This document shows, in pieces, positions 1 to 64,000 of a DNA stretch of 64,000 nt. Location of the stretch: positions 1-64,000 of the forward strand of contig JAJQGJ010000022.1 in the NCBI GenBank assembly GCA_021200565.1, written 5' to 3'. Position 1 is the stretch's first letter. Every line of letters starts with the position of its first letter. A program made the position numbers and the translations under genes. Source of the DNA: Oscillospiraceae bacterium. GTDB lineage: Bacteria > Bacillota > Clostridia > Oscillospirales > Ruminococcaceae. Below the pieces are notes generated by a model that saw only the letters and a list, made by a program, of their open reading frames with translations, was not told the origin of the DNA and ran no database searches.

Positions 1-60
1 TTCCTTCTTATTTTTCTTCTATTTTGCTATTGACTTTTTATAGCTGGTCTTTCTTTAAAA

Positions 61-744
61 TTACGATTTTACCTGGCTTCTTCCTAATATCCATCTGAAC
101 GTCGCCGCCGTGAGTGCCAGAAGAATAAATCCGCCATAGACGGTTCCGACTGATGGGATACTGAGCGGCAGGAACTGAACTCCGAAAAGACCGCCGTTTG
201 TCAGAAGCTCACGCATGAAGCCGAAGAAGAGAAGCGCCAGATCGTAACCAAGGATATAGAATCCGCAGAGCTCTGCCATGAATCCACGCTTGAGGCGGAA
301 GAACTTCGACTCGGTCTTCATTGTGATGAATGAGTTTGTTATAAGTAGTGGCGCATATATTCCCAATGCCGTGAACTGTGCAGGCATGATATTCTCCATC
401 AGGATTGCAACGGGAATATAGACCAAAGATGCTACGAAAGTATAGACTATAATTCTGACTGTGTAGACAAGCTTTCTCGGGACGAACGAGCAGATAAGAA
501 CTGTTAAGAATGTCACGATGCTGAATACTATGCAGAGTGCCAGTGCGCTTTGGAAGCTGGTTGCGACCACTACAGCGGGAGCTATTATCGAGCCACTCGA
601 CAGAAGAGCATTCGATGTTAAGACCGCTTCCCTGCCGGCAGCACTTGCCTGGGATGGAACGAGACCATGGAGCTCGCTTATGTCGGAGACGGTTGTGGGC
701 TTACGCTCGGGGAACTTGAAGCCTTTAAACTTCACCTTGGTCAC
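61..744 (-). CDS. rnfE: Rnf/Nqr-type membrane subunit (RnfE/RnfA-like), divergent
   Basis: Predicted integral membrane protein of 227 aa with about six hydrophobic segments after a soluble N-terminal stretch of about 50 residues. The core segment ALGIYAPLLITNSFI (residues 127-141) matches the conserved 'GI(F/Y)xPLI(V/T)N' region of the RnfA/RnfE/NqrD/NqrE family, whose members carry electrons and ions through the membrane part of the Rnf complex. It overlaps the rnfD-like gene by 20 nt, so the two are probably translated together. The C-terminal half is less conserved than in normal RnfE. No rnfA, B, C or G is visible. The first 60 bases of the window hold no recognisable gene. Confidence 0.6.
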   Translation of the reverse strand: MTKVKFKGFKFPERKPTTVSDISELHGLVPSQASAAGREAVLTSNALLSSGSIIAPAVVVATSFQSALALCIVFSIVTFLTVLICSFVPRKLVYTVRIIVYTFVASLVYIPVAILMENIMPAQFTALGIYAPLLITNSFITMKTESKFFRLKRGFMAELCGFYILGYDLALLFFGFMRELLTNGGLFGVQFLPLSIPSVGTVYGGFILLALTAATFRWILGRSQVKS

Positions 745-1837
745 TCTCCTCTCCTTGGGTTTCTTCCGTTTCAGGAGTGGGCTCTTCGGATTCTACAGCT
801 TCGGGCTCGGTGCTGTCAGGAAGCTTTTCGTATTTCTTGAATCTTCGGTATATCTGATACTCCCGGAAGCTTGTTGCGACGAAGTGACGGAATCTGTCAA
901 GATTATCAATAACAAAGATCGCAAGCCTGTCGAATTCGGACGGGAAGATTGAAACTATCATGAGTGCCAGAACAGAGCTGTCCTCATAGCCAGAGAGCTT
1001 TCTTAAGAGAAATGCAGTTACTCCGTATGCCACGCCATAGAGAGTCTGTCCGAAGCAGTTTGACGGAGTGAAGCACGGGTCGCAGACCATGAATGCGAGA
1101 ACGTACATGAACGATCCGGTCACGATAGAATAGAGCGCCGCCTGCCAGCCGGTTGCGGAAATCGGGAAGATGATGAATAGTAGCACTTCGGTTGCAACTG
1201 CTGAGAAAAGAACCGGTGCCGGAACGTCACGGAAGCAGTAGAGTGCGATGGTGCAGATGAGAATGAGCACTACGCAGCTTGTGCCCATCGGTCCTGCAAG
1301 TCTGCCCCAGAGGATGTCGAGCCAGCTTGAGGAGCTCAGCGAAACGTCGACATAGTGGGTGAAGGAGCGGTCAAGAGCGTCGGTCAGGCTCGATGAGAGA
1401 GAAAGACTGCCGAATATTGACGGCGTCGGGTATCTCAGGACACTTGAGGGCCAGCAGAGTGCGGAAAGAAGGTATGCCGTTGCAACCGGATGGAAGATTC
1501 TGTTGTGATGTCCACCGAAGGCATATTTCATTACCGACGACATGAATGCGCTTGCGAAAATCATCACTCCATATGGGACTGATGCCGGCATGAGAAGTGC
1601 GAGCATTATTCCATTCGCTATTGGAGATGGGTCACGCCAGTCGTATTTTCTTCTCATAAGAGAAGTGCAGATATATTCACTTATAACACTTGTCAGGACG
1701 GAAATGGCAACAACAATCAAAGCCCTGAGACCATAATAGTAATATGGCAGGACGCAAAGTGCAAGCAGGAAGCAACAGAGTCTTGTGTATCTGTTCCGTT
1801 CAGTTTTTCCGATTGATTGTGTAGCTACGTCTGAAAT
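725..1837 (-). CDS. rnfD: RnfD/NqrB-family membrane subunit, start codon uncertain
   Basis: About 9-10 hydrophobic segments and the RnfD-like stretch 'MVCDPCFTPSN' (family: DPxTSP) followed by another membrane segment and an acidic, Glu-rich C-terminal tail. RnfD holds part of the electron path of the Rnf complex. The usual flavin-attachment SGAT motif is not recognisable. The first canonical start is TTG at 1720 (331 aa), but the frame stays open upstream and encodes the expected N-terminal family pattern (QSIGKTERN, then a hydrophobic helix ending YYYYGLRAL). No ATG, GTG or TTG lies between the in-frame stop at 1844-1846 and 1720. I therefore place the start at the ATT at 1837, 21 nt after the rpe stop. 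This is an inference. The neighbours are rpe upstream and the RnfE-like gene downstream. Confidence 0.6.
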   Translation of the reverse strand: MSDVATQSIGKTERNRYTRLCCFLLALCVLPYYYYGLRALIVVAISVLTSVISEYICTSLMRRKYDWRDPSPIANGIMLALLMPASVPYGVMIFASAFMSSVMKYAFGGHHNRIFHPVATAYLLSALCWPSSVLRYPTPSIFGSLSLSSSLTDALDRSFTHYVDVSLSSSSWLDILWGRLAGPMGTSCVVLILICTIALYCFRDVPAPVLFSAVATEVLLFIIFPISATGWQAALYSIVTGSFMYVLAFMVCDPCFTPSNCFGQTLYGVAYGVTAFLLRKLSGYEDSSVLALMIVSIFPSEFDRLAIFVIDNLDRFRHFVATSFREYQIYRRFKKYEKLPDSTEPEAVESEEPTPETEETQGEESDQGEV

Positions 1838-1858
1838 TGTGGTTTACCGTCCTTATTG

Positions 1859-2506
1859 TTAGTCTTTTAGAAGCTTGCAGTTTGAAGCCATGTCGGCGGC
1901 TCGGAACAGATATGAACCGGAAACCAGGACATTCGCTCCTGCCTCTCTCACCATGTAAGCCGTTTTGTCGGAGATTCCGCCATCGACTTCTATATCGAGG
2001 TCGATATTCTCAGAACTCAGGTACTCTCTCAGTGCCTTAATCTTTGCGAGAGTTTCCGGGATGAAGCCCTGACCGCCGAAGCCGGGCTCTACCGTCATAA
2101 TTAAAGCCATGTCCATTACTCCGACTAAGGGATAAAGCAAGCTGACATCGGTTTTCGGCTTGACAGAAACTCCGGCTCTCAGTCCCAAGGAATGAATCTT
2201 TTCTATTATGCCGACTGGGTTTGCTGTTGCTTCGAGATGGAATGTGATTCCATCGGCTCCAGCTTTGGCGAATGGTTCTATATATGCGTTCGGGTCGCTT
2301 ATCATGAGGTGCACATCGAACGGCAGGCTTGAATATTTCCTGATGGATTTCAGAACCGGAACGCCGTAGCTGATGTTCGCAACAAAGTGACCGTCCATAA
2401 CGTCAAAATGTATCATGTCGCAGCCGGCTGCTTCCGCACGGGAAAGCTCGTCCGAAAGGTGACCGAAGTCTGCTGAAAGAATTGATGCTGATATTTTAGT
2501 TTTCAT
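1859..2506 (-). CDS. rpe: Ribulose-phosphate 3-epimerase
   Basis: Interconverts D-ribulose 5-phosphate and D-xylulose 5-phosphate in the cytosolic pentose phosphate pathway. The 215-aa length is normal for the family. It has the Rpe hallmarks ASILSADF near the N-terminus, the metal-ligand motifs HFDVMDGHF and FDVHLMI, MTVEPGFGGQGF, and DGGISDKTA near the C-terminus. A clear ribosome site (GGAGGGAAGAA) precedes the ATG. It lies directly upstream of the rnfD-like gene on the same strand; in other genomes rpe usually sits with rsgA/prkC-type genes, so the pairing with Rnf subunits is unusual. Confidence 0.97.
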   Translation of the reverse strand: MKTKISASILSADFGHLSDELSRAEAAGCDMIHFDVMDGHFVANISYGVPVLKSIRKYSSLPFDVHLMISDPNAYIEPFAKAGADGITFHLEATANPVGIIEKIHSLGLRAGVSVKPKTDVSLLYPLVGVMDMALIMTVEPGFGGQGFIPETLAKIKALREYLSSENIDLDIEVDGGISDKTAYMVREAGANVLVSGSYLFRAADMASNCKLLKD

Positions 2507-2654
2507 TTCTTCCCTCCGAATACTACCTATCTATCCACCATCATTATACAGCAAGTCTGCACCAGTTGTCAAACAATCTTTGGTTACAAAACGGTTACTA
2601 AAAAGCAAAATTTTACCGAATATTCAGCGCCGGTATCGTTAAAAATGCCAAATC

Positions 2655-2770
2655 CGAAAAGCCGCCAATTCCGGCGGCTCTGTATATAAAACGGCGGTGA
2701 ACTGTGGCTCTTCTCTCCCCTTTTAAAACTGACCTATGAGCCCTCCCGCCGTTAGTCTATATTATTCGGG
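2655..2770 (-). ncRNA. Possible small structured RNA with terminator
   Basis: Read on the minus strand, a -10-like TAATAT precedes a segment closed by the complementary arms ACGGCGG and CCGCCGT (2692-2753), with an inner GGCTC/GAGCC pairing. It is followed by a textbook terminator, GCCGCC-6-GGCGGC then TTTT, at 2657-2678. No ORF is present. I could not match it to a known family; the SRP GGAA tetraloop is missing. It could instead be tail or leader sequence of the neighbouring transcripts. Confidence 0.3.
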
Positions 2771-2803
2771 AGTCGTCCGGTTTGTGAAGACTACGGCACA
2801 CCA

Positions 2804-3560
2804 AAAAGGGAGCGGATAACCGCTCCCTCATTATATCAATTAACACCATATGCTGCAGAACTTTACGTTCAGCGTCTCTGACGCATTGTCACTTTAGTAT
2901 CAGGTTTTAACTTAGCTTACTTCATCACGATTTGGTCTTCAAATAAACCCTTCGCATGAACCTCGTTATTGTTAAAGCTTGGTGCTCTGATGTGACTACA
3001 GCTCAATTTAAAGTCTTTGTTGGACTCACCCTCTCACTGCTGAATTTTGATTTCCTTTTTGTAAAACAGTTTCATGGTGCATCAAATCCTTTCGGCTTTA
3101 AACCTTTCGATTTGGATTTTCTTGATTTTTATGGGCAAGATATTTGTGTTCAAATCTCTTGCTATCAGCAATTTCCTTGCTGTCAACAGCCTTACGCTAC
3201 TCTTCTATCATTATTTCAGATAGGTTACAGAATCAATTTCGTAGCTAATTCTTCGATCTTGAGAAATTGGTTTCGTACCTAAGAGAACATCTCGTAATGT
3301 GTCAAGTTTAAAGGTTAGCTTTACTTTAGATTCTGTGAGTCGGTAGAATTATGCATAGATTGCTGGACTCACCTCTTTCAGTTTATTTTACCTGCAAGTT
3401 CCGTTTCTTGCTTTTGCTAATACTTTCATAACAATCGCTCCTTTACTTTCTTAAGACGCGGTGTGTTATTTGTTTGTGATTCTGAAGATTTGTTACCTCT
3501 TCATCGGAACCCTCTCCCTTTTAGTTTTCAGTGACTTTTTTTATTTATCTCTCTTCTGTG
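2804..3560 (-). ncRNA. Probable large structured non-coding RNA (~750 nt)
   Basis: There is no convincing ORF on either strand, yet the interval has a perfect consensus promoter at its start (3566-3594) and a strong intrinsic terminator at its end (GGGAGCGG-4-CCGCTCCC then TTTTT, 2803-2827). Many local pairings are visible: GAAGA/TCTTC, GTGAGTC/GACTCAC (3367-3373 with 3336-3342), GCTG-TTGA-CAGC, TTGCT-GAT-AGCAA, GCGTC-AGA-GACGC. There is also a longer-range GTTCCG/CGGAAC pairing. A GGTGAGTCCA motif occurs twice (near 3370 and 3025). Size, isolation and ornate folding resemble the large bacterial RNA classes (ROOL, GOLLD, OLE). I cannot assign a family by eye. A 13-codon ORF lies inside it (separate entry). 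Confidence 0.55.
3388..3429 (-). CDS. 13-residue peptide ORF inside the large RNA, speculative
   Basis: ATG at 3429 follows AAAGGAG with 8-nt spacing, an excellent ribosome site, and the frame MKVLAKARNGTCR ends at TAA. Its codons overlap one arm of the long-range GTTCCG/CGGAAC pairing, so ribosome movement could alter the RNA fold. It could equally be chance. No longer ORF follows it. Confidence 0.25.
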   Translation of the reverse strand: MKVLAKARNGTCR

Positions 3561-3565
3561 ATTGT

Positions 3566-3594
3566 ATTATAACACACCCGGATTGAAATGTCAA
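3566..3594 (-). promoter_or_regulatory. Consensus sigma-A promoter of the large RNA
   Basis: TTGACA (3594-3589), 17-bp spacer, TATAAT (3571-3566) on the minus strand: a perfect match to the housekeeping promoter. Predicted start of transcription is near 3560. It points into a region without a protein gene. Confidence 0.8.
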
Positions 3595-3696
3595 TAGGTT
3601 TTTCAAACTTTTTTCAAATTTTTTTGTGGAATTTTTCTGAAGACCAGGTGTTAGCTTTTGAATATAAATTTGAGCGGTTTCTACACAAAAGTACCA

Positions 3697-3725
3697 TTGA
3701 CAAACCCGCAAGTTTTCACTATAAT
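3697..3725 (+). promoter_or_regulatory. Consensus sigma-A promoter of the DUF1292-like gene
   Basis: TTGACA (3697-3702), 17 bp, TATAAT (3720-3725), followed by AAGGAG and ATG at 3760. It is divergent from the promoter at 3566-3594. Confidence 0.85.
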
Positions 3726-3759
3726 AGAATCAAACTTATTTACAAAGGAGATTACCCAA

Positions 3760-4116
3760 ATGGATGAAAATGAATATATGCCCGAAATCTATACCCTTGA
3801 GGACGAAGAGGGCAATGTCGGCAACTATGAGCTTATAGACATCTACGATGAGGGCGATGACACCTACTATGCACTCGCTCCCTACTATGAGAATCCTGAG
3901 GACTTAGTCAACGACAACGGCGAGTTCATCATTCTTAAAGTAGAAGACACCGGCGATGAGATCACTCTTGTTTCTATCGAGAGTGAAGAGGAGTATGACC
4001 GCATCGGTCAGATCTTCATCGACAGATTCGACAACTGGGATGAAGAGTGCGAATGCGAAGATGATGACTGCGACTGTGAAGACGAAGATTGCTGCTGCCA
4101 TCATCACGAGGAATAA
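3760..4116 (+). CDS. Small acidic DUF1292-type protein with Cys/His tail
   Basis: 118 aa, strongly acidic. Residues 1-95 follow the DUF1292 pattern (LEDEEGNVGNYELID... YYALAPYYE ... FIILKV ... EEYDRIGQIF), a family of small cytosolic proteins of unknown function in Firmicutes. The tail is unusual: runs of Glu/Asp with Cys in CEC, CDC, CCC patterns and HHH before the C-terminus, which suggests metal binding (inference). The start is ATG 3760, with AAGGAG 9 nt upstream; an upstream TTG in the same frame overlaps the promoter and is not used. A perfect promoter predicts high expression. Confidence 0.8.
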   Translation: MDENEYMPEIYTLEDEEGNVGNYELIDIYDEGDDTYYALAPYYENPEDLVNDNGEFIILKVEDTGDEITLVSIESEEEYDRIGQIFIDRFDNWDEECECEDDDCDCEDEDCCCHHHEE

Positions 4117-4188
4117 TATAGTTCGAAAGAGTTATACTACTCTCTGAAATCAAAATTCATTCTGCCTTGTTCGATTAAGCATGGTTTT

Positions 4189-4208
4189 TATAATCCAACA
4201 CATATAAT
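4189..4208 (+). promoter_or_regulatory. -10 elements upstream of the 6S-like RNA
   Basis: Two TATAAT hexamers, at 4189-4194 and 4203-4208, lie just before the structured RNA. TTGTTC at 4168-4173 could serve as -35 for the first (15-bp spacer); the second lacks a good -35. Confidence 0.45.
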
Positions 4209-4355
4209 ACGGGAATCTCGCTCCGGATGCGGGGATGCAGACCTCCCAAGGTACGCACGGTTGCTGCCCCCAGCTTCCCTGTTCAAGTACCAAGGACGAA
4301 GGGAGCACGAAACATCAGAGCTGATACCCACCTGCTTCGTGCGGGTTTTATACGT
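4205..4355 (+). ncRNA. ssrS: Probable 6S RNA
   Basis: No ORF; GC-rich, with nested complementarity: GCTCC/GGAGC, CTCCC/GGGAG and GGTAC/GTACC enclose a bulged centre and an apical GCTG-CCCC-CAGC hairpin. This long-hairpin-with-bubble layout is that of 6S RNA, which binds RNA polymerase holoenzyme. The 3' part 'GATACCCACCTGC' resembles the sequence often seen 3' of 6S genes. A hairpin followed by GGGTTTTAT (4337-4355) may end it. The identification is from memory of the family layout, not a covariance-model search. Confidence 0.5.
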
Positions 4356-4387
4356 CATGTGGCGGCAAGGCGGAAGCCCCCAAAAAT

Positions 4388-4425
4388 TAACGGCTGATAC
4401 TCAAACAGTACCAGCCGCTTTTTTC
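4388..4425. terminator. Bidirectional intrinsic terminator
   Basis: CGGCTG (4391-4396) pairs with CAGCCG (4412-4417). It is followed by CTTTTTT on the plus strand and by TTAATTTTT on the minus strand. It serves the HTH gene on the minus strand and any read-through from the 6S-like RNA. Confidence 0.75.
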
Positions 4426-4434
4426 ATGCCTATT

Positions 4435-5013
4435 TTAAACAGATGCGAATATTGCCGCTATGAAGCATCCAAGGGCAACAATAGCACAGATTGTGATAAT
4501 GATTGCCGCCATCTTCTTCGAGAGCTTGCCGCTTTGCTTCGCTTTTGAAAGAATATCGATTGTGTAAAGGAACGATACCAACAGAGCGCTGAATGCCAAG
4601 CCCATCGAAGCTCCCATAATGAAGTCTACGACCGGAAGATGGTCAGAGTCGTCGGTCAACATAACTATAAAGCACAGTACAACCGCAATAATGCCCACAA
4701 TGCTCGTCGTTCTGACCCGTTTTAACAGTGTCGCTTTGTCCTCTTCGGCATATTCGGCAACTGCCTTGAGGTTTTTCTTTTCTTCTTCGTTCATATTCTC
4801 GCTTTTCCTTTCTCCGTTTATGATTTCACGGATGTCGCAGTTATAAAAGTCCGCAAGCTCGATGAGTGTACTTATGTCCGGCAGGTTGCTTCCCGTCTCC
4901 CAACGTGAAACCGTCCTGTTTGAAACATAAAACTTTTCAGCAAGCTGTTCCTGTGTAAGCTCCTTTTCTTTTCGAAGCTCTTTTAAAAATTCGCCTATTT
5001 TCTTCTGATTCAT
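4435..5013 (-). CDS. XRE-family regulator with C-terminal membrane segments
   Basis: 192 aa. Residues 5-62 form a Cro/C1-type helix-turn-helix (LTQEQLAEKFYVSNRTVSRW, then ETGSNLPDI). The C-terminal half has three hydrophobic segments (about 103-121, 130-152, 168-190). HTH-plus-membrane proteins of this kind are common in Clostridia, and their ligands are mostly unknown. A good ribosome site (AAAGGAGGG) precedes the ATG. It is transcribed alone, between terminators at 5062-5091 and 4388-4425. Confidence 0.85.
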   Translation of the reverse strand: MNQKKIGEFLKELRKEKELTQEQLAEKFYVSNRTVSRWETGSNLPDISTLIELADFYNCDIREIINGERKSENMNEEEKKNLKAVAEYAEEDKATLLKRVRTTSIVGIIAVVLCFIVMLTDDSDHLPVVDFIMGASMGLAFSALLVSFLYTIDILSKAKQSGKLSKKMAAIIITICAIVALGCFIAAIFASV

Positions 5014-5061
5014 GTTTTCCCTCCTTTCCTGCCCATAAGAATATCACTTCGGGCAGAAAAA

Positions 5062-5091
5062 TAACACGACATAAAGCGAGAAATGCCGTGT
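5062..5091 (-). terminator. Intrinsic terminator after ECF S component gene
   Basis: On the minus strand AACACGGCAT and ATGTCGTGTT pair across a 10-nt loop and are followed by ATTTTT. It also lies upstream of the HTH gene, so the inverted repeat could double as an operator; the T-run favours termination. Confidence 0.65.
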
Positions 5092-5114
5092 TATTTATTG
5101 ATTCTTGATGTTTG

Positions 5115-5687
5115 TCAGTCCGCAGTCTTGACCTTGTTTGCCTTCTTTGTGAACCTGACAAGCCCTGTCTTATTGAGGGCGACCATGATGGCGGGGATGA
5201 GGATCAGCTGAATGATGATGCCAGGGATTGCTTCGAGGAAAGCGCCTGAAATAAATGCGCTCCAGGTGAAACTGTTGCCCTTGATGCCGAGAAGAATTAT
5301 CTCAGCAACGCCCCAGACCAGTCTTCCGGCAATCATGGCGGCTATCAGACTGCGATAAAGCGAAACTATGCACTTCCACTTGGATGCGGCATAGAGAATG
5401 CCGATTACTGCGCCGTAGGTTGCAAGCTCAAATGCCATTGCAATAGCCGAAGGATAGAGCACCGGTCTGCCGAAAAGCAGGCTTCTCAGAAGTGGGGTTA
5501 TGAAGCCGACGGCAAGCCCGTGCTTCCAGTCGCAGATGAGCCCGCAGAGAAGCACCGGGATGTGCATCGGAAGAAGCATATTTCCTATTTCAGGAATCTG
5601 CCCGGTCAGGAACGGGAGAAGAAGCCCGATTGCTAAGAACATTGCGGATAAGGTTAGGTTGATGAGGTTTTTACGGTATTTTGTCAT
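5115..5687 (-). CDS. ECF transporter S component
   Basis: 190 aa with about six membrane helices. The family stretches 'LPMHIPVLLCGLI', 'GFITPLLRSLLFG' and 'ELATYGAVIGILYA' mark a substrate-binding S component of an energy-coupling factor (group II) vitamin transporter. Such subunits share a common EcfA/A'/T module encoded elsewhere. No riboswitch is visible upstream, so the vitamin cannot be named. It is preceded by ruvX, with a 30-nt gap. Confidence 0.85.
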   Translation of the reverse strand: MTKYRKNLINLTLSAMFLAIGLLLPFLTGQIPEIGNMLLPMHIPVLLCGLICDWKHGLAVGFITPLLRSLLFGRPVLYPSAIAMAFELATYGAVIGILYAASKWKCIVSLYRSLIAAMIAGRLVWGVAEIILLGIKGNSFTWSAFISGAFLEAIPGIIIQLILIPAIMVALNKTGLVRFTKKANKVKTAD

Positions 5688-5717
5688 TGATTGGTTACTC
5701 CTTATGGATAAATTAAA

Positions 5718-6146
5718 TTAGTTTGCGAGCCCTTTCTTCTTCCTATACTCAAGATAGTTCTCAAGAATGAGGGTTGCGGCGACGGTGTCAATGACGGCTT
5801 TGCGCTTTTTGCCACGGACGTTGGTTTCGTTCAGGATTCCGATGGCTTCGACTGTCGTAATGCGCTCGTCCCAGAGGGTGGTTTCGATGCCTGACAGTTC
5901 GGATAGTTGAGCGGCGAACTCCTTACATTTCTCTGCCCTCTCGCCCTCAGAACCGTTCATGTTTTTAGGGAGACCGACAACTATCAGCTCAGTTCCCAGC
6001 TCATGCGCCTTGGCTGAGATTTTCTCAAGAAGCTTCTCACGGTTCCATTCTGAAATGGTCCCGACAGGAGAGGCAATCGATTCGCTTCTATCGCAGGAGG
6101 CAAGACCTGTCCGGGCGTCTCCATAGTCAACGGCGAGGATTTTCAT
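5718..6146 (-). CDS. ruvX: RuvX/YqgF-family Holliday-junction resolvase / pre-16S rRNA nuclease
   Basis: 142 aa, the normal length. It has the RNase H-like pattern of YqgF: MKILAVDYGDARTGLA at the N-terminus (catalytic Asp), IVVGLPKNMNGSEGERA in the middle, and DERITTVEA followed by the C-terminal DTVAATLIL (second catalytic Asp). The family processes the 5' end of 16S rRNA and has been assigned Holliday-junction resolution. The gene starts 11 nt after the ROK kinase stop. Confidence 0.95.
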   Translation of the reverse strand: MKILAVDYGDARTGLASCDRSESIASPVGTISEWNREKLLEKISAKAHELGTELIVVGLPKNMNGSEGERAEKCKEFAAQLSELSGIETTLWDERITTVEAIGILNETNVRGKKRKAVIDTVAATLILENYLEYRKKKGLAN

Positions 6147-6157
6147 AGCATTAAGTC

Positions 6158-7108
6158 CTACTTTCTGCTTCTGCCTAGGAACGCTGCGCCGATGATTCCG
6201 GCATCGTTGCCGAGAGTAGCTCTGACGATTTCAGTATTGCGGGAGCCACGCTTGGTGTAGACCTCGTTTGCTACTTGCTCTTTAAGCGGGATGAGAAGTG
6301 CGTCGCCCTCGTTGCAGACTCCTCCGCCGATGCAGAGAACCTCCGGCTGGAAGATGTTTATTACGTTTGCAATGCCGGTTGCAAGATACTTTATATACTT
6401 GTCAACAACCTCTTTTGCGGCTTCGTCGCCTGCTCTCATGGCATTAAATGCAAGTCTTCCGGAGACGTGGTCGCCCATCATTTGATGCATTTTAGACTCA
6501 GGATGAGCTGCCATCGCTTCCTTGGTCATGCGGATAAGACCGGTGGCAGAAGAATAAACCTCGAAGCAGCCGTGTCTGCCACAGGTGCAGAGAGGTCCGT
6601 CGACCTCGATGACAGTGTGACCGAGTTCAGCTCCGGCATAGTTGAAGCCGGAATAAATCTTACCATCGATTATGACTCCGCCTCCGACGCCGGTTCCAAG
6701 AGTGATGCAGACTGCGCTGTTCGCATGCTTGGCGCTTCCGGCAACATATTCGCCATATGCTGCCGCATTGGCGTCGTTTTCGGCATAGATGGGTTTTCCA
6801 AGTTCACTATAGAGAAGATCACCTACCGGGATGTCATAGAAATCGAGGTTATTTGAATACTCGATTACTCCCCTGTCGCTGTCAATGGTTCCGGGAGAAC
6901 CTAATCCTACTGATTCGATGTCATCCCAGCTAAGACCGGCGTTCTCGACAGCTTCACGGGAGACTTTTGCCATGTCCCTGATGATTTCTTCAGCAGGACG
7001 CGGGCAGTTGGTGCGGGTTGTGGCTCTTGCTATTATTTCATAGTTTTCGTTGACAACTCCGGCGACGATGTTGGTGCCGCCGAGGTCTATTCCAATATAA
7101 TATTTCAT
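6158..7108 (-). CDS. ROK-family sugar kinase (glucokinase type)
   Basis: 316 aa. An N-terminal ATP phosphate-binding loop (GIDLGGTNIVAG), the ENDANAAAYGE catalytic motif, LGTGVGGG, and the ROK zinc motif CTCGRHGC with its preceding GHTVIEVDG. It probably phosphorylates glucose to glucose 6-phosphate in the cytosol, as most ROK proteins with this zinc site and no HTH do. It lies between pepF and ruvX with short gaps, likely one transcript. Substrate assignment is by family only. Confidence 0.9.
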   Translation of the reverse strand: MKYYIGIDLGGTNIVAGVVNENYEIIARATTRTNCPRPAEEIIRDMAKVSREAVENAGLSWDDIESVGLGSPGTIDSDRGVIEYSNNLDFYDIPVGDLLYSELGKPIYAENDANAAAYGEYVAGSAKHANSAVCITLGTGVGGGVIIDGKIYSGFNYAGAELGHTVIEVDGPLCTCGRHGCFEVYSSATGLIRMTKEAMAAHPESKMHQMMGDHVSGRLAFNAMRAGDEAAKEVVDKYIKYLATGIANVINIFQPEVLCIGGGVCNEGDALLIPLKEQVANEVYTKRGSRNTEIVRATLGNDAGIIGAAFLGRSRK

Positions 7109-7132
7109 TCTTAGCTGCTCCTGTTAAAATAG

Positions 7133-8935
7133 TTATCCCAAAAGCTCGTCGAGCTCGTCAATAAGTGAATCAAACATTCTGAGTGCATCATTGATAGGCT
7201 CGGGAGAATTCATGTCGACTCCGGCAATCTTGAGAAGGCTTATCGGGTCGGTTATCGAACCGCTTGAAAGGAACTTAAGGTAGTTCTTCACTGCCGGTTC
7301 TCCTTCATGAATTATCTTCTGTGAAAGTGCTATGGCAGCAGAGAAGCCGGTTGCGTACTGATAGACATAATAATTATAGTAGAAGTGCGGGATTCTTTCC
7401 CACTCGAAAGCGATTTCAGGATCGACGGTGATGTCGTCGCCATAGTACTGCTTGTTGAGCTTATAGTAGAGGTCGCAGAGGTAGTCTGCATTGAGGGTTT
7501 CTCCCCTCTCGGCGGCTTCTTTAGTCAGAAGCTCAAACTCAGCGAACATTGTCTGGCGATAGAGAGTGGTTCTGAATTGCTCTAAGAAGTAATTGATGAG
7601 GTAGGCTCTTTCCTTCTTGTCAGTCGTCTTCGAGAGAAGATGCTGCATGAGAAGCGCTTCGTTGCAAGTCGAGGCAACCTCGGCGACAAATATCACATAG
7701 TCGCTGTAGCAGACAGGCTGGTTCTTCTGGGAAAGATATGAATGAAGCGAATGCCCCATCTCGTGAACGAGGGTGAACTCACTGTCGAGGTTTTCCTTGT
7801 GGTTCATGAGGACGTAAGGATGAGGTCTTGCTCCGGCGGAATATGCGCCCGAGCGCTTGCCTTCGTTTTCATAGACATCAATCCAGCGGTTGTCGAAGCC
7901 TTCCTTGAGCATCGAGACGTAATCGTCACCTAAAACCTGCATTGCGTCGAGGATGTCTCTCTTCGAGTCCTCAAAAGTAACTTTTGAATCGGCATCGGGA
8001 ACGAGAGTTGTGTAGAGGTCGTACATGTGAAGCTCGTCGACACCCATAAGCTTCTTGCGGAGGCTCATATACTTATGCATATAGCCCATGTTCGAGTGAA
8101 CAGCGTCTATTAAATTATGGTAGACAGAGGTCGGGACTTCGTTGCGAGCAAGTGCCATTTCGAGTGTGGAATTATACTTCTTTGCCCTTGACATGAACAT
8201 CGACTGTTTGACTTCACCGAAATAGAGAGATGCGAATGTATTCTTGAACTGCTCGTAGGTGCCATAAAGCTTTTTGAAGGCATCTTTACGTAGCTCTCTG
8301 TCGGGATTCTCGACGAGTGCGACATATGAGCCGTTTGTCAATGGATGCTCGTTGCCCTCGGAATCTACTGCGGATGGGAATTTAAGGTCGGTGCTCTCAA
8401 GAGTTCCATAAACATCGTCGGGAACGCCTCTTACCTGCTGGCTCATGGCGAGGATTGCTTCTTCAGCAGCAGATAAAACATGATCTTTCTCAATACGGAT
8501 TCTGCTGATAGAGATTCTGTAGAGTTCGAGATCGGGACAACTCCTGTAGAAGCTTTCCAAAGTTTCATCAGGGATTGAGATAATCTCGGGAACTGCATAG
8601 GCGCAGGAGGCGCTGATGTCCTGGAAAAGCATCATAATCTTTGAGTAGAAGTCCTGATACTTCGGCTCGGCGGTGTCCTGGTCATACTTGCGCATTGCGT
8701 AGTTGGCGAGCTGTTTGAGCTCAAGAGTTATCTCGTCGTCGAGTCTGAAATACTCGAGGAGCGTTTCAGCACTCTGAGAAATTTTGCCCTCGTATGAGGC
8801 TAACTTCTCGGGGATGGATTTTGCATCCTCCAGAGCCTCGAGCCACTTGTCATCTGTTTCGTATAAATCGCAGAGGTTCCAGGTGTATTCCTCCGGAACT
8901 TCGCTTCTTTTCGGCACGGTTTTCACTTCTGCCAT
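7133..8935 (-). CDS. pepF: Oligoendopeptidase F
   Basis: 600 aa, the full family length. The M3 metallopeptidase zinc motif HEMGH is at residues 391-395, with the downstream glutamate region 'EVASTCNEALL'. It has the PepF N-terminal 'RSEVPEEYTWNLCDLY'. It degrades oligopeptides in the cytosol. Start ATG at 8935 follows CAGGAGG. It is the first gene of the pepF-ROK-ruvX-ECF run; its promoter is at 8995-9023. Confidence 0.97.
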   Translation of the reverse strand: MAEVKTVPKRSEVPEEYTWNLCDLYETDDKWLEALEDAKSIPEKLASYEGKISQSAETLLEYFRLDDEITLELKQLANYAMRKYDQDTAEPKYQDFYSKIMMLFQDISASCAYAVPEIISIPDETLESFYRSCPDLELYRISISRIRIEKDHVLSAAEEAILAMSQQVRGVPDDVYGTLESTDLKFPSAVDSEGNEHPLTNGSYVALVENPDRELRKDAFKKLYGTYEQFKNTFASLYFGEVKQSMFMSRAKKYNSTLEMALARNEVPTSVYHNLIDAVHSNMGYMHKYMSLRKKLMGVDELHMYDLYTTLVPDADSKVTFEDSKRDILDAMQVLGDDYVSMLKEGFDNRWIDVYENEGKRSGAYSAGARPHPYVLMNHKENLDSEFTLVHEMGHSLHSYLSQKNQPVCYSDYVIFVAEVASTCNEALLMQHLLSKTTDKKERAYLINYFLEQFRTTLYRQTMFAEFELLTKEAAERGETLNADYLCDLYYKLNKQYYGDDITVDPEIAFEWERIPHFYYNYYVYQYATGFSAAIALSQKIIHEGEPAVKNYLKFLSSGSITDPISLLKIAGVDMNSPEPINDALRMFDSLIDELDELLG

Positions 8936-8994
8936 GGTGTTTTCCTCCTGAAAAAATATTTATTCACCTTTAGGTGTGTTATTGTCTGAAAGAT

Positions 8995-9023
8995 ATTTTA
9001 CCACATATGCGAGGAAAAATCAA
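8995..9023 (-). promoter_or_regulatory. Promoter of the pepF run
   Basis: TTGATT (9023-9018), 17 bp, TAAAAT (9000-8995) on the minus strand. A CACCTAAAGGTG palindrome lies in the 5' leader. Confidence 0.6.
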
Positions 9024-9141
9024 CTGTCTTGGTCAGACTCACAAAAAATGAAATGAAAATCGAGAATCGAAGAAATATCGAAAGAAATCAAGAGAAATTG
9101 AAAGAAAACGGGATATATTTAAAAAAAGTTTTCAAAAGGGC

Positions 9142-9170
9142 TTGACAATCGAAAAAAAGCGTAATATAAT
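9142..9170 (+). promoter_or_regulatory. Promoter of rplM-rpsI
   Basis: TTGACA (9142-9147), exactly 17 bp, TATAAT (9165-9170). A perfect consensus, as expected for ribosomal protein genes. Confidence 0.9.
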
Positions 9171-9176
9171 AGCGAA

Positions 9177-9266
9177 CGTCGCTTGAAAAGCATGGCTTTG
9201 TGGCTTGGCTTCCAAGGCGCAAGGTTTAGTAATACTCACAGGAGTAATAATCAAGGAGGAAATCAA
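9177..9266 (+). promoter_or_regulatory. rplM 5' leader, probable L13 leader RNA
   Basis: A roughly 90-nt leader between the promoter and rplM has short pairings (GCTTG/CAAGG-type arms) before the AAGGAGG ribosome site. In Firmicutes this position normally holds the L13 autoregulatory leader, to which excess L13 binds. I infer the class from position and did not fit the consensus. Confidence 0.4.
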
Positions 9267-9695
9267 ATGTCAACATTTATGGAAAAGCCGCAGAATGTTG
9301 AGCGCAAGTGGTATGTTATAGATGCCGCAGGCAAGCCTCTCGGAAGAGTTGCCGCAGCAGCCGCTTCTATTCTTAACGGTAAGAATAAGCCCACCTACAC
9401 ACCTCACGTAGACTGCGGAGACCACGTTATCATCATTAACTGTGCTCAGGCTGTTCTCACCGGAAACAAGATCAACAAGAAGGTCTTAAGATGGCACACC
9501 GGTTGGATCGGACATCTCAAGGAATACAAGTATTCCGACATGATGGAGAAGGAGCCGGAGAGAGCTATGAAGATAGCTGTTGAGGGTATGCTTCCCCACA
9601 ACACTATCGGTGCGAACTCTGCTAAGAGACTTCGTGTTTACAAGGGTTCGGAGCATCCTCATGCAGCTCAGCAGCCCGAAACCATCGAGCTTTAA
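9267..9695 (+). CDS. rplM: 50S ribosomal protein L13
   Basis: 142 aa. The family signature runs from WYVIDAAGKPLGRVA through 'YTPHVDCGDHVIIINC' and 'EGMLPHN' to the C-terminus. The start is ATG 9267, 8 nt after AAGGAGG (9253-9259); longer in-frame starts would run into the leader. First gene of the rplM-rpsI operon. Confidence 0.98.
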   Translation: MSTFMEKPQNVERKWYVIDAAGKPLGRVAAAAASILNGKNKPTYTPHVDCGDHVIIINCAQAVLTGNKINKKVLRWHTGWIGHLKEYKYSDMMEKEPERAMKIAVEGMLPHNTIGANSAKRLRVYKGSEHPHAAQQPETIEL

Positions 9696-9710
9696 GAAGG
9701 AGGATGAATC

Positions 9711-10112
9711 ATGTACGAATCTAAATCAGCTTATTTCTATGGAACTGGCAGAAGAAAGAGCTCTGTCGCAAGAGTAAGACTTTATCAGGGAACCGGCAAG
9801 GTTACCATCAATGGTAGAGACATCGACGATTACTTCGGTCTTGAAACACTCAAGCTCATCGTCCGTCAGCCTCTCAAGCTCGTCGGAGCAGAAGGAACCT
9901 TCGACGTAGTCTGCACCGTCTCCGGCGGCGGAGTTACCGGTCAGGCAGGTGCCATCAGACACGGCATCTCAAGAGCTTTGCTCCAGTATAATAACGAACT
10001 TCGTCCCCAGCTCAAGGCTGCAGGCTTCCTCACGAGAGATCCTCGTATGAAGGAAAGAAAGAAGTACGGTCTCAAAGCTGCAAGAAGAGCACCGCAGTTC
10101 TCGAAGAGATAA
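9711..10112 (+). CDS. rpsI: 30S ribosomal protein S9
   Basis: 133 aa. [16 protein letters not shown] at the N-terminus, [22 protein letters not shown] in the middle (quoted in two parts: [22 protein letters not shown]), and the basic tail ending FSKR that reaches the decoding site. It follows rplM by 15 nt, with ribosome site AAGAAGGAGG. Confidence 0.98.
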
Positions 10113-10130
10113 TTTCAATTTTCGTTTCAA

Positions 10131-10165
10131 AAATCCCGCAACCGGTTTCGGATGCGGGATTTCTT
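10131..10165. terminator. Bidirectional terminator between rpsI and the GH53 gene
   Basis: ATCCCGCA and TGCGGGAT pair across a 12-nt loop. T-rich on both strands (TTTCTTTATTT forward, TTTTTGAAA reverse). Confidence 0.85.
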
Positions 10166-10187
10166 TATTTATACTTATTTTGTCGGC

Positions 10188-12113
10188 TTATTTCCCATCC
10201 GTCCATATCTGGTTGAAAATCTCCTCGGTTATAGCTTTGTAGGGCTTTCCGTCTCCGTCGAAGAGGGCTTCGTTGTAGCAGGCACTGCCTTGGGCTTCAG
10301 TTATACTCGAATTTGCGAGGTCATACTCGGCGGCAGGAGTGTTTATCCAGCCGGAGCCCTCGCTTGCCCATGTCTCAGATGAGGTCAGAAGCCATGCGGG
10401 CTCCCAATAGAAAGTTCCGATGCAGTTTTCTATCTGCGCTGCTGCTTCATTCAGGACGGTTATTGCCTGAACCTGACCGTCCTCGCTCGGAGTTCCAAAA
10501 ACATCTTCAACCTCGTCACCGTACGAGCCGCTTGTGCCGTAGGAGTACTCAGCGATCATCGTGAGCTTTCCAAAAGACTGAGCCACTGCGTTAAGGCTTT
10601 CGGTCAGATTTTCAAGCGTTCCATGCCAGAAGGGATAGTATGACGATGCAAAGATGTCGTAATCCGCACCGGAAGCTGCGAGCATATTTGCATATCCGTA
10701 ATAGGTCGTCGGATCAGGGCTTGTGAAATGTACAGCAATCAAAATACTGTCGTCAAACTCCCTGACGGCTTCACAGCCAGCAGCGATTAGCTTTGCTATA
10801 TTCTCATTTCCGCTTTCACCAGCAAGATATGAATTTGTTTCATTTCCCACAGAAACGATACCGATTTTCACTCCGGTTGCTGCAATCTGCTCGAGAGCCT
10901 CTGTTGTAAATTCGGCAACGGCTGCTTCTTTCTCTTCGAGAGAATAATCCGCCCAGGCTTTCGGAGCATAAGAGCGGCTCGGGTCGCTCCAAAAATCTGA
11001 ATAGTGGAAGTCGACATAGAGAGTCAGACCGAGCTCGGCACATCTTTCGGCGATTTCGCAGGTGTAGTCAAGGTCGCAGACTCCACCGCCGTAGCTGTTT
11101 TCGGGAGTTTTCTCCTCGCCCTCGGCATACGCGTCATTCCAGACTCTAACACGGACGTAGTTCACTCCTGCATCCTTCAGTATAGCGAGCAAATCTTCCT
11201 CCTCGCCGTCTGCGTTATAGTAGACAACTCCACTCTTTTCGAGGGAGATGAGAGACGAAATGTCGACGCCCTTGATCCAGTTTCCATCGTTTATGACGGT
11301 ACCATTATATATGATTCCGCTGTAGTCTATCGAGCCGGAGCCGGTTGCTCCTGCCTGCTGAATGTCCCAGTTCGCCTCAGAGGGATCTACCCCGTGATCC
11401 TCAGAAGCCCCTCCCAAAGGATCGTCGGCAGTGCTCGAAGCACTCGCTTCACCCTCTACTGCAGCATTATTTCCCTCTATTGAATCTTTTTCACTTGAGT
11501 TTACAAACACCACGTTGTCGATGTCGCCCCAATCATCTGAGAGAAGCTCGCCAACAATACGGATTGTTACTACATCTCCGGCTTCAACTGCGATTTCGTC
11601 GGTAATAGCAGTTGTCCAGACATCCCAGTCGAAGCACGGCGTGATGTCAAGAGCTGCTGCCTCCTCGCCGTTTACAAGAATTTCGAAGGTAAGCGTTCCC
11701 TCAAATGTGTTGGAGCCCTCGTAGTAGATTCCACCTACGTAGATGCCGGCTTCCTCAATCAAAAGATACTGAGACAGCGTGAACGAGCCTCCGGAATAGG
11801 AATACATCTTGACGAAATAGGATGTATTCACGCTTGCCCAGCTGTCGTTCTGGACTTTTACCACGCCGGTTGCAGACTCTTCGACCGTCCAGCCCTCGAA
11901 ATCCTGCGTTTCAAAGTCGCCGTTTATCAGTTCTGTATGGTATTCGATTGTTTCTGAGATCGCTTCAACAGTCGCATCGGCGATCGTATCTTCGGTTACA
12001 GTTGCGTCACTGACATCATTCTCGCTCTCCTGCGAACCGCAGCCTGTCAATGTGAAAATAAGCACTACTGTCAGCATAAGCGCCACAATTCTTTTAATAT
12101 TTTTCATGTTCAA
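10188..12113 (-). CDS. Secreted GH53 endo-beta-1,4-galactanase lipoprotein with CBM61-like domain
   Basis: 641 aa. A lipoprotein signal (LTGC, Cys25) anchors it outside the membrane. Residues about 60-205 resemble a galactan-binding beta-sandwich module of the CBM61 type (NGDFETQDFEGW at the start, DIDNVVF at the end). A Ser/Ala-rich linker follows. About 278-640 is the GH53 catalytic barrel: KGVDISSLISLEKSG, VRVRVWNDAY, VDFHYSDFWSDP, acid/base Glu425 in SVGNET and nucleophile Glu522 in MIAEYSYG. It cleaves beta-1,4-galactan side chains of pectin. The start ATG has ribosome site GGGAGGAG. Regulation is likely through the operator-like palindrome in its promoter. Confidence 0.93.
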   Translation of the reverse strand: MNMKNIKRIVALMLTVVLIFTLTGCGSQESENDVSDATVTEDTIADATVEAISETIEYHTELINGDFETQDFEGWTVEESATGVVKVQNDSWASVNTSYFVKMYSYSGGSFTLSQYLLIEEAGIYVGGIYYEGSNTFEGTLTFEILVNGEEAAALDITPCFDWDVWTTAITDEIAVEAGDVVTIRIVGELLSDDWGDIDNVVFVNSSEKDSIEGNNAAVEGEASASSTADDPLGGASEDHGVDPSEANWDIQQAGATGSGSIDYSGIIYNGTVINDGNWIKGVDISSLISLEKSGVVYYNADGEEEDLLAILKDAGVNYVRVRVWNDAYAEGEEKTPENSYGGGVCDLDYTCEIAERCAELGLTLYVDFHYSDFWSDPSRSYAPKAWADYSLEEKEAAVAEFTTEALEQIAATGVKIGIVSVGNETNSYLAGESGNENIAKLIAAGCEAVREFDDSILIAVHFTSPDPTTYYGYANMLAASGADYDIFASSYYPFWHGTLENLTESLNAVAQSFGKLTMIAEYSYGTSGSYGDEVEDVFGTPSEDGQVQAITVLNEAAAQIENCIGTFYWEPAWLLTSSETWASEGSGWINTPAAEYDLANSSITEAQGSACYNEALFDGDGKPYKAITEEIFNQIWTDGK

Positions 12114-12150
12114 AAATCTCCTCCCGATTTGGATTTTTCATGATAAAATT

Positions 12151-12180
12151 ATTATACTCTATATAGAGTCAGAATGTCAA
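12151..12180 (-). promoter_or_regulatory. GH53 promoter with palindromic operator
   Basis: TTGACA (12180-12175), 18 bp, TATAAT (12156-12151) on the minus strand. The spacer contains the perfect 14-bp palindrome ACTCTATATAGAGT (12156-12169), which touches the -10. This placement is typical of a repressor operator. Confidence 0.7.
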
Positions 12181-12261
12181 GCCCGTAATTTTGGGTCTTG
12201 CAGTTCCTTCAGAAAAGTGCTATTATAAGATGTACAAATTTGAGATTCAGGAGACGTTAAG

Positions 12262-13170
12262 ATGGCTAATATTATTGCTGTTATTTGGGATTTTGACAAG
12301 ACGCTGGTCAGTGAGTATATGCAGACGCCAATTTTTGAAGACAATGAAGTTGACGGGAGCGAGTTCTGGTGGGAGGTCGACAGCTTCGCAGAAGAGGTCA
12401 AGAAGACCGGAGTTCGGGTCAATGCGGACACTTGCTACCTCAATTTTCTTATAAAGTATGCACAGAGTGGGAGGTTCAAGGACCTTTCCAACGCCAAGCT
12501 CAGGGAGTATGGCAAGAGGCTTCGGTTCTACAACGGAGTGCCGGAGATTTTCGACAGCATCAAGAATGTTGTGGCTAAGGATCCGAAGTACCAGGAATAC
12601 GGCATAAAGGTTGAGCACTATATTGTCAGCACCGGGACCGCCGAAACAATCCGTGGCTCGGTTGTCAATGACTATGTCGAGGACATCTGGGGCTGCGAGC
12701 TTCTGGAATCGCCAAATGCCGAGGGTAAGCCGGTCATCAGCGAGGTTATCTGTGCTCTTGACAACACCTCCAAAACACGGGCTCTCTTTGAGATAAACAA
12801 GGGCGTTGGGAAGCAGGACGGAGTCGAGGTCAACAGCACACTTGCTGAAGAATACCGCAGAGTCAAGTTCAAGAACATGATTTATATCGCCGACGGTCCG
12901 AGCGACATTCCGGCGTTCTCACTGGTCAACAAAAACGGCGGATCGACTTTCGCAATCTATCCGAAGGGCAACATCACCGCTTTCAATCAGGTTGAAAAGA
13001 TGCGCCACGACGGCAGAATCAACATGTACGCCGAAGCGGACTATTCGGAGGGTACGACTGCTTACATGTGGATCTGCAACAAGGTCAGGGAGTATGCCGA
13101 CAGAATCTATCTTGAAGAAAAGGAGCACATAGGCAGGCAGGTTTCAGCTGCGCCGAAGCATCTCGATTAA
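12262..13170 (+). CDS. HAD-superfamily hydrolase
   Basis: 302 aa. Motif I DFDKTLVS (the first Asp is the nucleophile), motif II in 'YIVSTGTAE', and motif IV 'YIADGPSDIPAF' supplying the magnesium-binding acids. Large insert domains lie between motifs I and II. Probably a cytosolic phosphatase; the substrate is unknown. Ribosome site CAGGAG precedes ATG 12262. It is convergent with the alcohol dehydrogenase gene, with a shared terminator. Confidence 0.85.
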   Translation: MANIIAVIWDFDKTLVSEYMQTPIFEDNEVDGSEFWWEVDSFAEEVKKTGVRVNADTCYLNFLIKYAQSGRFKDLSNAKLREYGKRLRFYNGVPEIFDSIKNVVAKDPKYQEYGIKVEHYIVSTGTAETIRGSVVNDYVEDIWGCELLESPNAEGKPVISEVICALDNTSKTRALFEINKGVGKQDGVEVNSTLAEEYRRVKFKNMIYIADGPSDIPAFSLVNKNGGSTFAIYPKGNITAFNQVEKMRHDGRINMYAEADYSEGTTAYMWICNKVREYADRIYLEEKEHIGRQVSAAPKHLD

Positions 13171-13175
13171 AGAAA

Positions 13176-13206
13176 AATCCCGCAGAACGAATCTGCGGGA
13201 CTTTTT
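13176..13206. terminator. Bidirectional terminator
   Basis: TCCCGCAGA/TCTGCGGGA stem with 5-nt loop, followed by CTTTTT forward and TTTTTCTTT reverse. It separates the convergent HAD and alcohol dehydrogenase genes. Confidence 0.9.
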
Positions 13207-13224
13207 ATGCGTATTTTACAGAAA

Positions 13225-14442
13225 TCAGAAGTCGACTTCGGTGTCGTAGTAGCAGCACTTGAGGAGCTTCTCCATCTCTTCCTGGGTGGGAATACGAGGA
13301 TTGGAGCCAGTGCAAGCGTCGCCGATAGCGTTCTTTGCAATCTCAGGGAGTCTCTCAAGGAATACTTCCTCGGGAACGAAGCCCTGCTCGCAAGGATAGC
13401 TGTCAGCACCGTAGTTCTTGATGCAGTGAGGAATGTTGAGCTCGTCATTCATGCCACGGAGGTAGTCAATAAGAAGCCCCACCTTCTCGTCGTCATTAGA
13501 GCCGCCAAGACCCATATAGTCAACGATTACGCCATAACGCTTCTTAGCAGTAGGATCCTTAGCGTTGTAAGCAATGACCTTGGGAAGATACATAGCGTTT
13601 GCAGCACCGTGGATGATATGTGCGCCATAGTCAGCGAAAGCAGCACCGGTCTTGTGAGCCATTGAATGTACGATACCAAGAAGTGCGTTGGAGAATGCCA
13701 TACCAGCGAGGCACTGAGCATTGTGCATCTTAGCACGAGCGTCCATGTCGCCATTGTAGGAAGGAATGAGCTCCTTCATGATCATCTCAATAGCGTGGAT
13801 AGCCAGAGGATCGGTGTAGTCGCAGTTAGCGGTGGAAACATAAGCCTCAACAGCGTGAGTCATAGCGTCCATGCCAGTGTGAGCTACGAGCTTCTTGGGC
13901 ATGGTCTCAGCGAGGTCAGGGTCTACGATAGCGACATCGGGAGTGATCTCGAAGTCAGCGATAGGATACTTGATACCCTTATCATAGTCAGTGATGATTG
14001 AGAATGCAGTGACCTCAGTAGCGGTTCCAGAGGTGGAAGGAATAGCGCAGAAGTGAGCCTTCTTGCGGAGCTCAGGAATGCCGAAGACCTTGCACATATC
14101 CTCGAAGGTGCACTCGGGATACTCATACTTGATCCACATAGCCTTTGCAGCGTCGATAGGTGAGCCGCCGCCCATTGCTACGATCCAGTCAGGCTCGAAG
14201 TCGAGCATAACCTGTGCGCCGTTCATAACGGTGGTTACAGAAGGATCCGGCTCTACGCCTTCAAGGATCTTGACTTCCATTCCTGCTTCCTTGAGGTAAT
14301 CCTCAGCTCTCTGCAAGAATCCGTTTCTCTTCATTGCGCCGCCGCCGACAACAATGATTGCCTTCTTGCCCTTGAGGGTCTTGAGGGTCTCAAGCGAGCC
14401 TTTGCCGTGATACAAATCACGGGGTAAAGTAAATCTTGCCAT
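13225..14442 (-). CDS. Iron-containing alcohol dehydrogenase
   Basis: 405 aa, group III (Fe-ADH) family. NAD(P)-binding GGGSPIDAAKA near residue 95, PSTSGTATEVT, and the metal ligands in 'HTGMDAMTHAVEAY' and 'GIVHSMAHKTGA' with a further His in IIHGAANA. It reduces short-chain aldehydes to alcohols with NAD(P)H during fermentation. The sequence is close to the C-terminal half of bifunctional AdhE, but the aldehyde dehydrogenase half is absent, so it is a stand-alone enzyme. Ribosome site GGAGG is near ATG 14442. Its own transcript. Confidence 0.93.
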   Translation of the reverse strand: MARFTLPRDLYHGKGSLETLKTLKGKKAIIVVGGGAMKRNGFLQRAEDYLKEAGMEVKILEGVEPDPSVTTVMNGAQVMLDFEPDWIVAMGGGSPIDAAKAMWIKYEYPECTFEDMCKVFGIPELRKKAHFCAIPSTSGTATEVTAFSIITDYDKGIKYPIADFEITPDVAIVDPDLAETMPKKLVAHTGMDAMTHAVEAYVSTANCDYTDPLAIHAIEMIMKELIPSYNGDMDARAKMHNAQCLAGMAFSNALLGIVHSMAHKTGAAFADYGAHIIHGAANAMYLPKVIAYNAKDPTAKKRYGVIVDYMGLGGSNDDEKVGLLIDYLRGMNDELNIPHCIKNYGADSYPCEQGFVPEEVFLERLPEIAKNAIGDACTGSNPRIPTQEEMEKLLKCCYYDTEVDF

Positions 14443-14599
14443 TATATATGACCTCCATGTAATATTGTAATTAAGCTCTCCGGCTCAATCGGGATGAGCC
14501 TTTTGAACCATGCTTATTTTACCATAGAGGTGCACTTCTTGTAAATAGAAATAAGATGCAATTTCAGTGAACGTTTAGTGGGTTTTGGACAAGAAAATT

Positions 14600-14631
14600 G
14601 CATATCCCCACCGATTCAGTAGGGATATGCG
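14600..14631 (-). terminator. Terminator after dpaB
   Basis: GCATATCCC and GGGATATGC pair across a 13-nt loop, followed on the minus strand by AATTTTCTTG. It immediately follows the dpaB stop. Confidence 0.65.
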
Positions 14632-15222
14632 TCACCTGTCTATTTTATTCTCAATCATCGGCTGTATCTGGATTTCCGAGAGGGCAAGCTCGATTGTGCG
14701 TTGCACCTTCGAGAAGTCGGCGACCATCGAAAAAGGCTTTAAAATATAATCGTCCTGACGGTATGGGACAAAGTAGTAGTGCTTCATGCTCTCCAAAAGT
14801 CCGATGTTTTTGGCGGCATTCGAAAGAGCGTCGTTCGTCGAGACGGCTATCACCACCGGGCGCTGGTTTCTTAAGTGGCTTTTCACCGCCATCGTGACCG
14901 GGGTGTCATTTACTCCGTTGGCGAGCTTGGCTATTGTATTTGACGTGCACGGGCAGACGACTATCAGGTCAAAAAGCCTCTTCGGTCCTATCGGCTCGGC
15001 AGACTCTATTGTGTGGATGATTTCTTTGCCGGTTATGCTCTCAATCTTAGCTCTGTTCTCTTCTGCCGTTCCGAATCGGGTCGAGAGGTTATAGGCGTTG
15101 AAGGACATTATCGGCGTGAGGTCGTAGCCGGCACTCACAAGTGCCTCTGCCGCCTCGAAAGCCTGCTTGAAGGTGCAGAACGAGCCGGTCATGGCAAAGC
15201 CGATTCTGGGTTTATCAGTCAC
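14632..15222 (-). CDS. dpaB: Dipicolinate synthase subunit B
   Basis: 196 aa flavoprotein-like subunit (SpoVFB). 'IGFAMTGSFCTFKQAFEAAE' opens the fold; VCPCTSNTIAKLANG and 'PVVIAVSTNDALS' are characteristic. With DpaA it makes dipicolinic acid from dihydroxy-tetrahydrodipicolinate for the spore core. GTG start overlaps the dpaA stop (GTGA), so the two are translationally coupled. Presence of this pair indicates a spore former. Confidence 0.95.
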   Translation of the reverse strand: MTDKPRIGFAMTGSFCTFKQAFEAAEALVSAGYDLTPIMSFNAYNLSTRFGTAEENRAKIESITGKEIIHTIESAEPIGPKRLFDLIVVCPCTSNTIAKLANGVNDTPVTMAVKSHLRNQRPVVIAVSTNDALSNAAKNIGLLESMKHYYFVPYRQDDYILKPFSMVADFSKVQRTIELALSEIQIQPMIENKIDR

Positions 15223-16028
15223 GAGCCGTCGCCTTCTTTCAGATGTCTTAAAACAGACTCGGCGAGCGCTCTTCCAGCTTCCTCGGGAGTGTATTTTCCT
15301 GGAACTCCTGAAGCTAGAATTGCCGGCACTCCGAGCTCCCTTGCCTTATCGAAATCAATTCCATAAGGCTTTGAGGCGAGCTCCAATACAAATGCGCCTT
15401 TCTTCACATACTTGAGTTCTTTCTCATCAAAAACTCTTGCTGGAATGGTGTTCACTATGACGTCGGCTTCGGAAATCTTTTCTGGATCTATGAAGTCAAT
15501 CGGATGATCTTTGCTTCTGGCAGCTATCATGATGTTTGCTCCCATATTTCCGAATAAATCGGCGCAAGCCTTCGCCACTCTTCCCTTCCCCAAGATGAGA
15601 ATTTTTGATCCACTGACCCCTCCCGGGGCGTTCTTTGTGATGATCTGGGAGGCGCCCTCAGCGGTGAGTCTGGCGTTTGCAAGAGTCAGGGCTTCATCCG
15701 AAAACCAGTTGTGGACAGCTACATTTCTTGCTTTGAGAGAATTTGTGAATCCGTCGTCCATCTTTCCCGCAAAGACCGCTCCGCCATCTCTCACGCATTT
15801 TAAAGCATCAGATAAGTAAACTTCCTCGCCGGTGTTGTCCGAAGTTCCGGCAATAGTCTCTCCCTGCACCGGCTTATACGGCAGAAGAAGCACGTCGCAC
15901 TGCGGGATTTCTCCCGAAAAAGCATCAGTCCCGAGAGCCACATGCCGAACGCTTACTCCCGGCTCTAGAGCCAGCCGCCCGGCGCAATATATCTGGCGGG
16001 CATCCCCGCCTAAAATCAAAATGTTCAA
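15219..16028 (-). CDS. dpaA: Dipicolinate synthase subunit A
   Basis: 269 aa NAD(P)-dependent subunit (SpoVFA). Rossmann motif ILILGGDARQIY at the N-terminus and a second nucleotide motif 'ILGKGRVAKACADLFG' near 150. The start is a TTG at 16028, with AAAGGAC about 8 nt upstream; no ATG is better placed. Expected to be expressed in the mother cell during sporulation. Forms a two-gene operon with dpaB. Confidence 0.95.
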   Translation of the reverse strand: MNILILGGDARQIYCAGRLALEPGVSVRHVALGTDAFSGEIPQCDVLLLPYKPVQGETIAGTSDNTGEEVYLSDALKCVRDGGAVFAGKMDDGFTNSLKARNVAVHNWFSDEALTLANARLTAEGASQIITKNAPGGVSGSKILILGKGRVAKACADLFGNMGANIMIAARSKDHPIDFIDPEKISEADVIVNTIPARVFDEKELKYVKKGAFVLELASKPYGIDFDKARELGVPAILASGVPGKYTPEEAGRALAESVLRHLKEGDGS

Positions 16029-16106
16029 TCTAAAACAGTCCTTTCGTACTTGATTGGTACCTGTTGCAGTATATGAAGATTTCGGGGATGGGGTGAATGT
16101 CGACTA

Positions 16107-16135
16107 TTGCTTTTGTTTTGGGAGTATGGTATACT
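16107..16135 (+). promoter_or_regulatory. Promoter, copy 1 of a repeated promoter
   Basis: TTGCTT, 17 bp, TATACT. 28 of its 29 bases are the same as in the promoter at 17447-17475. It stands directly before a gene remnant. Confidence 0.65.
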
Positions 16136-16160
16136 TATCGCACAAATAATAGTTAAAATT

Positions 16161-16307
16161 ATGGATAAGTTTATCGCCGAAAATGGCTATGAAAACGATT
16201 TCACCGATAACAGACATCATCACGAGATTTATCTTTCGGACGTGAGAAAGGTTGCACCGGAGAAGTGGAAGACGGTTATCAGGCATCCGATAAGAAAAAT
16301 CGGGTAA
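16161..16307 (+). pseudogene. C-terminal remnant of a GyrI-like (effector-binding) protein
   Basis: 48 codons. The tail pattern 'HHEIYLSDVRKVAPEKWKT' followed by VIRHPIRK is the usual C-terminal end of GyrI-like small-molecule-binding proteins, which are about 150-200 aa long. Everything upstream is missing and replaced by a promoter, so this is a truncated leftover, possibly still transcribed. No good ribosome site precedes the ATG. Confidence 0.6.
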
Positions 16308-16314
16308 TAACAAA

Positions 16315-16340
16315 GAGCGACTGTGAGGGTCGCTCTTTAT
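16315..16340. terminator. Terminator, copy 1 of a repeated terminator
   Basis: GAGCGAC-TGTGAG-GGTCGCTC followed by TTTAT. The same hairpin recurs at 18521 and 19329. It also lies just after the RhuM stop and has TTTG on the minus strand. Confidence 0.7.
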
Positions 16341-16348
16341 GCGTTGAT

Positions 16349-17362
16349 TTAATCTTTACTGTCGTATTTTATAGCTTTAGATGATTTCTCTTCTAGTAAT
16401 TTTATAGAATCGAGATAATCACGTTCTACCGGACTAAGCGTTCTCGCCTTATATTTTTTGTACTCAATAGTCGCTTTATCTACTGCTTGTTTATGCGTTA
16501 CGCTACCATTGCCTGAAAGGAGCTGTTCCCCGCTCATAGTTAGAATTCTGTCAAGATGTTCTGACCAATCTTTCATTGTCATAGCTTGCTCACGTTCTGC
16601 TTGTCGTTCTGCAAAATCAAGATAACCAGATACAAGCTGTCCCATCGAATGAAGCTCTTTTTCGTTAAGATAATTTTTGGCGATTACAGCCTCTTGAAGT
16701 GTTGGCTGACTTCCCGTAAAAGTAGTAAGCCCCATAAACTCCTTTTCAGCATCAGCTCTGCTATAAATTACTTCTGCCGCAGTCTGACCGTGCACTGCGT
16801 AATGGATTTTATTCTGAACCTTTTTGAAAAACTCCTGTGAAATCTCTGCTTTGGGGTCATAATCGATACTAGTAGCATATATTTCTAAAATCTGACGGTA
16901 AAAGACTTTTTCAGAGGCACGAATGTCACGAATTCGCTCCAATAACTCCTTGAAGTATCCGCCACCGCCTAATTGTTTCAAGCGGTCGTCATCAAGTGCA
17001 AATCCTTTTTTCATATATTCTTTCAGTACTTCTGTTGCCCAGATTCTGAATTGTGTACCACGCTTAGACTTCACTCGATAGCCTACGGAAATTATCACAT
17101 CAAGATTGTAGTACTCTATATTTCGTTCAACCTGTCTATCTCCCTCTGTTTGAACTGTTGCAAATTTTGCAACAGTTCCCTCCCGTTTGAGTTCACCCTC
17201 GGTGTACACGTTTTTTATGTGTCTGGATATTGTGGATTTGTCTCTTTGAAATAACTCCGACATCTGTTCAATGGAGAGCCAAACTGTATCATTATCAAAT
17301 GTAGTCTCTATCTTAGTTAGTCCGTCTTCTGTAGTATAAATAAGAATTTGAGAATCGTTCAT
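16349..17362 (-). CDS. RhuM-family protein
   Basis: 337 aa. The family pattern is clear: 'TVWLSIEQMSELFQRDKSTI', SRHIKNVYTEGEL, 'YYNLDVIISVGYRVKSKRGTQFR' (given in part) and FRIWATEVLKEYM. RhuM was named in a Salmonella pathogenicity island; the N-terminus is an HTH-like module and the function is unknown. It is found mostly in mobile or variable regions, as here. It is opposite in strand to its neighbours. Confidence 0.85.
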   Translation of the reverse strand: MNDSQILIYTTEDGLTKIETTFDNDTVWLSIEQMSELFQRDKSTISRHIKNVYTEGELKREGTVAKFATVQTEGDRQVERNIEYYNLDVIISVGYRVKSKRGTQFRIWATEVLKEYMKKGFALDDDRLKQLGGGGYFKELLERIRDIRASEKVFYRQILEIYATSIDYDPKAEISQEFFKKVQNKIHYAVHGQTAAEVIYSRADAEKEFMGLTTFTGSQPTLQEAVIAKNYLNEKELHSMGQLVSGYLDFAERQAEREQAMTMKDWSEHLDRILTMSGEQLLSGNGSVTHKQAVDKATIEYKKYKARTLSPVERDYLDSIKLLEEKSSKAIKYDSKD

Positions 17363-17446
17363 TTAGTACATCTCCATCCGTATCATAACTTTAAAATAAG
17401 TATAACATATTCCTTTGAAATTGGCAAGAAGTAACCTTAATATAAC

Positions 17447-17475
17447 TTGCTTTTGCTTTGGGAGTATGGTATACT
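17447..17475 (+). promoter_or_regulatory. Promoter, copy 2 of a repeated promoter
   Basis: TTGCTT (17447-17452), 17 bp, TATACT (17470-17475). Nearly identical to 16107-16135. It probably drives the S51 peptidase gene through the GNAT remnant. Confidence 0.65.
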
Positions 17476-17483
17476 GAGTCAAA

Positions 17484-17567
17484 ATGAGTTCGGATGTGAT
17501 TGAAAAATGCGGGTTTAAGAAAGAATACAGGACAGATGAGTTTGTTATGGTGGGGAAAGAGATATAA
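17484..17567 (+). pseudogene. C-terminal remnant of a GNAT acetyltransferase
   Basis: 27 codons ending 'CGFKKEYRTDEFVMVGKEI'. The phrase 'IEKCGFKKE...MVGKEI' is the usual last strand of GNAT N-acetyltransferases (about 150 aa); the rest is gone. As at 16161, a C-terminal stub stands directly behind the repeated promoter. Confidence 0.5.
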
Positions 17568-17586
17568 AAAAGGATTCGTAAAAACT

Positions 17587-18252
17587 ATGATTAACATTTT
17601 ACTTGAAGGCTACGACATTGGCGTGCCGTGGCTGTATAATGAATTGAAAGCATATATCAAGCCGAACCACAAGGTTGCGGTTATCGCTCTTGCCTACCGG
17701 GATAGCCGTGTGAAAAACCTTAAGGATTGGAATGTTCTCTACGACAAGGACAACGGTAAATATTACAACGGTATCGTTGGTGGCTTGACTGCATACGGTA
17801 TTTCCGAGGATAACATCGAGTTCATAAACTATTTTACCGACAGTAAAGAGACGGCAAAAAGAAAAATCGAAAATGCCGATATTCTGTACTTCCTCGGCGG
17901 CTTGCCGGACAGAATGTTTGAACGAATCAAGGAACTTGATTTATATGATACGATTGTAAACCATAAAGGCATCATTATGGGATATAGTGCCGGAGCTCTG
18001 ATTCAGCTTTCGGAGTATCACCTTTCTCCAGATGATGATTACCCCGAATTTTCCTACCACGAGGGTCTTGGCTATCTCGATGACTTTTATCTGGAAGTCC
18101 ACTATGAAGGCACATATATACAGGATGCTTCTATCCGTAGAGTAATAAAAGAGCGTGGCAAGACAGTTTATGCTACACATCTAGGTAAGGGAGCGATTGT
18201 AGTTGATAACGGGAGTATAAAGGTGCTTGGGAAGGTTGAGATATACAATTAA
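17587..18252 (+). CDS. Peptidase S51 (dipeptidase E-like) family protein
   Basis: 221 aa from ATG 17587. A class I glutamine-amidotransferase-like fold with the nucleophile serine in IMGYSAGAL (about residue 137) and the preceding 'ILYFLGGLPDRMF'. S51 enzymes cleave aspartyl dipeptides or act as cyanophycinase-like hydrolases; the substrate here is unknown. An in-frame ATG at 17500 is possible but would overlap the GNAT stub in another frame. It ends in a terminator. Confidence 0.75.
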   Translation: MINILLEGYDIGVPWLYNELKAYIKPNHKVAVIALAYRDSRVKNLKDWNVLYDKDNGKYYNGIVGGLTAYGISEDNIEFINYFTDSKETAKRKIENADILYFLGGLPDRMFERIKELDLYDTIVNHKGIIMGYSAGALIQLSEYHLSPDDDYPEFSYHEGLGYLDDFYLEVHYEGTYIQDASIRRVIKERGKTVYATHLGKGAIVVDNGSIKVLGKVEIYN

Positions 18253-18286
18253 AATCCCATTTGCAACCGGCGGTTGCGGGATTGCT
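18253..18286 (+). terminator. Terminator after the S51 gene
   Basis: ATCCC...GCAACC-3-GGTTGC-GGGAT stem followed by TGCTT. The T-run is weak. Confidence 0.55.
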
Positions 18287-18310
18287 TAAAAAATGAAAGG
18301 AGTAACTCGT

Positions 18311-18532
18311 ATGAAAAAATTGTCTGTCATCTTTGGAGCTCTGGCGGTTATTCTGTCCGACATCATGTGCGCAGTTGTGGCGTACAACTACTGCGCCATC
18401 CGCTGGGGAATGGAGTATGCTGGATATAGCGCACCTCCAGGCGTGGCATTCTTGTGTGCTGTCCCGTATGGGATAGGGATTGCCACCTGTGTGGGCTTGG
18501 CGATTGTTTTCAAAAAGCAAGAGCGACTGTGA
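18311..18532 (+). CDS. Small two-helix membrane protein, unknown function
   Basis: 73 aa with two predicted membrane helices (about 5-27 and 44-66) and a short basic tail. Ribosome site AAAGGAG precedes ATG 18311 by 8 nt. Its stop lies within the repeated terminator that starts at 18521. I do not recognise the family. Confidence 0.6.
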   Translation: MKKLSVIFGALAVILSDIMCAVVAYNYCAIRWGMEYAGYSAPPGVAFLCAVPYGIGIATCVGLAIVFKKQERL

Positions 18533-18630
18533 GGGTCGCTCTTTTTTGTTGTGTGCCCGCTCTTCCCTACCGAAGCCTCCCGCAAATCTCTTCCCCGAAA
18601 AATCGCAAAAAACTGAAATTAGGGCTTGCT
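18521..18630 (+). repeat. 110-bp intergenic direct repeat, copy A
   Basis: It begins with the terminator hairpin GAGCGAC/GTCGCTC-TTTTTT and ends in GGGCTTGCT, the -35 region of the next promoter. About 95% identical to 19329-19437. It forms the join between one module (small membrane protein) and the next (toxin-antitoxin). Confidence 0.85.
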
Positions 18631-18665
18631 AAATTAGCTAATTTCTGATATAATAGAATTAGCTA
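18626..18665 (+). promoter_or_regulatory. Toxin-antitoxin promoter with operator
   Basis: TTGCTA (18626-18631), 17 bp, TATAAT (18649-18654). AATTAGCTA occurs twice, in the spacer (18632-18640, within the palindrome ATTAGCTAAT) and after the -10 (18657-18665). These are likely binding sites for antitoxin autorepression. Confidence 0.65.
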
Positions 18666-18681
18666 GAAGGAGGCGTTTATT

Positions 18682-18924
18682 ATGTTGACCGCTACGGCGA
18701 CTGCAACCGAGATGCAGAACAATTTCGGAAAGTATCTCAGCCTTATCATGGAAGGTCAGGAGATTATTGTCACAAAAAATGGGCGTGAGGTCGGAAGATT
18801 TATCCCGAAAGCTGCGGCTGTATCCTATCTCACCGACTCTTTGACGGGAATCCTCAAAGGAAATTACGATTTGGATGAGGCAAAGTCGGAAAGGCTCAGT
18901 GAAAAATATGAAGCTGTTGATTGA
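18682..18924 (+). CDS. Phd/YefM-type antitoxin
   Basis: 80 aa. Opens with ATATEMQNNFGKYLSLIMEG, the prevent-host-death fold, then 'EIIVTKNGREVGRFIP'. The acidic C-terminus (LDEAKSERLSEKYEAVD) should wrap the toxin. It also represses its own promoter in known systems; paired operator-like repeats are present upstream. Ribosome site GAAGGAGG. Overlaps the toxin gene by 17 nt. Confidence 0.9.
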   Translation: MLTATATATEMQNNFGKYLSLIMEGQEIIVTKNGREVGRFIPKAAAVSYLTDSLTGILKGNYDLDEAKSERLSEKYEAVD

Positions 18925-19315
18925 TGCAAACATTCTGCTGGACGTTCTCCAGAACAGAAAACCTCATGTGGATGAATCTTCAATTATCTGGAAGCTTTGC
19001 GAGACTGAACAAACGAAAGGCTATATTTCGGCGCTGACGTTTGCCAATCTGGTCTATGTCATGAGAAAAGAGCTTGAGCCGGAGAAAATCGAAGAAGTAC
19101 TGAAGTCTCTCTCGCTGATATTTGAATTTGTGGACTTGAGCGCATCCGACCTTTCAAAAGCGGCACAGCTTAAATGGGACGACTTCGAGGATGCCTTGCA
19201 AAGTGTAACTGCCGAGAGAATCCATGCGGATTTCATCATCACAAGAAATGTGCGGGATTTTGCAAAAAGCAAAGTCGTGGCTTTTACGCCGGGGGAGATT
19301 ATTGCAAGAATATAG
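18908..19315 (+). CDS. PIN-domain toxin (VapC-like ribonuclease)
   Basis: 135 aa. The PIN active-site acids are visible: Asp in LLIDANILLDVL at the N-terminus, Glu in the second helix, 'DDFEDALQ' near residue 95, and 'ADFIITRNVRDF' near the C-terminus. It should cleave RNA when free of antitoxin. ATG 18908 lies inside the antitoxin gene; this coupling is typical of type II systems. Confidence 0.9.
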   Translation: MKLLIDANILLDVLQNRKPHVDESSIIWKLCETEQTKGYISALTFANLVYVMRKELEPEKIEEVLKSLSLIFEFVDLSASDLSKAAQLKWDDFEDALQSVTAERIHADFIITRNVRDFAKSKVVAFTPGEIIARI

Positions 19316-19328
19316 GGCACAAAAATGA

Positions 19329-19437
19329 GAGCGACTGTGAGGGTCGCTCTTTTTGTTATGTGCCTGCTCTTCCCTACCGAAGCCTCCCGCAAATCCCTTC
19401 CCCAAAAAATCGCAAAAAACTGAAATTAGGGCTTGCT
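19329..19437 (+). repeat. 110-bp intergenic direct repeat, copy B
   Basis: Second copy of 18521-18630, again from the GAGCGAC/GTCGCTC terminator to GGGCTTGCT. It separates the toxin gene from the tRNA promoter. Homologous recombination between copies A and B would excise the toxin-antitoxin pair. Confidence 0.85.
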
Positions 19438-19461
19438 TTTTTCTGCAGGGTGTGATATAAT
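19433..19461 (+). promoter_or_regulatory. Promoter of tRNA-Pro
   Basis: TTGCTT (19433-19438), 17 bp, TATAAT (19456-19461), 15 bp before the tRNA. The -35 lies in the end of repeat copy B. Confidence 0.75.
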
Positions 19462-19476
19462 ATCAAACGTTGTGAA

Positions 19477-19554
19477 TCTGGGTGTAGCTCAGCTTGGTAG
19501 AGCGCTACCTTGGGGTGGTAGAGGCCGTGGGTTCAAGTCCCGTCACTCAGACCA
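19477..19554 (+). tRNA. tRNA-Pro (anticodon GGG)
   Basis: Cloverleaf: acceptor TCTGGGT/ACTCAGA, D-arm with AGCTCAGCTTGGTAGAGC, anticodon stem CTACC/GGTAG around the loop TTGGGGT (anticodon GGG), T-arm GTGGG-TTCAAGT-CCCGT-type, and encoded CCA at 19552-19554. Its 3' part is the attachment site of the element to the right. Confidence 0.95.
19509..19554. repeat. Attachment site attL (inside tRNA-Pro)
   Basis: 46 bp from the anticodon arm through CCA, identical to 23196-23241. The functional tRNA is kept at this end, next to the integrase gene. Confidence 0.9.
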
Positions 19555-19566
19555 GTTAAAATGAAG

Positions 19567-19596
19567 CCTCGCAAATGGCTTGTTTGCGGGGTTTTT
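19567..19596. terminator. Terminator next to the integrase gene
   Basis: CCTCGCAAA/TTTGCGGGG with 7-nt loop, then GTTTTTCTT. It probably ends the tRNA transcript; it also lies 2 nt beyond the integrase stop on the other strand. Confidence 0.7.
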
Positions 19597-19597
19597 C

Positions 19598-20548
19598 TTA
19601 AATATTGTATATTCCGTTGATGTTTTTCATGGTGAGCTTTCTGCGGTCTCTACCATAGTGCAGGTAAATGTTTGACGTGGTTTCAATGTCGGAATGTCGC
19701 AACCAGTCTTTCACTTCTTCAAGGCTCTTGCCTTCGTCAAAAAGAACACTTGCCGCAGAATGTCGCAGGTCGTGGAAGCGCATGCGTGGAAGGTCGTGAC
19801 TTTTAAGCTGTCTTTGAAATGACTTAGTCAAGGAATCTGGTCGAATCGGTCTGCCGTCGTCCCAAGTGACCACATATTCAGACTTTGGCTTCTGCCGTTT
19901 GAGCTCTTCGAGCATGTCCCGAATATCTGGGAGTAGTTCATAGGTCGCCTTGCTTAGTTCGGTTTTTGTAGTGTCCTTTTCGTCAATCGTGAGGTTCTTA
20001 ACAACCGTGTGCTCTATCCGCATTTCGTTCTTCTCTAAATCTACGGATGACCAACGCAAACCGCAGACCTCAGAGCGGCGCAAGCCGTAGGTCAGAGCAA
20101 GGACGACTGCAGGGTAAACTGGGTGACCGTAGCAAGCGTCTATCACCTGCTGAGCCTCTTTTGCGTTGAGCATGACCGTCTTATCCGAAACAGGCTTCTG
20201 AGAGCGTCTCAGCTTCACATATGCCGCAGGGTTCGTGGGTATGTACTCATACACAACAGCATCGTTCAAAGCTTGCTTGATGAGCGCAAGGTGCTTTCTT
20301 ACCGAAGCAGTTCCGAGACCGCCCGACTTGCCGTCAAGCCGTCCAGAAGACTTGATGTAGTTTGTATAGTCCTTAATCGTTCTGGGCTTGATGTCTTCGA
20401 GGTTCGGGCAGTGTTCGTCAAAGTACGGAATTATATGCCGACCAAAATATACTGTGTAAGCTTCATATGTGGACTTTGCAAGGTCGGGTTTCATGTCTGC
20501 GAGCCACTGGTTGAAGTAATCGGATGTCAGCAAAGTATCATCTCCCAA
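19598..20548 (-). CDS. Tyrosine site-specific integrase
   Basis: 316 aa. N-terminal core-binding domain (residues 8-110, SAM-like). The catalytic domain has Arg in 'YGLRRSEVCGLRW', HxxR in RFHDLRHSAAS, a later His in WLRHSDIETT and the nucleophile Tyr in NIYLHYG. It recombines the element with tRNA-Pro. The start overlaps the rep gene end by 22 nt, so integrase and initiator are co-expressed. It lies next to attL, as expected. Confidence 0.93.
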   Translation of the reverse strand: MGDDTLLTSDYFNQWLADMKPDLAKSTYEAYTVYFGRHIIPYFDEHCPNLEDIKPRTIKDYTNYIKSSGRLDGKSGGLGTASVRKHLALIKQALNDAVVYEYIPTNPAAYVKLRRSQKPVSDKTVMLNAKEAQQVIDACYGHPVYPAVVLALTYGLRRSEVCGLRWSSVDLEKNEMRIEHTVVKNLTIDEKDTTKTELSKATYELLPDIRDMLEELKRQKPKSEYVVTWDDGRPIRPDSLTKSFQRQLKSHDLPRMRFHDLRHSAASVLFDEGKSLEEVKDWLRHSDIETTSNIYLHYGRDRRKLTMKNINGIYNI

Positions 20549-21489
20549 CCGTCAGCTTCAAAGAGAGCTCCAAGCCGTTCGGTGTGCCTCTCTTCCATGA
20601 CCTTCGAAAAGCCTTCAAGCTTCGTAAGTGTTCGAATACGGCTACCGAAGACAGCCCTTGAATCAACCAGGCTTTCAAGAAGCTCATTCAAGAGTATATC
20701 CGAGTATTCGTATGTAGATATAGCAACATAGTCATTCTGGAAGTCAGGTTCTGGCGGGTTCTCCATATATCCAGTTGCAAGAACTTCTCCACGGCTTAAA
20801 CCCTGCGAACAAAAATACATATGCTCATTGAGTTCGGAGACACATTTTGCAAGGTCTTTTCTGATGTACTTAGTGGCGTATTTTGAAGTTGCTTCTGGAT
20901 TCTTTATAGGTTCGAGGTCGCAGAAACCAAACTTTTCAGCATAGGCAAGCCAGTTGTAAACTTCTTCGCCTTTCTTAACTTTATTTGCTATATACTTACC
21001 CATTTTGTCGCCAATCTGGAAGCGATGAAGTTCATTTGCGGGAAGTCCTGCAATGAAACCGTGAACATGCCAAGCTCCGTCATCGTGCTTTTCGAACACA
21101 ATAAGGTACTTAATCTTAACACCGAGCTTTTTGCTCTGGTTTCTTATCCATTGCGTAAAATCCTTTTTGTACTTTTTCAGATTATATCTATCGTACTTCT
21201 GAGGGTCAAGAGTTCCAGTAAAGAAATAATCCCAATGATTGCAAGTAGCAATGTCGAATATAGCGGATTTAGCACGAGAGATATTATTAGCAAGCTTCTC
21301 ATCGTTCACAGTACAGCGAGCCGCACCACGTCTTGCATAGTCGTCTTCACTGACGTTTGAATTCTTAACCGTCTTACAGGTAGTAACTTTTATTTTGAGA
21401 TGGTCATCGCAACCGATAACTTTTATGGAAGTTTGATTTCGTAAGTACTTAGGCTCTGCAGGAGCAATCATTTTTTCACCGCCAATCAT
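20527..21489 (-). CDS. HUH-type rolling-circle replication initiator
   Basis: About 314-320 aa. Motif 1 is 'YFFTGTLDP', motif 2 the two-histidine metal site in AWHVHGFIAG, and motif 3 the tyrosine region SKYATKYIRKDL. This order is that of replication initiators of rolling-circle plasmids and ssDNA phages, which nick the double-strand origin through a tyrosine. No helicase domain follows. The ATG at 21471, after GGTGAAAA, is the better start; ATG 21489 is the longest. It is transcribed into the integrase gene. Confidence 0.85.
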   Translation of the reverse strand: MIGGEKMIAPAEPKYLRNQTSIKVIGCDDHLKIKVTTCKTVKNSNVSEDDYARRGAARCTVNDEKLANNISRAKSAIFDIATCNHWDYFFTGTLDPQKYDRYNLKKYKKDFTQWIRNQSKKLGVKIKYLIVFEKHDDGAWHVHGFIAGLPANELHRFQIGDKMGKYIANKVKKGEEVYNWLAYAEKFGFCDLEPIKNPEATSKYATKYIRKDLAKCVSELNEHMYFCSQGLSRGEVLATGYMENPPEPDFQNDYVAISTYEYSDILLNELLESLVDSRAVFGSRIRTLTKLEGFSKVMEERHTERLGALFEADGWEMILC

Positions 21490-21632
21490 GAATTTACCGC
21501 AATTTGATACTTAGTCAAGTAATAGAGTGCGCTCCGGCACTGCGAGCCAAGCCGAACGGCTCTTGTGCCGTAGCTGGTTGGGTTACCGAGGGCGAATATA
21601 TAAGTAGATCTAAAATTGTTTTGTCGGAGTGC

Positions 21633-21666
21633 GTGGCGGTAGCCGCCTACGGCTGGCGACCGCCAC
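21633..21666. other. GC-rich nested hairpin, candidate replication origin
   Basis: GTGGCGGT pairs with ACCGCCAC, enclosing AGCC/GGCT. It lies 144 bp upstream of the rep gene start inside the element. Rolling-circle nick sites commonly sit in such hairpins near rep; no sequence match to a known origin was made. Confidence 0.35.
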
Positions 21667-21738
21667 ACACTGACCGACCGTCTGCCATTATTGCGGAACA
21701 ACAGACACATCAAAAGGACAGAATGGAACTATCAGGAA

Positions 21739-22077
21739 TCAAGCGGCATTTTCAAGGACTTTTGCAAAAATCATGCCGTAAAATTCAAAGTCGAAGTATG
21801 CACAGGTCAGGAAAACTCGGTCAAGGTTTCCACGGACGAGCTCAATAAAATCGTCGTAGTTCGTGAGTTTATGCTCAACGATGAAGTCAACCAGTGTGCG
21901 ACGAATAGAATCAAGAGCAATCTGCCAGAGCTCCGCAGAATCTATGAAGGTCATAGTTTCGGGTATACAGACCATTTCGTCGCCGATTTCACATACAAAG
22001 CCTTTTTCACTTCGGGAAGTGTTTGCGTCATAGGTTATATCTCTTATGTCATCGATATAATCAGGTAAATTCGCCAT
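21739..22077 (-). CDS. Hypothetical protein of the integrated element
   Basis: 112 aa, acidic, no membrane segment; opens MANLPDYIDDIRDITYD. Ribosome site GGAGACC before ATG 22077. It lies upstream of rep on the same strand. No family recognised; accessory or copy-control roles are possible but unsupported. Confidence 0.6.
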   Translation of the reverse strand: MANLPDYIDDIRDITYDANTSRSEKGFVCEIGDEMVCIPETMTFIDSAELWQIALDSIRRTLVDFIVEHKLTNYDDFIELVRGNLDRVFLTCAYFDFEFYGMIFAKVLENAA

Positions 22078-22403
22078 AAAGGTCTCCTTTTATTTCTCGC
22101 CGCCATTGTTCGCTTCGCTCACTCGGCGGCTTCTGGTACAGACATCGGCGACTTCGTCGCCTCGTCTGGGTGCTATGTTCAACTTTCTGCTTCTCCCCTG
22201 CCTCCTGCAAAAGGGAAAGTTTGCAAATATAGCATAGGGAAGCTTCTGCGTTCTTTTCACACCGTCAGCCGTGCACCACGTTTTAAGGCGGACAAGTGCG
22301 GCTGATGTGTGCCAAAGGGGAAGCAACTGCCTCCGCAGAACTTTCAGCGGGTGCGGGGTTATCGTTCTTTATGCCGCGCGCCTACGGCGCATTTAAGGCA
22401 AAC

Positions 22404-22448
22404 AACGGGGCTCTGCCCCGTTACCCCGCAAGGGCTCTGAGAGCCCTT
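22404..22448. other. Two adjacent GC-rich hairpins in a non-coding stretch
   Basis: AACGGGGC-TCT-GCCCCGTT (22404-22422) and AAGGGCTC-TGA-GAGCCCTT (22430-22448). The surrounding 22078-22661 region has no gene. Additional short hairpins occur at 22146-22160. Paired hairpins like these occur at transfer or replication origins of clostridial mobile elements. Confidence 0.45.
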
Positions 22449-22614
22449 GACCCGCAACTTTTGAAGGTACAACGTTCTGCTTCTATCGGAGGCTTGAAAG
22501 ATTTTAAATGTAGTTTTCTTGAACGAAATGTCGAGATTAGCTACATTTCTACTTGATTATATCAAATCAATGACATGTTGTCAAGACCTTTGTTGAAATT
22601 TTCCGCAAATTGTA

Positions 22615-22643
22615 TTGATTTTCCGACATAACAATGTTATAAT
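22615..22643 (+). promoter_or_regulatory. Promoter of the element XRE regulator
   Basis: TTGATT (22615-22620), 17 bp, TATAAT (22638-22643), followed by TGAGGTG and ATG 22662. Confidence 0.7.
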
Positions 22644-22661
22644 CCTTATGAGGTGACTACC

Positions 22662-23087
22662 ATGCAGAAAGAAACCACTCCAATTACCCTAAAAGAAACC
22701 GTTGAAATGGCGACCACACACGCCAAAGAATACAACAAGAGCATTAAGGAACGTGGACATCTTATTGCCCAGAGGATGAAGAAGCTTCGCAAAGATAAAG
22801 ACGTTACACAATCTCAGGTATGCGACACTACAGGAATAAACAGAATCAATTATTCAGGCTATGAGAATGAAAAAGCTACGCCCAACGCCGAAACACTCGT
22901 CAGAATTGCCGACTACTTTGAGGTCAGCGTTGACTATCTCATGGGCAGGACTGACGACCCCAAAATATACTTTGCTCAGTCTGACACCGAGCAGTCGTCC
23001 GAGAGCTCAGAAGACAGGATAGCAAACTTGGAGCGACAGCTTTCAGAAATGCAAAAGCTTCTTGCTGAAATCAAAAATCAGGCATAA
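22662..23087 (+). CDS. XRE-family regulator with C-terminal coiled coil
   Basis: 141 aa. HTH at about residues 35-95 (KDVTQSQVCDTTGINRINYS, then GYENEKATPNAETL). The C-terminal IANLERQLSEMQKLLAEI is a heptad-repeat coiled coil for dimerisation. The N-terminal 30 residues are an extra extension. It is divergent from the rep operon, so it probably represses the element's replication and integration genes. Ribosome site TGAGGTG. Confidence 0.85.
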   Translation: MQKETTPITLKETVEMATTHAKEYNKSIKERGHLIAQRMKKLRKDKDVTQSQVCDTTGINRINYSGYENEKATPNAETLVRIADYFEVSVDYLMGRTDDPKIYFAQSDTEQSSESSEDRIANLERQLSEMQKLLAEIKNQA

Positions 23088-23195
23088 AAAAGAGCGCTCT
23101 GCGCTCCGTTCCGTGCCTTGCCCCACAGCCTCTTATATTGTTTATAGGTTTGCGATTTTCTCGGCTTTCTGGCGACTTCTACAGCTTTTCCAAAT

Positions 23196-23241
23196 CTTGG
23201 GGTGGTAGAGGCCGTGGGTTCAAGTCCCGTCACTCAGACCA
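23196..23241. repeat. Attachment site attR (partial tRNA-Pro copy)
   Basis: 46 bp identical to the tRNA-Pro 3' half. It lacks the acceptor 5' strand and D-arm, so it is not a functional tRNA. It marks the right end of the element. Confidence 0.9.
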
Positions 23242-23251
23242 TAAATAAAAA

Positions 23252-23277
23252 AAGGCTCATTGCGAGCCTTTTTTTGT
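23252..23277. terminator. Terminator after attR
   Basis: AAGGCTC/GAGCCTT stem with a T7 run; A-rich upstream, so it works in both directions. Probably the original tRNA-Pro terminator, and also that of the anti-sigma gene. Confidence 0.8.
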
Positions 23278-23290
23278 TTGTCTTTTTTGT

Positions 23291-24103
23291 TTAGTAGATA
23301 CTTGCGATCAGTGCCTCTGCAGCTTCGGGGTCGGCAAGGTCCGGGTCGAGAGGGAGCTCGAAGAGGACTTTGACGGGCTCTGCTTCCTCATCTACTACTG
23401 TAACATCTTCAACCGTGATGGTGTCGCCGTCATCGGTGGAGAAGGTTATGGTGTCATCTACTATCGAAATAGTGCCGTCGATATTCAGCGTGTACATGTC
23501 CGAAGTTGGAGCGAGCGCTCCGCTATAGGCGGCGATATAGACCGTGTGGTCGGCGAAGATGGTGACGTTGGTCGTCTCCACGAGGAAGTACTCAACGCCG
23601 TCCTCGATGAACATGCACCTTGAGCCGTTACTGAGGGTGAAAATGTTCACGAGCCACGGCTCATAGCCGGATACAACCGGGCTTACCATGATGTCGGTGT
23701 AGTCGGTGATGGGCTCGCCGTCAGCTCTCTCAATCGAGCCGACAATGTAGGTCTTGTCGAGACCGATTTCCTCGTCGTAGGTGCTGAGGTCGTCGCCCGA
23801 TGCGATTCCCAAAATGGTGATTGTGTAACCGCCACTGGTCTGCGGCTCAATGCTCCAAGCCTCTCCTTCGCCGTTCTCGAAATATTCTGCGAGGGTTGTC
23901 TCTCCTGCTCTGTTCGCAATATCCGAAGCGGTCAGAAGCCCTCCTGCGGCAAATGCCGAGGCGGTGAGAATCACTGCTGCCACCAATGCTGCAATAACTC
24001 TTGTATGCCTGTGCTTGTTGGCTGCGGGCTTGTAGTCGGAAGCCTGCTCAACGTAGTCAGGGTTTATGTCTGTAATTGCGTCTGAAATCAAACTTTTCTT
24101 CAT
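23291..24103 (-). CDS. Membrane anti-sigma-factor-like protein
   Basis: 270 aa with a cytoplasmic N-terminus of about 36 residues, one membrane helix (about 37-55) and a beta-rich extracytoplasmic part rich in Thr/Asp. The start overlaps the sigma gene stop (ATGA), typical of sigma/anti-sigma pairs. The N-terminal 'LISDAITDINPDYVEQA' is the likely sigma-binding segment. It probably holds the sigma factor inactive until an envelope signal. Assigned from context and topology, not from a strong motif. Confidence 0.7.
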   Translation of the reverse strand: MKKSLISDAITDINPDYVEQASDYKPAANKHRHTRVIAALVAAVILTASAFAAGGLLTASDIANRAGETTLAEYFENGEGEAWSIEPQTSGGYTITILGIASGDDLSTYDEEIGLDKTYIVGSIERADGEPITDYTDIMVSPVVSGYEPWLVNIFTLSNGSRCMFIEDGVEYFLVETTNVTIFADHTVYIAAYSGALAPTSDMYTLNIDGTISIVDDTITFSTDDGDTITVEDVTVVDEEAEPVKVLFELPLDPDLADPEAAEALIASIY

Positions 24104-24663
24104 ACTTTATATCCTTCTTTCTGTAGATACTTGCGGAGCTTCGTCCGCAGGCGTGAAAGGCGAACTGACAGGTTGTTCTCGGTTATCCCGAAGCGTTCCG
24201 AAAGCTCTTTGACGCTGTCGGAATACCAATATCGGCGGACGAAAAGCATTCTCGAATCCTCGTCAAGAGTCCCGAGGAACCGGTCAATCAGGGTTGATAA
24301 CTCACGTGCTGTTATCTCCTGCTCAACCGTCCCAGCTCCCGCAAGGCACTCTTCAAGCTCATCGAGAGCCACGTCATAGAAGCTGTTGCGCTTTCCGGCG
24401 GTGTTTGAGTGGTACTTTGCTATCGAGATATTCCGGACAATCCGGAAGAGATAAGCCCGAAGGGGGTTCGGCTTCTCCGGCGGAATGGAGTTCCACAGTG
24501 CCAGAAGCGCATCGCTCAGGCACTCCTCGGCGTCAAGGTTGTTCCCGAGGATGTTCCGGGAAATCATAAGACATGCCGAGCCGTACTTCTCCCTCGTTTC
24601 GGAAATCGCCTGCTCTGAGCGGGAATTAAACCGCTCAATAATCTCGCTGTCCTCAAGCATCAT
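24100..24663 (-). CDS. Sigma-70-family (ECF-type) sigma factor
   Basis: 187 aa. Region 2: 'NILGNNLDAEECLSDALLAL' with FRIVRNISIAKY; region 4: 'RYWYSDSVKELSERFGITEN' followed by NLSVRLSRLRTKLRKYL. The start is ATG 24663, since AAAGGAG lies directly before it; an upstream in-frame GTG overlaps that site. Operon with the anti-sigma gene. The regulon is unknown; the Cys-anchored lipoprotein and membrane HTH nearby are candidates only by proximity. Confidence 0.9.
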   Translation of the reverse strand: MMLEDSEIIERFNSRSEQAISETREKYGSACLMISRNILGNNLDAEECLSDALLALWNSIPPEKPNPLRAYLFRIVRNISIAKYHSNTAGKRNSFYDVALDELEECLAGAGTVEQEITARELSTLIDRFLGTLDEDSRMLFVRRYWYSDSVKELSERFGITENNLSVRLSRLRTKLRKYLQKEGYKV

Positions 24664-24727
24664 ATCAGCTCCTTTCACCTATACACTATGGATTCGTGCG
24701 GGAATCTTACAGAAAGATTTGAAAAAA

Positions 24728-24750
24728 GCAGTCCTGGCGGGCGGGACTGC
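24728..24750 (-). terminator. Terminator of the small lipoprotein gene
   Basis: GCAGTCC/GGACTGC with 9-nt loop, then TTTTTTC on the minus strand. Confidence 0.85.
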
Positions 24751-24772
24751 TCTGATTTTGCGATTTGCGGGC

Positions 24773-25153
24773 TTAATTCAAGCCATAATAGATTTCGCCA
24801 TCGTGCCTGATAGCGGCATAATAAGTGCCATCAATCTCTACGATATAGACATTCTCCGTCTCCTGCAGGGCGTAGTTATACACAGGGATGTCAGTTTCCG
24901 ATTCAACAACTTCATAAGCATTGTTGCCGGCGGATTCGAGGAAGCCGATAAATTCGCCACAGAGGTCGGCGGTCAGCTCTGAAGGCAAGCCACAGGCTTC
25001 GAGCACGCTCCCCTCGCCCGTATCTCCCGCTCCGCAAATCCAGTACTCGTTGCCGTTGTAGTAGACCTTATGGACGACGGCACCGGTGGTGCAGGCGGTG
25101 AAGCAGAGGGTTGCTGTTACGATTGCTATAAACAAAGATAATATTTTTCTCAT
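24773..25153 (-). CDS. Small lipoprotein, unknown function
   Basis: 126 aa. Signal peptide with lipobox CFTAC (Cys near residue 21). The mature part has two further Cys near 'EYWICGAGDTGEG' and 'VLEACGLP' and a beta-rich C-terminus (VYIVEIDGTYYAAI). Cell-surface location is expected. Ribosome site AAAGGAG. No family recognised. It lies between the sigma operon and a membrane HTH regulator. Confidence 0.7.
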   Translation of the reverse strand: MRKILSLFIAIVTATLCFTACTTGAVVHKVYYNGNEYWICGAGDTGEGSVLEACGLPSELTADLCGEFIGFLESAGNNAYEVVESETDIPVYNYALQETENVYIVEIDGTYYAAIRHDGEIYYGLN

Positions 25154-25235
25154 GGTGATTTCTCCTTTCGGATTGCTTTCTATAAGTAATACAATTTAAG
25201 AGGCAGGATTATTGCACTGCGGCGAGAAAAATTTT

Positions 25236-26198
25236 CTACTTTTTCACTGCTGAGAGGATGGTGCGGAGGGCGGCGAAGAGGGCTCCGGCGATGGGGAAGA
25301 TTATCCACGAGATTCCCCAGTTCAGGACACCGGTAAAGCTGACTGCGAGATATATTGTGGCGACTATCAGCCAGTATGCTTTAGTGAATACTTCGAGGCG
25401 ATTTTCCTCCTGCTTCTTCTCAACCGTATAATCTCCCTGCTGCAGGAGGGTGTCATAGCCATCCTTGCGGTTGGCGACACGGACAATCAGATACACGCCG
25501 AGGGCGACAAGTGCCAGCATAAGAGCACATGCCCAGCCTTCAAAACCTTCTATTATAGCGGACACAACCACAAACGGCACTACCGAAATCACGCAGAGAG
25601 CAACTCCGAGAGCGATTCCTCTATAAAAAATCGGGCGATATTCTTTCAATTCTTTCTCAACTATGCCGGCAACGCCGTAGGACAGGCGGAATTCCTCTTT
25701 TTCGAGATATTCGAATTCCTCCATCCTTAGACCGTTCGTGATGAAGATAATGACAGCAATAGCTATTATCACGAACAGCGCACCCAATCCGACTGCATTT
25801 CCGACATCTGAACCATCGGCAACCAGACCATCGGCAACCAGAAGCGGAACGGGAGAGAGGATGCAGAGAGCCACGCCGAGGGCAATCCTTGCGGCACTGC
25901 TCTTGACCAAAGAGAGATACTCAGTAGCCACTTCAAGGGAGATTTCACGAATGCTGTCCGGCTGAAATTCATCAACGACGACCTCTGCGGGGAGCTCTTC
26001 AACCTCATCCTTAAGAAGATAGTCAGTACTGACGCCGTAAATCTCGGATATTTTCAAAATCTTGTCGATTTCGGGGATAGAGCTCCCCGATTCCCACTTG
26101 GAGACCGACTGACGGGAGACATCGAGCTTTTCCGCAAGGTCTTCCTGGCTGAGCCCAGCCTTGGTTCTGAGGGCTAAAAGTTTTTCCGATAAAATCAT
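25236..26198 (-). CDS. XRE-family regulator with multiple membrane helices
   Basis: 320 aa from ATG 26198. HTH in residues 5-62 (KAGLSQEDLAEKLDVSRQSV, then SKWESGSSIPEIDKI). At least six hydrophobic segments follow, arranged as two similar halves (IALGVALCILSPVPLLV and IALGVALCVISVVPFVV), which suggests an internal duplication. An in-frame start 171 nt upstream would cover the leader and has no ribosome site. Probable membrane-tethered sensor-repressor; ligand unknown. Confidence 0.82.
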   Translation of the reverse strand: MILSEKLLALRTKAGLSQEDLAEKLDVSRQSVSKWESGSSIPEIDKILKISEIYGVSTDYLLKDEVEELPAEVVVDEFQPDSIREISLEVATEYLSLVKSSAARIALGVALCILSPVPLLVADGLVADGSDVGNAVGLGALFVIIAIAVIIFITNGLRMEEFEYLEKEEFRLSYGVAGIVEKELKEYRPIFYRGIALGVALCVISVVPFVVVSAIIEGFEGWACALMLALVALGVYLIVRVANRKDGYDTLLQQGDYTVEKKQEENRLEVFTKAYWLIVATIYLAVSFTGVLNWGISWIIFPIAGALFAALRTILSAVKK

Positions 26199-26351
26199 AA
26201 TAAGGTTTCCTTTCTTATCCCGGATTCGCCCGGGGTTTGCCCACATTGTAGCAAAAACCGCAGTTGCAGACCACCAATTAAGCTTGGAAATTTCGGAATT
26301 TCGCCGCAACCGGCAGTTGCGAAAGCCGCTAATATGCGGTTTCCCGACGAC

Positions 26352-26380
26352 AGTATAGCATAAAAGCATTTAAATATCAA
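26352..26380 (-). promoter_or_regulatory. Promoter of the membrane HTH gene
   Basis: TTGATA (26380-26375), 17 bp, TATACT (26357-26352) on the minus strand. The 150-nt leader contains CGCAACTGCCGGTTGCG, an inverted repeat that could be an operator. Confidence 0.55.
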
Positions 26381-26429
26381 TGGTTTGCAAAGAATCTTAA
26401 AGAATCTTAATGAAAGCTTAATAATTGAG

Positions 26430-26483
26430 ATGGGCTGCGGTGAGCATGATCACCACGACTGTGGGCATCACTGCGGAGAGTAA
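26430..26483 (+). CDS. 17-residue His/Cys-rich micro-ORF, speculative
   Basis: MGCGEHDHHDCGHHCGE from ATG 26430 to TAA 26483: ten of seventeen residues are Cys, His or Asp. The frame stays open upstream (TTG 26385) through NESLIIE. There is no strong ribosome site. It may be a small metal-binding peptide, or the worn-down end of a larger gene with a metal-binding tail. Confidence 0.25.
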   Translation: MGCGEHDHHDCGHHCGE

Positions 26484-26493
26484 TTTTGCATGA

Positions 26494-26536
26494 AAAGCCC
26501 GCCACGGGGGTTGAATCCTGTGGCGGGAATTTTTAT
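26494..26536. terminator. Bidirectional terminator
   Basis: CCCGCCAC (26498-26505) pairs with GTGGCGGG (26520-26527); T-rich on both sides. It ends the GNAT gene on the minus strand. Confidence 0.8.
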
Positions 26537-26543
26537 GCCAAAA

Positions 26544-26954
26544 TTATCTTTTGTCCGAGAAGTTGCAGAGTTGTAAACATGCGCCGTCGGGCATCTGCTC
26601 AAATCCGAAATGCTCATAGAAAGCGGCGTTTTTGCTTTCCTCGGGCATGACTTCGATATAGAGATAGTTTTTATACTTCTCCTTGACCATCTCAATCATG
26701 TGGTTTGCTATCCCCTGATGGCGGTAGTCGGGGTGGACGAGGACATAGTGCATATAGGCGAGCATTTCGCTGTCGTCGATGACACGGACAAGTCCGACAA
26801 GGTGGTCGCCGTCCCATGCGGTGATCACGGTTGACGAGTTCATGAGGGCTTTGTGGAGGCGGGTCGGGTACTGCCCCGAAACCCAGTTTACGGACAGGAA
26901 TAGATCTTGAACCTGCGAGACGGTGAAGTTTTTGTCGGTGGTGTAGGTGATCAT
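26544..26954 (-). CDS. GNAT-family N-acetyltransferase
   Basis: 136 aa. The acetyl-CoA loop 'VHPDYRHQGIANHMIEMV' is a clear motif A, and AAFYEHFGFEQ is motif B. Substrate unknown. The protein is close to the small Clostridial GNATs that modify amines or peptides. Ribosome site AAGGAG before ATG 26954. Single-gene transcript. Confidence 0.9.
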   Translation of the reverse strand: MITYTTDKNFTVSQVQDLFLSVNWVSGQYPTRLHKALMNSSTVITAWDGDHLVGLVRVIDDSEMLAYMHYVLVHPDYRHQGIANHMIEMVKEKYKNYLYIEVMPEESKNAAFYEHFGFEQMPDGACLQLCNFSDKR

Positions 26955-27100
26955 GGTGTGCTCCTTAAGTGCGAATTTGGAATATTATATCATGGAGTGA
27001 GGATGAATGCAAGGCTTGTTTTGCGGAAATCCACAGAGAGGTAGCGTACAGCTTTCCTTTCAACATATCTGAAAAAAATAAATTTGATAGCAAAAAAGTA

Positions 27101-27130
27101 TTGACTTTTTGTATCTAAAAAGTTTATAAT
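27101..27130 (+). promoter_or_regulatory. Promoter of the TM2-like gene
   Basis: TTGACT (27101-27106), 18 bp, TATAAT (27125-27130). An 80-nt GC-rich leader follows before GAGGAGG and ATG 27217. Confidence 0.7.
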
Positions 27131-27216
27131 GAATTAAATGAGCAGGGGTGCGGGCAGCGGGGCTTGACCGAGCCGGCGGGCTCTCTTTCCAAGCGAAAAT
27201 GAGGAGGCAACTACAA

Positions 27217-27786
27217 ATGGTTAACATCACAGTAGCAAGAGAAAAGCAGACATTTCTTTTCGACACGCCGATAGAGGTTATGGTCGATGGCTCAAAGGTT
27301 GGCGAGGTCAAGAGCGCAGAAGCATTGACTAATGTTCAGGTGACCGAAGGACAGCATTGCATAAGCTTCAAAGCCGTTCTTCAGTATGCAGAGGTCAGCG
27401 GCATCTTCACAACCGACTCGGTCATCAACGTTCGCTTCAACAAGATGACTGGCGAGATTGAAGCAGCTCTCAACGGCGCAGTGCAGGTAGAGACTACTCA
27501 CGACTGGCAGAGTAAGCCAAGAGATCCCAAGACGGTATATCCGGATCAGAGAAAGACTTCTCCTGCTGTCGCAGCTATTCTTTCTTTCCTTGTCGTTGGA
27601 TTGGGACAGATGCTGAACGGACAGCTCATAAAAGGGCTTCTGATGCTGCTTGGCGCATTTGTAATCGGAGCTATCACCGGCGGTATTGGAGCAGTAATTA
27701 TCTGGATTATTTCTGCTGTCGACGGCTATATGAGCTGCAACAAGCTGAAGCAGGGAACGCCCATCGGAAGATTCAGCTTCTTCTGA
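27217..27786 (+). CDS. TM2-domain-like membrane protein
   Basis: 189 aa. N-terminal beta-rich soluble domain (about 1-100), then 'AAILSFLVVGLGQMLNGQLI', followed by KGLLMLLGAFVIG and VIIWIISAVDGYMSCNKL, the two-helix TM2 pattern with the GLGQ turn. TM2 proteins are of unknown function. The start is ATG 27217 after GAGGAGG; an upstream in-frame ATG at 27148 lies in the leader. It has its own promoter and terminator. Confidence 0.8.
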   Translation: MVNITVAREKQTFLFDTPIEVMVDGSKVGEVKSAEALTNVQVTEGQHCISFKAVLQYAEVSGIFTTDSVINVRFNKMTGEIEAALNGAVQVETTHDWQSKPRDPKTVYPDQRKTSPAVAAILSFLVVGLGQMLNGQLIKGLLMLLGAFVIGAITGGIGAVIIWIISAVDGYMSCNKLKQGTPIGRFSFF

Positions 27787-27811
27787 TAAATAGCTTTTAT
27801 TAAAGAATTTC

Positions 27812-27844
27812 AAAGCCCGTGGCAAAAATGCTACGGGCTTTTTG
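27812..27844. terminator. Bidirectional terminator
   Basis: AAAGCCCGT...ACGGGCTTTTTGT stem with an inner GC pair. It separates the TM2-like gene from the GH78 gene stop. Confidence 0.85.
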
Positions 27845-27853
27845 TGCGGAATA

Positions 27854-29836
27854 TCAGTTAATCGGCACTATATGGATTCTGTCGGGGAAACGTGGCGCCA
27901 GGTCTTCAACAATGGCTATAATCGGAGACGATGCCCATGGGTGACAGAGGCTGGTGTTCCACTTCTCCGATTTTCCCCAGGCTTCGAAGCAGGTGGTGGC
28001 GCCTTCACGAAGCATATTGACCCAGGAATGGTCGGATTCGTTTGTTATTAACTTGAGCTCGGCTTCATATTCTCCTAAATTCGCAAGGGCTTTCAAAACG
28101 AAATATGAGAACTGAACGCCGCAAGAAAGCCCCTTTTCTTTTATGAGGCTCAGAATGTGGTTTTCGTCCGGGAGAATTCCGAAATATGCCGGGAGGGCGT
28201 TTGAATGAAGCGCTGAGTGGGTCTTATCCTCAAGGTCGCAGAAAAGACCGGTTTCGGGATTATAGAAAGCATTGATGTAAGCGGTTTTGTAGGGCTCGAT
28301 GTCGTGCCTGGGAGATTCGCCGATAATTCCGGCAAGCTCGTTTTCAGCTTGCATTGCACCGATGTAGAATGCGTTCAGGACGTTGTGACACGGGATGAAG
28401 CCTTCACGCTCGTTCGGGAGGGTGTAGCCGTCACGGAAATTCGGTGACCAGTCGACTATGTTCCACTTCCCTATTTCACCCTCTATGAGACCGTCGGGGC
28501 GTTCGAAACTATGGAAGAAGTCGAGAACTCCCATGACTGTCGGGAGAAGCTGGCGGACTGTTTCTTTGTCTCCGGTATACTTATAATAGTTCAGAAGCTG
28601 CAAGGGATACTGAAGCGAGAAGTCGGCTATTTCCTGCATGTAGCCAGACGGTGCGACAGCCATGAGCCCTGGGCAAATTTTCGCTGAATCCGCGAAGTCG
28701 AATAGCGTCTTGCGATAGATTTCGGCGTCGCCGGTTAAGTACAGATAAGCAAGACCGCTGACTGTGAAGTCGCCAAGGTACTGTCCTTTCTCGCGTGTCG
28801 GGCAGTCGAGGAAAGCCTCCTGAGTGCCGACTTTCAGAGCGTTGCGGCAGATTTGCCATATCTCCAGAAGATATTTTATATCGCTCTCAAGGGCGATTTT
28901 TTCTTTGAAATGATGATTTCTGGCGACTATCCGAAAGGTGCTTGAGTCAAGATTGTCAATATCAGTCGAGATGTTTATATACCTGAAAGCTTTATAGGTG
29001 AAATAGTCGAGGGTGTCGACGCCGCCGGAAAGTATATGCTCATCGAGGTAGCGGCAGTCGCAACGCATTTCGAAAATTGCCCTGTCGTTTTCGGCTTCTT
29101 CACCGTAGGAAATAGTTACCTTCTGCCCTCGCACGCCTTGAACGGTCATACTCAGGCTTCCGGCAACTTCGAAGCCCATGTCGATGAAATACTCCCCTGC
29201 CCCGAGCTTTCTGATTTCAACAGGCTTTAGCTCGTAAACTTCAACCGGCTCCACAGGAGTGTCCTTGAAGATGTGGTCGTCACGATTGTCAACAAGTGCA
29301 TTCTCAAAAGTTAAATCCGAAATCCGGAAGTCGATGCTTTCGGAGGTGACGGTGCCATAGGAGTTTTCGAAGTGGGTTCTGTTCCGGAGAATTGCGTATT
29401 CCCAGGTTGAATCTGTTCCGAAAAGAAGCTTGCTACCTTGGAAAATGTCGGCTATCATCCCCTGGCGGTTGTCGCCGCTGCACCATTCACGGTTGATAGA
29501 GCCCTGGTAGCAGACGAGAACTGAGATTTCGTTCTCGCCGATTCTCAGAAAGTGAGAAATATCGGTCTCGTTGAAGTTATACGAGAAATAATATGCCTGA
29601 GCCGGTCCCTGGCAGACGAATGAGCCGTTTACATAGAGCTTATAGTAGTCGTCGGCGGAGATGCGGATGGATACGTTTTCGATTGAAGCGAGATTAAATC
29701 TGCGGCGGAAAAGAGCATAGTGGTTCTTGATGCCGCAGTTTTTGAGGTTGGCTTCTTCGAGCTCACGGCGGAAGACGTTTGCGGGTGTCTCCGAAATAAA
29801 ATCACGGGTGGTTATCCAGCTATAGTTGAATTTCAT
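27854..29836 (-). CDS. GH78-family alpha-L-rhamnosidase-like protein
   Basis: 660 aa, no signal peptide, so cytoplasmic. N-terminal beta-sandwich modules (RISADDYYKLYVNGSFVCQG is the usual ligand-binding fold) and an (alpha/alpha)6 catalytic barrel from about residue 310. The catalytic segment has DCPTREKGQYLGD and 'KWNIVDWSPNF'; the end has CHPWASSPI. GH78 removes alpha-L-rhamnose from pectin (RG-I) or flavonoid glycosides. It starts 3 nt after the TauE-like gene, so one operon. With the secreted GH53 it suggests pectin use. Confidence 0.85.
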   Translation of the reverse strand: MKFNYSWITTRDFISETPANVFRRELEEANLKNCGIKNHYALFRRRFNLASIENVSIRISADDYYKLYVNGSFVCQGPAQAYYFSYNFNETDISHFLRIGENEISVLVCYQGSINREWCSGDNRQGMIADIFQGSKLLFGTDSTWEYAILRNRTHFENSYGTVTSESIDFRISDLTFENALVDNRDDHIFKDTPVEPVEVYELKPVEIRKLGAGEYFIDMGFEVAGSLSMTVQGVRGQKVTISYGEEAENDRAIFEMRCDCRYLDEHILSGGVDTLDYFTYKAFRYINISTDIDNLDSSTFRIVARNHHFKEKIALESDIKYLLEIWQICRNALKVGTQEAFLDCPTREKGQYLGDFTVSGLAYLYLTGDAEIYRKTLFDFADSAKICPGLMAVAPSGYMQEIADFSLQYPLQLLNYYKYTGDKETVRQLLPTVMGVLDFFHSFERPDGLIEGEIGKWNIVDWSPNFRDGYTLPNEREGFIPCHNVLNAFYIGAMQAENELAGIIGESPRHDIEPYKTAYINAFYNPETGLFCDLEDKTHSALHSNALPAYFGILPDENHILSLIKEKGLSCGVQFSYFVLKALANLGEYEAELKLITNESDHSWVNMLREGATTCFEAWGKSEKWNTSLCHPWASSPIIAIVEDLAPRFPDRIHIVPIN

Positions 29837-29839
29837 ATT

Positions 29840-30640
29840 TCATCCCTTATGAAAGTAGTTGAGGTAGATCATCGCTGCGCCCAGGACGGTCAGAATCACG
29901 CCGGTGACACGCCCGACGGTTTTGCTGTTGACTTTATTTGCGAATTTCGCAGAGATGAGCGACGCTGCGGTGGCGGTCACAATACAGATGATAAGCACAT
30001 CCCATCTCTCGAGGACTATTGCCGGGTGGATGAGAGAATGGCTGATGAAGCCGATTAGGGCGGTGAATGTCATGATGAAGGTGCTCGTGCCGACGGCGGT
30101 TTTCAGGTCGTAGCCTAAGAACGCTGTGAAGACGACAAGCATCATCATTCCGCCTCCAGTGCCGACAAAGCCGGTTCCGAAGCCGATGGTCAGCCCGAAG
30201 AAGACTGAGATTATTATCTCCTTCACGCCTAAGTGCACGCTGGAAGTATCTGCTCCCGATTTTGAGGTGTCCGGCTTGATGAGAAAACGGATGCCGATGC
30301 AGAGGGTCAGAAAGAGCGTGAAGCCGCCCAGGACAACGTTTCCGACAAGATACGCCGCATAGCTGCCGACTGCGCTCAAAGAAATTATGCACGCCATCAT
30401 CACCCAGCCGTGCCTTAAATCAATCTTCTTGTTTCGTGCGTAGACCGTCGAGGTCACGGCAGAGCCAAGAATGTCGGACGCAAGCGCAATCGCCGTCGCC
30501 TGATATGCGCCATACTCGCCGCTGAAGGACGGGCAGAGTACGATTAATATAGGCACCATGACCGTCGCTGCCGACAGCCCTGCCAAGCCGGTTCCGATTC
30601 CTGCTCCCAAAGCGGCAATTACATACCAAAAATATTCCAT
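29840..30640 (-). CDS. TauE/SafE-family anion exporter
   Basis: 266 aa, about eight membrane helices. GAGIGTGLAGLSAATVMVPI and the repeat 'GLTIGFGTGFVGTGGGMMML' are the two inverted family motifs. These proteins move sulfite, sulfonates or other organic anions across the membrane. Its direct coupling to GH78 is unusual; a sulfonated or anionic sugar-derived substrate could be involved (inference). Promoter at 30675-30703. Confidence 0.88.
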   Translation of the reverse strand: MEYFWYVIAALGAGIGTGLAGLSAATVMVPILIVLCPSFSGEYGAYQATAIALASDILGSAVTSTVYARNKKIDLRHGWVMMACIISLSAVGSYAAYLVGNVVLGGFTLFLTLCIGIRFLIKPDTSKSGADTSSVHLGVKEIIISVFFGLTIGFGTGFVGTGGGMMMLVVFTAFLGYDLKTAVGTSTFIMTFTALIGFISHSLIHPAIVLERWDVLIICIVTATAASLISAKFANKVNSKTVGRVTGVILTVLGAAMIYLNYFHKG

Positions 30641-30674
30641 CAGAACGCCTTGCTTTCAGAATAATATTGATACT

Positions 30675-30703
30675 ATTATAGCGCATATTCTGGTTTGGCG
30701 CAA
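30675..30703 (-). promoter_or_regulatory. Promoter of the TauE-GH78 operon
   Basis: TTGCGC (30703-30698), 17 bp, TATAAT (30680-30675) on the minus strand. Confidence 0.6.
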
Positions 30704-30704
30704 G

Positions 30705-30791
30705 ACCTCTCTGTCGCAAATTGCCCCTCCACAGCGCATACCCTCTCTGTCGCCTGCGCCGACATCTCCCCTCAGAGGGGGAGACAAGATT
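30705..30791. repeat. Probable dispersed intergenic repeat
   Basis: CCTCTCTGTCGC occurs twice (30706 and 30733), followed by CTCCCCTCAGAGGGGGAGAC, an imperfect palindrome. I recall this type of sequence from intergenic regions of gut Firmicutes. Only one element is visible in this window. Confidence 0.4.
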
Positions 30792-30801
30792 TGAGCTGTC
30801 G

Positions 30802-30826
30802 AAAAAAAGCCCGAGGGTTACTCGGA
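30802..30826 (-). terminator. Terminator overlapping the end of the 75-aa gene
   Basis: CCGAG-5-CTCGG followed on the minus strand by GCTTTTTTT. The gene stop lies inside the stem-loop. Confidence 0.8.
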
Positions 30827-31045
30827 CTTCTTCTTTACATTGAGGCGCTTTTGCTGGATGGACTTTACAGAGCGGTGGATTTTTTCGGAAAGCTCGCTGT
30901 CGGGGATCTTGTGCTCCATTACGAGCTTCACTTCCTCAGGAGTCCATGGATGCCTCGGGTAGAGGTTCGCCGTTTTGGCGTAGTAGCGCTTGCGGTCGAG
31001 CCGCTTCTGCGACTTCTGCTTTTCCGTCTTTATCTCTGTGGACAT
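30818..31045 (-). CDS. Small basic HTH/SANT-like protein, unknown function
   Basis: 75 aa, very basic. 'RHPWTPEEVKLVMEHKIPDS' followed by ELSEKIHRSVKSIQQKR resembles a short Myb/SANT-like helix-turn-helix, as in small DNA-binding proteins. The N-terminal Lys/Arg stretch may also bind nucleic acid. Ribosome site GGAAGGTG. It has its own terminator. Confidence 0.6.
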   Translation of the reverse strand: MSTEIKTEKQKSQKRLDRKRYYAKTANLYPRHPWTPEEVKLVMEHKIPDSELSEKIHRSVKSIQQKRLNVKKKSE

Positions 31046-31072
31046 TTATTCACCTTCCTGCAAAATTCTTTA

Positions 31073-31140
31073 CGCTCCGAAGAACGGTGCGCTCCGAAGA
31101 GTGGTGCGCTCAGAGGAGCGGTACGGTCAGAACAGCGGTC
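31073..31140. repeat. Four tandem 17-bp repeats
   Basis: Consensus CGCTCCGAAGAGCGGTG, four units, with increasing divergence to the right. The last unit overlaps the end of the Thr-rich protein gene. Confidence 0.8.
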
Positions 31141-31801
31141 CCCACACGACATTAGTCGTCGACTCGGTTGCAACTGAAAGCTCGCTGTCAGAGCTTCCTG
31201 AAGAGGTTGTCGTTGGATTGGATTCTTCAGTAGTTGTTGCGGTTGTGGTCGTAGCTGTGGTAGTTGTGGCGGCGCCGGTTGTGGTTGATGAGGAGGTCGA
31301 CGCTCCTCCCTGATACCAGATTACAGGCGACTGGGTTGTCGTGGTTGCCTGGGTGGTCGCTGCGGCAGTCGTGCCGGAAATCAGCTCCTCGAAGTCGATG
31401 CTGTTCTCCTCATCGTCGCCGAGGTCGACAACGTCCAAGCCATATGATTCATCGCACGTCGTTGTGGCAGCCGGAGTATTCGCAGCCGCAGCCGTCGTTG
31501 TCGTCGCAGCACCCGAAGTGGAGCCGCCCGCCGATGCCGAAGCCACAGTTGTGGTCTCCTCTGGCGAGTCATCCGTAACGGCAGTAGTCACCGAGGTCGA
31601 AACCTCCCCGGTCTCCTCCAGAGCTGAAGTCACCGCCGGCTCAGCCTCAGTCGCCTCAGAAGTCCCCGTTTCAGGCACCTCGGCAATGCTCTTCCTGCCA
31701 ACCCGCATAGCCAAGAAAGCCAGGCAAATAACCAAAACCACCGCCGCCAAACAGCATCCCACCACGAGGATTTTTTTCTTCATATCAGCCGTAAGTTTCA
31801 T
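31127..31801 (-). CDS. Membrane-anchored Thr/Ser-rich surface protein
   Basis: 224 aa from ATG 31801 (ribosome site AGGAGGG). One membrane helix at about residues 9-31, then a long low-complexity exposed region rich in Thr, Ser, Ala and Glu with many TTT runs, probably O-glycosylated or a wall-spanning stalk. A small Asp/Glu patch (VDLGDDEENSIDFEELISG) is the only complex part. No catalytic domain. It follows a 46-residue gene and a hairpin. Confidence 0.7.
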   Translation of the reverse strand: MKLTADMKKKILVVGCCLAAVVLVICLAFLAMRVGRKSIAEVPETGTSEATEAEPAVTSALEETGEVSTSVTTAVTDDSPEETTTVASASAGGSTSGAATTTTAAAANTPAATTTCDESYGLDVVDLGDDEENSIDFEELISGTTAAATTQATTTTQSPVIWYQGGASTSSSTTTGAATTTTATTTTATTTEESNPTTTSSGSSDSELSVATESTTNVVWGPLF

Positions 31802-31819
31802 ATTCCCTCCTAAAACAAT

Positions 31820-31845
31820 CAGGGCGGGAAGAACCCGCCCTGATA
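31820..31845 (-). terminator. Terminator or attenuator between the 46-aa and Thr-rich genes
   Basis: ATCAGGGCGGG/CCCGCCCTGAT perfect stem with 4-nt loop, followed by TGTTTT on the minus strand. Its position right before the next ribosome site also fits attenuation. Confidence 0.65.
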
Positions 31846-31854
31846 CGGGCAAAC

Positions 31855-31995
31855 TTATTGATCAGTATTACCACCAAAGAGTTCGGAAAAGTTTCCTTTG
31901 CTAGTAGTGTTCTGGTCAGTAGATTTAACAGTTAAGTCAGCGAAGACATCTCCGTCAAAGTATACAATCGTCATCTCTGCTTCTTCGTACTTCAT
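31855..31995 (-). CDS. 46-residue small protein, unknown function
   Basis: Opens MKYEEAEMTIVYFDGDVFAD and ends FGGNTDQ. Small Clostridial proteins that begin MKYExPEM... with an acidic stretch are common and uncharacterised, some near surface or modified-peptide loci. Ribosome site AAAGGAG before ATG 31995. It lies directly downstream of the large surface protein gene on the same strand. Confidence 0.6.
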   Translation of the reverse strand: MKYEEAEMTIVYFDGDVFADLTVKSTDQNTTSKGNFSELFGGNTDQ

Positions 31996-32089
31996 ACTGT
32001 ACACTCCTTTCACAATGCACGTATTGACTGACAAGTGAACCGAATACCGGCTCAAATGTCCTTATATCATGTTATCCTTATGAAGCTGT

Positions 32090-35000
32090 TTAACAACCTT
32101 GGCTTACAGTGAATGTATACGATGAACCATAAACTGTGGTTCCGTCCTGAGTCTTCCAGCAAGCTCTGACTACAATATCAGTGGTAAAATAGTTCGTCGG
32201 AATATTCTCCAAGATGTAAGTTACAAAGTATGTCGAAGCGTCACTAAAATCAGTCGGATTATAGGTCTCTTCTCCACCGTATACCTTCTCATACACGGAA
32301 GTTGATGTTACATTTTGTGTAATCGAACCAACGGTGATAGAGAATCCAACTTCGCTGTACTTTACAGTATCAACTGTAGTTACAAATCTCATGTCAGTAG
32401 TCTCGGAGTCTGCAGTCGTTCCGGCTGTAACCTGTGCCATTACTGTCATAACACCTGCATCCACAAACTTAGCATAAGCAGCAGAGTTTGTCGGGACTTC
32501 AGAGCAAGCTGTCTCACCCTCGCTGTCTTCGTACCAGCCGGCGAAGATGTAGTCGTTGCCGTTGTACTGGAGGGTGGTGGTCGGGTAGCTATCGTTGCTG
32601 TAGGTGCTGATGTTATCAGCAGAAACCCCAACATACATTGTAGCCTCACCATAGCCACTAATGCTGGTGGCTTCGACGGAGGTTGTTCCTTCAGTATCTG
32701 AAGAAGCACCAAGGGTCAGCTTGGAGACGCCGTAGCTTGTACCATCTGCACTCACTGTCGGAACGAAGCCGTCGGCGCAGTATTCAGAAGCTATTTCCTT
32801 ATTGTATGTACCGCCGGAAACGGAGTATGTAACACTACTGTATGCATACAGAATTGCGCCAGAAGAGGTGAAGTCACCGCCAGTGATAGAGGTAGTTCCC
32901 TTATCCATTGTAGCGTCACCATACGCCGTATAAATGCTTATATTCGCGGCAGTAAAGTAACCACCTGAGATGGTTGCATCATTCCAGTTAAGGACGTTGT
33001 TGAGACCGCTGAACGTTCCGCCGTATATTTCCAGGACACCATAGTCATCGTTCTTTACGTTGTAAAGACCGCCAGTGAATGTGCCACCGTAAATCTTCAT
33101 TGTGGAATTGTTCTGGTTAGTGTTCTGAGAACCATCTGACCAGCCGTTATCAATCATGCTGGAGAATATACCGTTGTTAGAGATGCTGATGCAATCGTTT
33201 GTGTTTTCCTCAGCATCTGAACCGATGGTCATGGTACCATGGTTAAGAATTGTGTACCAGCTGTTACCGCCGTTGCTGCTGGTTGTCATACCCGCTTCAA
33301 GGCTTCTGGTGAACTTACCAGCAAGAATTGTGCAAGTGCAATCCATATCATTCCATACAGCTGCCTTGCCGTGGGTTACGTTGTCAACCGTGCCGCAAAC
33401 CAAAGTGCCGTCTTCGCCAACTGTAGCTGTGCTATCAGTTATGGTCAAAGTGCCATAGTTAGTGATAGTGTGAGTAGACTGATTTGTCAGCGTCTTGCCA
33501 TTAAGATCAAGGATTATGGTCTTGCCAGACGGGATCTCGACATCCTCGATGGTGTCGGAGACTAAGGTTACTGTTGCGCCGGAGGAGGCGGCGTTGATTG
33601 CGGATTGGAGGGTTCCATATGAAACCGCATCATCACCTGCGCCAACCTTGGCAACTGCTACGCCGATGACACAGGTCATTGGGTCTGTTCCGTTGCCCCA
33701 TGAGAACGGATTACCGGAAATGATTATCGAGCCTTCTGCAAGGTAATTACCATCTGTGGCTACTGCACCGGTTTTGCCGTTGTTATTGTACAGAGCCATT
33801 GAATAGCCGGTGAATGTTCCCGCACTGATTGAAACGGTAGTATCTGAAATGTTGATACCATAGCTATAAGATCCTGTGCCTGAATTATGAGGCTTAGTAG
33901 CTGTGAAAGTACCACCATTGATAGTTGTGCTGACGCCATAGCCCGAAACACCAGCAGTGTATCCAGTGAATGTACCGCCGTTGATAACGAGAGTGCCATG
34001 AGCGTTCAATACTGCTGCATAAGCATCTGCATTGGTGCTTACGCTGACAGTGTATGTACCACTATCGATTGTAAGGGTAGCCGTCTTGTAGCTGTCACCA
34101 TCAGCAGAAGCATAGTTCTGAACTGCATACTTTCCACCAGTAACAGTGAGGTTCTTCAACGTGAGAGTACCGTTCATGTTTCTTATAGCTTCGCTTGAAT
34201 TTGTTGCAACTACTGTGCCATTCTGAATAGTGACTGTCAAGCCGTTCTTAATTGCGCACTCATCGCCATTATAAGTAATAGTTTTACCGTTAATGTCTAA
34301 CGTTGTACTGTGTGAGAAGCTTATAGGCTCCGTTGCAGTATAGTCATCATAAAGATATACTGTATCGGTCAAACCTGCAGCAGCCAAAGCATCAGAAAGA
34401 CTGTAGTAGTCGGTTGTCTCGCCTTTGTAATTCTCAATATAGGCGACAGCTTTGGATGTGACTGTGCCGGTGGCTGAATCCAGCGAAACGCCTTCTGCCA
34501 AGTAGGCTTCAACGCTGGTGTCAGCGGAGGTTGTGCCGCTGGTTGTGGTAGTCAAGTATGTGCCACCATAAACTATAGCTTTGTCCTCATCTTTAACATA
34601 AGTATCAACTGCCGCTATACTTACGTTGCTTGCACCGATACCGCCGGTGTATGTGCCGCCATTAAGAGTGACTGAAACGCTCTGGCTGGTATCTGAATCA
34701 GTCTCCGAAGCGAGGTTACTGTCGGTGTAGCGAACAGCATAACCACTCGCAGCTGTAAAGACGCCGTCATAGATAGTTACTTCCAATCCATACTGAGCAT
34801 AGCTTGAACTTCTGTTTGAATAAATGGATATTGCATCGCCAAGACCAAGCATGCCACTGCTGTTTCGAGCGGTATTAGCATAGGTTTCACTGCTAAGCGG
34901 TGCGCTCAAATTCATACCAGACCAGGTGGTACTGGAAATTGTCGATGTTATTGTGCCGCCATACACAATCAATTTGCCACAGCAAATGCCAATAGTACTG

Positions 35001-36031
35001 CCATAGTTGCAAGTAAGCAAAGGAGAACTATGGTCTGTCTGCCCAGATGTTCCTATGGTAATCGTTCCTGCAGAAGGCCAGTAGATTGCATCGTAAGCTC
35101 CACTTATCGTACCACCGGTTATAGTAAGACTGCTACTGCCAGACGCATTATTATTTGTTCCTATCGGAGAGTTGCCGCTGATAGTGCCACCGCTTATAGT
35201 AACTGACGCTGCAACATCATCATCTGTGTCAGTATCGTTATTGCGATTAAAGATAGCAATTACATAATTGCCTGATCCACCTGTTGTACTTATTGAACCG
35301 CCCGTTACATTCACTGTACCGCCGAAAGTTTGGAGCGAATTGCCAGTACTGCCGGTAAGCGTTCCAGAAGTAGTCAGTGTACCGCCAATATTAGAAACAG
35401 CAGTTACTCCGGAAACTGTTGCATTGCTTTCTATTGTCAAACTACCTGTATTTGCCACGGCGGTGGCAGAAGAGATTGTTACCGTTCCATTCTTAATTGT
35501 TAAAGTTCCGTTGTTCACCAGTCCCGCAGACACAGAGCTTGAGCCTGTGACTGTCACACTTGTGGTTCCACTTAAAGTAAGCGTTTTACCGTCCAAATCA
35601 AGAATGATATTCTGGGTATTAGAGATGGTGATAGCAGATGTTGCTGTTGTATCAGCTGTCAGAGTGATGGTTGTCTGATCACTGCCTGTTACAGCTGCTA
35701 TTGCTTCTGCCAAAGTGCTATATGAAGTACCACCGATTTTAGCAACGCCGGTTGCAGCTTCGTCATTTGTCGCCTCAGCTTCGACTGTTTCTTCAGTCTC
35801 TACAGCAGCTACAACTTCTTCCGCCGGCTCGTCCGTCGGGTCTGCGGCTGCGGGTTCTCCTTCCTCAGGATTTTCGTCAGCTTCTTCCACATCGTCTTCA
35901 TCGCTGTCGGTGTCGGCTGCCACTCCGACAGGGACCTCATCAGCGCCGCTGTCGGCAGCAAACGCACCGGTTGGAAGGAGTGAGACGATCATTAAAACGC
36001 TTATTATTACGCAAATAAGACGTTTTGCCAT
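32090..36031 (-). CDS. Large secreted beta-helix-type surface protein
   Basis: 1313 aa. Signal peptide at residues 1-26 (ends AFAADS), an acidic Glu/Asp-rich linker to about 90, then hundreds of residues of short beta-strand repeats (patterns NGTLTIKNG, TISGGTISG, TLTIDSGTY, VSGYGV). These would form a right-handed parallel beta-helix, as in adhesins and pectate-lyase-like folds. Near the C-terminus, 'YIFAGWYEDSEG...AYAKFV' is a Listeria-Bacteroides (InlB) B-repeat-like unit. No LPxTG anchor or dockerin is seen. The start is ATG 36031, after AAGGAGG. Control appears to be through a G-tract promoter and leader hairpin. Confidence 0.85.
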   Translation of the reverse strand: MAKRLICVIISVLMIVSLLPTGAFAADSGADEVPVGVAADTDSDEDDVEEADENPEEGEPAAADPTDEPAEEVVAAVETEETVEAEATNDEAATGVAKIGGTSYSTLAEAIAAVTGSDQTTITLTADTTATSAITISNTQNIILDLDGKTLTLSGTTSVTVTGSSSVSAGLVNNGTLTIKNGTVTISSATAVANTGSLTIESNATVSGVTAVSNIGGTLTTSGTLTGSTGNSLQTFGGTVNVTGGSISTTGGSGNYVIAIFNRNNDTDTDDDVAASVTISGGTISGNSPIGTNNNASGSSSLTITGGTISGAYDAIYWPSAGTITIGTSGQTDHSSPLLTCNYGSTIGICCGKLIVYGGTITSTISSTTWSGMNLSAPLSSETYANTARNSSGMLGLGDAISIYSNRSSSYAQYGLEVTIYDGVFTAASGYAVRYTDSNLASETDSDTSQSVSVTLNGGTYTGGIGASNVSIAAVDTYVKDEDKAIVYGGTYLTTTTSGTTSADTSVEAYLAEGVSLDSATGTVTSKAVAYIENYKGETTDYYSLSDALAAAGLTDTVYLYDDYTATEPISFSHSTTLDINGKTITYNGDECAIKNGLTVTIQNGTVVATNSSEAIRNMNGTLTLKNLTVTGGKYAVQNYASADGDSYKTATLTIDSGTYTVSVSTNADAYAAVLNAHGTLVINGGTFTGYTAGVSGYGVSTTINGGTFTATKPHNSGTGSYSYGINISDTTVSISAGTFTGYSMALYNNNGKTGAVATDGNYLAEGSIIISGNPFSWGNGTDPMTCVIGVAVAKVGAGDDAVSYGTLQSAINAASSGATVTLVSDTIEDVEIPSGKTIILDLNGKTLTNQSTHTITNYGTLTITDSTATVGEDGTLVCGTVDNVTHGKAAVWNDMDCTCTILAGKFTRSLEAGMTTSSNGGNSWYTILNHGTMTIGSDAEENTNDCISISNNGIFSSMIDNGWSDGSQNTNQNNSTMKIYGGTFTGGLYNVKNDDYGVLEIYGGTFSGLNNVLNWNDATISGGYFTAANISIYTAYGDATMDKGTTSITGGDFTSSGAILYAYSSVTYSVSGGTYNKEIASEYCADGFVPTVSADGTSYGVSKLTLGASSDTEGTTSVEATSISGYGEATMYVGVSADNISTYSNDSYPTTTLQYNGNDYIFAGWYEDSEGETACSEVPTNSAAYAKFVDAGVMTVMAQVTAGTTADSETTDMRFVTTVDTVKYSEVGFSITVGSITQNVTSTSVYEKVYGGEETYNPTDFSDASTYFVTYILENIPTNYFTTDIVVRACWKTQDGTTVYGSSYTFTVSQGC

Positions 36032-36044
36032 AAAAAATTCCTCC

Positions 36045-36224
36045 TTAGGTCGTACAAAGGAGGAAAATATAGATAAAAAGTCCTCCGCTGCACTTGTTAA
36101 ATAGTGTCGGAGGTTTGATGTGGGCACCTGAGCTCCCGGGGACCTCGAAAAAATTCCGAGCCGGAAACCAGTACCCCCCGCAATGATTTTTGTGGTTAAG
36201 CATTATTATGCCCTTCCACCACAT
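36045..36224 (-). CDS. Leader ORF upstream of the surface protein, speculative
   Basis: 59 codons from ATG 36224, at the predicted transcription start, to TAA 36045, which overlaps the ribosome site of the surface protein gene. It begins MWWKGIIMLNHKNHCGGYW; the CGG codons come from the G6 run at 36174-36179. Leaderless translation would be needed. It may be a chance open frame. Confidence 0.2.
   Translation of the reverse strand: MWWKGIIMLNHKNHCGGYWFPARNFFEVPGSSGAHIKPPTLFNKCSGGLFIYIFLLCTT
36076..36115 (-). terminator. Leader hairpin, possible attenuator
   Basis: CCTCCG (36113-36108) pairs with CGGAGG (36087-36082), followed by ACTTTTTAT on the minus strand. It lies between the promoter and the surface protein start. 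Two further leader hairpins, TGTGGT/ACCACA and CTCG/CGAG, precede it. Confidence 0.5.
36174..36179 (-). repeat. G6 tract in the surface-protein leader
   Basis: GGGGGG followed by TACTG on the minus strand, flanked by TTGC. The same arrangement (TTGC, G7, TACTG) occurs at 51953-51959. Confidence 0.8.
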
Positions 36225-36230
36225 GTAAAC

Positions 36231-36259
36231 ATTATAATCCCCCCGCTCGCAGTTGTCAA
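36231..36259 (-). promoter_or_regulatory. Surface-protein promoter with G6 tract in the spacer
   Basis: TTGACA (36259-36254), 17 bp, TATAAT (36236-36231). The spacer contains a homopolymer of six G (36244-36239). Gain or loss of one G would move the spacer to 18 or 16 bp and change promoter strength, as in known phase-variable genes. Confidence 0.75.
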
Positions 36260-36327
36260 GAGTTTTTTCATGGGGAATGAAAAAATTTTTGAAAAAGTTC
36301 CGATGTGGGCAATTTCAAGCCGGAGGG

Positions 36328-37536
36328 TCAGAAGATTTTGTACTTCTTCAACAATGCAATCCGCTCCGACGCCACATCGTAGCTCTCCGCCATCACGGAC
36401 ACCTTCTTGCCACTTTTGAGGTATCTCCCGACTCTCTTGAACCACTCTGCGGGTAGCATGTATGGCTTGTCCTTCAGATACGGTCTCCAGGAGGTCCACA
36501 TCTTCCAGGACGGGAAAATCATTCGCCAGATGGCGGTGGCTTTGCTACTTCCGCCGTTGGTGATTGCCATGTTGGTGTAGCGGGCGGTTTCGGAGGCGGT
36601 CTCAGTGACACTGCCGAAAATGCCGGTTTTAAGCATGTCTTCAATCAAAGCTTCGGGCGAGGTGGGAGTCCTCCCCAACGGCAAATTGAAGCCGAGGTAC
36701 TGATTTCCGACGGCAATCAGGTCTACGAGGTAGTTGTCTGCCCTCACCTGCTCCAGCTTGTCCCAGATATATGTCCAATCGATTCTTTCGTAATATTTTT
36801 CCATGTAGAGGAGCACGTCCATCGCCATTCGGATGCCCGCACCGGTGCTCGTGAAATGCTTGAACATGTGAAGCGTGAGGAAGAGGAATTCGTCGGTTGG
36901 ATGCATGACACGAATTTGGGTGTCAAGTATCTCCACATACTCGGTTCTGGCGAAAACGTCCCTGAACCAATCGTTCATTTCGGAAAGCAAATCGTTCGCT
37001 CTGCCAAGCGGGTTGAGGTGAAGCTCGATTGCAAGACCAGCTTCACGATTTATGAAAGTAACCTCCTGGAGCACTTCTGAGTGAGTCTCAGAGGTCGCTT
37101 CTCTTTCATAACCGCATTGTTCCAAAACCGTGGCAACCCTTTGGAAATTTGCCTCGTCAACAAGCAAATCCTCATCCCCTGAAGCCCTGAAATCCTGCCC
37201 GTCTTTATAGAGAGAACGGCAGACAATGCCTTTCAGAACTATCGGCGGTTCGCCGGCTTCGATGAGGGCACGATATAGGTTCAAGAACGCATCCGTCTTC
37301 TGAATCTGGCGGGACATCACGGATGTGGCTTTGATGAACATGTCGGGGTGGGATTCGTCGTATTCTGAGAAGGTGTCGTACTGAGCTGCGGAGTTGTATA
37401 CGAATGGTAGAAGGTTTTGCTTGGCGGAGATTGAGAGGATTTCGGACCAATCGGGCGTGACTAAGGAAGACAGCTGCGATGATGGGTGCAGGGTGTCTTT
37501 TAGGAGGGTTAGGAATTGGTTCTCTTGGGTTGTCAT
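36328..37536 (-). CDS. Nucleotidyltransferase-fold family protein (PF14907-like)
   Basis: 402 aa. 'PIVLKGIVCRSLYKDGQDFR' followed by ASGDEDLLVDE has the Asp-x-Asp pattern of nucleotidyltransferase-fold proteins, and 'LHMFKHFTSTGAGIRMAMD' is typical of the uncharacterised nucleotidyltransferase family found in surface-polysaccharide and peptide-modification loci. Start ATG 37536 (or GTG 37551). Last gene of the minus-strand polysaccharide run. Substrate unknown. Confidence 0.75.
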   Translation of the reverse strand: MTTQENQFLTLLKDTLHPSSQLSSLVTPDWSEILSISAKQNLLPFVYNSAAQYDTFSEYDESHPDMFIKATSVMSRQIQKTDAFLNLYRALIEAGEPPIVLKGIVCRSLYKDGQDFRASGDEDLLVDEANFQRVATVLEQCGYEREATSETHSEVLQEVTFINREAGLAIELHLNPLGRANDLLSEMNDWFRDVFARTEYVEILDTQIRVMHPTDEFLFLTLHMFKHFTSTGAGIRMAMDVLLYMEKYYERIDWTYIWDKLEQVRADNYLVDLIAVGNQYLGFNLPLGRTPTSPEALIEDMLKTGIFGSVTETASETARYTNMAITNGGSSKATAIWRMIFPSWKMWTSWRPYLKDKPYMLPAEWFKRVGRYLKSGKKVSVMAESYDVASERIALLKKYKIF

Positions 37537-37566
37537 TTCGTCACGCTTCACCTCTTTCTATTGTAT

Positions 37567-38586
37567 CTAACCATTCTTTGACGAGATTTTTAAGCTCAAA
37601 AGATCATAAAGTTTCCTATAGACAAACACTAGTGCAAAAGTACAAGCCAGTACCAAGCCAGCGTAGAGCAAGCTACTATATTCAATAACAGGAGTAAACA
37701 AATTCAGAAAAATCGTTTGAAACAGGAATACTTCAAAGCTATTGTGACCAAGCCATTCTAAAAGGCGGGAATGGAATTTCCTGCAACCAGTAATAAGGTA
37801 GCAGAAGATTGCAAACAAGGCACAGGCTATAATCATGAAGAATGCCCGATAACTCTGAGCTGTTTGTATAAATCCAGAGGCAAAAAGAAACACACCGCCA
37901 AAAGCTAATAGTGCTACAGCGCACTTGCCATAGCCGTATTTAATTTTATCTTTCACCTGTGGCAATAACATCCCTATCGGATAACACAGCACAGAATTGT
38001 AGTACCACACCGATTTATCCAGAGCGTAAAAAGCACCAATACACACTAATGCGGCTGAGAACGCAAGGACATAATAGATTACAGTATTCTTTTCAATAAA
38101 TCTATTTAAGAGCCAGTGAATAACAAAGCAAATAAAAATCACTTTCGGGAACCAATTAACCAGTCCCGGATTTGACATTGTCAGGAGATCAACTATAATA
38201 TCGCCGAATTTTGGAATACTATCGGAGTCAAATATAACCAACGATAAGAAGTAAAGGACATAGCACACCAAGAATGGAATATACAGCTTAGAAAGCTTTC
38301 TTCCCAACCACTTGGTACTCCTTCCGTTTCGCTTCAAAGAAAGCTCATTTCCATACCCAGAAATCAAGAAGAAAACGCCACAAGACAAATAGCCAAACGC
38401 ACTTATAAAGTAATGATATACACTTAAATTGTTTCCTATATGGTGGAGAACGATCAACAGAGCACAGATTCCCTGAAAAACCGATGTCGACTGTCTATCG
38501 AGTACCCCCCCACGCACCTTCTCACTGGTGGTCAGAATACTCAGTATAACAACGGCAACCAATGCATAGCACAAAATCAGATACAT
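37567..38586 (-). CDS. Membrane acyltransferase (acyltransferase-3 family)
   Basis: 339 aa, about ten membrane helices. The family opening 'LDRQSTSVFQGICALLIVLH' followed by HIGN contains the catalytic-type His, and 'SCGVFFLISGYGNELSLKRN' follows. It transfers acetyl or similar groups to sugars of the exported polysaccharide. Start ATG 38586 after AAGGTG. A G7 tract (38505-38511) encodes Gly-Gly-Val at the N-terminal edge of the domain; the frame is intact. Confidence 0.88.
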   Translation of the reverse strand: MYLILCYALVAVVILSILTTSEKVRGGVLDRQSTSVFQGICALLIVLHHIGNNLSVYHYFISAFGYLSCGVFFLISGYGNELSLKRNGRSTKWLGRKLSKLYIPFLVCYVLYFLSLVIFDSDSIPKFGDIIVDLLTMSNPGLVNWFPKVIFICFVIHWLLNRFIEKNTVIYYVLAFSAALVCIGAFYALDKSVWYYNSVLCYPIGMLLPQVKDKIKYGYGKCAVALLAFGGVFLFASGFIQTAQSYRAFFMIIACALFAIFCYLITGCRKFHSRLLEWLGHNSFEVFLFQTIFLNLFTPVIEYSSLLYAGLVLACTFALVFVYRKLYDLLSLKISSKNG

Positions 38587-38612
38587 ATTTTTCACCTTTT
38601 CTGAATCACAAA

Positions 38613-39754
38613 TCAATTCTTCGTGATAACTCTTTTAATTTTACGCAGACATCTGACACCAGTGCGATAGGCAGTGCCTATAAAGCTGAAATATCTACAG
38701 TTGTAATACTTGTGCCTGTCTTCTTTAGTTAACTGCTCCATGTTTAAACGTTCATGAGCTAGCCTGTCAAAGTAGACTTGCGTTCTCCAGTCTATTGCTT
38801 TGAATTCGTTTCTCTTAATGCACTCACATAGAGATTCTTCCAAGCCTTGCCTCAGAACTGTAAACTCCATATCACCAATTATATCTTTTAATTTAGAACC
38901 ATCATATATTCGGCTTATTCCCCTGGAGTACTTGATCTGTGGCACTCGTCCCAGTTTCTTTGCAGTTTCTAAAGACTCACATTCTGAAAAATACTTGATA
39001 GTATTGCTAGTCGCTTTCTTAAAGACATCAGAATATATTCCGCTACTTCCGCCCATGTAACAGCATTTGAAGAAGTAATGTGTACCATCTGACCTATGGC
39101 TTTTGGATTATTGATAAGTTTAGCCATCGCCATGGCTACATCTCTTCCAGAAGTCATGGTCGCTTTCACACTTTGAATATCTTTCGGGAAAACAACGCTA
39201 TTACCACATAAAGCTCTGAACAGCCATTCCTCTTTCTCGCTTATACCAAGCTGAAGTCTTTCTGGTCCATAAGTTATGCCCGGTCGCACGATTGTATAGT
39301 TGCTCTTCCCGGATGCATAAAGTATATCTTCTTGTCTCGCTTTAGCCAATGCATATTCATCGGTCTTCAGATATTCGGAATCATCGCAAACATCCAGTAG
39401 TCTTGGTGAAGATTCGGTCAACGGGTGTTTCGATTCAGCATATACACGAGCCGAACTCAAATAGATATATTGTTTGGTAGAACGCAAAAATAAATCTACC
39501 CGCTCAGAGAACTCTGGTGCCGTATACCTCATAAAATCAACGATAACGTCAAAATCACCGTGACTGATTAGATTCGATAAGAAATCTAAATCCTTCGCAT
39601 CGCCCTTTATGAACTTAACTCTTTCGCTATTTCGCTCTTTTCGACTGGTCACAGTAATTGCAAAATTATCGTCATAAGCTAAAATATCGCATAACTGTGT
39701 TCCCATAACACCAGTTCCGCCAAGCAATAAAACGGAGCATTTGCTTTCAGACAT
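38613..39754 (-). pseudogene. NAD-dependent epimerase/dehydratase, single-base frameshift
   Basis: Extended SDR enzyme. The first part (from ATG 39754, ribosome site CAGGAGGT) has VLLLGGTGVMG, the Tyr-x3-Lys-like region 'YALAKARQEDILYASG', and PGITYGP. The C-terminal part continues in another frame: restoring one base near 39038-39039 joins TWAEVAE to IYSDVFKKATSNT and gives an uninterrupted protein of about 380 aa. It would act on a nucleotide sugar. The break may be a real mutation or an assembly error; both halves are otherwise well conserved. Confidence 0.75.
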
Positions 39755-39778
39755 AGGTACCTCCTGCATAGTAAAAGC

Positions 39779-41518
39779 CTACTTTCCAAACACTTTCTTC
39801 ACAGCTTCAACGCTCTTCTCTCCGAGGAGCTTTTTGACTGTGCCCTTAACTTGACCAGTGGTCGATATTTCAAAATTACAGATAGTCTCCAGTGCTTTTG
39901 CCTCATCTTCTGTTTCAGTGAACACTTCAAATACTATAGGCTTATCGGTAACTTTATCTGAGACAAACTCGTTGACGGACTGTGAGAACTCCTCTTTGCT
40001 GTTAGCACTCAAATATTTGAAGCCTAAATCCTCGGCATAATGTTTCAGCAATACAGGAGACTGGTCGCCGAAGTGTCCGGCTGCTGCCATATATTTATCT
40101 GCATCCTCGCCGAACATCGTACAGGGGTGTTCATAATTCCTGAATTCAATGCCACGACCATTGTTTATAACCATAAGTCTTACGTTGTTTCCGACGTGCC
40201 TGTTTCCAAGCGCATTCATATCGTAGAAGAAAGACAAATCTCCGATAACAGCAAAATACAATCTGTCTTTATGTGCTAATGAAGAGCCAATCATTGAGGA
40301 AAGAACACCATCAATTCCAAAGCCACCAGTGTTGGAATAACAGGTGATAGATTTGTCTCTTTCAAAGAAATTCCAGCACCTCAATGTGTTAAGGATGCCT
40401 AAATACAAGGTGGAGTTTTTCGGCAGCTTACTAAGTGTATTCTGAGCAACCCAAAGATTTGAAAACGGGAGATCTGGGACTTTTTCTGCAAGACGATTGT
40501 ATTCGTTACTCCATTCATCATAAAACGGTGTGGGACTTTCGCTTTCGGCGACACTCACATAATGTTCAAAGAAAGATTCTTCTTCCATTTCAAAAACATA
40601 TTCGAGCTTTTTGAACGTGTCCCGGACTTCTCCATCAGGATTAACTCTCCACACCTTTTCACAAGCCATACTTATGTATGAGCCACTAACTTCGCCAATA
40701 TGAATTAAGGTAGTTATTGGAGCGATAGACGGGTTGTACTTATGTTGTCTTAGTATAAGACTTGGCATTACTCTGTATTTTCCGGGATAGTTACTTGTTT
40801 GATCGCAAAATACAGCAGCATCATATTTCTCGCAAAATTTATCGACGACTTCCGTTAGATGCTTGTCCCATTTCTTGTGTGCACCCACAAAAATTCCGAC
40901 CCTGCCAGCTTTTAGCTCAGGAAAACCGTCTTTGTATCCAATTCTTCTGATAACACGAACATCGGGCAAGGTCTTAACTGAAAAATCATTAGAGACCGTC
41001 GTCTCAAGGTTGATATGAACAGGACCACCGCCATCTCGTCTCAGCTCAAGAAGTGCATTATTCAGCATGACGTTATTCGCCCATTCATCTTTCTGGCAAC
41101 GAACAGCCGGCACCTGAACACTCAGCTTGACAATATCATTCATCTGTGTACGTCTATCAATAATCTGAGGAATCAGCTGTCCAATCTCACCCGGATGTGT
41201 CATAGAAGTGATGGCAAGCACAGGAAGCCTTCTGTAATATGCCTCTGTTAATCCAGAAAGATAGTTCCTTGATGCGGTTGCGCCTGTACAGCTCAGTGCT
41301 ACTGGTTCACCAGATTCTGCTGCCAGTCCGCAAGCCATATATGCTGCCGACCGTTCATCGACACTCGAATAAAGTTCAAAATAGTCATCGCATTGCAAAC
41401 TTGCTACAACGCCCATATTTTTCATTCCTGGACTTACAATAACCTTTTTTACCCCATGCGCTTTCATCAGTGCTACCAGCATCTGAATACTTTTTTCTGA
41501 CGAATAATAATTGTCCAT
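39779..41518 (-). CDS. MenD-like thiamine-diphosphate enzyme, paralogue 1
   Basis: 579 aa, three-domain ThDP-enzyme architecture. The N-terminal part has the catalytic-type Glu region 'SSVDERSAAYMACGLAAESG'; the C-terminal cofactor-binding motif is IGDLSFFYDMNALGNRH...NN, with GDL as in MenD, not GDG. It forms C-C bonds after decarboxylation of a 2-keto acid in known relatives. In a polysaccharide locus it could build a branched or acyl-modified sugar or an acid substituent (inference). It lies 21 nt after its paralogue. Confidence 0.8.
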   Translation of the reverse strand: MDNYYSSEKSIQMLVALMKAHGVKKVIVSPGMKNMGVVASLQCDDYFELYSSVDERSAAYMACGLAAESGEPVALSCTGATASRNYLSGLTEAYYRRLPVLAITSMTHPGEIGQLIPQIIDRRTQMNDIVKLSVQVPAVRCQKDEWANNVMLNNALLELRRDGGGPVHINLETTVSNDFSVKTLPDVRVIRRIGYKDGFPELKAGRVGIFVGAHKKWDKHLTEVVDKFCEKYDAAVFCDQTSNYPGKYRVMPSLILRQHKYNPSIAPITTLIHIGEVSGSYISMACEKVWRVNPDGEVRDTFKKLEYVFEMEEESFFEHYVSVAESESPTPFYDEWSNEYNRLAEKVPDLPFSNLWVAQNTLSKLPKNSTLYLGILNTLRCWNFFERDKSITCYSNTGGFGIDGVLSSMIGSSLAHKDRLYFAVIGDLSFFYDMNALGNRHVGNNVRLMVINNGRGIEFRNYEHPCTMFGEDADKYMAAAGHFGDQSPVLLKHYAEDLGFKYLSANSKEEFSQSVNEFVSDKVTDKPIVFEVFTETEDEAKALETICNFEISTTGQVKGTVKKLLGEKSVEAVKKVFGK

Positions 41519-41539
41519 ATTCGCACCTCTTGTATAGAT

Positions 41540-43306
41540 TTATTTTCTGTGCAAGAGATTTTTCACAATCTGAGTTCCTTTCTCTCCAAGGATGCCCTTA
41601 ACTTGTTGCTTTAACTGTGAGCTCTTGCTCCCATCAGTAACCAACTCTCTCATTATTTTAAAGGCAGCGCATTCATTATCATCCTCTGTAAAAATTTCAA
41701 ATAACATAGGGTTAGTGATTTCAGGCGAAACAAATCTCTTATACTGCTCTTCAAATGATTCTTTACTATCAGCAGATATATACTCAAATCCAAGAGATTG
41801 TACATAGTTTCTTATTACGCCTGATTCTTTTCCCTTATAATGTCCACCTGCAGCAATGAAGGCATTACAGTTGTACCCCCCCAGACGGCGATCCAACGCA
41901 TTGCCTTGCTTGAATATATTACCTCCATTGTTGTTTATAATTAGTACTCTATAATTATTTCCAACATGGCGGTTGCCGAGAGAATTCATATCGTAGAAGA
42001 AAGTTAAATCTCCAAGCGTGCAGAAGCAAATCTGATTTGGGTGCATAAGAGAAACTCCTATCGAAGTCGAAAGGGCACCATCTATTCCTCTACAACCCAT
42101 ATTACTATCAGCATGCACAGTTTCAGGCAGCTCAAAGCCAGACCACACTCTGATAGAATTGCTGACGCCGATATGTATTACTGAATTGCTCGGCAAAGAC
42201 GGCGCAATCCGAGAAGCAACATAGTAATATGAAAATGGTAATTCAGGGATACTCTTGTATACCTGATCATAACATGCCTTGCATTCATTCAAGTAAGAAG
42301 TTTTGGGCGCAACAACATTCTCGGATGAGGTATATGCTCTGAAGAAATCCAAATCACTCATCTTAAATACGGCTGTAAGATTTCTAAACGGATCCCGTAA
42401 TTCTCCATCTTCACTTATACGCCATGTCTGTTCAGCTTTTTTCATGCGTTCAGTTGTAGCTTCATCAGCGGCTTCTTCCCCAAAATGAATTACAAGCTTA
42501 ATGTTGTTGAAAACATCCCAGCTGCACTTCTGCATTGCAAACAGATTAGCATGAACCGCATATTTCCCATAATACTTACTGGAATGATCGCAGAAGACTA
42601 CTGCATCATTACGCGCACAAAATTCGTCAACCATAGCAGTTAATTCGTTGCTCCACACTTTATGTGATCCAACAAAAATTGCTATCTTTCCATCTGGTAA
42701 TTCCGGAAGCTTATCTCCCTGAACATAGCCATTTATAATACGCACTTCTGGGAGCGAAGGCTCATTAAAATCAAAAGCTCCCGACGGACCTGGCATATTG
42801 ATATGAACAGGTCCGCAGCCATCATATTTCAAAGCCAATATCGCCTTATTGATTTTAATCTGAGCATCCCAGAAATCGTCTTCATCCTTTATTACCGGAA
42901 GATTGACCTTGACTCGAATACTATCCACTGGCGAAACGCTGCGGTCAATAACTTGTGGTCTGAGATGTCCAACTGTAGAGTAGCCATGGTTTCCTGTGAT
43001 TGCAAGAATCGGAAGCTTTCTATGATAAGCCTCTGTTAATCCCGGCAGATAATCTCTTGATGCTGTCGCTTCTGTGCATATCAGTACAACAGGTTCACCC
43101 GTCTCTGCTGCCATTCCGCAAGCCATATAAGCAGCACCTCGTTCATCTATGCAAGAATACATCTCAAAAGAGCCATCGTGCTGCATACTTGCTATTAAGC
43201 AGACATCCATGTAACCTGGTGAAGCTATTACCCTCTTAATCCCATGAGCTTTCAAAATCGCAACAAGGGTGCGAGCCATTAAGTCACTTGCATACTCAAA
43301 ATCCAT
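41540..43306 (-). CDS. MenD-like thiamine-diphosphate enzyme, paralogue 2
   Basis: 588 aa from ATG 43306 (AAAGGAG upstream; a longer in-frame ORF to 43465 overlaps the flippase gene and is unlikely). Same layout as paralogue 1: SCIDERGAAYMACGMAAETG near residue 45 and 'LGDLTFFYDMNSLGNRHVGN' near 450. A G7 tract (41876-41882) encodes Leu-Gly-Gly-Tyr in a region that differs from paralogue 1. Two such enzymes may form a heteromer or use different keto acids. No other menaquinone gene is present, so it is not the menaquinone pathway. Confidence 0.8.
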   Translation of the reverse strand: MDFEYASDLMARTLVAILKAHGIKRVIASPGYMDVCLIASMQHDGSFEMYSCIDERGAAYMACGMAAETGEPVVLICTEATASRDYLPGLTEAYHRKLPILAITGNHGYSTVGHLRPQVIDRSVSPVDSIRVKVNLPVIKDEDDFWDAQIKINKAILALKYDGCGPVHINMPGPSGAFDFNEPSLPEVRIINGYVQGDKLPELPDGKIAIFVGSHKVWSNELTAMVDEFCARNDAVVFCDHSSKYYGKYAVHANLFAMQKCSWDVFNNIKLVIHFGEEAADEATTERMKKAEQTWRISEDGELRDPFRNLTAVFKMSDLDFFRAYTSSENVVAPKTSYLNECKACYDQVYKSIPELPFSYYYVASRIAPSLPSNSVIHIGVSNSIRVWSGFELPETVHADSNMGCRGIDGALSTSIGVSLMHPNQICFCTLGDLTFFYDMNSLGNRHVGNNYRVLIINNNGGNIFKQGNALDRRLGGYNCNAFIAAGGHYKGKESGVIRNYVQSLGFEYISADSKESFEEQYKRFVSPEITNPMLFEIFTEDDNECAAFKIMRELVTDGSKSSQLKQQVKGILGEKGTQIVKNLLHRK

Positions 43307-43358
43307 TTCAACATATCTCCTTTGATTTATCATACATAAATGTAAAATTAGAATTACA

Positions 43359-44915
43359 TCAGCTTTGTCTCTTAAGCTTTTTGAACATACCCATGCAAGT
43401 ATCAACCAAATACCTGTTCTCTTTCGTTTTCGAGAAGAAAAGCATAAACAAAGCGTTCGGGACAATTATACATAGAATTGCTCTGAATACCAGTGTCAGT
43501 ATGCCTGATTCGATCGTCACCGCATTTGCTATAAGGTAAGTAACTGTTGCATCAAATATGATTACAATCGCATAAATTCCAAAGCGCATAAGGTATCTTT
43601 TTACATTCAGTCGGAACATACATTTATTGATATTGTATACCAACCATGGGAAAGCTATAAACAATATCGAGGCGATGGTAGATATAACTATGCCATATAA
43701 ACCTATGAATTGGACGAGAATCAAATTCAGAGTTAAGTTCACAATAGCTGCAGTCAAAGGTCTGAACCTGTCTTCCTTCCAGATACCACCGGCATCTTTG
43801 AACTGAATCATAGGTCGAGATATTTCCTCAGCAAACAAATAAAGGGCAAACAAGATTACGAAGCTGAAATCTAACATATACTCTTCGCCAACCCATAGCT
43901 TCATAAATGGCTGGTATAAGCAAACTAAGCTGGTACAGCAAAAATTAAGTGCCATAAAATTGATATGGTTAATGTTAAAAAGCAGCTGTCTGTTTTCTTC
44001 TTCTCCTCTGACAATAAGACTGTTGCCTATCCCCGCTGTGCAAGCACTGAAGAATATGGTGAAGAAAGCCATTATTGAGGATACGATATAATAGTAGTTC
44101 TGATAAATTGCAACAAGCTCCAAGCCTATGAACGCAGAAATTACGATTGTGTCAGCTGAGTTGTTGATAACCCCGCCAACCTTTGCAGTGAACAGGTCTC
44201 TGACCTTTCGCATGATGGCTTTGCGTTCTTCTTTCGGGAGCCTTCCTTCCGGCTTATACTGAGGATAGAATTTCTTTGAGGCAATCGCAGTAACGATATT
44301 GAGCAAGATCTGCCCGAATATATTTATAGCTAAATAGAGATAGTAATTCTTGAATGTCAGTAAAGCTACTATTTGCAGCGCATAAGTAGTAAAACTCGTA
44401 AATACTGTAATCGTATTAACAATGTCATTTCTCTGATGGGCTGTAAACAACGAATTCCTATAGGCAAAGAGCCAATAGGAAAGCACTGTAGATGCCAGAT
44501 TCATCAGGTAGATGACGTAGATATTTATATCACTAGGAACATCGCCACTGATCAGCTTAGGTAGAAATGGCAAAAGAATCAAGCCAAGTCCAAGAACTAT
44601 CAGTCCTATGATCCTGTAGTATACTTTATACAGGTTCATCAGCTGGCAGATCTTCTCGTGGTCATCTTCTGCTATAGGCTTGTACATACTGAAAACAAGT
44701 GCAGAAGAAACGCCCAACTCTGCCAGATTCAGTACTTGCAGTATTGACGTGAACAGGCTGTTCAAACCAAGATAATCTATGCCAAGTGTTCTTATGAATA
44801 TCGTTCTGATTATGAACGGAACCAGAATCTGAAATATCTTAAGAATTACTCCCGTAAACGTTCCAGCTATTGCGTTCCGCTTTCTGTCAATCTTCATACT
44901 ATCGATAATCTCCAT
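43359..44915 (-). CDS. Polysaccharide flippase (Wzx/RfbX type)
   Basis: 518 aa with 12-14 membrane helices. The opening 'AGTFTGVILKIFQILVPFII' and RTLGIDYLGLNSLFTSIL are typical of MATE-like oligosaccharide flippases. It moves undecaprenyl-linked repeat units across the membrane. Together with the Wzy-like polymerase at 47158 it indicates Wzx/Wzy-dependent assembly. Start ATG 44915; an alternative ATG 44897 gives an equally plausible N-terminus. Confidence 0.9.
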   Translation of the reverse strand: MEIIDSMKIDRKRNAIAGTFTGVILKIFQILVPFIIRTIFIRTLGIDYLGLNSLFTSILQVLNLAELGVSSALVFSMYKPIAEDDHEKICQLMNLYKVYYRIIGLIVLGLGLILLPFLPKLISGDVPSDINIYVIYLMNLASTVLSYWLFAYRNSLFTAHQRNDIVNTITVFTSFTTYALQIVALLTFKNYYLYLAINIFGQILLNIVTAIASKKFYPQYKPEGRLPKEERKAIMRKVRDLFTAKVGGVINNSADTIVISAFIGLELVAIYQNYYYIVSSIMAFFTIFFSACTAGIGNSLIVRGEEENRQLLFNINHINFMALNFCCTSLVCLYQPFMKLWVGEEYMLDFSFVILFALYLFAEEISRPMIQFKDAGGIWKEDRFRPLTAAIVNLTLNLILVQFIGLYGIVISTIASILFIAFPWLVYNINKCMFRLNVKRYLMRFGIYAIVIIFDATVTYLIANAVTIESGILTLVFRAILCIIVPNALFMLFFSKTKENRYLVDTCMGMFKKLKRQS

Positions 44916-44948
44916 TCACTGCTACAGGATGACATTATAGTCATCCTG

Positions 44949-46169
44949 TTACTTAAGTTCCTCTAAAACTGAGAAACAGTTTGACTTCTGTATCTCAGCA
45001 ACTTTCTCCTTTATTATCTCAGATTCGGACTTATAGTTCTCAATCATATAAGACACCATCTCGTCAAGATGCTTAGTATTCACAGTATCATCAGCAATAT
45101 TGAGCACAAACTGTCCCTGTGATACGTTTTCAGCTAACTCTTTATACTTCACAGCCCATCCCAAAGCAATGCAAGGCACGCCATTCCTGTAAGCATGGAC
45201 GATGCCATGGAATCTTGAGCAAACAATAAAATCAAACTGGCGGACAAAGGCGTCATATTCGAGACAGCTAAAGTCATTGTCGAGAACGACCACATTGTCG
45301 TTATCAGCAAATATCTCCTTGATCATATAGCAGAACTCAAGATCTTCAAATGAATGGCGAAACAGGTATACGTTCTTACCGGCAGATAGCAGCTTGTTTA
45401 TGATCTGCTTGTACAGTTTTAAAATAGTTTCATTGTCTCCGAAATTGAAACACTGTTTATTCGGAATAATAGCAACATTATTGTCATCAGAAATGACGGG
45501 CAAGTGAAGTTCCGGCACATTATAAAAGACATTCTCGCAGTCTATGCCGGAATTCTGCAGCACCAAATCAGTTGACAAAACAACATTCTTAAGCCCAAAG
45601 GTTTCTTCCAATAGCTGTTTGCCTTCCTTTTCCCTTGCAAAAATAACTTTTGGATAAGGCAATAACTCACGCATTTCGTCTAACAGATACTTTTTGTCAT
45701 CTGAGTAATTGAAAGGTCCGAAGGACTGTGGCATGAGGTAGATGGGGATGGAGTATTTTTTGGCAAGGCGGATGTTGTTTAGAAAGCTCTCTTGAATTTG
45801 TGCGTTCCATTTCTCACCTAAGTTAAAGCCACTGACATCTATGATAGCTGTAAAGCTTTTAATCTCTCTTTTAAGATCAAATTCTCTCCACCTATTGCTT
45901 CCCTTTCTGAGTACTGTCTTTGCACAATTCTTAAGAAAAGCTTTTACGCTCGCAAGTAACCCTTTTGAGCCTCCTAAAGCAATATCCTTTGAAGACGCAG
46001 AATAAAACATTTCCCTGAAGCAAAATTTGTTATCATCTAATTTATCACATCCAGCATAATATGCTTGTGCATCTGGGAAACGCTTTTTTATCTCATCTAC
46101 GGTGATATATAACATCGACTGTGCGCCTTTATTATCAAAGTTAGCGCCAGTTATTAAAAACTTGTGCAC
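44949..46169 (-). CDS. Polysaccharide pyruvyl transferase family protein
   Basis: 406 aa. Opens 'LITGANFDNKGAQSMLYITV', with 'YLMPQSFGPF', CSRFHGIVHAYRNGVPCIAL (two-domain GT-B-like fold of the CsaB/PssM family). It adds a pyruvate ketal from phosphoenolpyruvate to a sugar, giving an acidic polysaccharide. Starts 11 nt after the previous gene. Confidence 0.88.
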   Translation of the reverse strand: MHKFLITGANFDNKGAQSMLYITVDEIKKRFPDAQAYYAGCDKLDDNKFCFREMFYSASSKDIALGGSKGLLASVKAFLKNCAKTVLRKGSNRWREFDLKREIKSFTAIIDVSGFNLGEKWNAQIQESFLNNIRLAKKYSIPIYLMPQSFGPFNYSDDKKYLLDEMRELLPYPKVIFAREKEGKQLLEETFGLKNVVLSTDLVLQNSGIDCENVFYNVPELHLPVISDDNNVAIIPNKQCFNFGDNETILKLYKQIINKLLSAGKNVYLFRHSFEDLEFCYMIKEIFADNDNVVVLDNDFSCLEYDAFVRQFDFIVCSRFHGIVHAYRNGVPCIALGWAVKYKELAENVSQGQFVLNIADDTVNTKHLDEMVSYMIENYKSESEIIKEKVAEIQKSNCFSVLEELK

Positions 46170-46180
46170 TAAAATCCTCC

Positions 46181-47083
46181 TTAATTCCTTATCTTCCTAT
46201 AAATTCTCACTAAAGTAGGAAACCTTCCGGATATACGTTCCTTCGTTGTGAGTTCCCTGACTTGTGAAAGCTCAGATGCAGCAGTATGAATCTGCTCGTG
46301 CGTTCCTTTTGCAAGTGCACTCTCAAAAAGCTCTTTGTAGTGCTTGCTATAGTAAGTCTTTCTCTCTTCTTCGCTCAACTGTGCGATCATCCAATCAAAT
46401 TTCGAGAAAATTATGGACTTGTTTTTTCTGAACTTATCATAATCAGGAATGTTTCTGTTCACCTCATTTTTCCTGACCAACGGCTCATTCAGCGCAATAA
46501 TCGGGTACTGATATGTAAATCTCAGCATAAATTCAACGTCCTGATACCTGAGAAAGCCTGTATCAAAAAAGCCGATTTCATCAACTGCCGATTTACGCAA
46601 AAACAGATTGCTTCCGGTTCCCAATAAGCCAGTATTCAGCATCAAGTCCTTCCAAATTTTGCCCTCAGCTTTTGCTTCAACAGTCCATGTTCTATCTTTG
46701 CTATTAACATCCACCGCTGTATAGACAGCCATGGCTTCAGGATTATCAGATAACGCAGAAACGCACTTTTCTATCCTCTGCTCATAGTAAACATCGTCAT
46801 CGTCGAGAAATGAAATATATACTCCATTTGCTGCTTTAATTCCCGTGTTTCTTGCAGCGGAACCATTCATGTTTTTGACGTGGCAGATATATCTGACCCT
46901 ATCATCTGACTTAAATACTGTCATCATATCTGTGGTTCTTTTTCTATCGTTTGAATCAGGATTGTTATCGTCAACTACAATAACTTCAATGTCCTTGTAT
47001 GTTTGAGATAAGACAGAATTGACAGCCCTGATCAGGCAGTCATCGGATTTGTAACTTGGAATAATAACAGAAACTAAAGCCAT
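46181..47083 (-). CDS. Glycosyltransferase family 2
   Basis: 300 aa. VSVIIPSYKSDDCLIRAVNS, then 'DIEVIVVDDNNPDSND' and the metal-binding SFLDDDDVY. Inverting GT-A transferase acting on the lipid-linked repeat unit in the cytosol. Ribosome site AAGGAG. The acceptor is unknown. Confidence 0.92.
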   Translation of the reverse strand: MALVSVIIPSYKSDDCLIRAVNSVLSQTYKDIEVIVVDDNNPDSNDRKRTTDMMTVFKSDDRVRYICHVKNMNGSAARNTGIKAANGVYISFLDDDDVYYEQRIEKCVSALSDNPEAMAVYTAVDVNSKDRTWTVEAKAEGKIWKDLMLNTGLLGTGSNLFLRKSAVDEIGFFDTGFLRYQDVEFMLRFTYQYPIIALNEPLVRKNEVNRNIPDYDKFRKNKSIIFSKFDWMIAQLSEEERKTYYSKHYKELFESALAKGTHEQIHTAASELSQVRELTTKERISGRFPTLVRIYRKIRN

Positions 47084-47157
47084 GGGATTCTCCTTGTAAA
47101 ATGGAACTTACATAATTCAGAGGCCGTAAACTTACATCGACATATAGCTTGAAGTGT

Positions 47158-48408
47158 TTAAGCTTCTAGTATATCCACCTCTTCATTTCTGTTCTCAACA
47201 AGGAACATTACTATCATCGGGGAGAAATACAACAAAGGCTGAGCCAAGGATGTATTTATAAGGATCAACAACAGAGTAATGAACGAGATAATACTGCCTT
47301 TGTTTTTCCATGCAAACCGGATATAAAATCCCAGTATCAAGAATACAGCTGGGAAGCCCAAAGCGGCACAGGAACTTGTTAATCCTACACATGAACTTGT
47401 GTCGGTGGAGTAACCAACTTTATTTGACATCCAGATGCTCTGATATGGGTCGTATCCCATTCCTAACGGATGCTCAAATGCAATCTTTAAGTCTGTCAGA
47501 ATAGATACCGTTCGTGCTCCGCCACTGCCCTCGTACAAATCAACAGAACCGCTATCGTCAAATAACTTATTTATGAAATTGCGGTATATGAAGTTATCTG
47601 TGCCTGTGACTCCCATGAATACTACTAATGCAATGACTACTATAGTTATTATCAGGATAATATTCCTTCTGGAGGTCGTTTCTTCTTCATCAGCTATAGA
47701 GTTTTGCCTGTCTAAAACATATCCAACTAAAACTACAATGAGAGCCAGATAGCCGGTCGTGGATTGTGCGCTTATTGTTGTTACAATTAAAATAGTTGCA
47801 AGTATATTACTTTGTTTTGCGGTCACATGCATCTGATTATGCTTGAACAACAGTAAAAACAGCGCAGCTATGAGGTAGATCTGATAACGTCCTGGTTCTG
47901 TTGCCAAGCCTATGTTTCTTGTGCTATGCCAGCCAACTACGGTAGATAGTAATCCGCCGTAAAAAGTAGTTGTATTGTAAGCGTGTGCTGGTAATATACT
48001 CGTGATGAAACTATAGGAAATCATCTGTAATGCATAGGTTATCAGACTGATTACGGCAAAGAACGAGACAGCACACACGAAACGATGGACAAACATATCC
48101 TTGTTGTATTCGTATACAACATAAGCAAAAACAAATCGGCTTATAATGTTTCCGACGGAGAAAATTGAAAGTCCTCCACTCGTCAGAAATACAACAGCAA
48201 GAAGATCAAAAGCAAGAACATACAGAAAGCACATGAATCCGCTCTGAAGTAGCCTTCTGTGTGTAATCAGGAACATACCCGAAATCAAAAATAGCAGTAT
48301 AAGAAAATAATTCTGGTACATGCCAAATATAACAGAGCCCTGAGATATTATCAGCAGGTATATCAAAATATAGTGAGCGACTGATTCCCTATTTATCTTT
48401 ACTTTCAT
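47158..48408 (-). CDS. Wzy-like polysaccharide polymerase
   Basis: 416 aa from ATG 48408 (ribosome site GGGAGC), about 11 membrane helices with one large external loop (about residues 270-330) containing 'GSGGARTVSILTDLKIAFEH' and PLGMGYD, typical of O-antigen polymerases/ligases. It joins repeat units outside the membrane. Overlaps the upstream glycosyltransferase gene by 20 nt. A longer in-frame start at 48573 is inside that gene and unlikely. Confidence 0.83.
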   Translation of the reverse strand: MKVKINRESVAHYILIYLLIISQGSVIFGMYQNYFLILLFLISGMFLITHRRLLQSGFMCFLYVLAFDLLAVVFLTSGGLSIFSVGNIISRFVFAYVVYEYNKDMFVHRFVCAVSFFAVISLITYALQMISYSFITSILPAHAYNTTTFYGGLLSTVVGWHSTRNIGLATEPGRYQIYLIAALFLLLFKHNQMHVTAKQSNILATILIVTTISAQSTTGYLALIVVLVGYVLDRQNSIADEEETTSRRNIILIITIVVIALVVFMGVTGTDNFIYRNFINKLFDDSGSVDLYEGSGGARTVSILTDLKIAFEHPLGMGYDPYQSIWMSNKVGYSTDTSSCVGLTSSCAALGFPAVFLILGFYIRFAWKNKGSIISFITLLLILINTSLAQPLLYFSPMIVMFLVENRNEEVDILEA

Positions 48409-49663
48409 TATTGCTCCCTGCAATCTTGCTGTAGATGTCCAGCAATGTACTGATATTCTTCTCTTTATCGTGTGTAACCAATGCATGGCTTCTCGCATTC
48501 GTGCCAAGTTCTCTTTCCAACTTCTCATCAGAAAAGAATTTTGATACGTAGTAAGCAAGAAGATACGGTGCATCTGACTGATACAAAAAGCCCTCTTTTT
48601 TGTGCTCTAACAGATCTGCCACTCCTCCAACATTTGAGGAAACTACTGGCATACCCAATAGCATTGCTTCACCTACCGAATTCGGAGAATTTTCGATGAC
48701 CGATGGCGACACAAAAACTTCGGACTTTAAGAACTGTTCAACCATCTGCTCTTCATTGAGCATGCCTATGTAGTGAATATTGCTTTCCAAACCGAATTTC
48801 TTTATGAGCTTTTGTATGTACCGACCATACGCTGTTACTAGAATACCGCTCTTAAACGAATTATCGTTGCCGCTGACATTAACGGTTACATCCGGATAGC
48901 TTTCTTTAAGAATAGATACCGCTTCTAAGAGATAATGAAATCCCTTGATTGGATATTGAGCCTGAGTCACAAATATGCTGTGCGGAATACAGTTTCCCTT
49001 TTTCCATTGGTGTGAATAGAAGCCACTGCGTAGCGTTTCGTTATTGAAATGATACTCAACCGACGGATTTATCAGCTCGACACAGGCACGGTCCCAAAAA
49101 GTTCTGCCTATAACGTGCTTGACAGTTTTGATGGTTTCAATCTCGTATTTGCCTTTAGATTCAAAGCTCTTTTTCTGCGACCTTATGGTATCTCGACGAA
49201 TGACATCTCTTAGAGTCGGAATCATCTGCACGTCTCCAGGGATTCCTGCATAATAATGCTTCTCGTAAACGCTGACAAGTCCCTGAATAGAAACTACTAC
49301 CTTGTCAATGACGCCTGTCTCTTTTGCAGCTTCGACCATAGCATACGAGTGAAGCCCCTCTGTTCCCCATATGTGAATCAAATCAGGCTTGTACTTATCA
49401 ATCGCCTCGATGAATAGAGCCTTCATTTTCGGAATGCCCTTGCCTTCATCGTTCACAGCTATGTATGTATTGTCGTTCTCGCTGACGGAGTTAATACCCG
49501 GGTTGAGGCTATTACAAACAAATGTAAATATCAGGTTGGTGTCAGGACTACTACATAATTCATCGAAAACACTTACAAGCCAGCCCTGTCTGGGCGTTCC
49601 AGGAATATTCAACGCCTGTGCAACATGAGGAGTTGGAGAGTTGCATAGCCACATTACTTTCAT
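48389..49663 (-). CDS. Glycosyltransferase family 4
   Basis: 424 aa GT-B fold. The C-terminal donor site has 'VSPSVIENSPNSVGEAMLLG' followed by MPVVSSNVGGVADLL with the conserved E-x7-E. N-terminal DLIHIWGTEGLHSYAMVEAA. Retaining sugar transferase on the cytosolic face. The end overlaps the polymerase gene by 20 nt. Confidence 0.9.
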   Translation of the reverse strand: MKVMWLCNSPTPHVAQALNIPGTPRQGWLVSVFDELCSSPDTNLIFTFVCNSLNPGINSVSENDNTYIAVNDEGKGIPKMKALFIEAIDKYKPDLIHIWGTEGLHSYAMVEAAKETGVIDKVVVSIQGLVSVYEKHYYAGIPGDVQMIPTLRDVIRRDTIRSQKKSFESKGKYEIETIKTVKHVIGRTFWDRACVELINPSVEYHFNNETLRSGFYSHQWKKGNCIPHSIFVTQAQYPIKGFHYLLEAVSILKESYPDVTVNVSGNDNSFKSGILVTAYGRYIQKLIKKFGLESNIHYIGMLNEEQMVEQFLKSEVFVSPSVIENSPNSVGEAMLLGMPVVSSNVGGVADLLEHKKEGFLYQSDAPYLLAYYVSKFFSDEKLERELGTNARSHALVTHDKEKNISTLLDIYSKIAGSNNESKDK

Positions 49664-49718
49664 ACTTTTCTCATCACCATTCTAAATATTATCAAACCGT
49701 TTTCAAGGCTTCTACTAT

Positions 49719-50540
49719 TTACCTCTTCACCAATATACGAAAAAATGGTGTCATGCTTGAAAACACTGCCCTGGGTAGCCCAAAATTCTTCCTCAAAAAG
49801 TGAAACCACTGCTTGGTTGGTGCGCCTTTGACGGATTCTTTCTTTCTGATCCGTTCTCTTCTTGAAAGGCTTCGGTCTGTCCACGTGCCGGCTGAAGGGT
49901 TATTATTGCAACAACCAACATATTCACGGTTTACGTGCAGTTTGTATCCATTCCGTTTGAGAGCCAAGCCGTAGTCGAAATCGCCGAGAGAGTGAACATA
50001 TACGGAATCAATGCTTCCTGTCTTTTTGAAAGCTTCATATGGAATCAGTACGCAGTTTGCGTTGAATGTGTCTGCTTCATCTTTCCAACGGTCTATAGGC
50101 ATCCTACTAAAATAATAGCCTCTTTCAACCTTCATTGCACTATAGCTCAGCTTTCCGCAAGAATCTTCGGTGGCTCCTACTATTATTGAATTATTCTGTT
50201 CAATACTTTGCTCCGCCATCTTCTCGATGCAATGGTCATAAAACTCCACATCGTCATTCATCATCAGCATGTAGTCATAGTCTGAGCCAAGCTTGTTCAG
50301 CGCATAATCCATGCCAAGTCGCATTCCGCCAGAGTAGAAAAGATTGCCGTCGCCTTTGAGGAGATGAATGTCGAAATCGGTCTGCATGGAGGTCAGAATT
50401 TCCTGCGTTCCATCGGTGCTGTTATCGTCGGCAACGACGAACGTGAATTCGCATGTCGGATTGCTGGCAGTCAGTTTTCTTATGCAATTCTCGGTTTTAT
50501 CTTTACGATTAAAGCATGTAAAAATTGCTAATACTTTCAC
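49719..50540 (-). CDS. Glycosyltransferase family 2 (rhamnosyl/galactofuranosyl-type)
   Basis: 273 aa from GTG 50540. VKVLAIFTCFNRKDKTENCI, then VVADDNSTDGTQEI and MLMMNDDVEFYD, with the 'GNLFYSGGMRLGMDYAL' segment of the GT2 rhamnosyltransferase-like group. A GGAAG site precedes the GTG. The ATG at 50603 would add a 21-residue extension not expected in the family. Confidence 0.88.
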   Translation of the reverse strand: MKVLAIFTCFNRKDKTENCIRKLTASNPTCEFTFVVADDNSTDGTQEILTSMQTDFDIHLLKGDGNLFYSGGMRLGMDYALNKLGSDYDYMLMMNDDVEFYDHCIEKMAEQSIEQNNSIIVGATEDSCGKLSYSAMKVERGYYFSRMPIDRWKDEADTFNANCVLIPYEAFKKTGSIDSVYVHSLGDFDYGLALKRNGYKLHVNREYVGCCNNNPSAGTWTDRSLSRRERIRKKESVKGAPTKQWFHFLRKNFGLPRAVFSSMTPFFRILVKR

Positions 50541-50637
50541 TTTTTCACTTCCAAATCTAATGGTGTCCGGAATCACATAAGTGGCAGAAAAGTAACCTTT
50601 CATAAAAAATCCGTGTCATTATAGGTGCGCACTCTGA

Positions 50638-51543
50638 TTACCAATAACTCCCGCCCTCAACCTTTTGAATCTCTGGCGGTTTTTCATTATCCGATGGTCT
50701 TATCCACGCATCATTATAGAATTTTGATATAACAGGGTGCTCATCCCATCTCTTACCTTTCATACCGAACAGAATCTGTGTCGCGCCGGACATTTGAATT
50801 GCAGCCTTTCCTCTCTGCTTTATATAGGCGCATAATGGTAATCCATAGGCGCCGGCTCCAACTATTGCCACATCAAAATCCTTATCATCTACCTGCTTCT
50901 TCATCGAATCAAGTGCTTCAAACCAATTACTAAACTCGGTCTTTCCACCAGCGTTCGATTGCACAGCTCTTATGTATTCGACGGACTTGAACTCTGGGAG
51001 GACCTCTTTATCCTGCCAGATGTCGTTCCGCCTGTCTAATTGCTTTGAAATGCTATCTACGAAAGGATGTATTACAAGGACTTTCTTTCCTGCAAGTGAG
51101 CGTGACCAAGGCGTTGAATAGTAATACGGTTCGATTGCTCTGCTTGGGACGAGTAGAACATTCTTGCAGTATTCCTTAATTGCCTGCTTTTCTCCTGACA
51201 CTTCCCATACGCCGAGAACGTCACAGTCCTTCATGGCTTCCATATACACTTCACAAAATTTATTTAGAGTGTCTATGTCATTCGGAAAGATGCCAGCTGC
51301 ATACAGAGCCTGTTCTTTCTCTTTATCGCTATATGGAGTTTGTTGCATGTACTTAGAAACGAGATGCATCTCCACAGCTCCGAATCTTCCAACTATAAAC
51401 GGCTGATCCTGATTTAGCAAAGAAGCTATCTTTTCGTTTCCGGCTTCTTCAGACAGCAGGTTCATGCCTGCATAATCAAATCTAAGTCTTAATGCACGAT
51501 ATGTCTGAACCAGTTTCTTTTTGATGATGTTGTCGTTGTCCAC
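50638..51543 (-). CDS. Putative GT-D-fold glycosyltransferase-like protein, copy 1
   Basis: 301 aa from GTG 51543 (GGAGG 7 nt upstream, and the N-terminus then matches copy 2: DNDN). 'PFIVGRFGAVEMHLVSKYMQ' resembles the nucleotide-sugar site (GxFGxxE) of GT-D/DUF1792 proteins. A Rossmann-like half follows: KKVLVIHPF and 'DFDVAIVGAGAYGLPLCAYI'. The end is the conserved KVEGGSYW. Common in capsule loci but uncharacterised; the sugar is unknown. Confidence 0.65.
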   Translation of the reverse strand: MDNDNIIKKKLVQTYRALRLRFDYAGMNLLSEEAGNEKIASLLNQDQPFIVGRFGAVEMHLVSKYMQQTPYSDKEKEQALYAAGIFPNDIDTLNKFCEVYMEAMKDCDVLGVWEVSGEKQAIKEYCKNVLLVPSRAIEPYYYSTPWSRSLAGKKVLVIHPFVDSISKQLDRRNDIWQDKEVLPEFKSVEYIRAVQSNAGGKTEFSNWFEALDSMKKQVDDKDFDVAIVGAGAYGLPLCAYIKQRGKAAIQMSGATQILFGMKGKRWDEHPVISKFYNDAWIRPSDNEKPPEIQKVEGGSYW

Positions 51544-51587
51544 TTTAATTCCTCCGAATGGAGACAATTAAAGCAGTCTATATACGC

Positions 51588-52492
51588 TTACCAGTAGCTA
51601 CCACCCTCCACTTTTTGCTTTTGTGGAGGCGTTTCGCTTTCATTTGGTCGAACCCAATATTCGTTGTAGAGGCTTGATATAAACGGATGACTGTCCCACC
51701 TCTTGCCTTTTATCCCGAACAGGATTTGTGTAGCTCCTGACATCTGTATTGCCTGAGAGCCTTTCTGCTTGCAGTATGCCGCTAATGGCAATCCATAAGC
51801 TCCGGCTCCGATAATTGCAACGTCAAAGTCAACCTGGTCAATCTGCTTTTTCATACTGTCCAAGGCATCAAACCATGACGAGAATTCAGACTCTACACCT
51901 GCGCTTGTCTGTACCGCCTTAATTGTCAGTAGTTCCAACTTTTCAGGCAGTACCCCCCCGCAATTAAAAAGCAGGGTGCGTCTATCAAATTGTTGTCTTA
52001 TTGTTTCTGTGAATGGATGTATTACCAGTAGTCTCTTGCCTTCGAGATGGCTTGACCACGGGGTATCGAAATAATAGGCTCGAGTGCATGGAGCTCCGTA
52101 AACTCAGCATTATTGCAGTACTTATGTACGACCTGGCTTTCTGCTCCGACTCCCCATAGGGCAATCAAATCAGCTTGTCCCATACACTCTATGTACAGCT
52201 CGCAACACTTTTTTAAGCTCTCATCGTCATTAGAGAAAACGCCAGACAACGTCTTGATTTCATCCTTGATTTTCTCTGAAAATGTACCAGACTTCAGATA
52301 CTCTCCAATGCAGCGCATCTCTGTAGCACCGCCTCTGGCAACAAGGAACGGCGTGTTCGCATCTAATTGGTTAGAAATCCACTGATTTCCGTCCTCGTCA
52401 CTCATTATCGTGAGATCCTTGTAATCACTGTGGAACTTCGCGTTTTTGATTTTCTGCTTTATCTTTTTTACTATTGCATTATCATTATCCAT
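51588..52492 (-). pseudogene. Putative GT-D-fold protein, copy 2, frameshifted
   Basis: Paralogue of the neighbouring gene. The first 156 codons (ATG 52492) match copy 1, then the frame breaks near 52077-52079: adding one base to the CC(n) codon restores EPYYFDTPWSSHLEGKRLLV and keeps the frame open to 51588, ending KVEGGSYW like copy 1. Full length would be about 301 aa. Inside lies a G7 tract (51953-51959) encoding Cys-Gly-Gly-Val where copy 1 has Asp-Lys-Glu-Val. Tandem duplication with later decay, contingency, or an assembly error. Confidence 0.75.
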
Positions 52493-52493
52493 A

Positions 52494-53603
52494 TCACGTA
52501 GCTCCCATCGTTTTACTCATAGCCACAGCTGTGCTTTTCCATGTAAAATTATCTGCAATCCGCTTATGCGCTTCTTTGGAAACGTCTTTTTTCATACAAC
52601 ACTTCTCTATTACTGTGCTATTACTATCTACCAGATACCCAGACACTCCATCCTCAATGATAAAATCCGGTCCAGGGGCGTGCCAGGCGACAACCTTACA
52701 GCCATAGTACATTGCCTCAAGGATTGCCATTCCAAAGATTTCCTGCTGGTTCAGGTTTATAAAGCAATCGGCGAAACGGTAGAGCTCCCAGATGTCGCTG
52801 TTGGGGATTTTCCCGATTTGCGTGACGACATCGGTCAGAGTTGCGCTCTTTATCTTCTCGTCCACGGCTTCCTTCAGCGGACCTGTTCCAACCATGAGGA
52901 GTCTGTAGCTCGAATCCTGCTGGTGCAGTTGGGAGAAGATTTCGACCATCCTGAGCGGTTGTTTTTCCTCTATCAGGCGACCTATGAACAAGAGCACTTT
53001 ATCTTCTGGCTTGAAGCCGTATTTGAGCTTCAGCTCGGTTTTGTCAGCTTCTTCGTAGTTCTGGTGGAGGAGGCTCAAATCCAGCCCGACCGGCGTTACC
53101 GTGATATCGTTCACGCCCATGTTGCGGAGGTTCCGCTCCACCGTCGGTGTCTTCACAAAACAGTGACATTTTTTGTACACATTGAGATTTCTCTTGAAGA
53201 GTGAATCCATGATGAATTTCTTTAGCTTGCTGGTGCTGTGGCTTTCGAGCACACCTATGTACGGAAACAGCTTCACGCCGTTTTTCTGCGACCATTTGTA
53301 AACTTTCGGGACGCAAATCTGCGTGTCAGAGAAGAAAACTATCGCATCCAGTGTCTTGTCCAGAACTTCAACATCAATCAAGCCGTTGATTCCGTAGCTC
53401 TTCGACGGAATCATCTTGAGCGTTGTGTTGTGACAGCCAACGACTTTTTCCTCGGTATGCTTCTGATCCGCCGGCACCAGCTTGTAAATAACTATCTCGT
53501 CCACGAGCTTGTCCAGCTCTTTCGCCAAGCCGATTTCCTGGGCGTTGTAAAAGCCCTTTTGACCAAAATTCCCGATGCTGGTTATCAGCAAGCCTACTCG
53601 CAT
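52494..53603 (-). CDS. Glycosyltransferase family 4, paralogue A
   Basis: 369 aa. Opens MRVGLLITSIGNFGQKGFYN, with 'KVLLFIGRLIEEKQPLRMVE' and donor-site NLNQQEIFGMAILEAMYYGC, then KVVAWHAPGPDFIIEDGVSG. Retaining GT-B transferase. About as long as, and clearly related to, the gene at 54144-55309. No G tract. It ends one base before copy 2 of the GT-D pair begins. Confidence 0.9.
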   Translation of the reverse strand: MRVGLLITSIGNFGQKGFYNAQEIGLAKELDKLVDEIVIYKLVPADQKHTEEKVVGCHNTTLKMIPSKSYGINGLIDVEVLDKTLDAIVFFSDTQICVPKVYKWSQKNGVKLFPYIGVLESHSTSKLKKFIMDSLFKRNLNVYKKCHCFVKTPTVERNLRNMGVNDITVTPVGLDLSLLHQNYEEADKTELKLKYGFKPEDKVLLFIGRLIEEKQPLRMVEIFSQLHQQDSSYRLLMVGTGPLKEAVDEKIKSATLTDVVTQIGKIPNSDIWELYRFADCFINLNQQEIFGMAILEAMYYGCKVVAWHAPGPDFIIEDGVSGYLVDSNSTVIEKCCMKKDVSKEAHKRIADNFTWKSTAVAMSKTMGAT

Positions 53604-53607
53604 CTTC

Positions 53608-54147
53608 TCACCCTTGTCTCATGCCGTAATATTTTTTCTCATGCTCCACAATCTGCTCCGGCGTGAATCTCATCTTGACAATCCTTGCCGGATTTCCTGC
53701 AACGATAGAATACGGCTCAACGTCTTTCAGAACCACGCTTCCGGCGGCTACTATCGAGCCCCTGCCTATCTTCACACCGCTTACGATTATGGAGCCGTAA
53801 CCAATCCACACGTCGTTTTCTATCTCAATTTTCAAACCTTTGCCCTTGAAGTTGTAATTTGCATCACGAATCTGAGGGCTATCCTTAATGCTTGTCCCGA
53901 CCTGAGTGTAATCGTGGTCATACTTCCCGATGAGACCGATATTGTTGCCCAGGAGAACGTCGTCCTTGATTATGATGTCGGTCTCAAGAGTGCAGTACTT
54001 GCCTATGTAGACGTTGTTGCCGATGGTCATTTCAGTCGGGGCGTAGAAAACCGTGCCTCTTCCGAATGTCGTGTTGTTGCCGATGTGAATGTTTCTGTGC
54101 CTCAAAAGCAATGCCTTGCACAGCAGGCTTTTTATCCTCCTGCTCAT
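53608..54147 (-). CDS. Hexapeptide-repeat (LbH) acetyltransferase
   Basis: 179 aa left-handed beta-helix. Repeats such as IHIGNNTTFGRGTVF, MTIGNNVYIGKYCTL and 'IENDVWIGYGSIIVSGVKIG' followed by RGSIVAAGSVV. It O-acetylates a sugar from acetyl-CoA. The ATG lies in an ATGA overlap with the end of the upstream glycosyltransferase (54144-54147), so its translation depends on that gene reading through its G7 tract. Confidence 0.9.
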   Translation of the reverse strand: MSRRIKSLLCKALLLRHRNIHIGNNTTFGRGTVFYAPTEMTIGNNVYIGKYCTLETDIIIKDDVLLGNNIGLIGKYDHDYTQVGTSIKDSPQIRDANYNFKGKGLKIEIENDVWIGYGSIIVSGVKIGRGSIVAAGSVVLKDVEPYSIVAGNPARIVKMRFTPEQIVEHEKKYYGMRQG

Positions 54148-55309
54148 GCCGCCACGCTTTCGGGGATGTAGACATTACGTAACTGCCTGTGGGCAGTTAC
54201 CCCCCCACGCTGAGCAGCTATTATCAATACAGAAGAAGCTGTTTTATCCCATGTGAAGTCATTTACTATCCTATTGTGAGCATTAGTGCCTATGTCTGGT
54301 GCTCTCTTTTCTATTGCTTCTATCAAAGAATCTTCATCAGAAACAAGGAAACCACTGACGCCGTCTTGAATTATGTAATCAGGACCTGGTGCGTGCCATG
54401 CAACTACTTTTACTTTGTAGTACATAGCTTCAAGCAGTACCATACCAAATATTTCTTGTCTATTCAGATTTACAAAAGCTGAGGCAATTCTGTACAGTTC
54501 CCATATTTGATTGTTGGGAATCGACTCAAAGTACCTAACGTAAGAATTTAACTCGTTTTCTTCTATCAAAGCTTGCAACGGCTCTTTTAGTTCGCCTTTG
54601 CCGACAATAATCAGTCTGTATGAATCGTCTTTTTTGTATAACCGTTGGAAATACTTAATAAGCTCTAACGGATGCTTTTCTTCTACAAGTCTTCCAATAA
54701 ACAGAATTATCTTTTCATCCGTACCATACCCATACTTTTTCCTAAGACTTACCTGACTGGTTTGCTCAAAATCACTATTAAGCAACTCCAAATCTATACC
54801 AACTGGTGCAAACACGCTATTCTGTACACCACGCAAGCTCAGCCTATCCCTGACATCCTCGTTTTTAACCAGACACGTTACTTTTTTATAGACCGCTACA
54901 TTACGTCTGAACAGCGAGTTCATTACGAACCGAATTACCTTGTTTGTACTGTGGCTTTCTATTACGCCTATGTAGGGAATGAACACCACGCTATTTTTCT
55001 TGCACCACCGATATATTTCAGGAACTGATAACTGTGTATCCGCAAAGTATACCAAGGCATCTACATCTGGATTCAAAATCCTTGTATCTACAAGTCCGTT
55101 TATACCAAGGCTTTTGGTGTGATGATAATGAACCGCCAAGTTCCCACTTGTCTCATCTTCAGGAAGTGGCTCATCTTCGCCCAGCAACTTGTACACACTA
55201 ACCGAATGTCCACGCTTTGCCAGACATTTCGCAAGACCAATCTCCTGAGAGTTATAAAAGCTTTTTTGCCGAAATTGTTTATCATGGAGACAAGAATGGT
55301 AATTTTCAT
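54144..55309 (-). pseudogene. Glycosyltransferase family 4, paralogue B, frameshifted at an A6 tract
   Basis: True start ATG 55309 (MKITILVSMINNFGKK) overlaps the upstream stop (ATGA), with AAAGGAG before it. At the A6 run 55262-55267 the frame breaks; one more A gives NNFGKKSFYNSQEIGLAKC, matching paralogue A (GNFGQKGFYNAQEIGLAK). The rest is intact: 'EKIILFIGRLVEEKHPLELI', NLNRQEIFGMVLLEAMYY. A G7 tract (54200-54206) encodes Gly-Gly-Val near the end and leads to an 18-residue tail absent from paralogue A. Confidence 0.75.
54179..54200 (-). other. Hairpin directly after a G7 tract
   Basis: GTAACTGCC and GGCAGTTAC form a perfect 9-bp stem with a 4-nt loop, and the stem begins with the last G of the G7 run. 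A slippery homopolymer followed at once by a hairpin can favour polymerase or ribosome slippage. Confidence 0.45.
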
Positions 55310-56559
55310 GCCGCAACTCCTTTCGGAGTGCGCAATTCAAGCAAATCAAAGCAATTAGAGGCAGTTACCCCCCCACACTCAATCAAATCAACATGGTTAT
55401 ATGTATTCTCTAACATTTTTATGTTTTTCCTCTCAGAATACTTGTCGTCAAATATTGCCTTTATCTTTTCGGAACTGATTGCCTCATTCTCGGCAACCTC
55501 AACCGTTCTCCTCAAATCCTCGACTGAGTCAAACTCAAACTTCCAGCCTGTTACTCCCTCTTCAATCAAATCCCCGACATTCCCAATGTCCGAACCGATT
55601 ACAGGCGTTCCCACTGAATACGCCTCCAGTATCGTCATCGGAAAGCCTTCATACCACTGCGTCGGCAGAATCAGGGCTTTTGCATTTGCAATCAGTTTCT
55701 TGGCTTCTGCATTAGGTACGAAACCGAGCATTTCTATATTCAGTTTCGGGTTGACTTTCAAGAAATCGTGGCACCAATCTTCAAGCGGTCCTGTGCCACA
55801 GACGACCAGCTTTGGGGCTTGCCCACCCATCTGTTTCCATGCCTCAAAGAGGATTTTTATGCCTTTCAGCTCGTCCAGTCTGCCGACGTAGATGAACTGA
55901 TTTTGGCGATTTTCATAGGGGATTATGTCTACGTCCGCCTCAACGAAATTCGGCTTTACATAAACTTTCTCAGGCTTAATTTGCTTCAGCTGTAGTAGCT
56001 TCTGCTTGTTGAACTCCGTCAAACATATATAATTTATCTTTCCGTAAGTTCCGAGTGCACGATGAATTTTTGTTGTGATAACACACATCAAAGTTTGAAG
56101 CTTACTGCCTCTATAGCAGGAGTGCTTTACAGCACATCCAAGCCCATGTTCAACGCAGTCCTCGCAGATATGTCCGTCTCTATAGAAAGTCGCACCTGGA
56201 CACAGCAGGCGAAAATTATGTACGGTCTGCACTACGGGCACTTTGCAAGAAAATGCGGCATAGTAAACCGATGGGCTGATGAGATTCAGCGTGTTGTGAA
56301 CGTGAACGATGTCTATATGCTCATCTTTGATGATTTTCTTGACTTCTCGGTGGGTTTTCGGGTTGAAAACTGTGGTAAACGGGAGCAGGAGCTTCTGGGC
56401 TTTGGACATCGTTTTCAGCTCGGAGTTGTTGCGGGTGTAGAGGATGACTTCGTGACCGTGGTCTTCGAGAAGCTTTTTCTCGTTGGCAACTACGGTGTCC
56501 TCGCCACCGGGGATCTGATAGTAGTTGTGGACTAGTAGGATTTTTTGCTTATTAGCCAT
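55306..56559 (-). CDS. Glycosyltransferase family 4
   Basis: 417 aa. 'LLVHNYYQIPGGEDTVVANE', DIVHVHNTLNLISPSVYYAA, a Cys-rich insert (ICEDCVEHGLGCAVKHSC) and donor-site 'ALILPTQWYEGFPMTILEAY'. Retaining GT-B transferase of the capsule type with the Cys cluster typical of one Firmicutes subgroup. A G7 tract (55368-55374) near the 3' end encodes Cys-Gly-Gly-Val and is followed by an extra 18-residue tail; with G6 translation would stop at once (TAA). Confidence 0.9.
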   Translation of the reverse strand: MANKQKILLVHNYYQIPGGEDTVVANEKKLLEDHGHEVILYTRNNSELKTMSKAQKLLLPFTTVFNPKTHREVKKIIKDEHIDIVHVHNTLNLISPSVYYAAFSCKVPVVQTVHNFRLLCPGATFYRDGHICEDCVEHGLGCAVKHSCYRGSKLQTLMCVITTKIHRALGTYGKINYICLTEFNKQKLLQLKQIKPEKVYVKPNFVEADVDIIPYENRQNQFIYVGRLDELKGIKILFEAWKQMGGQAPKLVVCGTGPLEDWCHDFLKVNPKLNIEMLGFVPNAEAKKLIANAKALILPTQWYEGFPMTILEAYSVGTPVIGSDIGNVGDLIEEGVTGWKFEFDSVEDLRRTVEVAENEAISSEKIKAIFDDKYSERKNIKMLENTYNHVDLIECGGVTASNCFDLLELRTPKGVAA

Positions 56560-56564
56560 GCCTT

Positions 56565-57338
56565 CTATTTTCCTCTAACCATAGCATTCCAAATAAACGG
56601 AATATTTGTATGCCAATACTTCATGAACAGCCTCTTCGGCTCCTGAATAAGCCTATAGACCCACTCCAGATTGTGCTTCTGCATCCACTCTGGTGCTCGG
56701 TTTATATTGCCGGCAAAGTAGTCGAAACCAGCTCCTACGCCAACCATGAGACCATTTACTTTTCCCAAGCGCTCATACATCCAATGCTCTTGTTTCGGGC
56801 ACGAAAGTCCAACCCAGACGAAATCCGGCTGAAACTCGTTGATTCGGTCGACTATGAGCTTGTCCTCTTCCGCAGTCATCGCTCTGAACGGCGGGCTGTA
56901 CATTCCTACAATGTCGAGATTCGGGTAGGCATCTAACAATCTCTCCCGAAGCTTCGACAGCGTAGAATCCGTCGAACCATAGAAGAACATTTTGTAGTTC
57001 TTCTCAGCACTTAATTTAAAAATCTCGCCCATATAAGACGGTCCAGTGGTTCTCTGCATTTGCTTGTAGCCACGATGACGACCTACCGTTGCAAGCGGTC
57101 CACCGTCGGGCATACAGAGTGCGGAGCTGTTCAGGATTTCGCAGAATTCGGGGTCGTTGTAGGCGGTGACGTCTGAGTAGACGTTCACTACGCTAAAGTA
57201 GTCGCCCTTTAGGTTTTCGAGATTCTCAGCGGTGTATTTCAGAAGCCAATCCATGTCGATGGCGGCGATGTCTACACCCAAGATTTTGCAGGTGGGGATT
57301 TGAGATTTGTCGATTTTTCTGTTATATGTACTTGGCAT
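56565..57338 (-). CDS. WecB/TagA/CpsF-family glycosyltransferase
   Basis: 257 aa from ATG 57338. 'FSVVNVYSDVTAYNDPEFCE', CMPDGGPLATVGR, 'FYGSTDSTLSKLRERL', 'VWVGLSCPKQEHWMYERLGK' and GVGAGFDYFAGNINRAPEWM are all family signatures. It adds ManNAc-type (GT26) sugars to a lipid-linked acceptor, often the second step of a repeat unit. A 72-nt longer frame upstream (57410) has no ribosome site. Confidence 0.93.
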   Translation of the reverse strand: MPSTYNRKIDKSQIPTCKILGVDIAAIDMDWLLKYTAENLENLKGDYFSVVNVYSDVTAYNDPEFCEILNSSALCMPDGGPLATVGRHRGYKQMQRTTGPSYMGEIFKLSAEKNYKMFFYGSTDSTLSKLRERLLDAYPNLDIVGMYSPPFRAMTAEEDKLIVDRINEFQPDFVWVGLSCPKQEHWMYERLGKVNGLMVGVGAGFDYFAGNINRAPEWMQKHNLEWVYRLIQEPKRLFMKYWHTNIPFIWNAMVRGK

Positions 57339-57363
57339 GTTCAACCCGCCGATACTGATTAAT

Positions 57364-57947
57364 TCATACTTTTCGAATAAAATGAGCCGGATTCCCTGCC
57401 CATATCTCACCGTCTGGGATACTCTTAGTCACAACTGAGCCGGCGCCAACTATCGATTTCTCTCCAACTGTAACGCCTTTCAAAATAATTGTGTGTGCAC
57501 CTATGAACGCTCCATTTCCGACTGCGACGGGACGAGTTACCCCCCACACTCAGCCATCCGTCTATCATAATCAAGCCAGTGAAAGTCGCTGTCATATATC
57601 TTCACTCCGCCTCCGATGAGGACGTTATCGCCAATGGTAATTGACTCACAAGCAAAGATTGTGGAGTTAGAGATGCCACAGTTATCGCCTATGACTATCT
57701 TTCCGTTGCCTTTTGCGAAGAGAACGGTTCTCGTATCTCCGCCGATTGGATTTGAATTCTTCCCAGAATTTATCCGCACATTATTTCCGATTTTGATGCC
57801 ATCGGGAGTGTTGGACACAAGGTGAATACGACCATTGATTTGCAAATTCTCGCCCGTCTTAACGTGACGATATTTCAGCATCGCTCTGTTATAGATACTG
57901 TTTGGTAGAGATAAAATCGAGAGGATTATCTTTTTAATCTTGTTCAA
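57364..57947 (-). pseudogene. LbH acetyltransferase, frameshifted at a G6 tract
   Basis: WcaF-like hexapeptide acetyltransferase. ATG 57947; 'GENLQINGRIHLVSNTPDGI' and 'ISNSTIFACESITIGDNVLI' up to YDRRMAECGG, where TAA follows a run of six G (57540-57545). With seven G the frame continues VTRPVAVGNGAFIGAHTII to the true end at 57364 (about 195 aa). So it is off in this sequence and would be on with one extra G. It probably acetylates a repeat-unit sugar. Confidence 0.85.
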
Positions 57948-57967
57948 CTGTGCATCCTTCCTCGCTT

Positions 57968-58597
57968 TTAGTCTCTTCTGAAAAGATCTCTCGTATATAC
58001 CTTATCCTTCACATCATCCAGACAGCTATCATACCTGTTCGCAATAATCGCCTGCGACTGCTCCTTGAACTTTGCAAGGTCATTTACAACAACGCTTCCA
58101 AAGAACGTGCTGCCATCCTCAAGGGTCGGCTCATAGATAATCACAGTCGCACCTTTTGCCTTGATACGTTTCATAACGCCCTGAATTGAGGATTGACGGA
58201 AGTTATCTGAATTGCTCTTCATAGTGAGACGGTAAACACCGATGACACAGGTTCTTTCTTCATCTGCACTGTAATCTCCACGGTTGTAGTAATCGTAATA
58301 GCCAGCCATGTTGAGAACTCGGTCAGCGATGAAATCTTTCCTCGTTCTGTTGGATTCAACTATCGCCTGAATCAGGTTTTCAGGGACATCTTCGTAGTTA
58401 GCGAGAAGCTGCTTCGTATCCTTCGGCAAGCAATACCCGCCGTAACCAAAGCTCGGGTTGTTGTAATGGCTACCGATTCTCGGATCGAGGCAAACGCCCT
58501 CGATGATTTGCTGGGTATTCAAGCCTTTCATCTCGGCGTAAGTGTCGAGCTCGTTAAAGTAGCTGACACGAAGGGCAAGATAGGTGTTCGACTGACC
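57968..58597 (-). pseudogene. ugd: UDP-glucose 6-dehydrogenase, 5'-truncated
   Basis: C-terminal 209 residues. It retains [20 protein letters not shown], '[20 protein letters not shown]' and the catalytic Cys in [10 protein letters not shown], but the N-terminal NAD-binding domain (about 190-200 residues) is missing. A TAG at 58598-58600 precedes the remaining frame, and homology begins at about 58590. The foreign sequence to the right therefore interrupts the gene. It would have supplied UDP-glucuronate for the polysaccharide. It should be the first gene of the run, so the original promoter is probably lost too. Confidence 0.85.
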
Positions 58598-58659
58598 CTA
58601 TAAAAAGGGAACCATGCGCAGAAAACCACAAGATATAGACATAAAACCGCATTTAGGCA

Positions 58660-59280
58660 CTATATGTAGTGATATATTTTGTACATTTTTCAAAATGTGC
58701 CGAAACTCCCTCTCTTCAAAAATCATAATGAAAAGCAGCTCCCAGCCCCGAAAAGTACATTCCCCACCAAAAGTTACATTTTCAATGAAATGTACATTTC
58801 TCGGAAAATGTGCAAAACCGACCCCACAAAAAAGTTACATTTTTTCTGACAGGCCGCTGTGAACGAAAAAATGTGCGAAAAAATGTAACTTTCTCCGGGG
58901 AATGTGCGGAACTATGTGTGAAATACTAATGATTCCCCTTTGGAATGAGAATTTCCGAAAAAATAATGTACATTTTCATGTGTAGAGCCCATTCAGAAAT
59001 GTGCAAAATCGTTCTGAAAATGTACATAATCATGGAAAATGTGCGAAACTATGTGCGAAAGAAAAAATGTGCAAAACTTGTGGGGTTCATCAGAGCGAGA
59101 ATGGACAAAACCGCCGTGAGCTGAAAAATGTAACTTTTTTGTGTGGTTATAATCACACTCTGTTCGGACTTCACAGTCCCCTGTGAGAGTGAAATGCTCC
59201 TTTACGGCCTGTGATACTCCCCGTGCCTACAGAAAAATGTACATATTTATATAAGTAAGAAACACCTCTAAAATGTGCAA
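58660..59280. repeat. Iteron-like array of AAAATGTGC / AAAATGTAC motifs
   Basis: A 780-bp gene-free stretch contains about eighteen copies, in both orientations, of AAAATGT followed by GC, AC or AAC. Several form inverted pairs (for example 58681-58700). Short open frames across it encode only repeats such as GKCAK/KMCK and are not genes. It may be a replication or partition region of the right-hand element, or a degenerate repeat nest. Confidence 0.6.
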
Positions 59281-59286
59281 AAAAAA

Positions 59287-59368
59287 GAAGCCCAGCAGGT
59301 TACCTTCCGCCTGTGTCACCGTCAGGTTTCCCTGATAGCCACACGCTCGGAAAGCAACCCACTGGGCT
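59287..59368 (-). terminator. Long branched terminator-like structure, copy 1
   Basis: On the minus strand AGCCCAG...CTGGGCT closes an 82-nt structure with inner stems (GGTT/AACC, TTCCG/CGGAA, TCAGG/CCTGA), followed by TCTTTTTTTT. It ends the 59382 gene. A related structure lies at 61325-61397. Confidence 0.7.
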
Positions 59369-59381
59369 GGCTCTTTTCCTC

Positions 59382-59882
59382 TTATTCTTTTACACTGATG
59401 CTTTCAAGTAACTCTTCAAATCTGCAATCATGGATGGCATCCTTCAGCGCCACAATTGATTCGTCCTCGGAGCCACAATTGGCGGTCACAACAATCTCCA
59501 TCCGGTTAAACCGATCCTCCAAATTAAATGCACCTCGGAGATTGCATTCGCTTATGTCCAGAATAACCACATACTGTGAAGGATTCGAAAAACAGTAGAT
59601 GCTATGTCCTTTAAACCCTCCGATACATATTGGATTGGGGCCTGAAATTTCTATCGGCGGCGCACCCTCAAATTCGTCCGTCGCTTCTTTCTCCGTGCTT
59701 TTCCACCGGCTCATTTCCACGCTTACCTCAACCTTCACACGCTGATCCTTTGCCAGCAGTGCTATACAGTTGCTGGAATTTCCCTCCGGGAAAGTGTCGA
59801 TCCAATAGCCATCCGGAATCTTAAAAGACAGCTTTCTCGGCGTTACATCCGGGTACAACCTTCCATTATGATACTGAAACAT
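59382..59882 (-). CDS. Hypothetical protein of the right-hand element
   Basis: 166 aa from ATG 59882 (ribosome site AAGGAGG). Opens MFQYHNGRLYPDVTPRKLSF; beta-rich, no membrane segment, no known catalytic motif. The pattern KIPDGYWIDTFPEGNSSNCI may be a conserved core. It is encoded alone between promoter-like sequence and a long terminator. Confidence 0.6.
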   Translation of the reverse strand: MFQYHNGRLYPDVTPRKLSFKIPDGYWIDTFPEGNSSNCIALLAKDQRVKVEVSVEMSRWKSTEKEATDEFEGAPPIEISGPNPICIGGFKGHSIYCFSNPSQYVVILDISECNLRGAFNLEDRFNRMEIVVTANCGSEDESIVALKDAIHDCRFEELLESISVKE

Positions 59883-60002
59883 CCTCTTGTTCCTCCTTTT
59901 GATTTTTTCCGATTTTTCATGGAATGCCATGGCTTTTCGGTAGACTATATATCACTCAAAGTTTTGCACATAGCAAGCAGATAATGTTTATTTTCAAAAA
60001 AA

Positions 60003-60022
60003 TAGCCCTCCTAAGAGGGCTG
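60003..60022 (-). terminator. Terminator of the 98-aa gene
   Basis: AGCCCTC/GAGGGCT stem with TTAG loop, then ATTTTTTT on the minus strand. Confidence 0.85.
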
Positions 60023-60033
60023 TGGTGATGTGC

Positions 60034-60330
60034 TTATCCGACCAGCCGCTCTTTGAGGCGCTGCTCTTCCTCGCGCGTTTCAGGAATAGCCCAGCCGTAC
60101 TCACCGCGTCCGTCTCCTTTGCAGGAAGGGATGTAGCTGATCGTGAAAAGCCAATGCCCATCCTCCAGTGCAATCTCCTGGACGAGGGTGTTGTGGATTT
60201 TCAGCGTCTCCGGATGGCGCATGAGGACGTTCACATGCCGCCTCCAACCGTCTGCTGTGAATTTCTCGCGGTTAAAGTATCCGCCGAGTGAAAGGTTGTA
60301 AATCTGGTCTGCTGCTTGATTGAGTGTCAT
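60034..60330 (-). CDS. Small hypothetical protein
   Basis: 98 aa. Opens MTLNQAADQIYNLSLGGYF and contains RRHVNVLMRHPETL and GEYGWAIPETREEEQRLKER. Soluble, charged C-terminus. Ribosome site AGGAGG. One of three short genes in a row on the minus strand; typical cargo of clostridial plasmids or conjugative elements. Function unknown. Confidence 0.6.
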   Translation of the reverse strand: MTLNQAADQIYNLSLGGYFNREKFTADGWRRHVNVLMRHPETLKIHNTLVQEIALEDGHWLFTISYIPSCKGDGRGEYGWAIPETREEEQRLKERLVG

Positions 60331-60384
60331 GGTGTGTACCTCCTATGTGGTTGTGATTGCGGCTGGCTGCCGTGGTTGTGTGGT

Positions 60385-60579
60385 TCAAATCCCTCTGCCC
60401 CAAGTGAAGCCTTTCTGCTCCCTCTTGCTGATCATCGCGTCCCGCAGGGCTGTGAACTGTGTGTGGCTGATGCCGTAGCTGCTGTAGCTCTGGCAGATTG
60501 CAATGTGGGCTTTCATTAAATCCTGTTCGGTCTGGATGTTCTCGACCTGGGCTTTGAAATTCTTGTAGGTGTTCTTCAT
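60385..60579 (-). CDS. Small hypothetical protein
   Basis: 64 aa, helical and charged (MKNTYKNFKAQVENIQTEQD opening). Strong ribosome site AAGGAGG. Upstream region (60610-60722) is related to that of the gene at 60807. Function unknown. Confidence 0.55.
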   Translation of the reverse strand: MKNTYKNFKAQVENIQTEQDLMKAHIAICQSYSSYGISHTQFTALRDAMISKREQKGFTWGRGI

Positions 60580-60609
60580 GGTGGTGTTCCTCCTTGGGTT
60601 GCTCCCCTT

Positions 60610-60722
60610 CGTTTTGTTATGTGCATATTACCTCTGAGTGCTGATTATATCCAGTCAATTTTGCGAAGAATGGCGGCATAATGTACACAAAGATTCAGAG
60701 CGAAAATTGTGGATGATTGACA
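60610..60722. repeat. Related upstream region, copy 1
   Basis: Shares blocks with 61204-61308: TTTTGTTAT(G/A)TG, TATATCCAGTCAATT, ATAATGTACAC, GTGGATGATT. It lies upstream of the 60385 gene and contains the TGTAC core seen in the 58.7-59.3 kb array. Confidence 0.65.
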
Positions 60723-60728
60723 CAGCAA

Positions 60729-60751
60729 AAAAGCCCTCCGAAGAGGGCTGT
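60729..60751 (-). terminator. Terminator of the 126-aa gene
   Basis: AGCCCTC-TTCG-GAGGGCT followed by TTTTTTGC on the minus strand; UUCG tetraloop. Confidence 0.9.
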
Positions 60752-60806
60752 GTTTATGCAAGAACCGATCTCTATCCGACCGGCGGCTCTGTTGTTCATC
60801 CGGCTT

Positions 60807-61187
60807 TTATGCCGCCAGCCTTCCAAGTGCCCAGATAACCGCGTGTCCGCTGTCCTCGAATGTCGCATCCGCAAGCTCTACCAGTCTGAGCCGACCCTCA
60901 AGCCTACCAAAGTCCTCATACGGCTCTTCGGCAAATTCGTAAATCGCTGCAAGGCTCTCACCTTCGGAGTTCCGCGTTGCGAAGACCACATGGTTTCCGA
61001 GGCGGGTGATTGAGTTGTAAGCGTCAGCATCGTAGTTGCTTAAGTACCCCATCGTTGTGGTTGCTTCAAACCGCACGTTTTTGAAAATGATGTACTCTGC
61101 GCTGTCGGTGATGATGGCCATGTCCTTCCGCTCGATTGGTTTCCCTGTATTCGTGAATGGTGTTTCCTTCCTTGCTGTTCTCTTCAT
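60807..61187 (-). CDS. Hypothetical protein of the right-hand element
   Basis: 126 aa. Basic N-terminus (MKRTARKETPF), then a compact domain with 'ITDSAEYIIFKNVRFEATTT' and HVVFATRNSEGESLAAIYEF. No membrane segment. Ribosome site AAGGAGG. Own terminator. Function unknown. Confidence 0.6.
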   Translation of the reverse strand: MKRTARKETPFTNTGKPIERKDMAIITDSAEYIIFKNVRFEATTTMGYLSNYDADAYNSITRLGNHVVFATRNSEGESLAAIYEFAEEPYEDFGRLEGRLRLVELADATFEDSGHAVIWALGRLAA

Positions 61188-61203
61188 GGCTGTGTGCCTC
61201 CTT

Positions 61204-61308
61204 CGTTTTTTGTTATATGTACATTAACTCTTCTGCCGAACTATATCCAGTCAATTCGTAACCATAATGTACACTAAGATTTGAAGCAATAACTGTGGAT
61301 GATTAACA
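61204..61308. repeat. Related upstream region, copy 2
   Basis: Second copy of the block order seen at 60610-60722, upstream of the 60807 gene. Probably a shared promoter/control region of the element. Confidence 0.65.
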
Positions 61309-61324
61309 AAGAAAAAGGACATAA

Positions 61325-61397
61325 AAATAGCCCACCGGGTCACTGTCCTGCTGTGTAGGAATATTACACAGTGGGATAGCAACCAGGTGGGCTTGCC
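61325..61397 (-). terminator. Long branched terminator-like structure, copy 2
   Basis: AGCCCACC...GGTGGGCT closes about 70 nt with an inner TGTGTAATATTCCTACACA hairpin and GGTTGCTATCC on the 5' side (copy 1: GGTTGCTTTCC), followed by ATTTTTATG. It ends the Abi gene. Confidence 0.7.
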
Positions 61398-61407
61398 TAT
61401 ATGTAAT

Positions 61408-62262
61408 TCAGTTTTTTAGTAATTCTTCCCAGTTTTCGGGAAAGCCAATATGCCTCAATGAAATGTCTTCACCATACTCTTCTATCAAGGCTTTCAGTTC
61501 ATTCAACGGCTTGCTGTTCCATTTTTGTTTGTTCGGATAAAGAAATTTAATCATCATTATCTGTGAGAAAAGCTTACGGTCCGATACGAATGAACATTCT
61601 CTCGGCATCTTTGGAATTGCACTGAAAACCCACGCATACAGACGAGAATAATGCGCACACTGATTGCGAAGGTCAGTCAAACACCGCATCCAGCTTTTTA
61701 AGAGAGCCGGATTCGCCGCATATAGGTCTTTTGCAAGAGCCTTCTGATCCTCCGTCTTCATTCCTGCATAGTAATATGACATCATACCTATTGAGAAAAA
61801 TTCAATAACAACCCAAATCGGAAATTGTCCGCCATACTTTTCCTTATGGTGCTTTACTACCATTGTTTTCTTATGGTCTTCAATGCAACTATCAACGTGA
61901 CGGAAAAAAGATTCTGCCTCCAATCTCTCAGAGTAATTATTCTTATCCATATACCCAAGCGTACCATATTTATGTGCGCTGTAATATGAAAACTGGGTGC
62001 GAAGGTATAATTCAATTTCTTCTATACTCTGAAACAGCAGGGACCGTAAACGACCGTCAAATTCATATATACGTTTTATCCTATTGAAATCAATTCCCTT
62101 TACATAAGACCCGTCCCGTTTTTTAAAGGGCAGCAAATATGCCATCAGTCTATAGTAATTTGCCTGATGGAGAAATTCGATGCATTCATCATCGTCTTCA
62201 ATACAAAAACCTTTTTTCTTAATAAGCTCCACTTGTTGCCCATACGTAGTAGGCTGTTTCAT
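61408..62262 (-). CDS. Abi-family (AbiD/AbiF-like) abortive infection protein
   Basis: 284 aa from ATG 62262, where the family consensus begins (MKQPTTYGQQVELIKKKGF). 'FLHQANYYRLMAYLLPFKKR', 'GRLRSLLFQSIEEIELYLRT' and the HEPN RNase motif RNQCAH (R-x4-H) near residue 205. Abi_2 proteins block phage growth, probably by RNA cleavage. An in-frame ATG at 62349 would add 29 residues from the leader and lacks a ribosome site. Own promoter and terminator; phage-defence cargo. Confidence 0.85.
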   Translation of the reverse strand: MKQPTTYGQQVELIKKKGFCIEDDDECIEFLHQANYYRLMAYLLPFKKRDGSYVKGIDFNRIKRIYEFDGRLRSLLFQSIEEIELYLRTQFSYYSAHKYGTLGYMDKNNYSERLEAESFFRHVDSCIEDHKKTMVVKHHKEKYGGQFPIWVVIEFFSIGMMSYYYAGMKTEDQKALAKDLYAANPALLKSWMRCLTDLRNQCAHYSRLYAWVFSAIPKMPRECSFVSDRKLFSQIMMIKFLYPNKQKWNSKPLNELKALIEEYGEDISLRHIGFPENWEELLKN

Positions 62263-62383
62263 TTCAACAACAATATCTTTTTGTTTATCCTGACACATTT
62301 CTTTATGTACCGCCCTTGCAAAAAAAATGTCTCCCCTGGGACACATCACTAAGTGAGAGGTGCGGGGAGTTCTATCACTTTAT

Positions 62384-62411
62384 ATTATACGCGTTTTTGC
62401 AAGGAAGTCAA
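62384..62411 (-). promoter_or_regulatory. Promoter of the Abi gene
   Basis: TTGACT (62411-62406), 16 bp, TATAAT (62389-62384) on the minus strand. A leader of about 115 nt follows. Confidence 0.65.
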
Positions 62412-62525
62412 CCGCTTTGAAGAAAAAAACTTTGTAAATTTTCTGCGAACAGCCGTTATAATCTGACAATTTTAGATTGCATTCACAGTGATTGCTTCCG
62501 CGTTTCCATCAACGCTCCGTCTGAA

Positions 62526-62553
62526 ACCATTATATCACTTCTGTCAAGCCTCG
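62526..62553. repeat. Short repeat flanking the small RNA, copy 1
   Basis: ACCATTATA-TCAC-TTCTGTCAAGCC; near-copy at 62733-62761. The pair brackets the candidate small RNA in direct orientation. Confidence 0.55.
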
Positions 62554-62562
62554 TATTAACCG

Positions 62563-62591
62563 TTGACTTTTGGTCTCGAAGAGCATATACT
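62563..62591 (+). promoter_or_regulatory. Promoter of the candidate small RNA
   Basis: TTGACT (62563-62568), 17 bp, TATACT (62586-62591). No ORF follows. Confidence 0.65.
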
Positions 62592-62596
62592 AAGGA

Positions 62597-62710
62597 CAGT
62601 ATTAAAAAACCTTCCGGGTTTTTGTATGGGGCGGCGTTGCGACGGTGTCCCTAGTTTTTTGTCAAAATTTTTGTCCGATCACTTGTTATAGCGGTCGGAC
62701 ATTTTTTATT
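62597..62710 (+). ncRNA. Candidate small RNA
   Basis: About 114 nt. GGACA (62594-62598 region) can pair with TGTCC (about 62646-62650), enclosing AAAAACC-TTCC-GGGTTTTT. It ends in the terminator TGTCCG...CGGACA (62672-62701) with TTTTTTATT. No coding potential. In plasmid-derived DNA such RNAs are often antisense copy-control regulators, but no target is visible here. Confidence 0.5.
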
Positions 62711-62732
62711 TCCCTTAATGGTCTCTTTGAGA

Positions 62733-62761
62733 CCATTATAACACGCCTGTCAAGCCCCTGT
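62733..62761. repeat. Short repeat flanking the small RNA, copy 2
   Basis: ACCATTATA-ACAC-GCCTGTCAAGCC; see 62526-62553. Confidence 0.55.
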
Positions 62762-62783
62762 GGCCTTCCTCGCACCACAACTA

Positions 62784-63221
62784 TCACTGTCTCACCCACC
62801 GTGACAGCCTGACGACAAACTCACACATCTCCGTCCCCATGTCCCGGACGAGTATATCAGCAGAGATTGAGTGCAGCAGTTCCAGCGTCCTTGTGCGGAT
62901 TTCCTCTGCCGCCGCTTCCTCCGAGTGCCGCCAGCCGTCCTCAAAATATGCACAGAGGTACTTAAGCGACCCGTCCAGCAGTTCGGTGAGTGCAGGGCAG
63001 TTGATTTCGCTGTCCATCGGCTTTGCCTTGCTCCATTTACCGTCTCCCTCCGGGTGCAGCTCCACAACCCTCACGTCAACAACACAGTCCATCAGTCTGC
63101 GCCTTATCTCGCTATCCTGTGTATCCAGATACGCCAGCAGCGCATAAGCTGCGATCCGCTCTTGTGCGCCAAGTTCCAAATTCTCAAACAGGACGTTCCA
63201 GTCCTTATTACTTTCCTGCAT
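62784..63221 (-). CDS. Hypothetical protein of the right-hand element
   Basis: 145 aa from ATG 63221 (GGAGG upstream). Mostly helical (ERIAAYALLAYLDTQDSEIR, 'ADILVRDMGTEMCEFVVRLS'). No membrane segment. Neighbours the gene at 63442 on the same strand. Function unknown. Confidence 0.55.
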   Translation of the reverse strand: MQESNKDWNVLFENLELGAQERIAAYALLAYLDTQDSEIRRRLMDCVVDVRVVELHPEGDGKWSKAKPMDSEINCPALTELLDGSLKYLCAYFEDGWRHSEEAAAEEIRTRTLELLHSISADILVRDMGTEMCEFVVRLSRWVRQ

Positions 63222-63376
63222 AATACCGCCCTCCAATAGGTCAAACCTGCTCTTCTTGGCATCAAAATAATGATAATAAGATACCGTCTCAGATATTAAC
63301 GTCAGATTATGCACATATCAAGAGGGAAATTGAAAAATATCAGATAAATGCAAAGATAGTGGCCATACATACAAAA

Positions 63377-63408
63377 AAAAGCAGGAGCCTCCCATCCCTG
63401 AGAAGCCC
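63377..63408 (-). terminator. Terminator of the gene at 63442
   Basis: CAGGgGC...GC-CCTG stem followed by TTTTTTTTG on the minus strand. Confidence 0.75.
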
Positions 63409-63441
63409 CTGTGTGTCTTATCTCTTTATCTCTTTATCCCG

Positions 63442-63993
63442 TTATTCTTCATCCGGCTTTTTTCTCGGCTTGCTCCATTTGTACTTGCGCGTCCTTCTCC
63501 GGTACTGGATGGCCGTACCTGCAACCTGCCAGTTCTCGGTCAAAAGTTCCACAGCCCCGTCCGCTCCGCACTTCCGGAATCCGAGGAAGGAACGAAGTCC
63601 CCTGCCGATGCCTTTGCAGGTCAGCTTGATGCCGAAGTTCGTGTAGTATTCGATGACATCCTCCTCGACCGCTTTGCCGCCGATCACCATCCCTTTGGTC
63701 TTTACCACACCCTTGGCGATGAACGCCTGGTAGATGGCGTGGTTAAAGTCCAGGAAGTCCGGCGCCTCCGCGATCTTCGCCCCGTCCACCTTAAGTCTCC
63801 CGCTGTTGTACCGCTCCCTTACCCGTTTCCGGACCTCGCCGTCCGCTGTGGAGAAAAGGCTCCCGTCCACATCCAGACCGTTTACATTCAGCTTCATCCC
63901 TGCGGCGTTGGTCTCCGGCAGTTCCAGGAGGCTGGCAATGAAAAGCTCGTAGTTCCTCTGCATGGTATCGACCACACCCCGGTTTCCGGTCAT
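63442..63993 (-). CDS. Hypothetical protein at the window edge
   Basis: At least 183 aa; ATG 63993 with GGAGAGC 1-7 nt upstream may be the start, but the frame could continue past the window. Basic C-terminus (RRRTRKYKWSKPRKKPDEE). 'NGLDVDGSLFSTADGEVRKR' and IGGKAVEEDVIEYYTNFGIK are its clearest blocks. No recognised family. Confidence 0.55.
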   Translation of the reverse strand: MTGNRGVVDTMQRNYELFIASLLELPETNAAGMKLNVNGLDVDGSLFSTADGEVRKRVRERYNSGRLKVDGAKIAEAPDFLDFNHAIYQAFIAKGVVKTKGMVIGGKAVEEDVIEYYTNFGIKLTCKGIGRGLRSFLGFRKCGADGAVELLTENWQVAGTAIQYRRRTRKYKWSKPRKKPDEE

Positions 63994-64000
63994 GCTCTCC

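Follow-up and report, generated by a model that had tools for sequence, protein, structure and literature searches.

Short tracts of at least six G on the coding strand, most of them followed directly by TA, probably form one class of contingency loci that vary through slipped-strand mispairing, a reading to which we give a probability of about three in four. Given a change in length during replication, surface genes would be switched at random, with each tract switching on its own: the tracts within genes (38505, 41876 and 57540) would set the reading frame by their length, and those at gene ends (54200 and 55368) would determine whether translation stops at the ATGA of the following gene, and thereby probably act on that gene through translational coupling. 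The tract in the leader of a secreted protein (36174) would probably alter the structure of the RNA through its length, and the promoter tract at 36239 is the weakest case. We infer the slippage within one population, and its effect on expression, from the sequences of the tracts, their flank and positions, the reading frames and the lengths in homologues. Tracts of G6-G7 are short for a fast-slipping tract.

If this reading is correct, simple-repeat phase variation, which is best known from a few pathogens, would reach a genus of gut Clostridia whose genomes each have as many as tens of tracts, readable from metagenomes, and some of the “broken” surface genes of metagenome assemblies may have been captured while switched off. 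It would also provide a directly testable case of the repeat of one gene controlling its neighbour via translational coupling, and would raise the question of why TA is the flank. Two points look new, i.e., the TA flank and the gene-end tracts that have a phase ending on the next start codon.

Distribution of the tracts in the window and the genus

The window (the whole 64-kb stretch of DNA that was analysed) contains eight runs of six or more C or G, all of them within 36174-57545, and the initial annotation, which had listed these eight positions and had seen no such run outside 36.1-57.6 kb, was exact on both counts (Table 1). All of the runs are C on the plus strand, and thus G on the strand of the surrounding genes. 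Seven of the eight are followed by TA, the exception being the run at 36239, which is followed by AT, as compared with none of the six runs of exactly G5 in the window. Translated in their local open frame, all five G7 tracts give Gly-Gly-Val or Gly-Gly-Tyr, as had been read from the sequence, and the likeness claimed for the flanks is borne out by GTGGGGGGGTAACTGCC, which is present twice in the window, at 54200 and at 55368.

Table 1. G tracts of the window and the start-stop overlaps downstream of two of them
Feature	Position	Strand	Plus-strand run	Context
G6-TA	36174-36179	-	C6	Leader of gene 32090-36127 (1345 aa, N-terminus like that of a secreted protein)
G6 without TA	36239-36244	-	C6	Promoter-like, upstream of 32090-36127
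G7-TA	38505-38511	-	C7	Near 5' end of acyltransferase gene 37567-38616 (PF01757); frame open
G7-TA	41876-41882	-	C7	In thiamine-pyrophosphate enzyme gene 41540-43465 (PF02776/PF02775); frame open
G7-TA	51953-51959	-	C7	Between pieces 52022-52492 and 51588-51938; locally open
G7-TA	54200-54206	-	C7	Near 3' end of glycosyltransferase gene 54144-55349; 8-bp hairpin after the tract
ATGA overlap	54144-54147	-		Downstream of tract 54200; in the present phase, TGA of the gene overlaps ATG of 53608-54147
G7-TA	55368-55374	-	C7	Near 3' end of glycosyltransferase gene 55306-56559
ATGA overlap	55306-55309	-		Downstream of tract 55368; stop codon and ATG 55307-55309 overlap in the present phase
G6-TA	57540-57545	-	C6	End of hexapeptide acyltransferase frame 57537-57947; remainder downstream in another frame, 57367-57540

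Given that a first-order Markov model expects 6.8 C and 3.3 G runs of at least six in the window, where 8 and 0 are observed, the number of these runs is unsurprising; for runs of at least seven, the model gives approximately 2.1 and five are observed. The whole genome has 19 distinct runs of at least seven G in 2.18 Mb, five of which lie within approximately 17 kb, with 0.15 expected (P of about 5e-7, uncorrected for the choice of place). The TA flank and the clustering of the window tracts are beyond chance, and these tracts are concentrated in glycan genes.

A restriction of the tracts to the polysaccharide locus fails outside the window, since other contigs also have tracts of G≥6-TA, and leaders of secreted proteins, promoters and a second glycan locus of the same genome carry such tracts, as do many genomes of the genus. 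In the genome itself, 35 of the 53 runs of at least six G are followed by TA, and in 19 genomes of the genus G≥7-TA was found 229 times, compared with 19 in the reversed control; G6-TA has little or no excess over the control in six genus genomes (e.g., 3:4 in G036 and 5:7 in G003). The genes that bear tracts include glycosyltransferases, acyltransferases and the neighbourhood of a pyruvyl transferase, and by their identity they are of the kind found among variable surface genes. MutS scores above its threshold in 30 of the 31 genomes of the genus, so a missing MutS offers no reason for slippage. The host is a gut bacterium known from metagenomes alone, and the nearest named genomes by PepF (95% identity) are the metagenome-assembled “Ruminococcus sp.” U_126910 and U_126731.

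The TA flank is present within genes and leaders and also upstream of -10 boxes, and no coding constraint accounts for it, which would suit a recognition motif, i.e., a G6-TA sequence kept for the binding of a protein, an RNA or a DNA-acting enzyme, with the changes in length being incidental. The retention of a G6-G8 tract in all 22 leaders of a biased set is in line with this reading, which is nonetheless unlikely, given that the lengths range from 6 to 12, that frames are broken by the tracts and that the first bases preceding the tract vary.

Reading frames and tract length in homologues

In a count that required at least 100 codons on both sides (195 tracts examined), the reading frames are out of step across 13 of 22 G≥6-TA tracts, whereas the same DNA gives 36 of 501 for G4 runs and 17 of 69 for G5 runs (Fisher, 2e-9 and 0.004, respectively). 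Runs of at least six G without TA gave five in frame and none out. The counting was mechanical and some of the frames in it are due to chance, and the strict limits were used because looser ones (at least 40 codons upstream and 60 downstream) admit more of these, with 28 out and 15 in for G≥6-TA and 200 out and 856 in for G4. Another count with other limits gave six split and four doubtful against six in frame for G6 with TA, and 31 and six against 359 for G4. When the pieces of five split genes were searched separately, both pieces matched one enzyme type in four of them (DUF4422, Acyl_transf_3, hexapeptide and two-domain glycosyltransferase), which, together with the broken frames, places the tracts where their length would alter frame or expression.

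In the window, hexapeptide matches lie on both sides of the tract at 57540, the upstream one below the Pfam cut-off. The pieces around the tract at 51953, which had no match in the Pfam search, resemble the adjoining GT-D-like gene 50638-51567, and the gene break lies elsewhere, near 52.1 kb. None of the seven G6-TA tracts within genes of this genome is in frame; as a general rule, that a G6 tract is never in frame, this was rejected, given the tracts L167, L169, L174 and L319 in relatives, which the looser count places in frame.

The alignment of homologous genes, which the initial annotation had put forward as a check, bears out the variation in length. With the flanks kept between close relatives, the tract length differs in 6 of 12 comparisons and a substitution occurs in 0 of 12, in a set that includes paralogues and was partly chosen for having tracts, whereas the length of G4 runs differs in 0 of 47 and 15 of 47 are substituted. 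The substitution count is biased downwards because many of the loci were fetched for holding tracts; an earlier table with duplicate loci gave 16 of 49 changes in length and 3 of 49 substitutions for G6 with TA. The sample comprises one genome per species, and two G6 tracts that split genes in the present genome are G7, with the frame open, in the relative G002.

The broken frames, the changed lengths between conserved flanks and the pieces of one enzyme uphold the earlier proposal of contingency loci in capsule genes for the tracts within genes. Its description of the switching as coordinated is not supported, given that the tracts are separate and that there is no measured link between their lengths, so that independent switching is the plain expectation.

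At least three genes of the window have breaks at places other than G tracts (near 39.0, 52.1 and 55.25 kb), which indicates that decay is also under way, and all the genomes analysed are assemblies. The split genes might instead be pseudogenes, or a G may have been lost by the assemblers. This explanation has a low probability, given that breaks are far commoner at the tracts than at G4 runs, that the tract is free of substitution in all 12 comparisons of the biased set, and that many tracts are noncoding.

Slippage of the kind proposed here has known counterparts. In Campylobacter and Neisseria, poly-G contingency loci are likewise G homopolymers in or between surface genes, with frame switching of glycan enzymes, whereas the present tracts are mostly G6-G7 and belong to a genus of gut Clostridia; these known loci are the subject of PMC8355987. 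Among the present tracts, nearly all of the longer ones have TA directly after them. In Bifidobacterium breve (PMC9187656), a Gram-positive gut commensal in which a G tract also sets the frame of a surface gene, tracts of G10-G12 are described at two sortase-dependent pilus clusters, where slippage was quantified by deep sequencing, and G tracts within promoter spacers are noted in that work as well; here, on the other hand, there are tens of shorter tracts per genome, known from assemblies.

Tracts at gene ends and the next gene

Eighteen tracts lie at gene ends, with an upstream frame of at least 100 codons and every alternative tail shorter than 45 codons, as in C-terminal phase variation. 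At nine of these 18, one phase stops on the start codon of the next gene, compared with 77 of 809 G3, 13 of 163 G4 and 2 of 23 G5 runs, which suggests a switch of translational coupling. A change in length at 54200 or 55368 would affect only about the last 20 residues encoded by the gene that holds the tract, and these two tracts are more plausibly taken to act on the gene that follows; the one after the tract at 55368 is itself broken shortly past its ATG. In Helicobacter canadensis, as described in PMC2823697, tracts at the 3' end similarly alter the end of the protein alone, and were interpreted as such, with one case read as a fusion with the next gene, whereas half of the present gene-end tracts have a phase that stops at the start codon of the following gene, and this suggests that they control that gene.

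A broader proposal, which we hold only tentatively, is that the gene-end tracts are phase-variable coupling switches, in which an enzyme would be switched by the tract of its neighbour, and that all tracts are a single motif-defined mutable element (at least six G on the coding strand, then TA) built into genes, junctions and leaders by a genus of uncultured Clostridia, with TA being needed for mutability or recognition.

Alternatively, the tail of one phase could be a degradation tag, in which case the length would set the stability of the protein rather than coupling. In this genome the tmRNA tag reads DNNSLELAAA, and five of the nine coupled tails also end in AA (54200 and 55368 in the window, L183:14277, L188:13251 and L292), as does the uncoupled tail of L188:9069. 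Given that four of the nine coupled tails have no terminal AA, and that the same bases form the gap from the ribosome-binding site to the next start codon, which may explain the tails, such a tag is very improbable.

Leaders, promoters and hairpins

The biased set of 22 predicted leaders carries G6 in 14, G7 in six and G8 in two. Homologues of the leader at 36174 have G6-G8, with G7 in the paralogue L007 and G6 in L190. This resembles the RepG-type system, where a variable-length G-repeat in an mRNA leader affects a glycan gene and has a cognate small RNA with a C/U-rich loop, whereas the present leaders, which are known from sequence alone, precede secreted proteins and have G6-G8. The leaders of ten loci gave no match to a known RNA family at the gathering score, and no new family is claimed, given that the consensus fold of 14 leaders has six pairs, none with both sides changed.

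The run at 36239 lies between TTGACA (36254-36259) and TATAAT (36231-36236), with a spacer of 17, and neither of the aligned paralogues, L007 and L190, has it at the equivalent position. A tract between the -35 and -10 boxes was matched 39 times in 19 of 31 genomes, with 0 in the reversed control, and a narrower pattern, which omits TA as the start of the -10 box, gave 12 matches and 0. In ten homologous promoters of one family, found irrespective of the tract, G≥6 occurs in one, G5 in four and an interrupted tract in five, which weakens the case for promoter tracts as plain contingency tracts.

Perfect stems of at least five follow 15% of 34 tracts in this genome and 18% of 77 in relatives, compared with 4% in shuffled sequence and 9% and 8% after G5 runs. 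A G7 run is a slippery run, and with hairpins after some tracts it may be asked whether RNA polymerase or the ribosome slips, by which a split gene would still give a certain amount of full-length product with the length of the DNA fixed. There is little likelihood of this, given that the lengths in homologues differ in the DNA itself, that the hairpins are but mildly enriched over those at G5, and that the leader and promoter tracts would be left unaccounted for. Since stems also follow G5 runs, a hairpin or REP-like palindromic element was dropped as a general account of the motif; individual hairpins are present in leaders and at the ends of some genes.

Distribution of the TA flank

Exactly eight C/G runs of at least six nucleotides are present in the window, all at the places assigned to them by the initial annotation and none elsewhere, and seven of these eight G6/G7 runs, read as G on the gene strand, are followed directly by TA, versus 0/6 of the runs of exactly five G. 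The number of the runs alone is close to the expectation of a dinucleotide model, unlike their TA flank and their clustering, which are not. The flank is an unexpected feature, for which this analysis offers no explanation.

This genome comprises 2.18 Mb in 24 contigs, the window being contig C4. Flanking sequence was retrieved for each G≥6 run listed in the genome, and TA was found to follow 35/53 of these runs, and 17/19 of those with at least seven G, so that the restriction to a polysaccharide or capsule locus, as first proposed, is not borne out. Given ratios of the motif to its reversed control of 24:32 for exactly five G, 18:0 for six and 17:0 for seven or more, the excess in this genome starts abruptly at six G. 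Across the 31 genomes of the genus as a whole, unlike this genome, a slight excess is visible from five G (2850:1946), followed by 326:121 for six G; for seven or more G, the ratio is 229:19 (19 genus genomes). The six-G excess is uneven among these genomes, being strong in some (20:0 in G001, 18:0 in G039, 7:0 in G035) and weak or absent in others (3:4 in G036, 5:7 in G003, 16:14 in G004).

Outside the family, the order was sampled with 12 genomes, each from a different family, which together showed no TA excess for seven or more G (35:39). A broader sample of 197 genomes, including sister genera and other families, presented the excess in some genomes of sister genera (G166, 10:0; G211, 6:0; G178, 11:3), none in other such genomes (G112, 0:3; G152, 0:2; G138, 0:0), and sporadic excesses in other families (G142, 27:6; G212, 14:1; G132, 10:0; G023, 13:2). 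Tracts of G9-G12, which make up 38 of 197 distinct tracts, occur in some relatives (G017, G004, G009, G014 and others), and are longer than the G6-G7 usual here.

Tracts inside genes

The tracts that lie inside genes are probably contingency loci, as had been suggested. With at least 100 codons on both sides, 13/22 of the G≥6-TA tracts are out of frame, versus 36/501 of the G4 runs (Fisher, 2e-9) and 17/69 of the G5 runs (0.004), in a mechanical count that includes some chance frames and covers 195 tracts in genus loci, most of them chosen for having a tract, with controls from the same DNA. None of the five G≥6 runs without TA was out of frame under the same threshold.

Seven G6-TA tracts of this genome are found where one frame stops and another continues (see the table), and all five of the window's G7 tracts are open in frame. 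Both pieces were searched separately at five of the seven split genes, and the downstream piece alone at L036:1282, where it is a Hexapep match, and at L021, where this search gave no family match. DUF4422 matches lie on either side of the tract at L012:4493, as do Acyl_transf_3 matches at L036:501 and hexapeptide repeats at 57540, where the upstream match is below Pfam's cut-off, and at L034 the first domain of a glycosyltransferase precedes the tract and the second follows it. L035 does not point to one split enzyme, with a weak glycosyltransferase match before the tract and hexapeptide repeats after it. Another locus of this genome (L141, C17:131217-134867) has a glycosyltransferase gene in which an N-terminal part 91% similar to window 55306-56559 precedes two distinct C-terminal domains that differ in frame, with a G6-TA tract ahead of the first domain.

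Tracts and related features (L, loci of this genome or its relatives)
Feature	Locus	Position	Tag
G6-TA tract at a frame break	window	57540	
G6-TA tract at a frame break	L012	4493	
G6-TA tract at a frame break	L021		
G6-TA tract at a frame break	L034		
G6-TA tract at a frame break	L035		
G6-TA tract at a frame break	L036	501	
G6-TA tract at a frame break	L036	1282	
Gene-end tract with coupling phase	window	54200	
Gene-end tract with coupling phase	window	55368	
Gene-end tract with coupling phase	L164		
Gene-end tract with coupling phase	L183	14277	
Gene-end tract with coupling phase	L188	13251	
Gene-end tract with coupling phase	L287		
Gene-end tract with coupling phase	L289		
Gene-end tract with coupling phase	L292		
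Gene-end tract with coupling phase	L294		
tmRNA gene	L030	502-853	DNNSLELAAA

Alignment with other genomes, proposed initially as a check, was performed between loci of this genome and 20 large stretches of relatives. Among 12 comparisons spanning a G≥6-TA tract, tract length was equal in six and different in six, with no substitutions, versus 32 equal, none changed in length and 15 substituted among 47 G4 comparisons (Fisher, 2e-5 for the length difference and 0.03 for substitution); the G≥6-TA comparisons derive from ten tracts of this genome, four of them in genes, and partly include paralogues, and the substitution figure is biased downwards because the relatives' stretches were partly chosen for having tracts. 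The capsule region of the relative G002 spans four tracts, of which two have the same length as here and two do not, both of the latter being open across the tract in G002 and split in this genome. The coordinated switching of capsule genes, also proposed, found no support. Gene decay also acts in the window locus, given that three genes there have breaks that do not lie at a G tract (near 39.0, 52.1 and 55.25 kb).

Tracts at gene junctions

The placement of tracts at gene junctions was also unexpected. Eighteen G≥6-TA tracts are preceded by a frame of 100 codons or more and have all three downstream tails shorter than 45 codons, and in nine cases one phase out of three provides a TGA overlapping the start codon of a next frame of at least 60 codons (the putative coupling phase), versus 13/163 of the G4 runs (Fisher, 3e-5) and 77/809 of the G3 runs (2e-5); the G5 runs gave 2/23. 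The lone qualifying G≥6 run without TA also has this phase (n=1). The current phase is the coupling phase in four of the nine tracts and another phase in five, under a mechanical test that takes in 55368, where the next gene is itself broken. This glycosyltransferase frame (54144-55349) is interrupted near an A6 run at about 55255, soon after the ATG at 55309, and A runs might be further gene switches in the locus.

Termination followed by re-initiation at overlapping stop and start codons is well established. From this arrangement of stops and starts we infer that gene-end tracts act on the next gene. Less probably, the tail in one phase is a degradation tag: AA closes 5/9 of the tails, and the genome's own tmRNA tag has a terminal AAA. 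Among the open-access papers listed for the terms used (one search being very broad), none described a tract governing translational coupling, and none assigned poly-G contingency loci to this lineage. The available part of a frame-transition survey (PMC3711429) also describes such termination and re-initiation, and treats phase variation and coupling as distinct classes. Judging from the portions available, the closest known systems include the G tracts of Bifidobacterium breve pili (PMC9187656), C-terminal variation in Helicobacter canadensis (PMC2823697) and the tlpB leader G-repeat (PMC8295292), and the closest literature a survey of homopolymeric tracts (PMC2831843).

Leaders, promoters and other features

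A set of G6-G8 tracts, including that at 36174, precedes genes with secreted-like protein starts, as judged by eye, in presumably transcribed leaders. When the sequence after the tract served as the query, G6-G8 stood at the tract place in 22/22 rows (14 G6, 6 G7, 2 G8); the 12 query leaders themselves are counted among these rows, as are a place that appears twice and loci partly chosen for tracts. GGGGGGTA and CCTCC are invariant in 14/14 aligned leaders. Four folded leaders exceed their shuffles in stability (z of -2.7, -3.6, -3.8 and -5.0), and the final hairpin pairs the ribosome-binding site in three of them; no covariation was seen in the consensus fold, and an Rfam search of ten leader loci gave no family match.

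Tracts are also found in promoter-like sequences, with TTGAC-N(4-14)-G≥6-TAWAAT present in 39 copies in 19/31 genus genomes (reversed control 0) and spacers of 14 to 19 bp, mostly 15 or 16. At one such region, the G-rich spacer is kept and the pure tract is not, since, of the ten homologous promoters, searched independently of tract presence, a single one has G≥6, while four have G5 and the run is interrupted in the other five. The run at 36239 is absent from both aligned paralogues. In L023 (C9:121-124 kb of this genome) and L199 (C8 of the relative G039), blocks 93-97% identical are reordered among relatives, with breaks near the G-rich promoters, as if an ABC-transporter array had undergone shuffling of its transcription units.

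Finally, 14 of the 16 window copies of (GTACA, GCACA or GTTACA)TTTT lie within 58401-59400, in a dense array at 58690-59280 (shuffled mean 0.03) with 10 of the 14 on the - strand. The array is directly upstream of frame 57968-58531, which, judged by eye, we take to resemble the C-terminal half of a UDP-sugar dehydrogenase.
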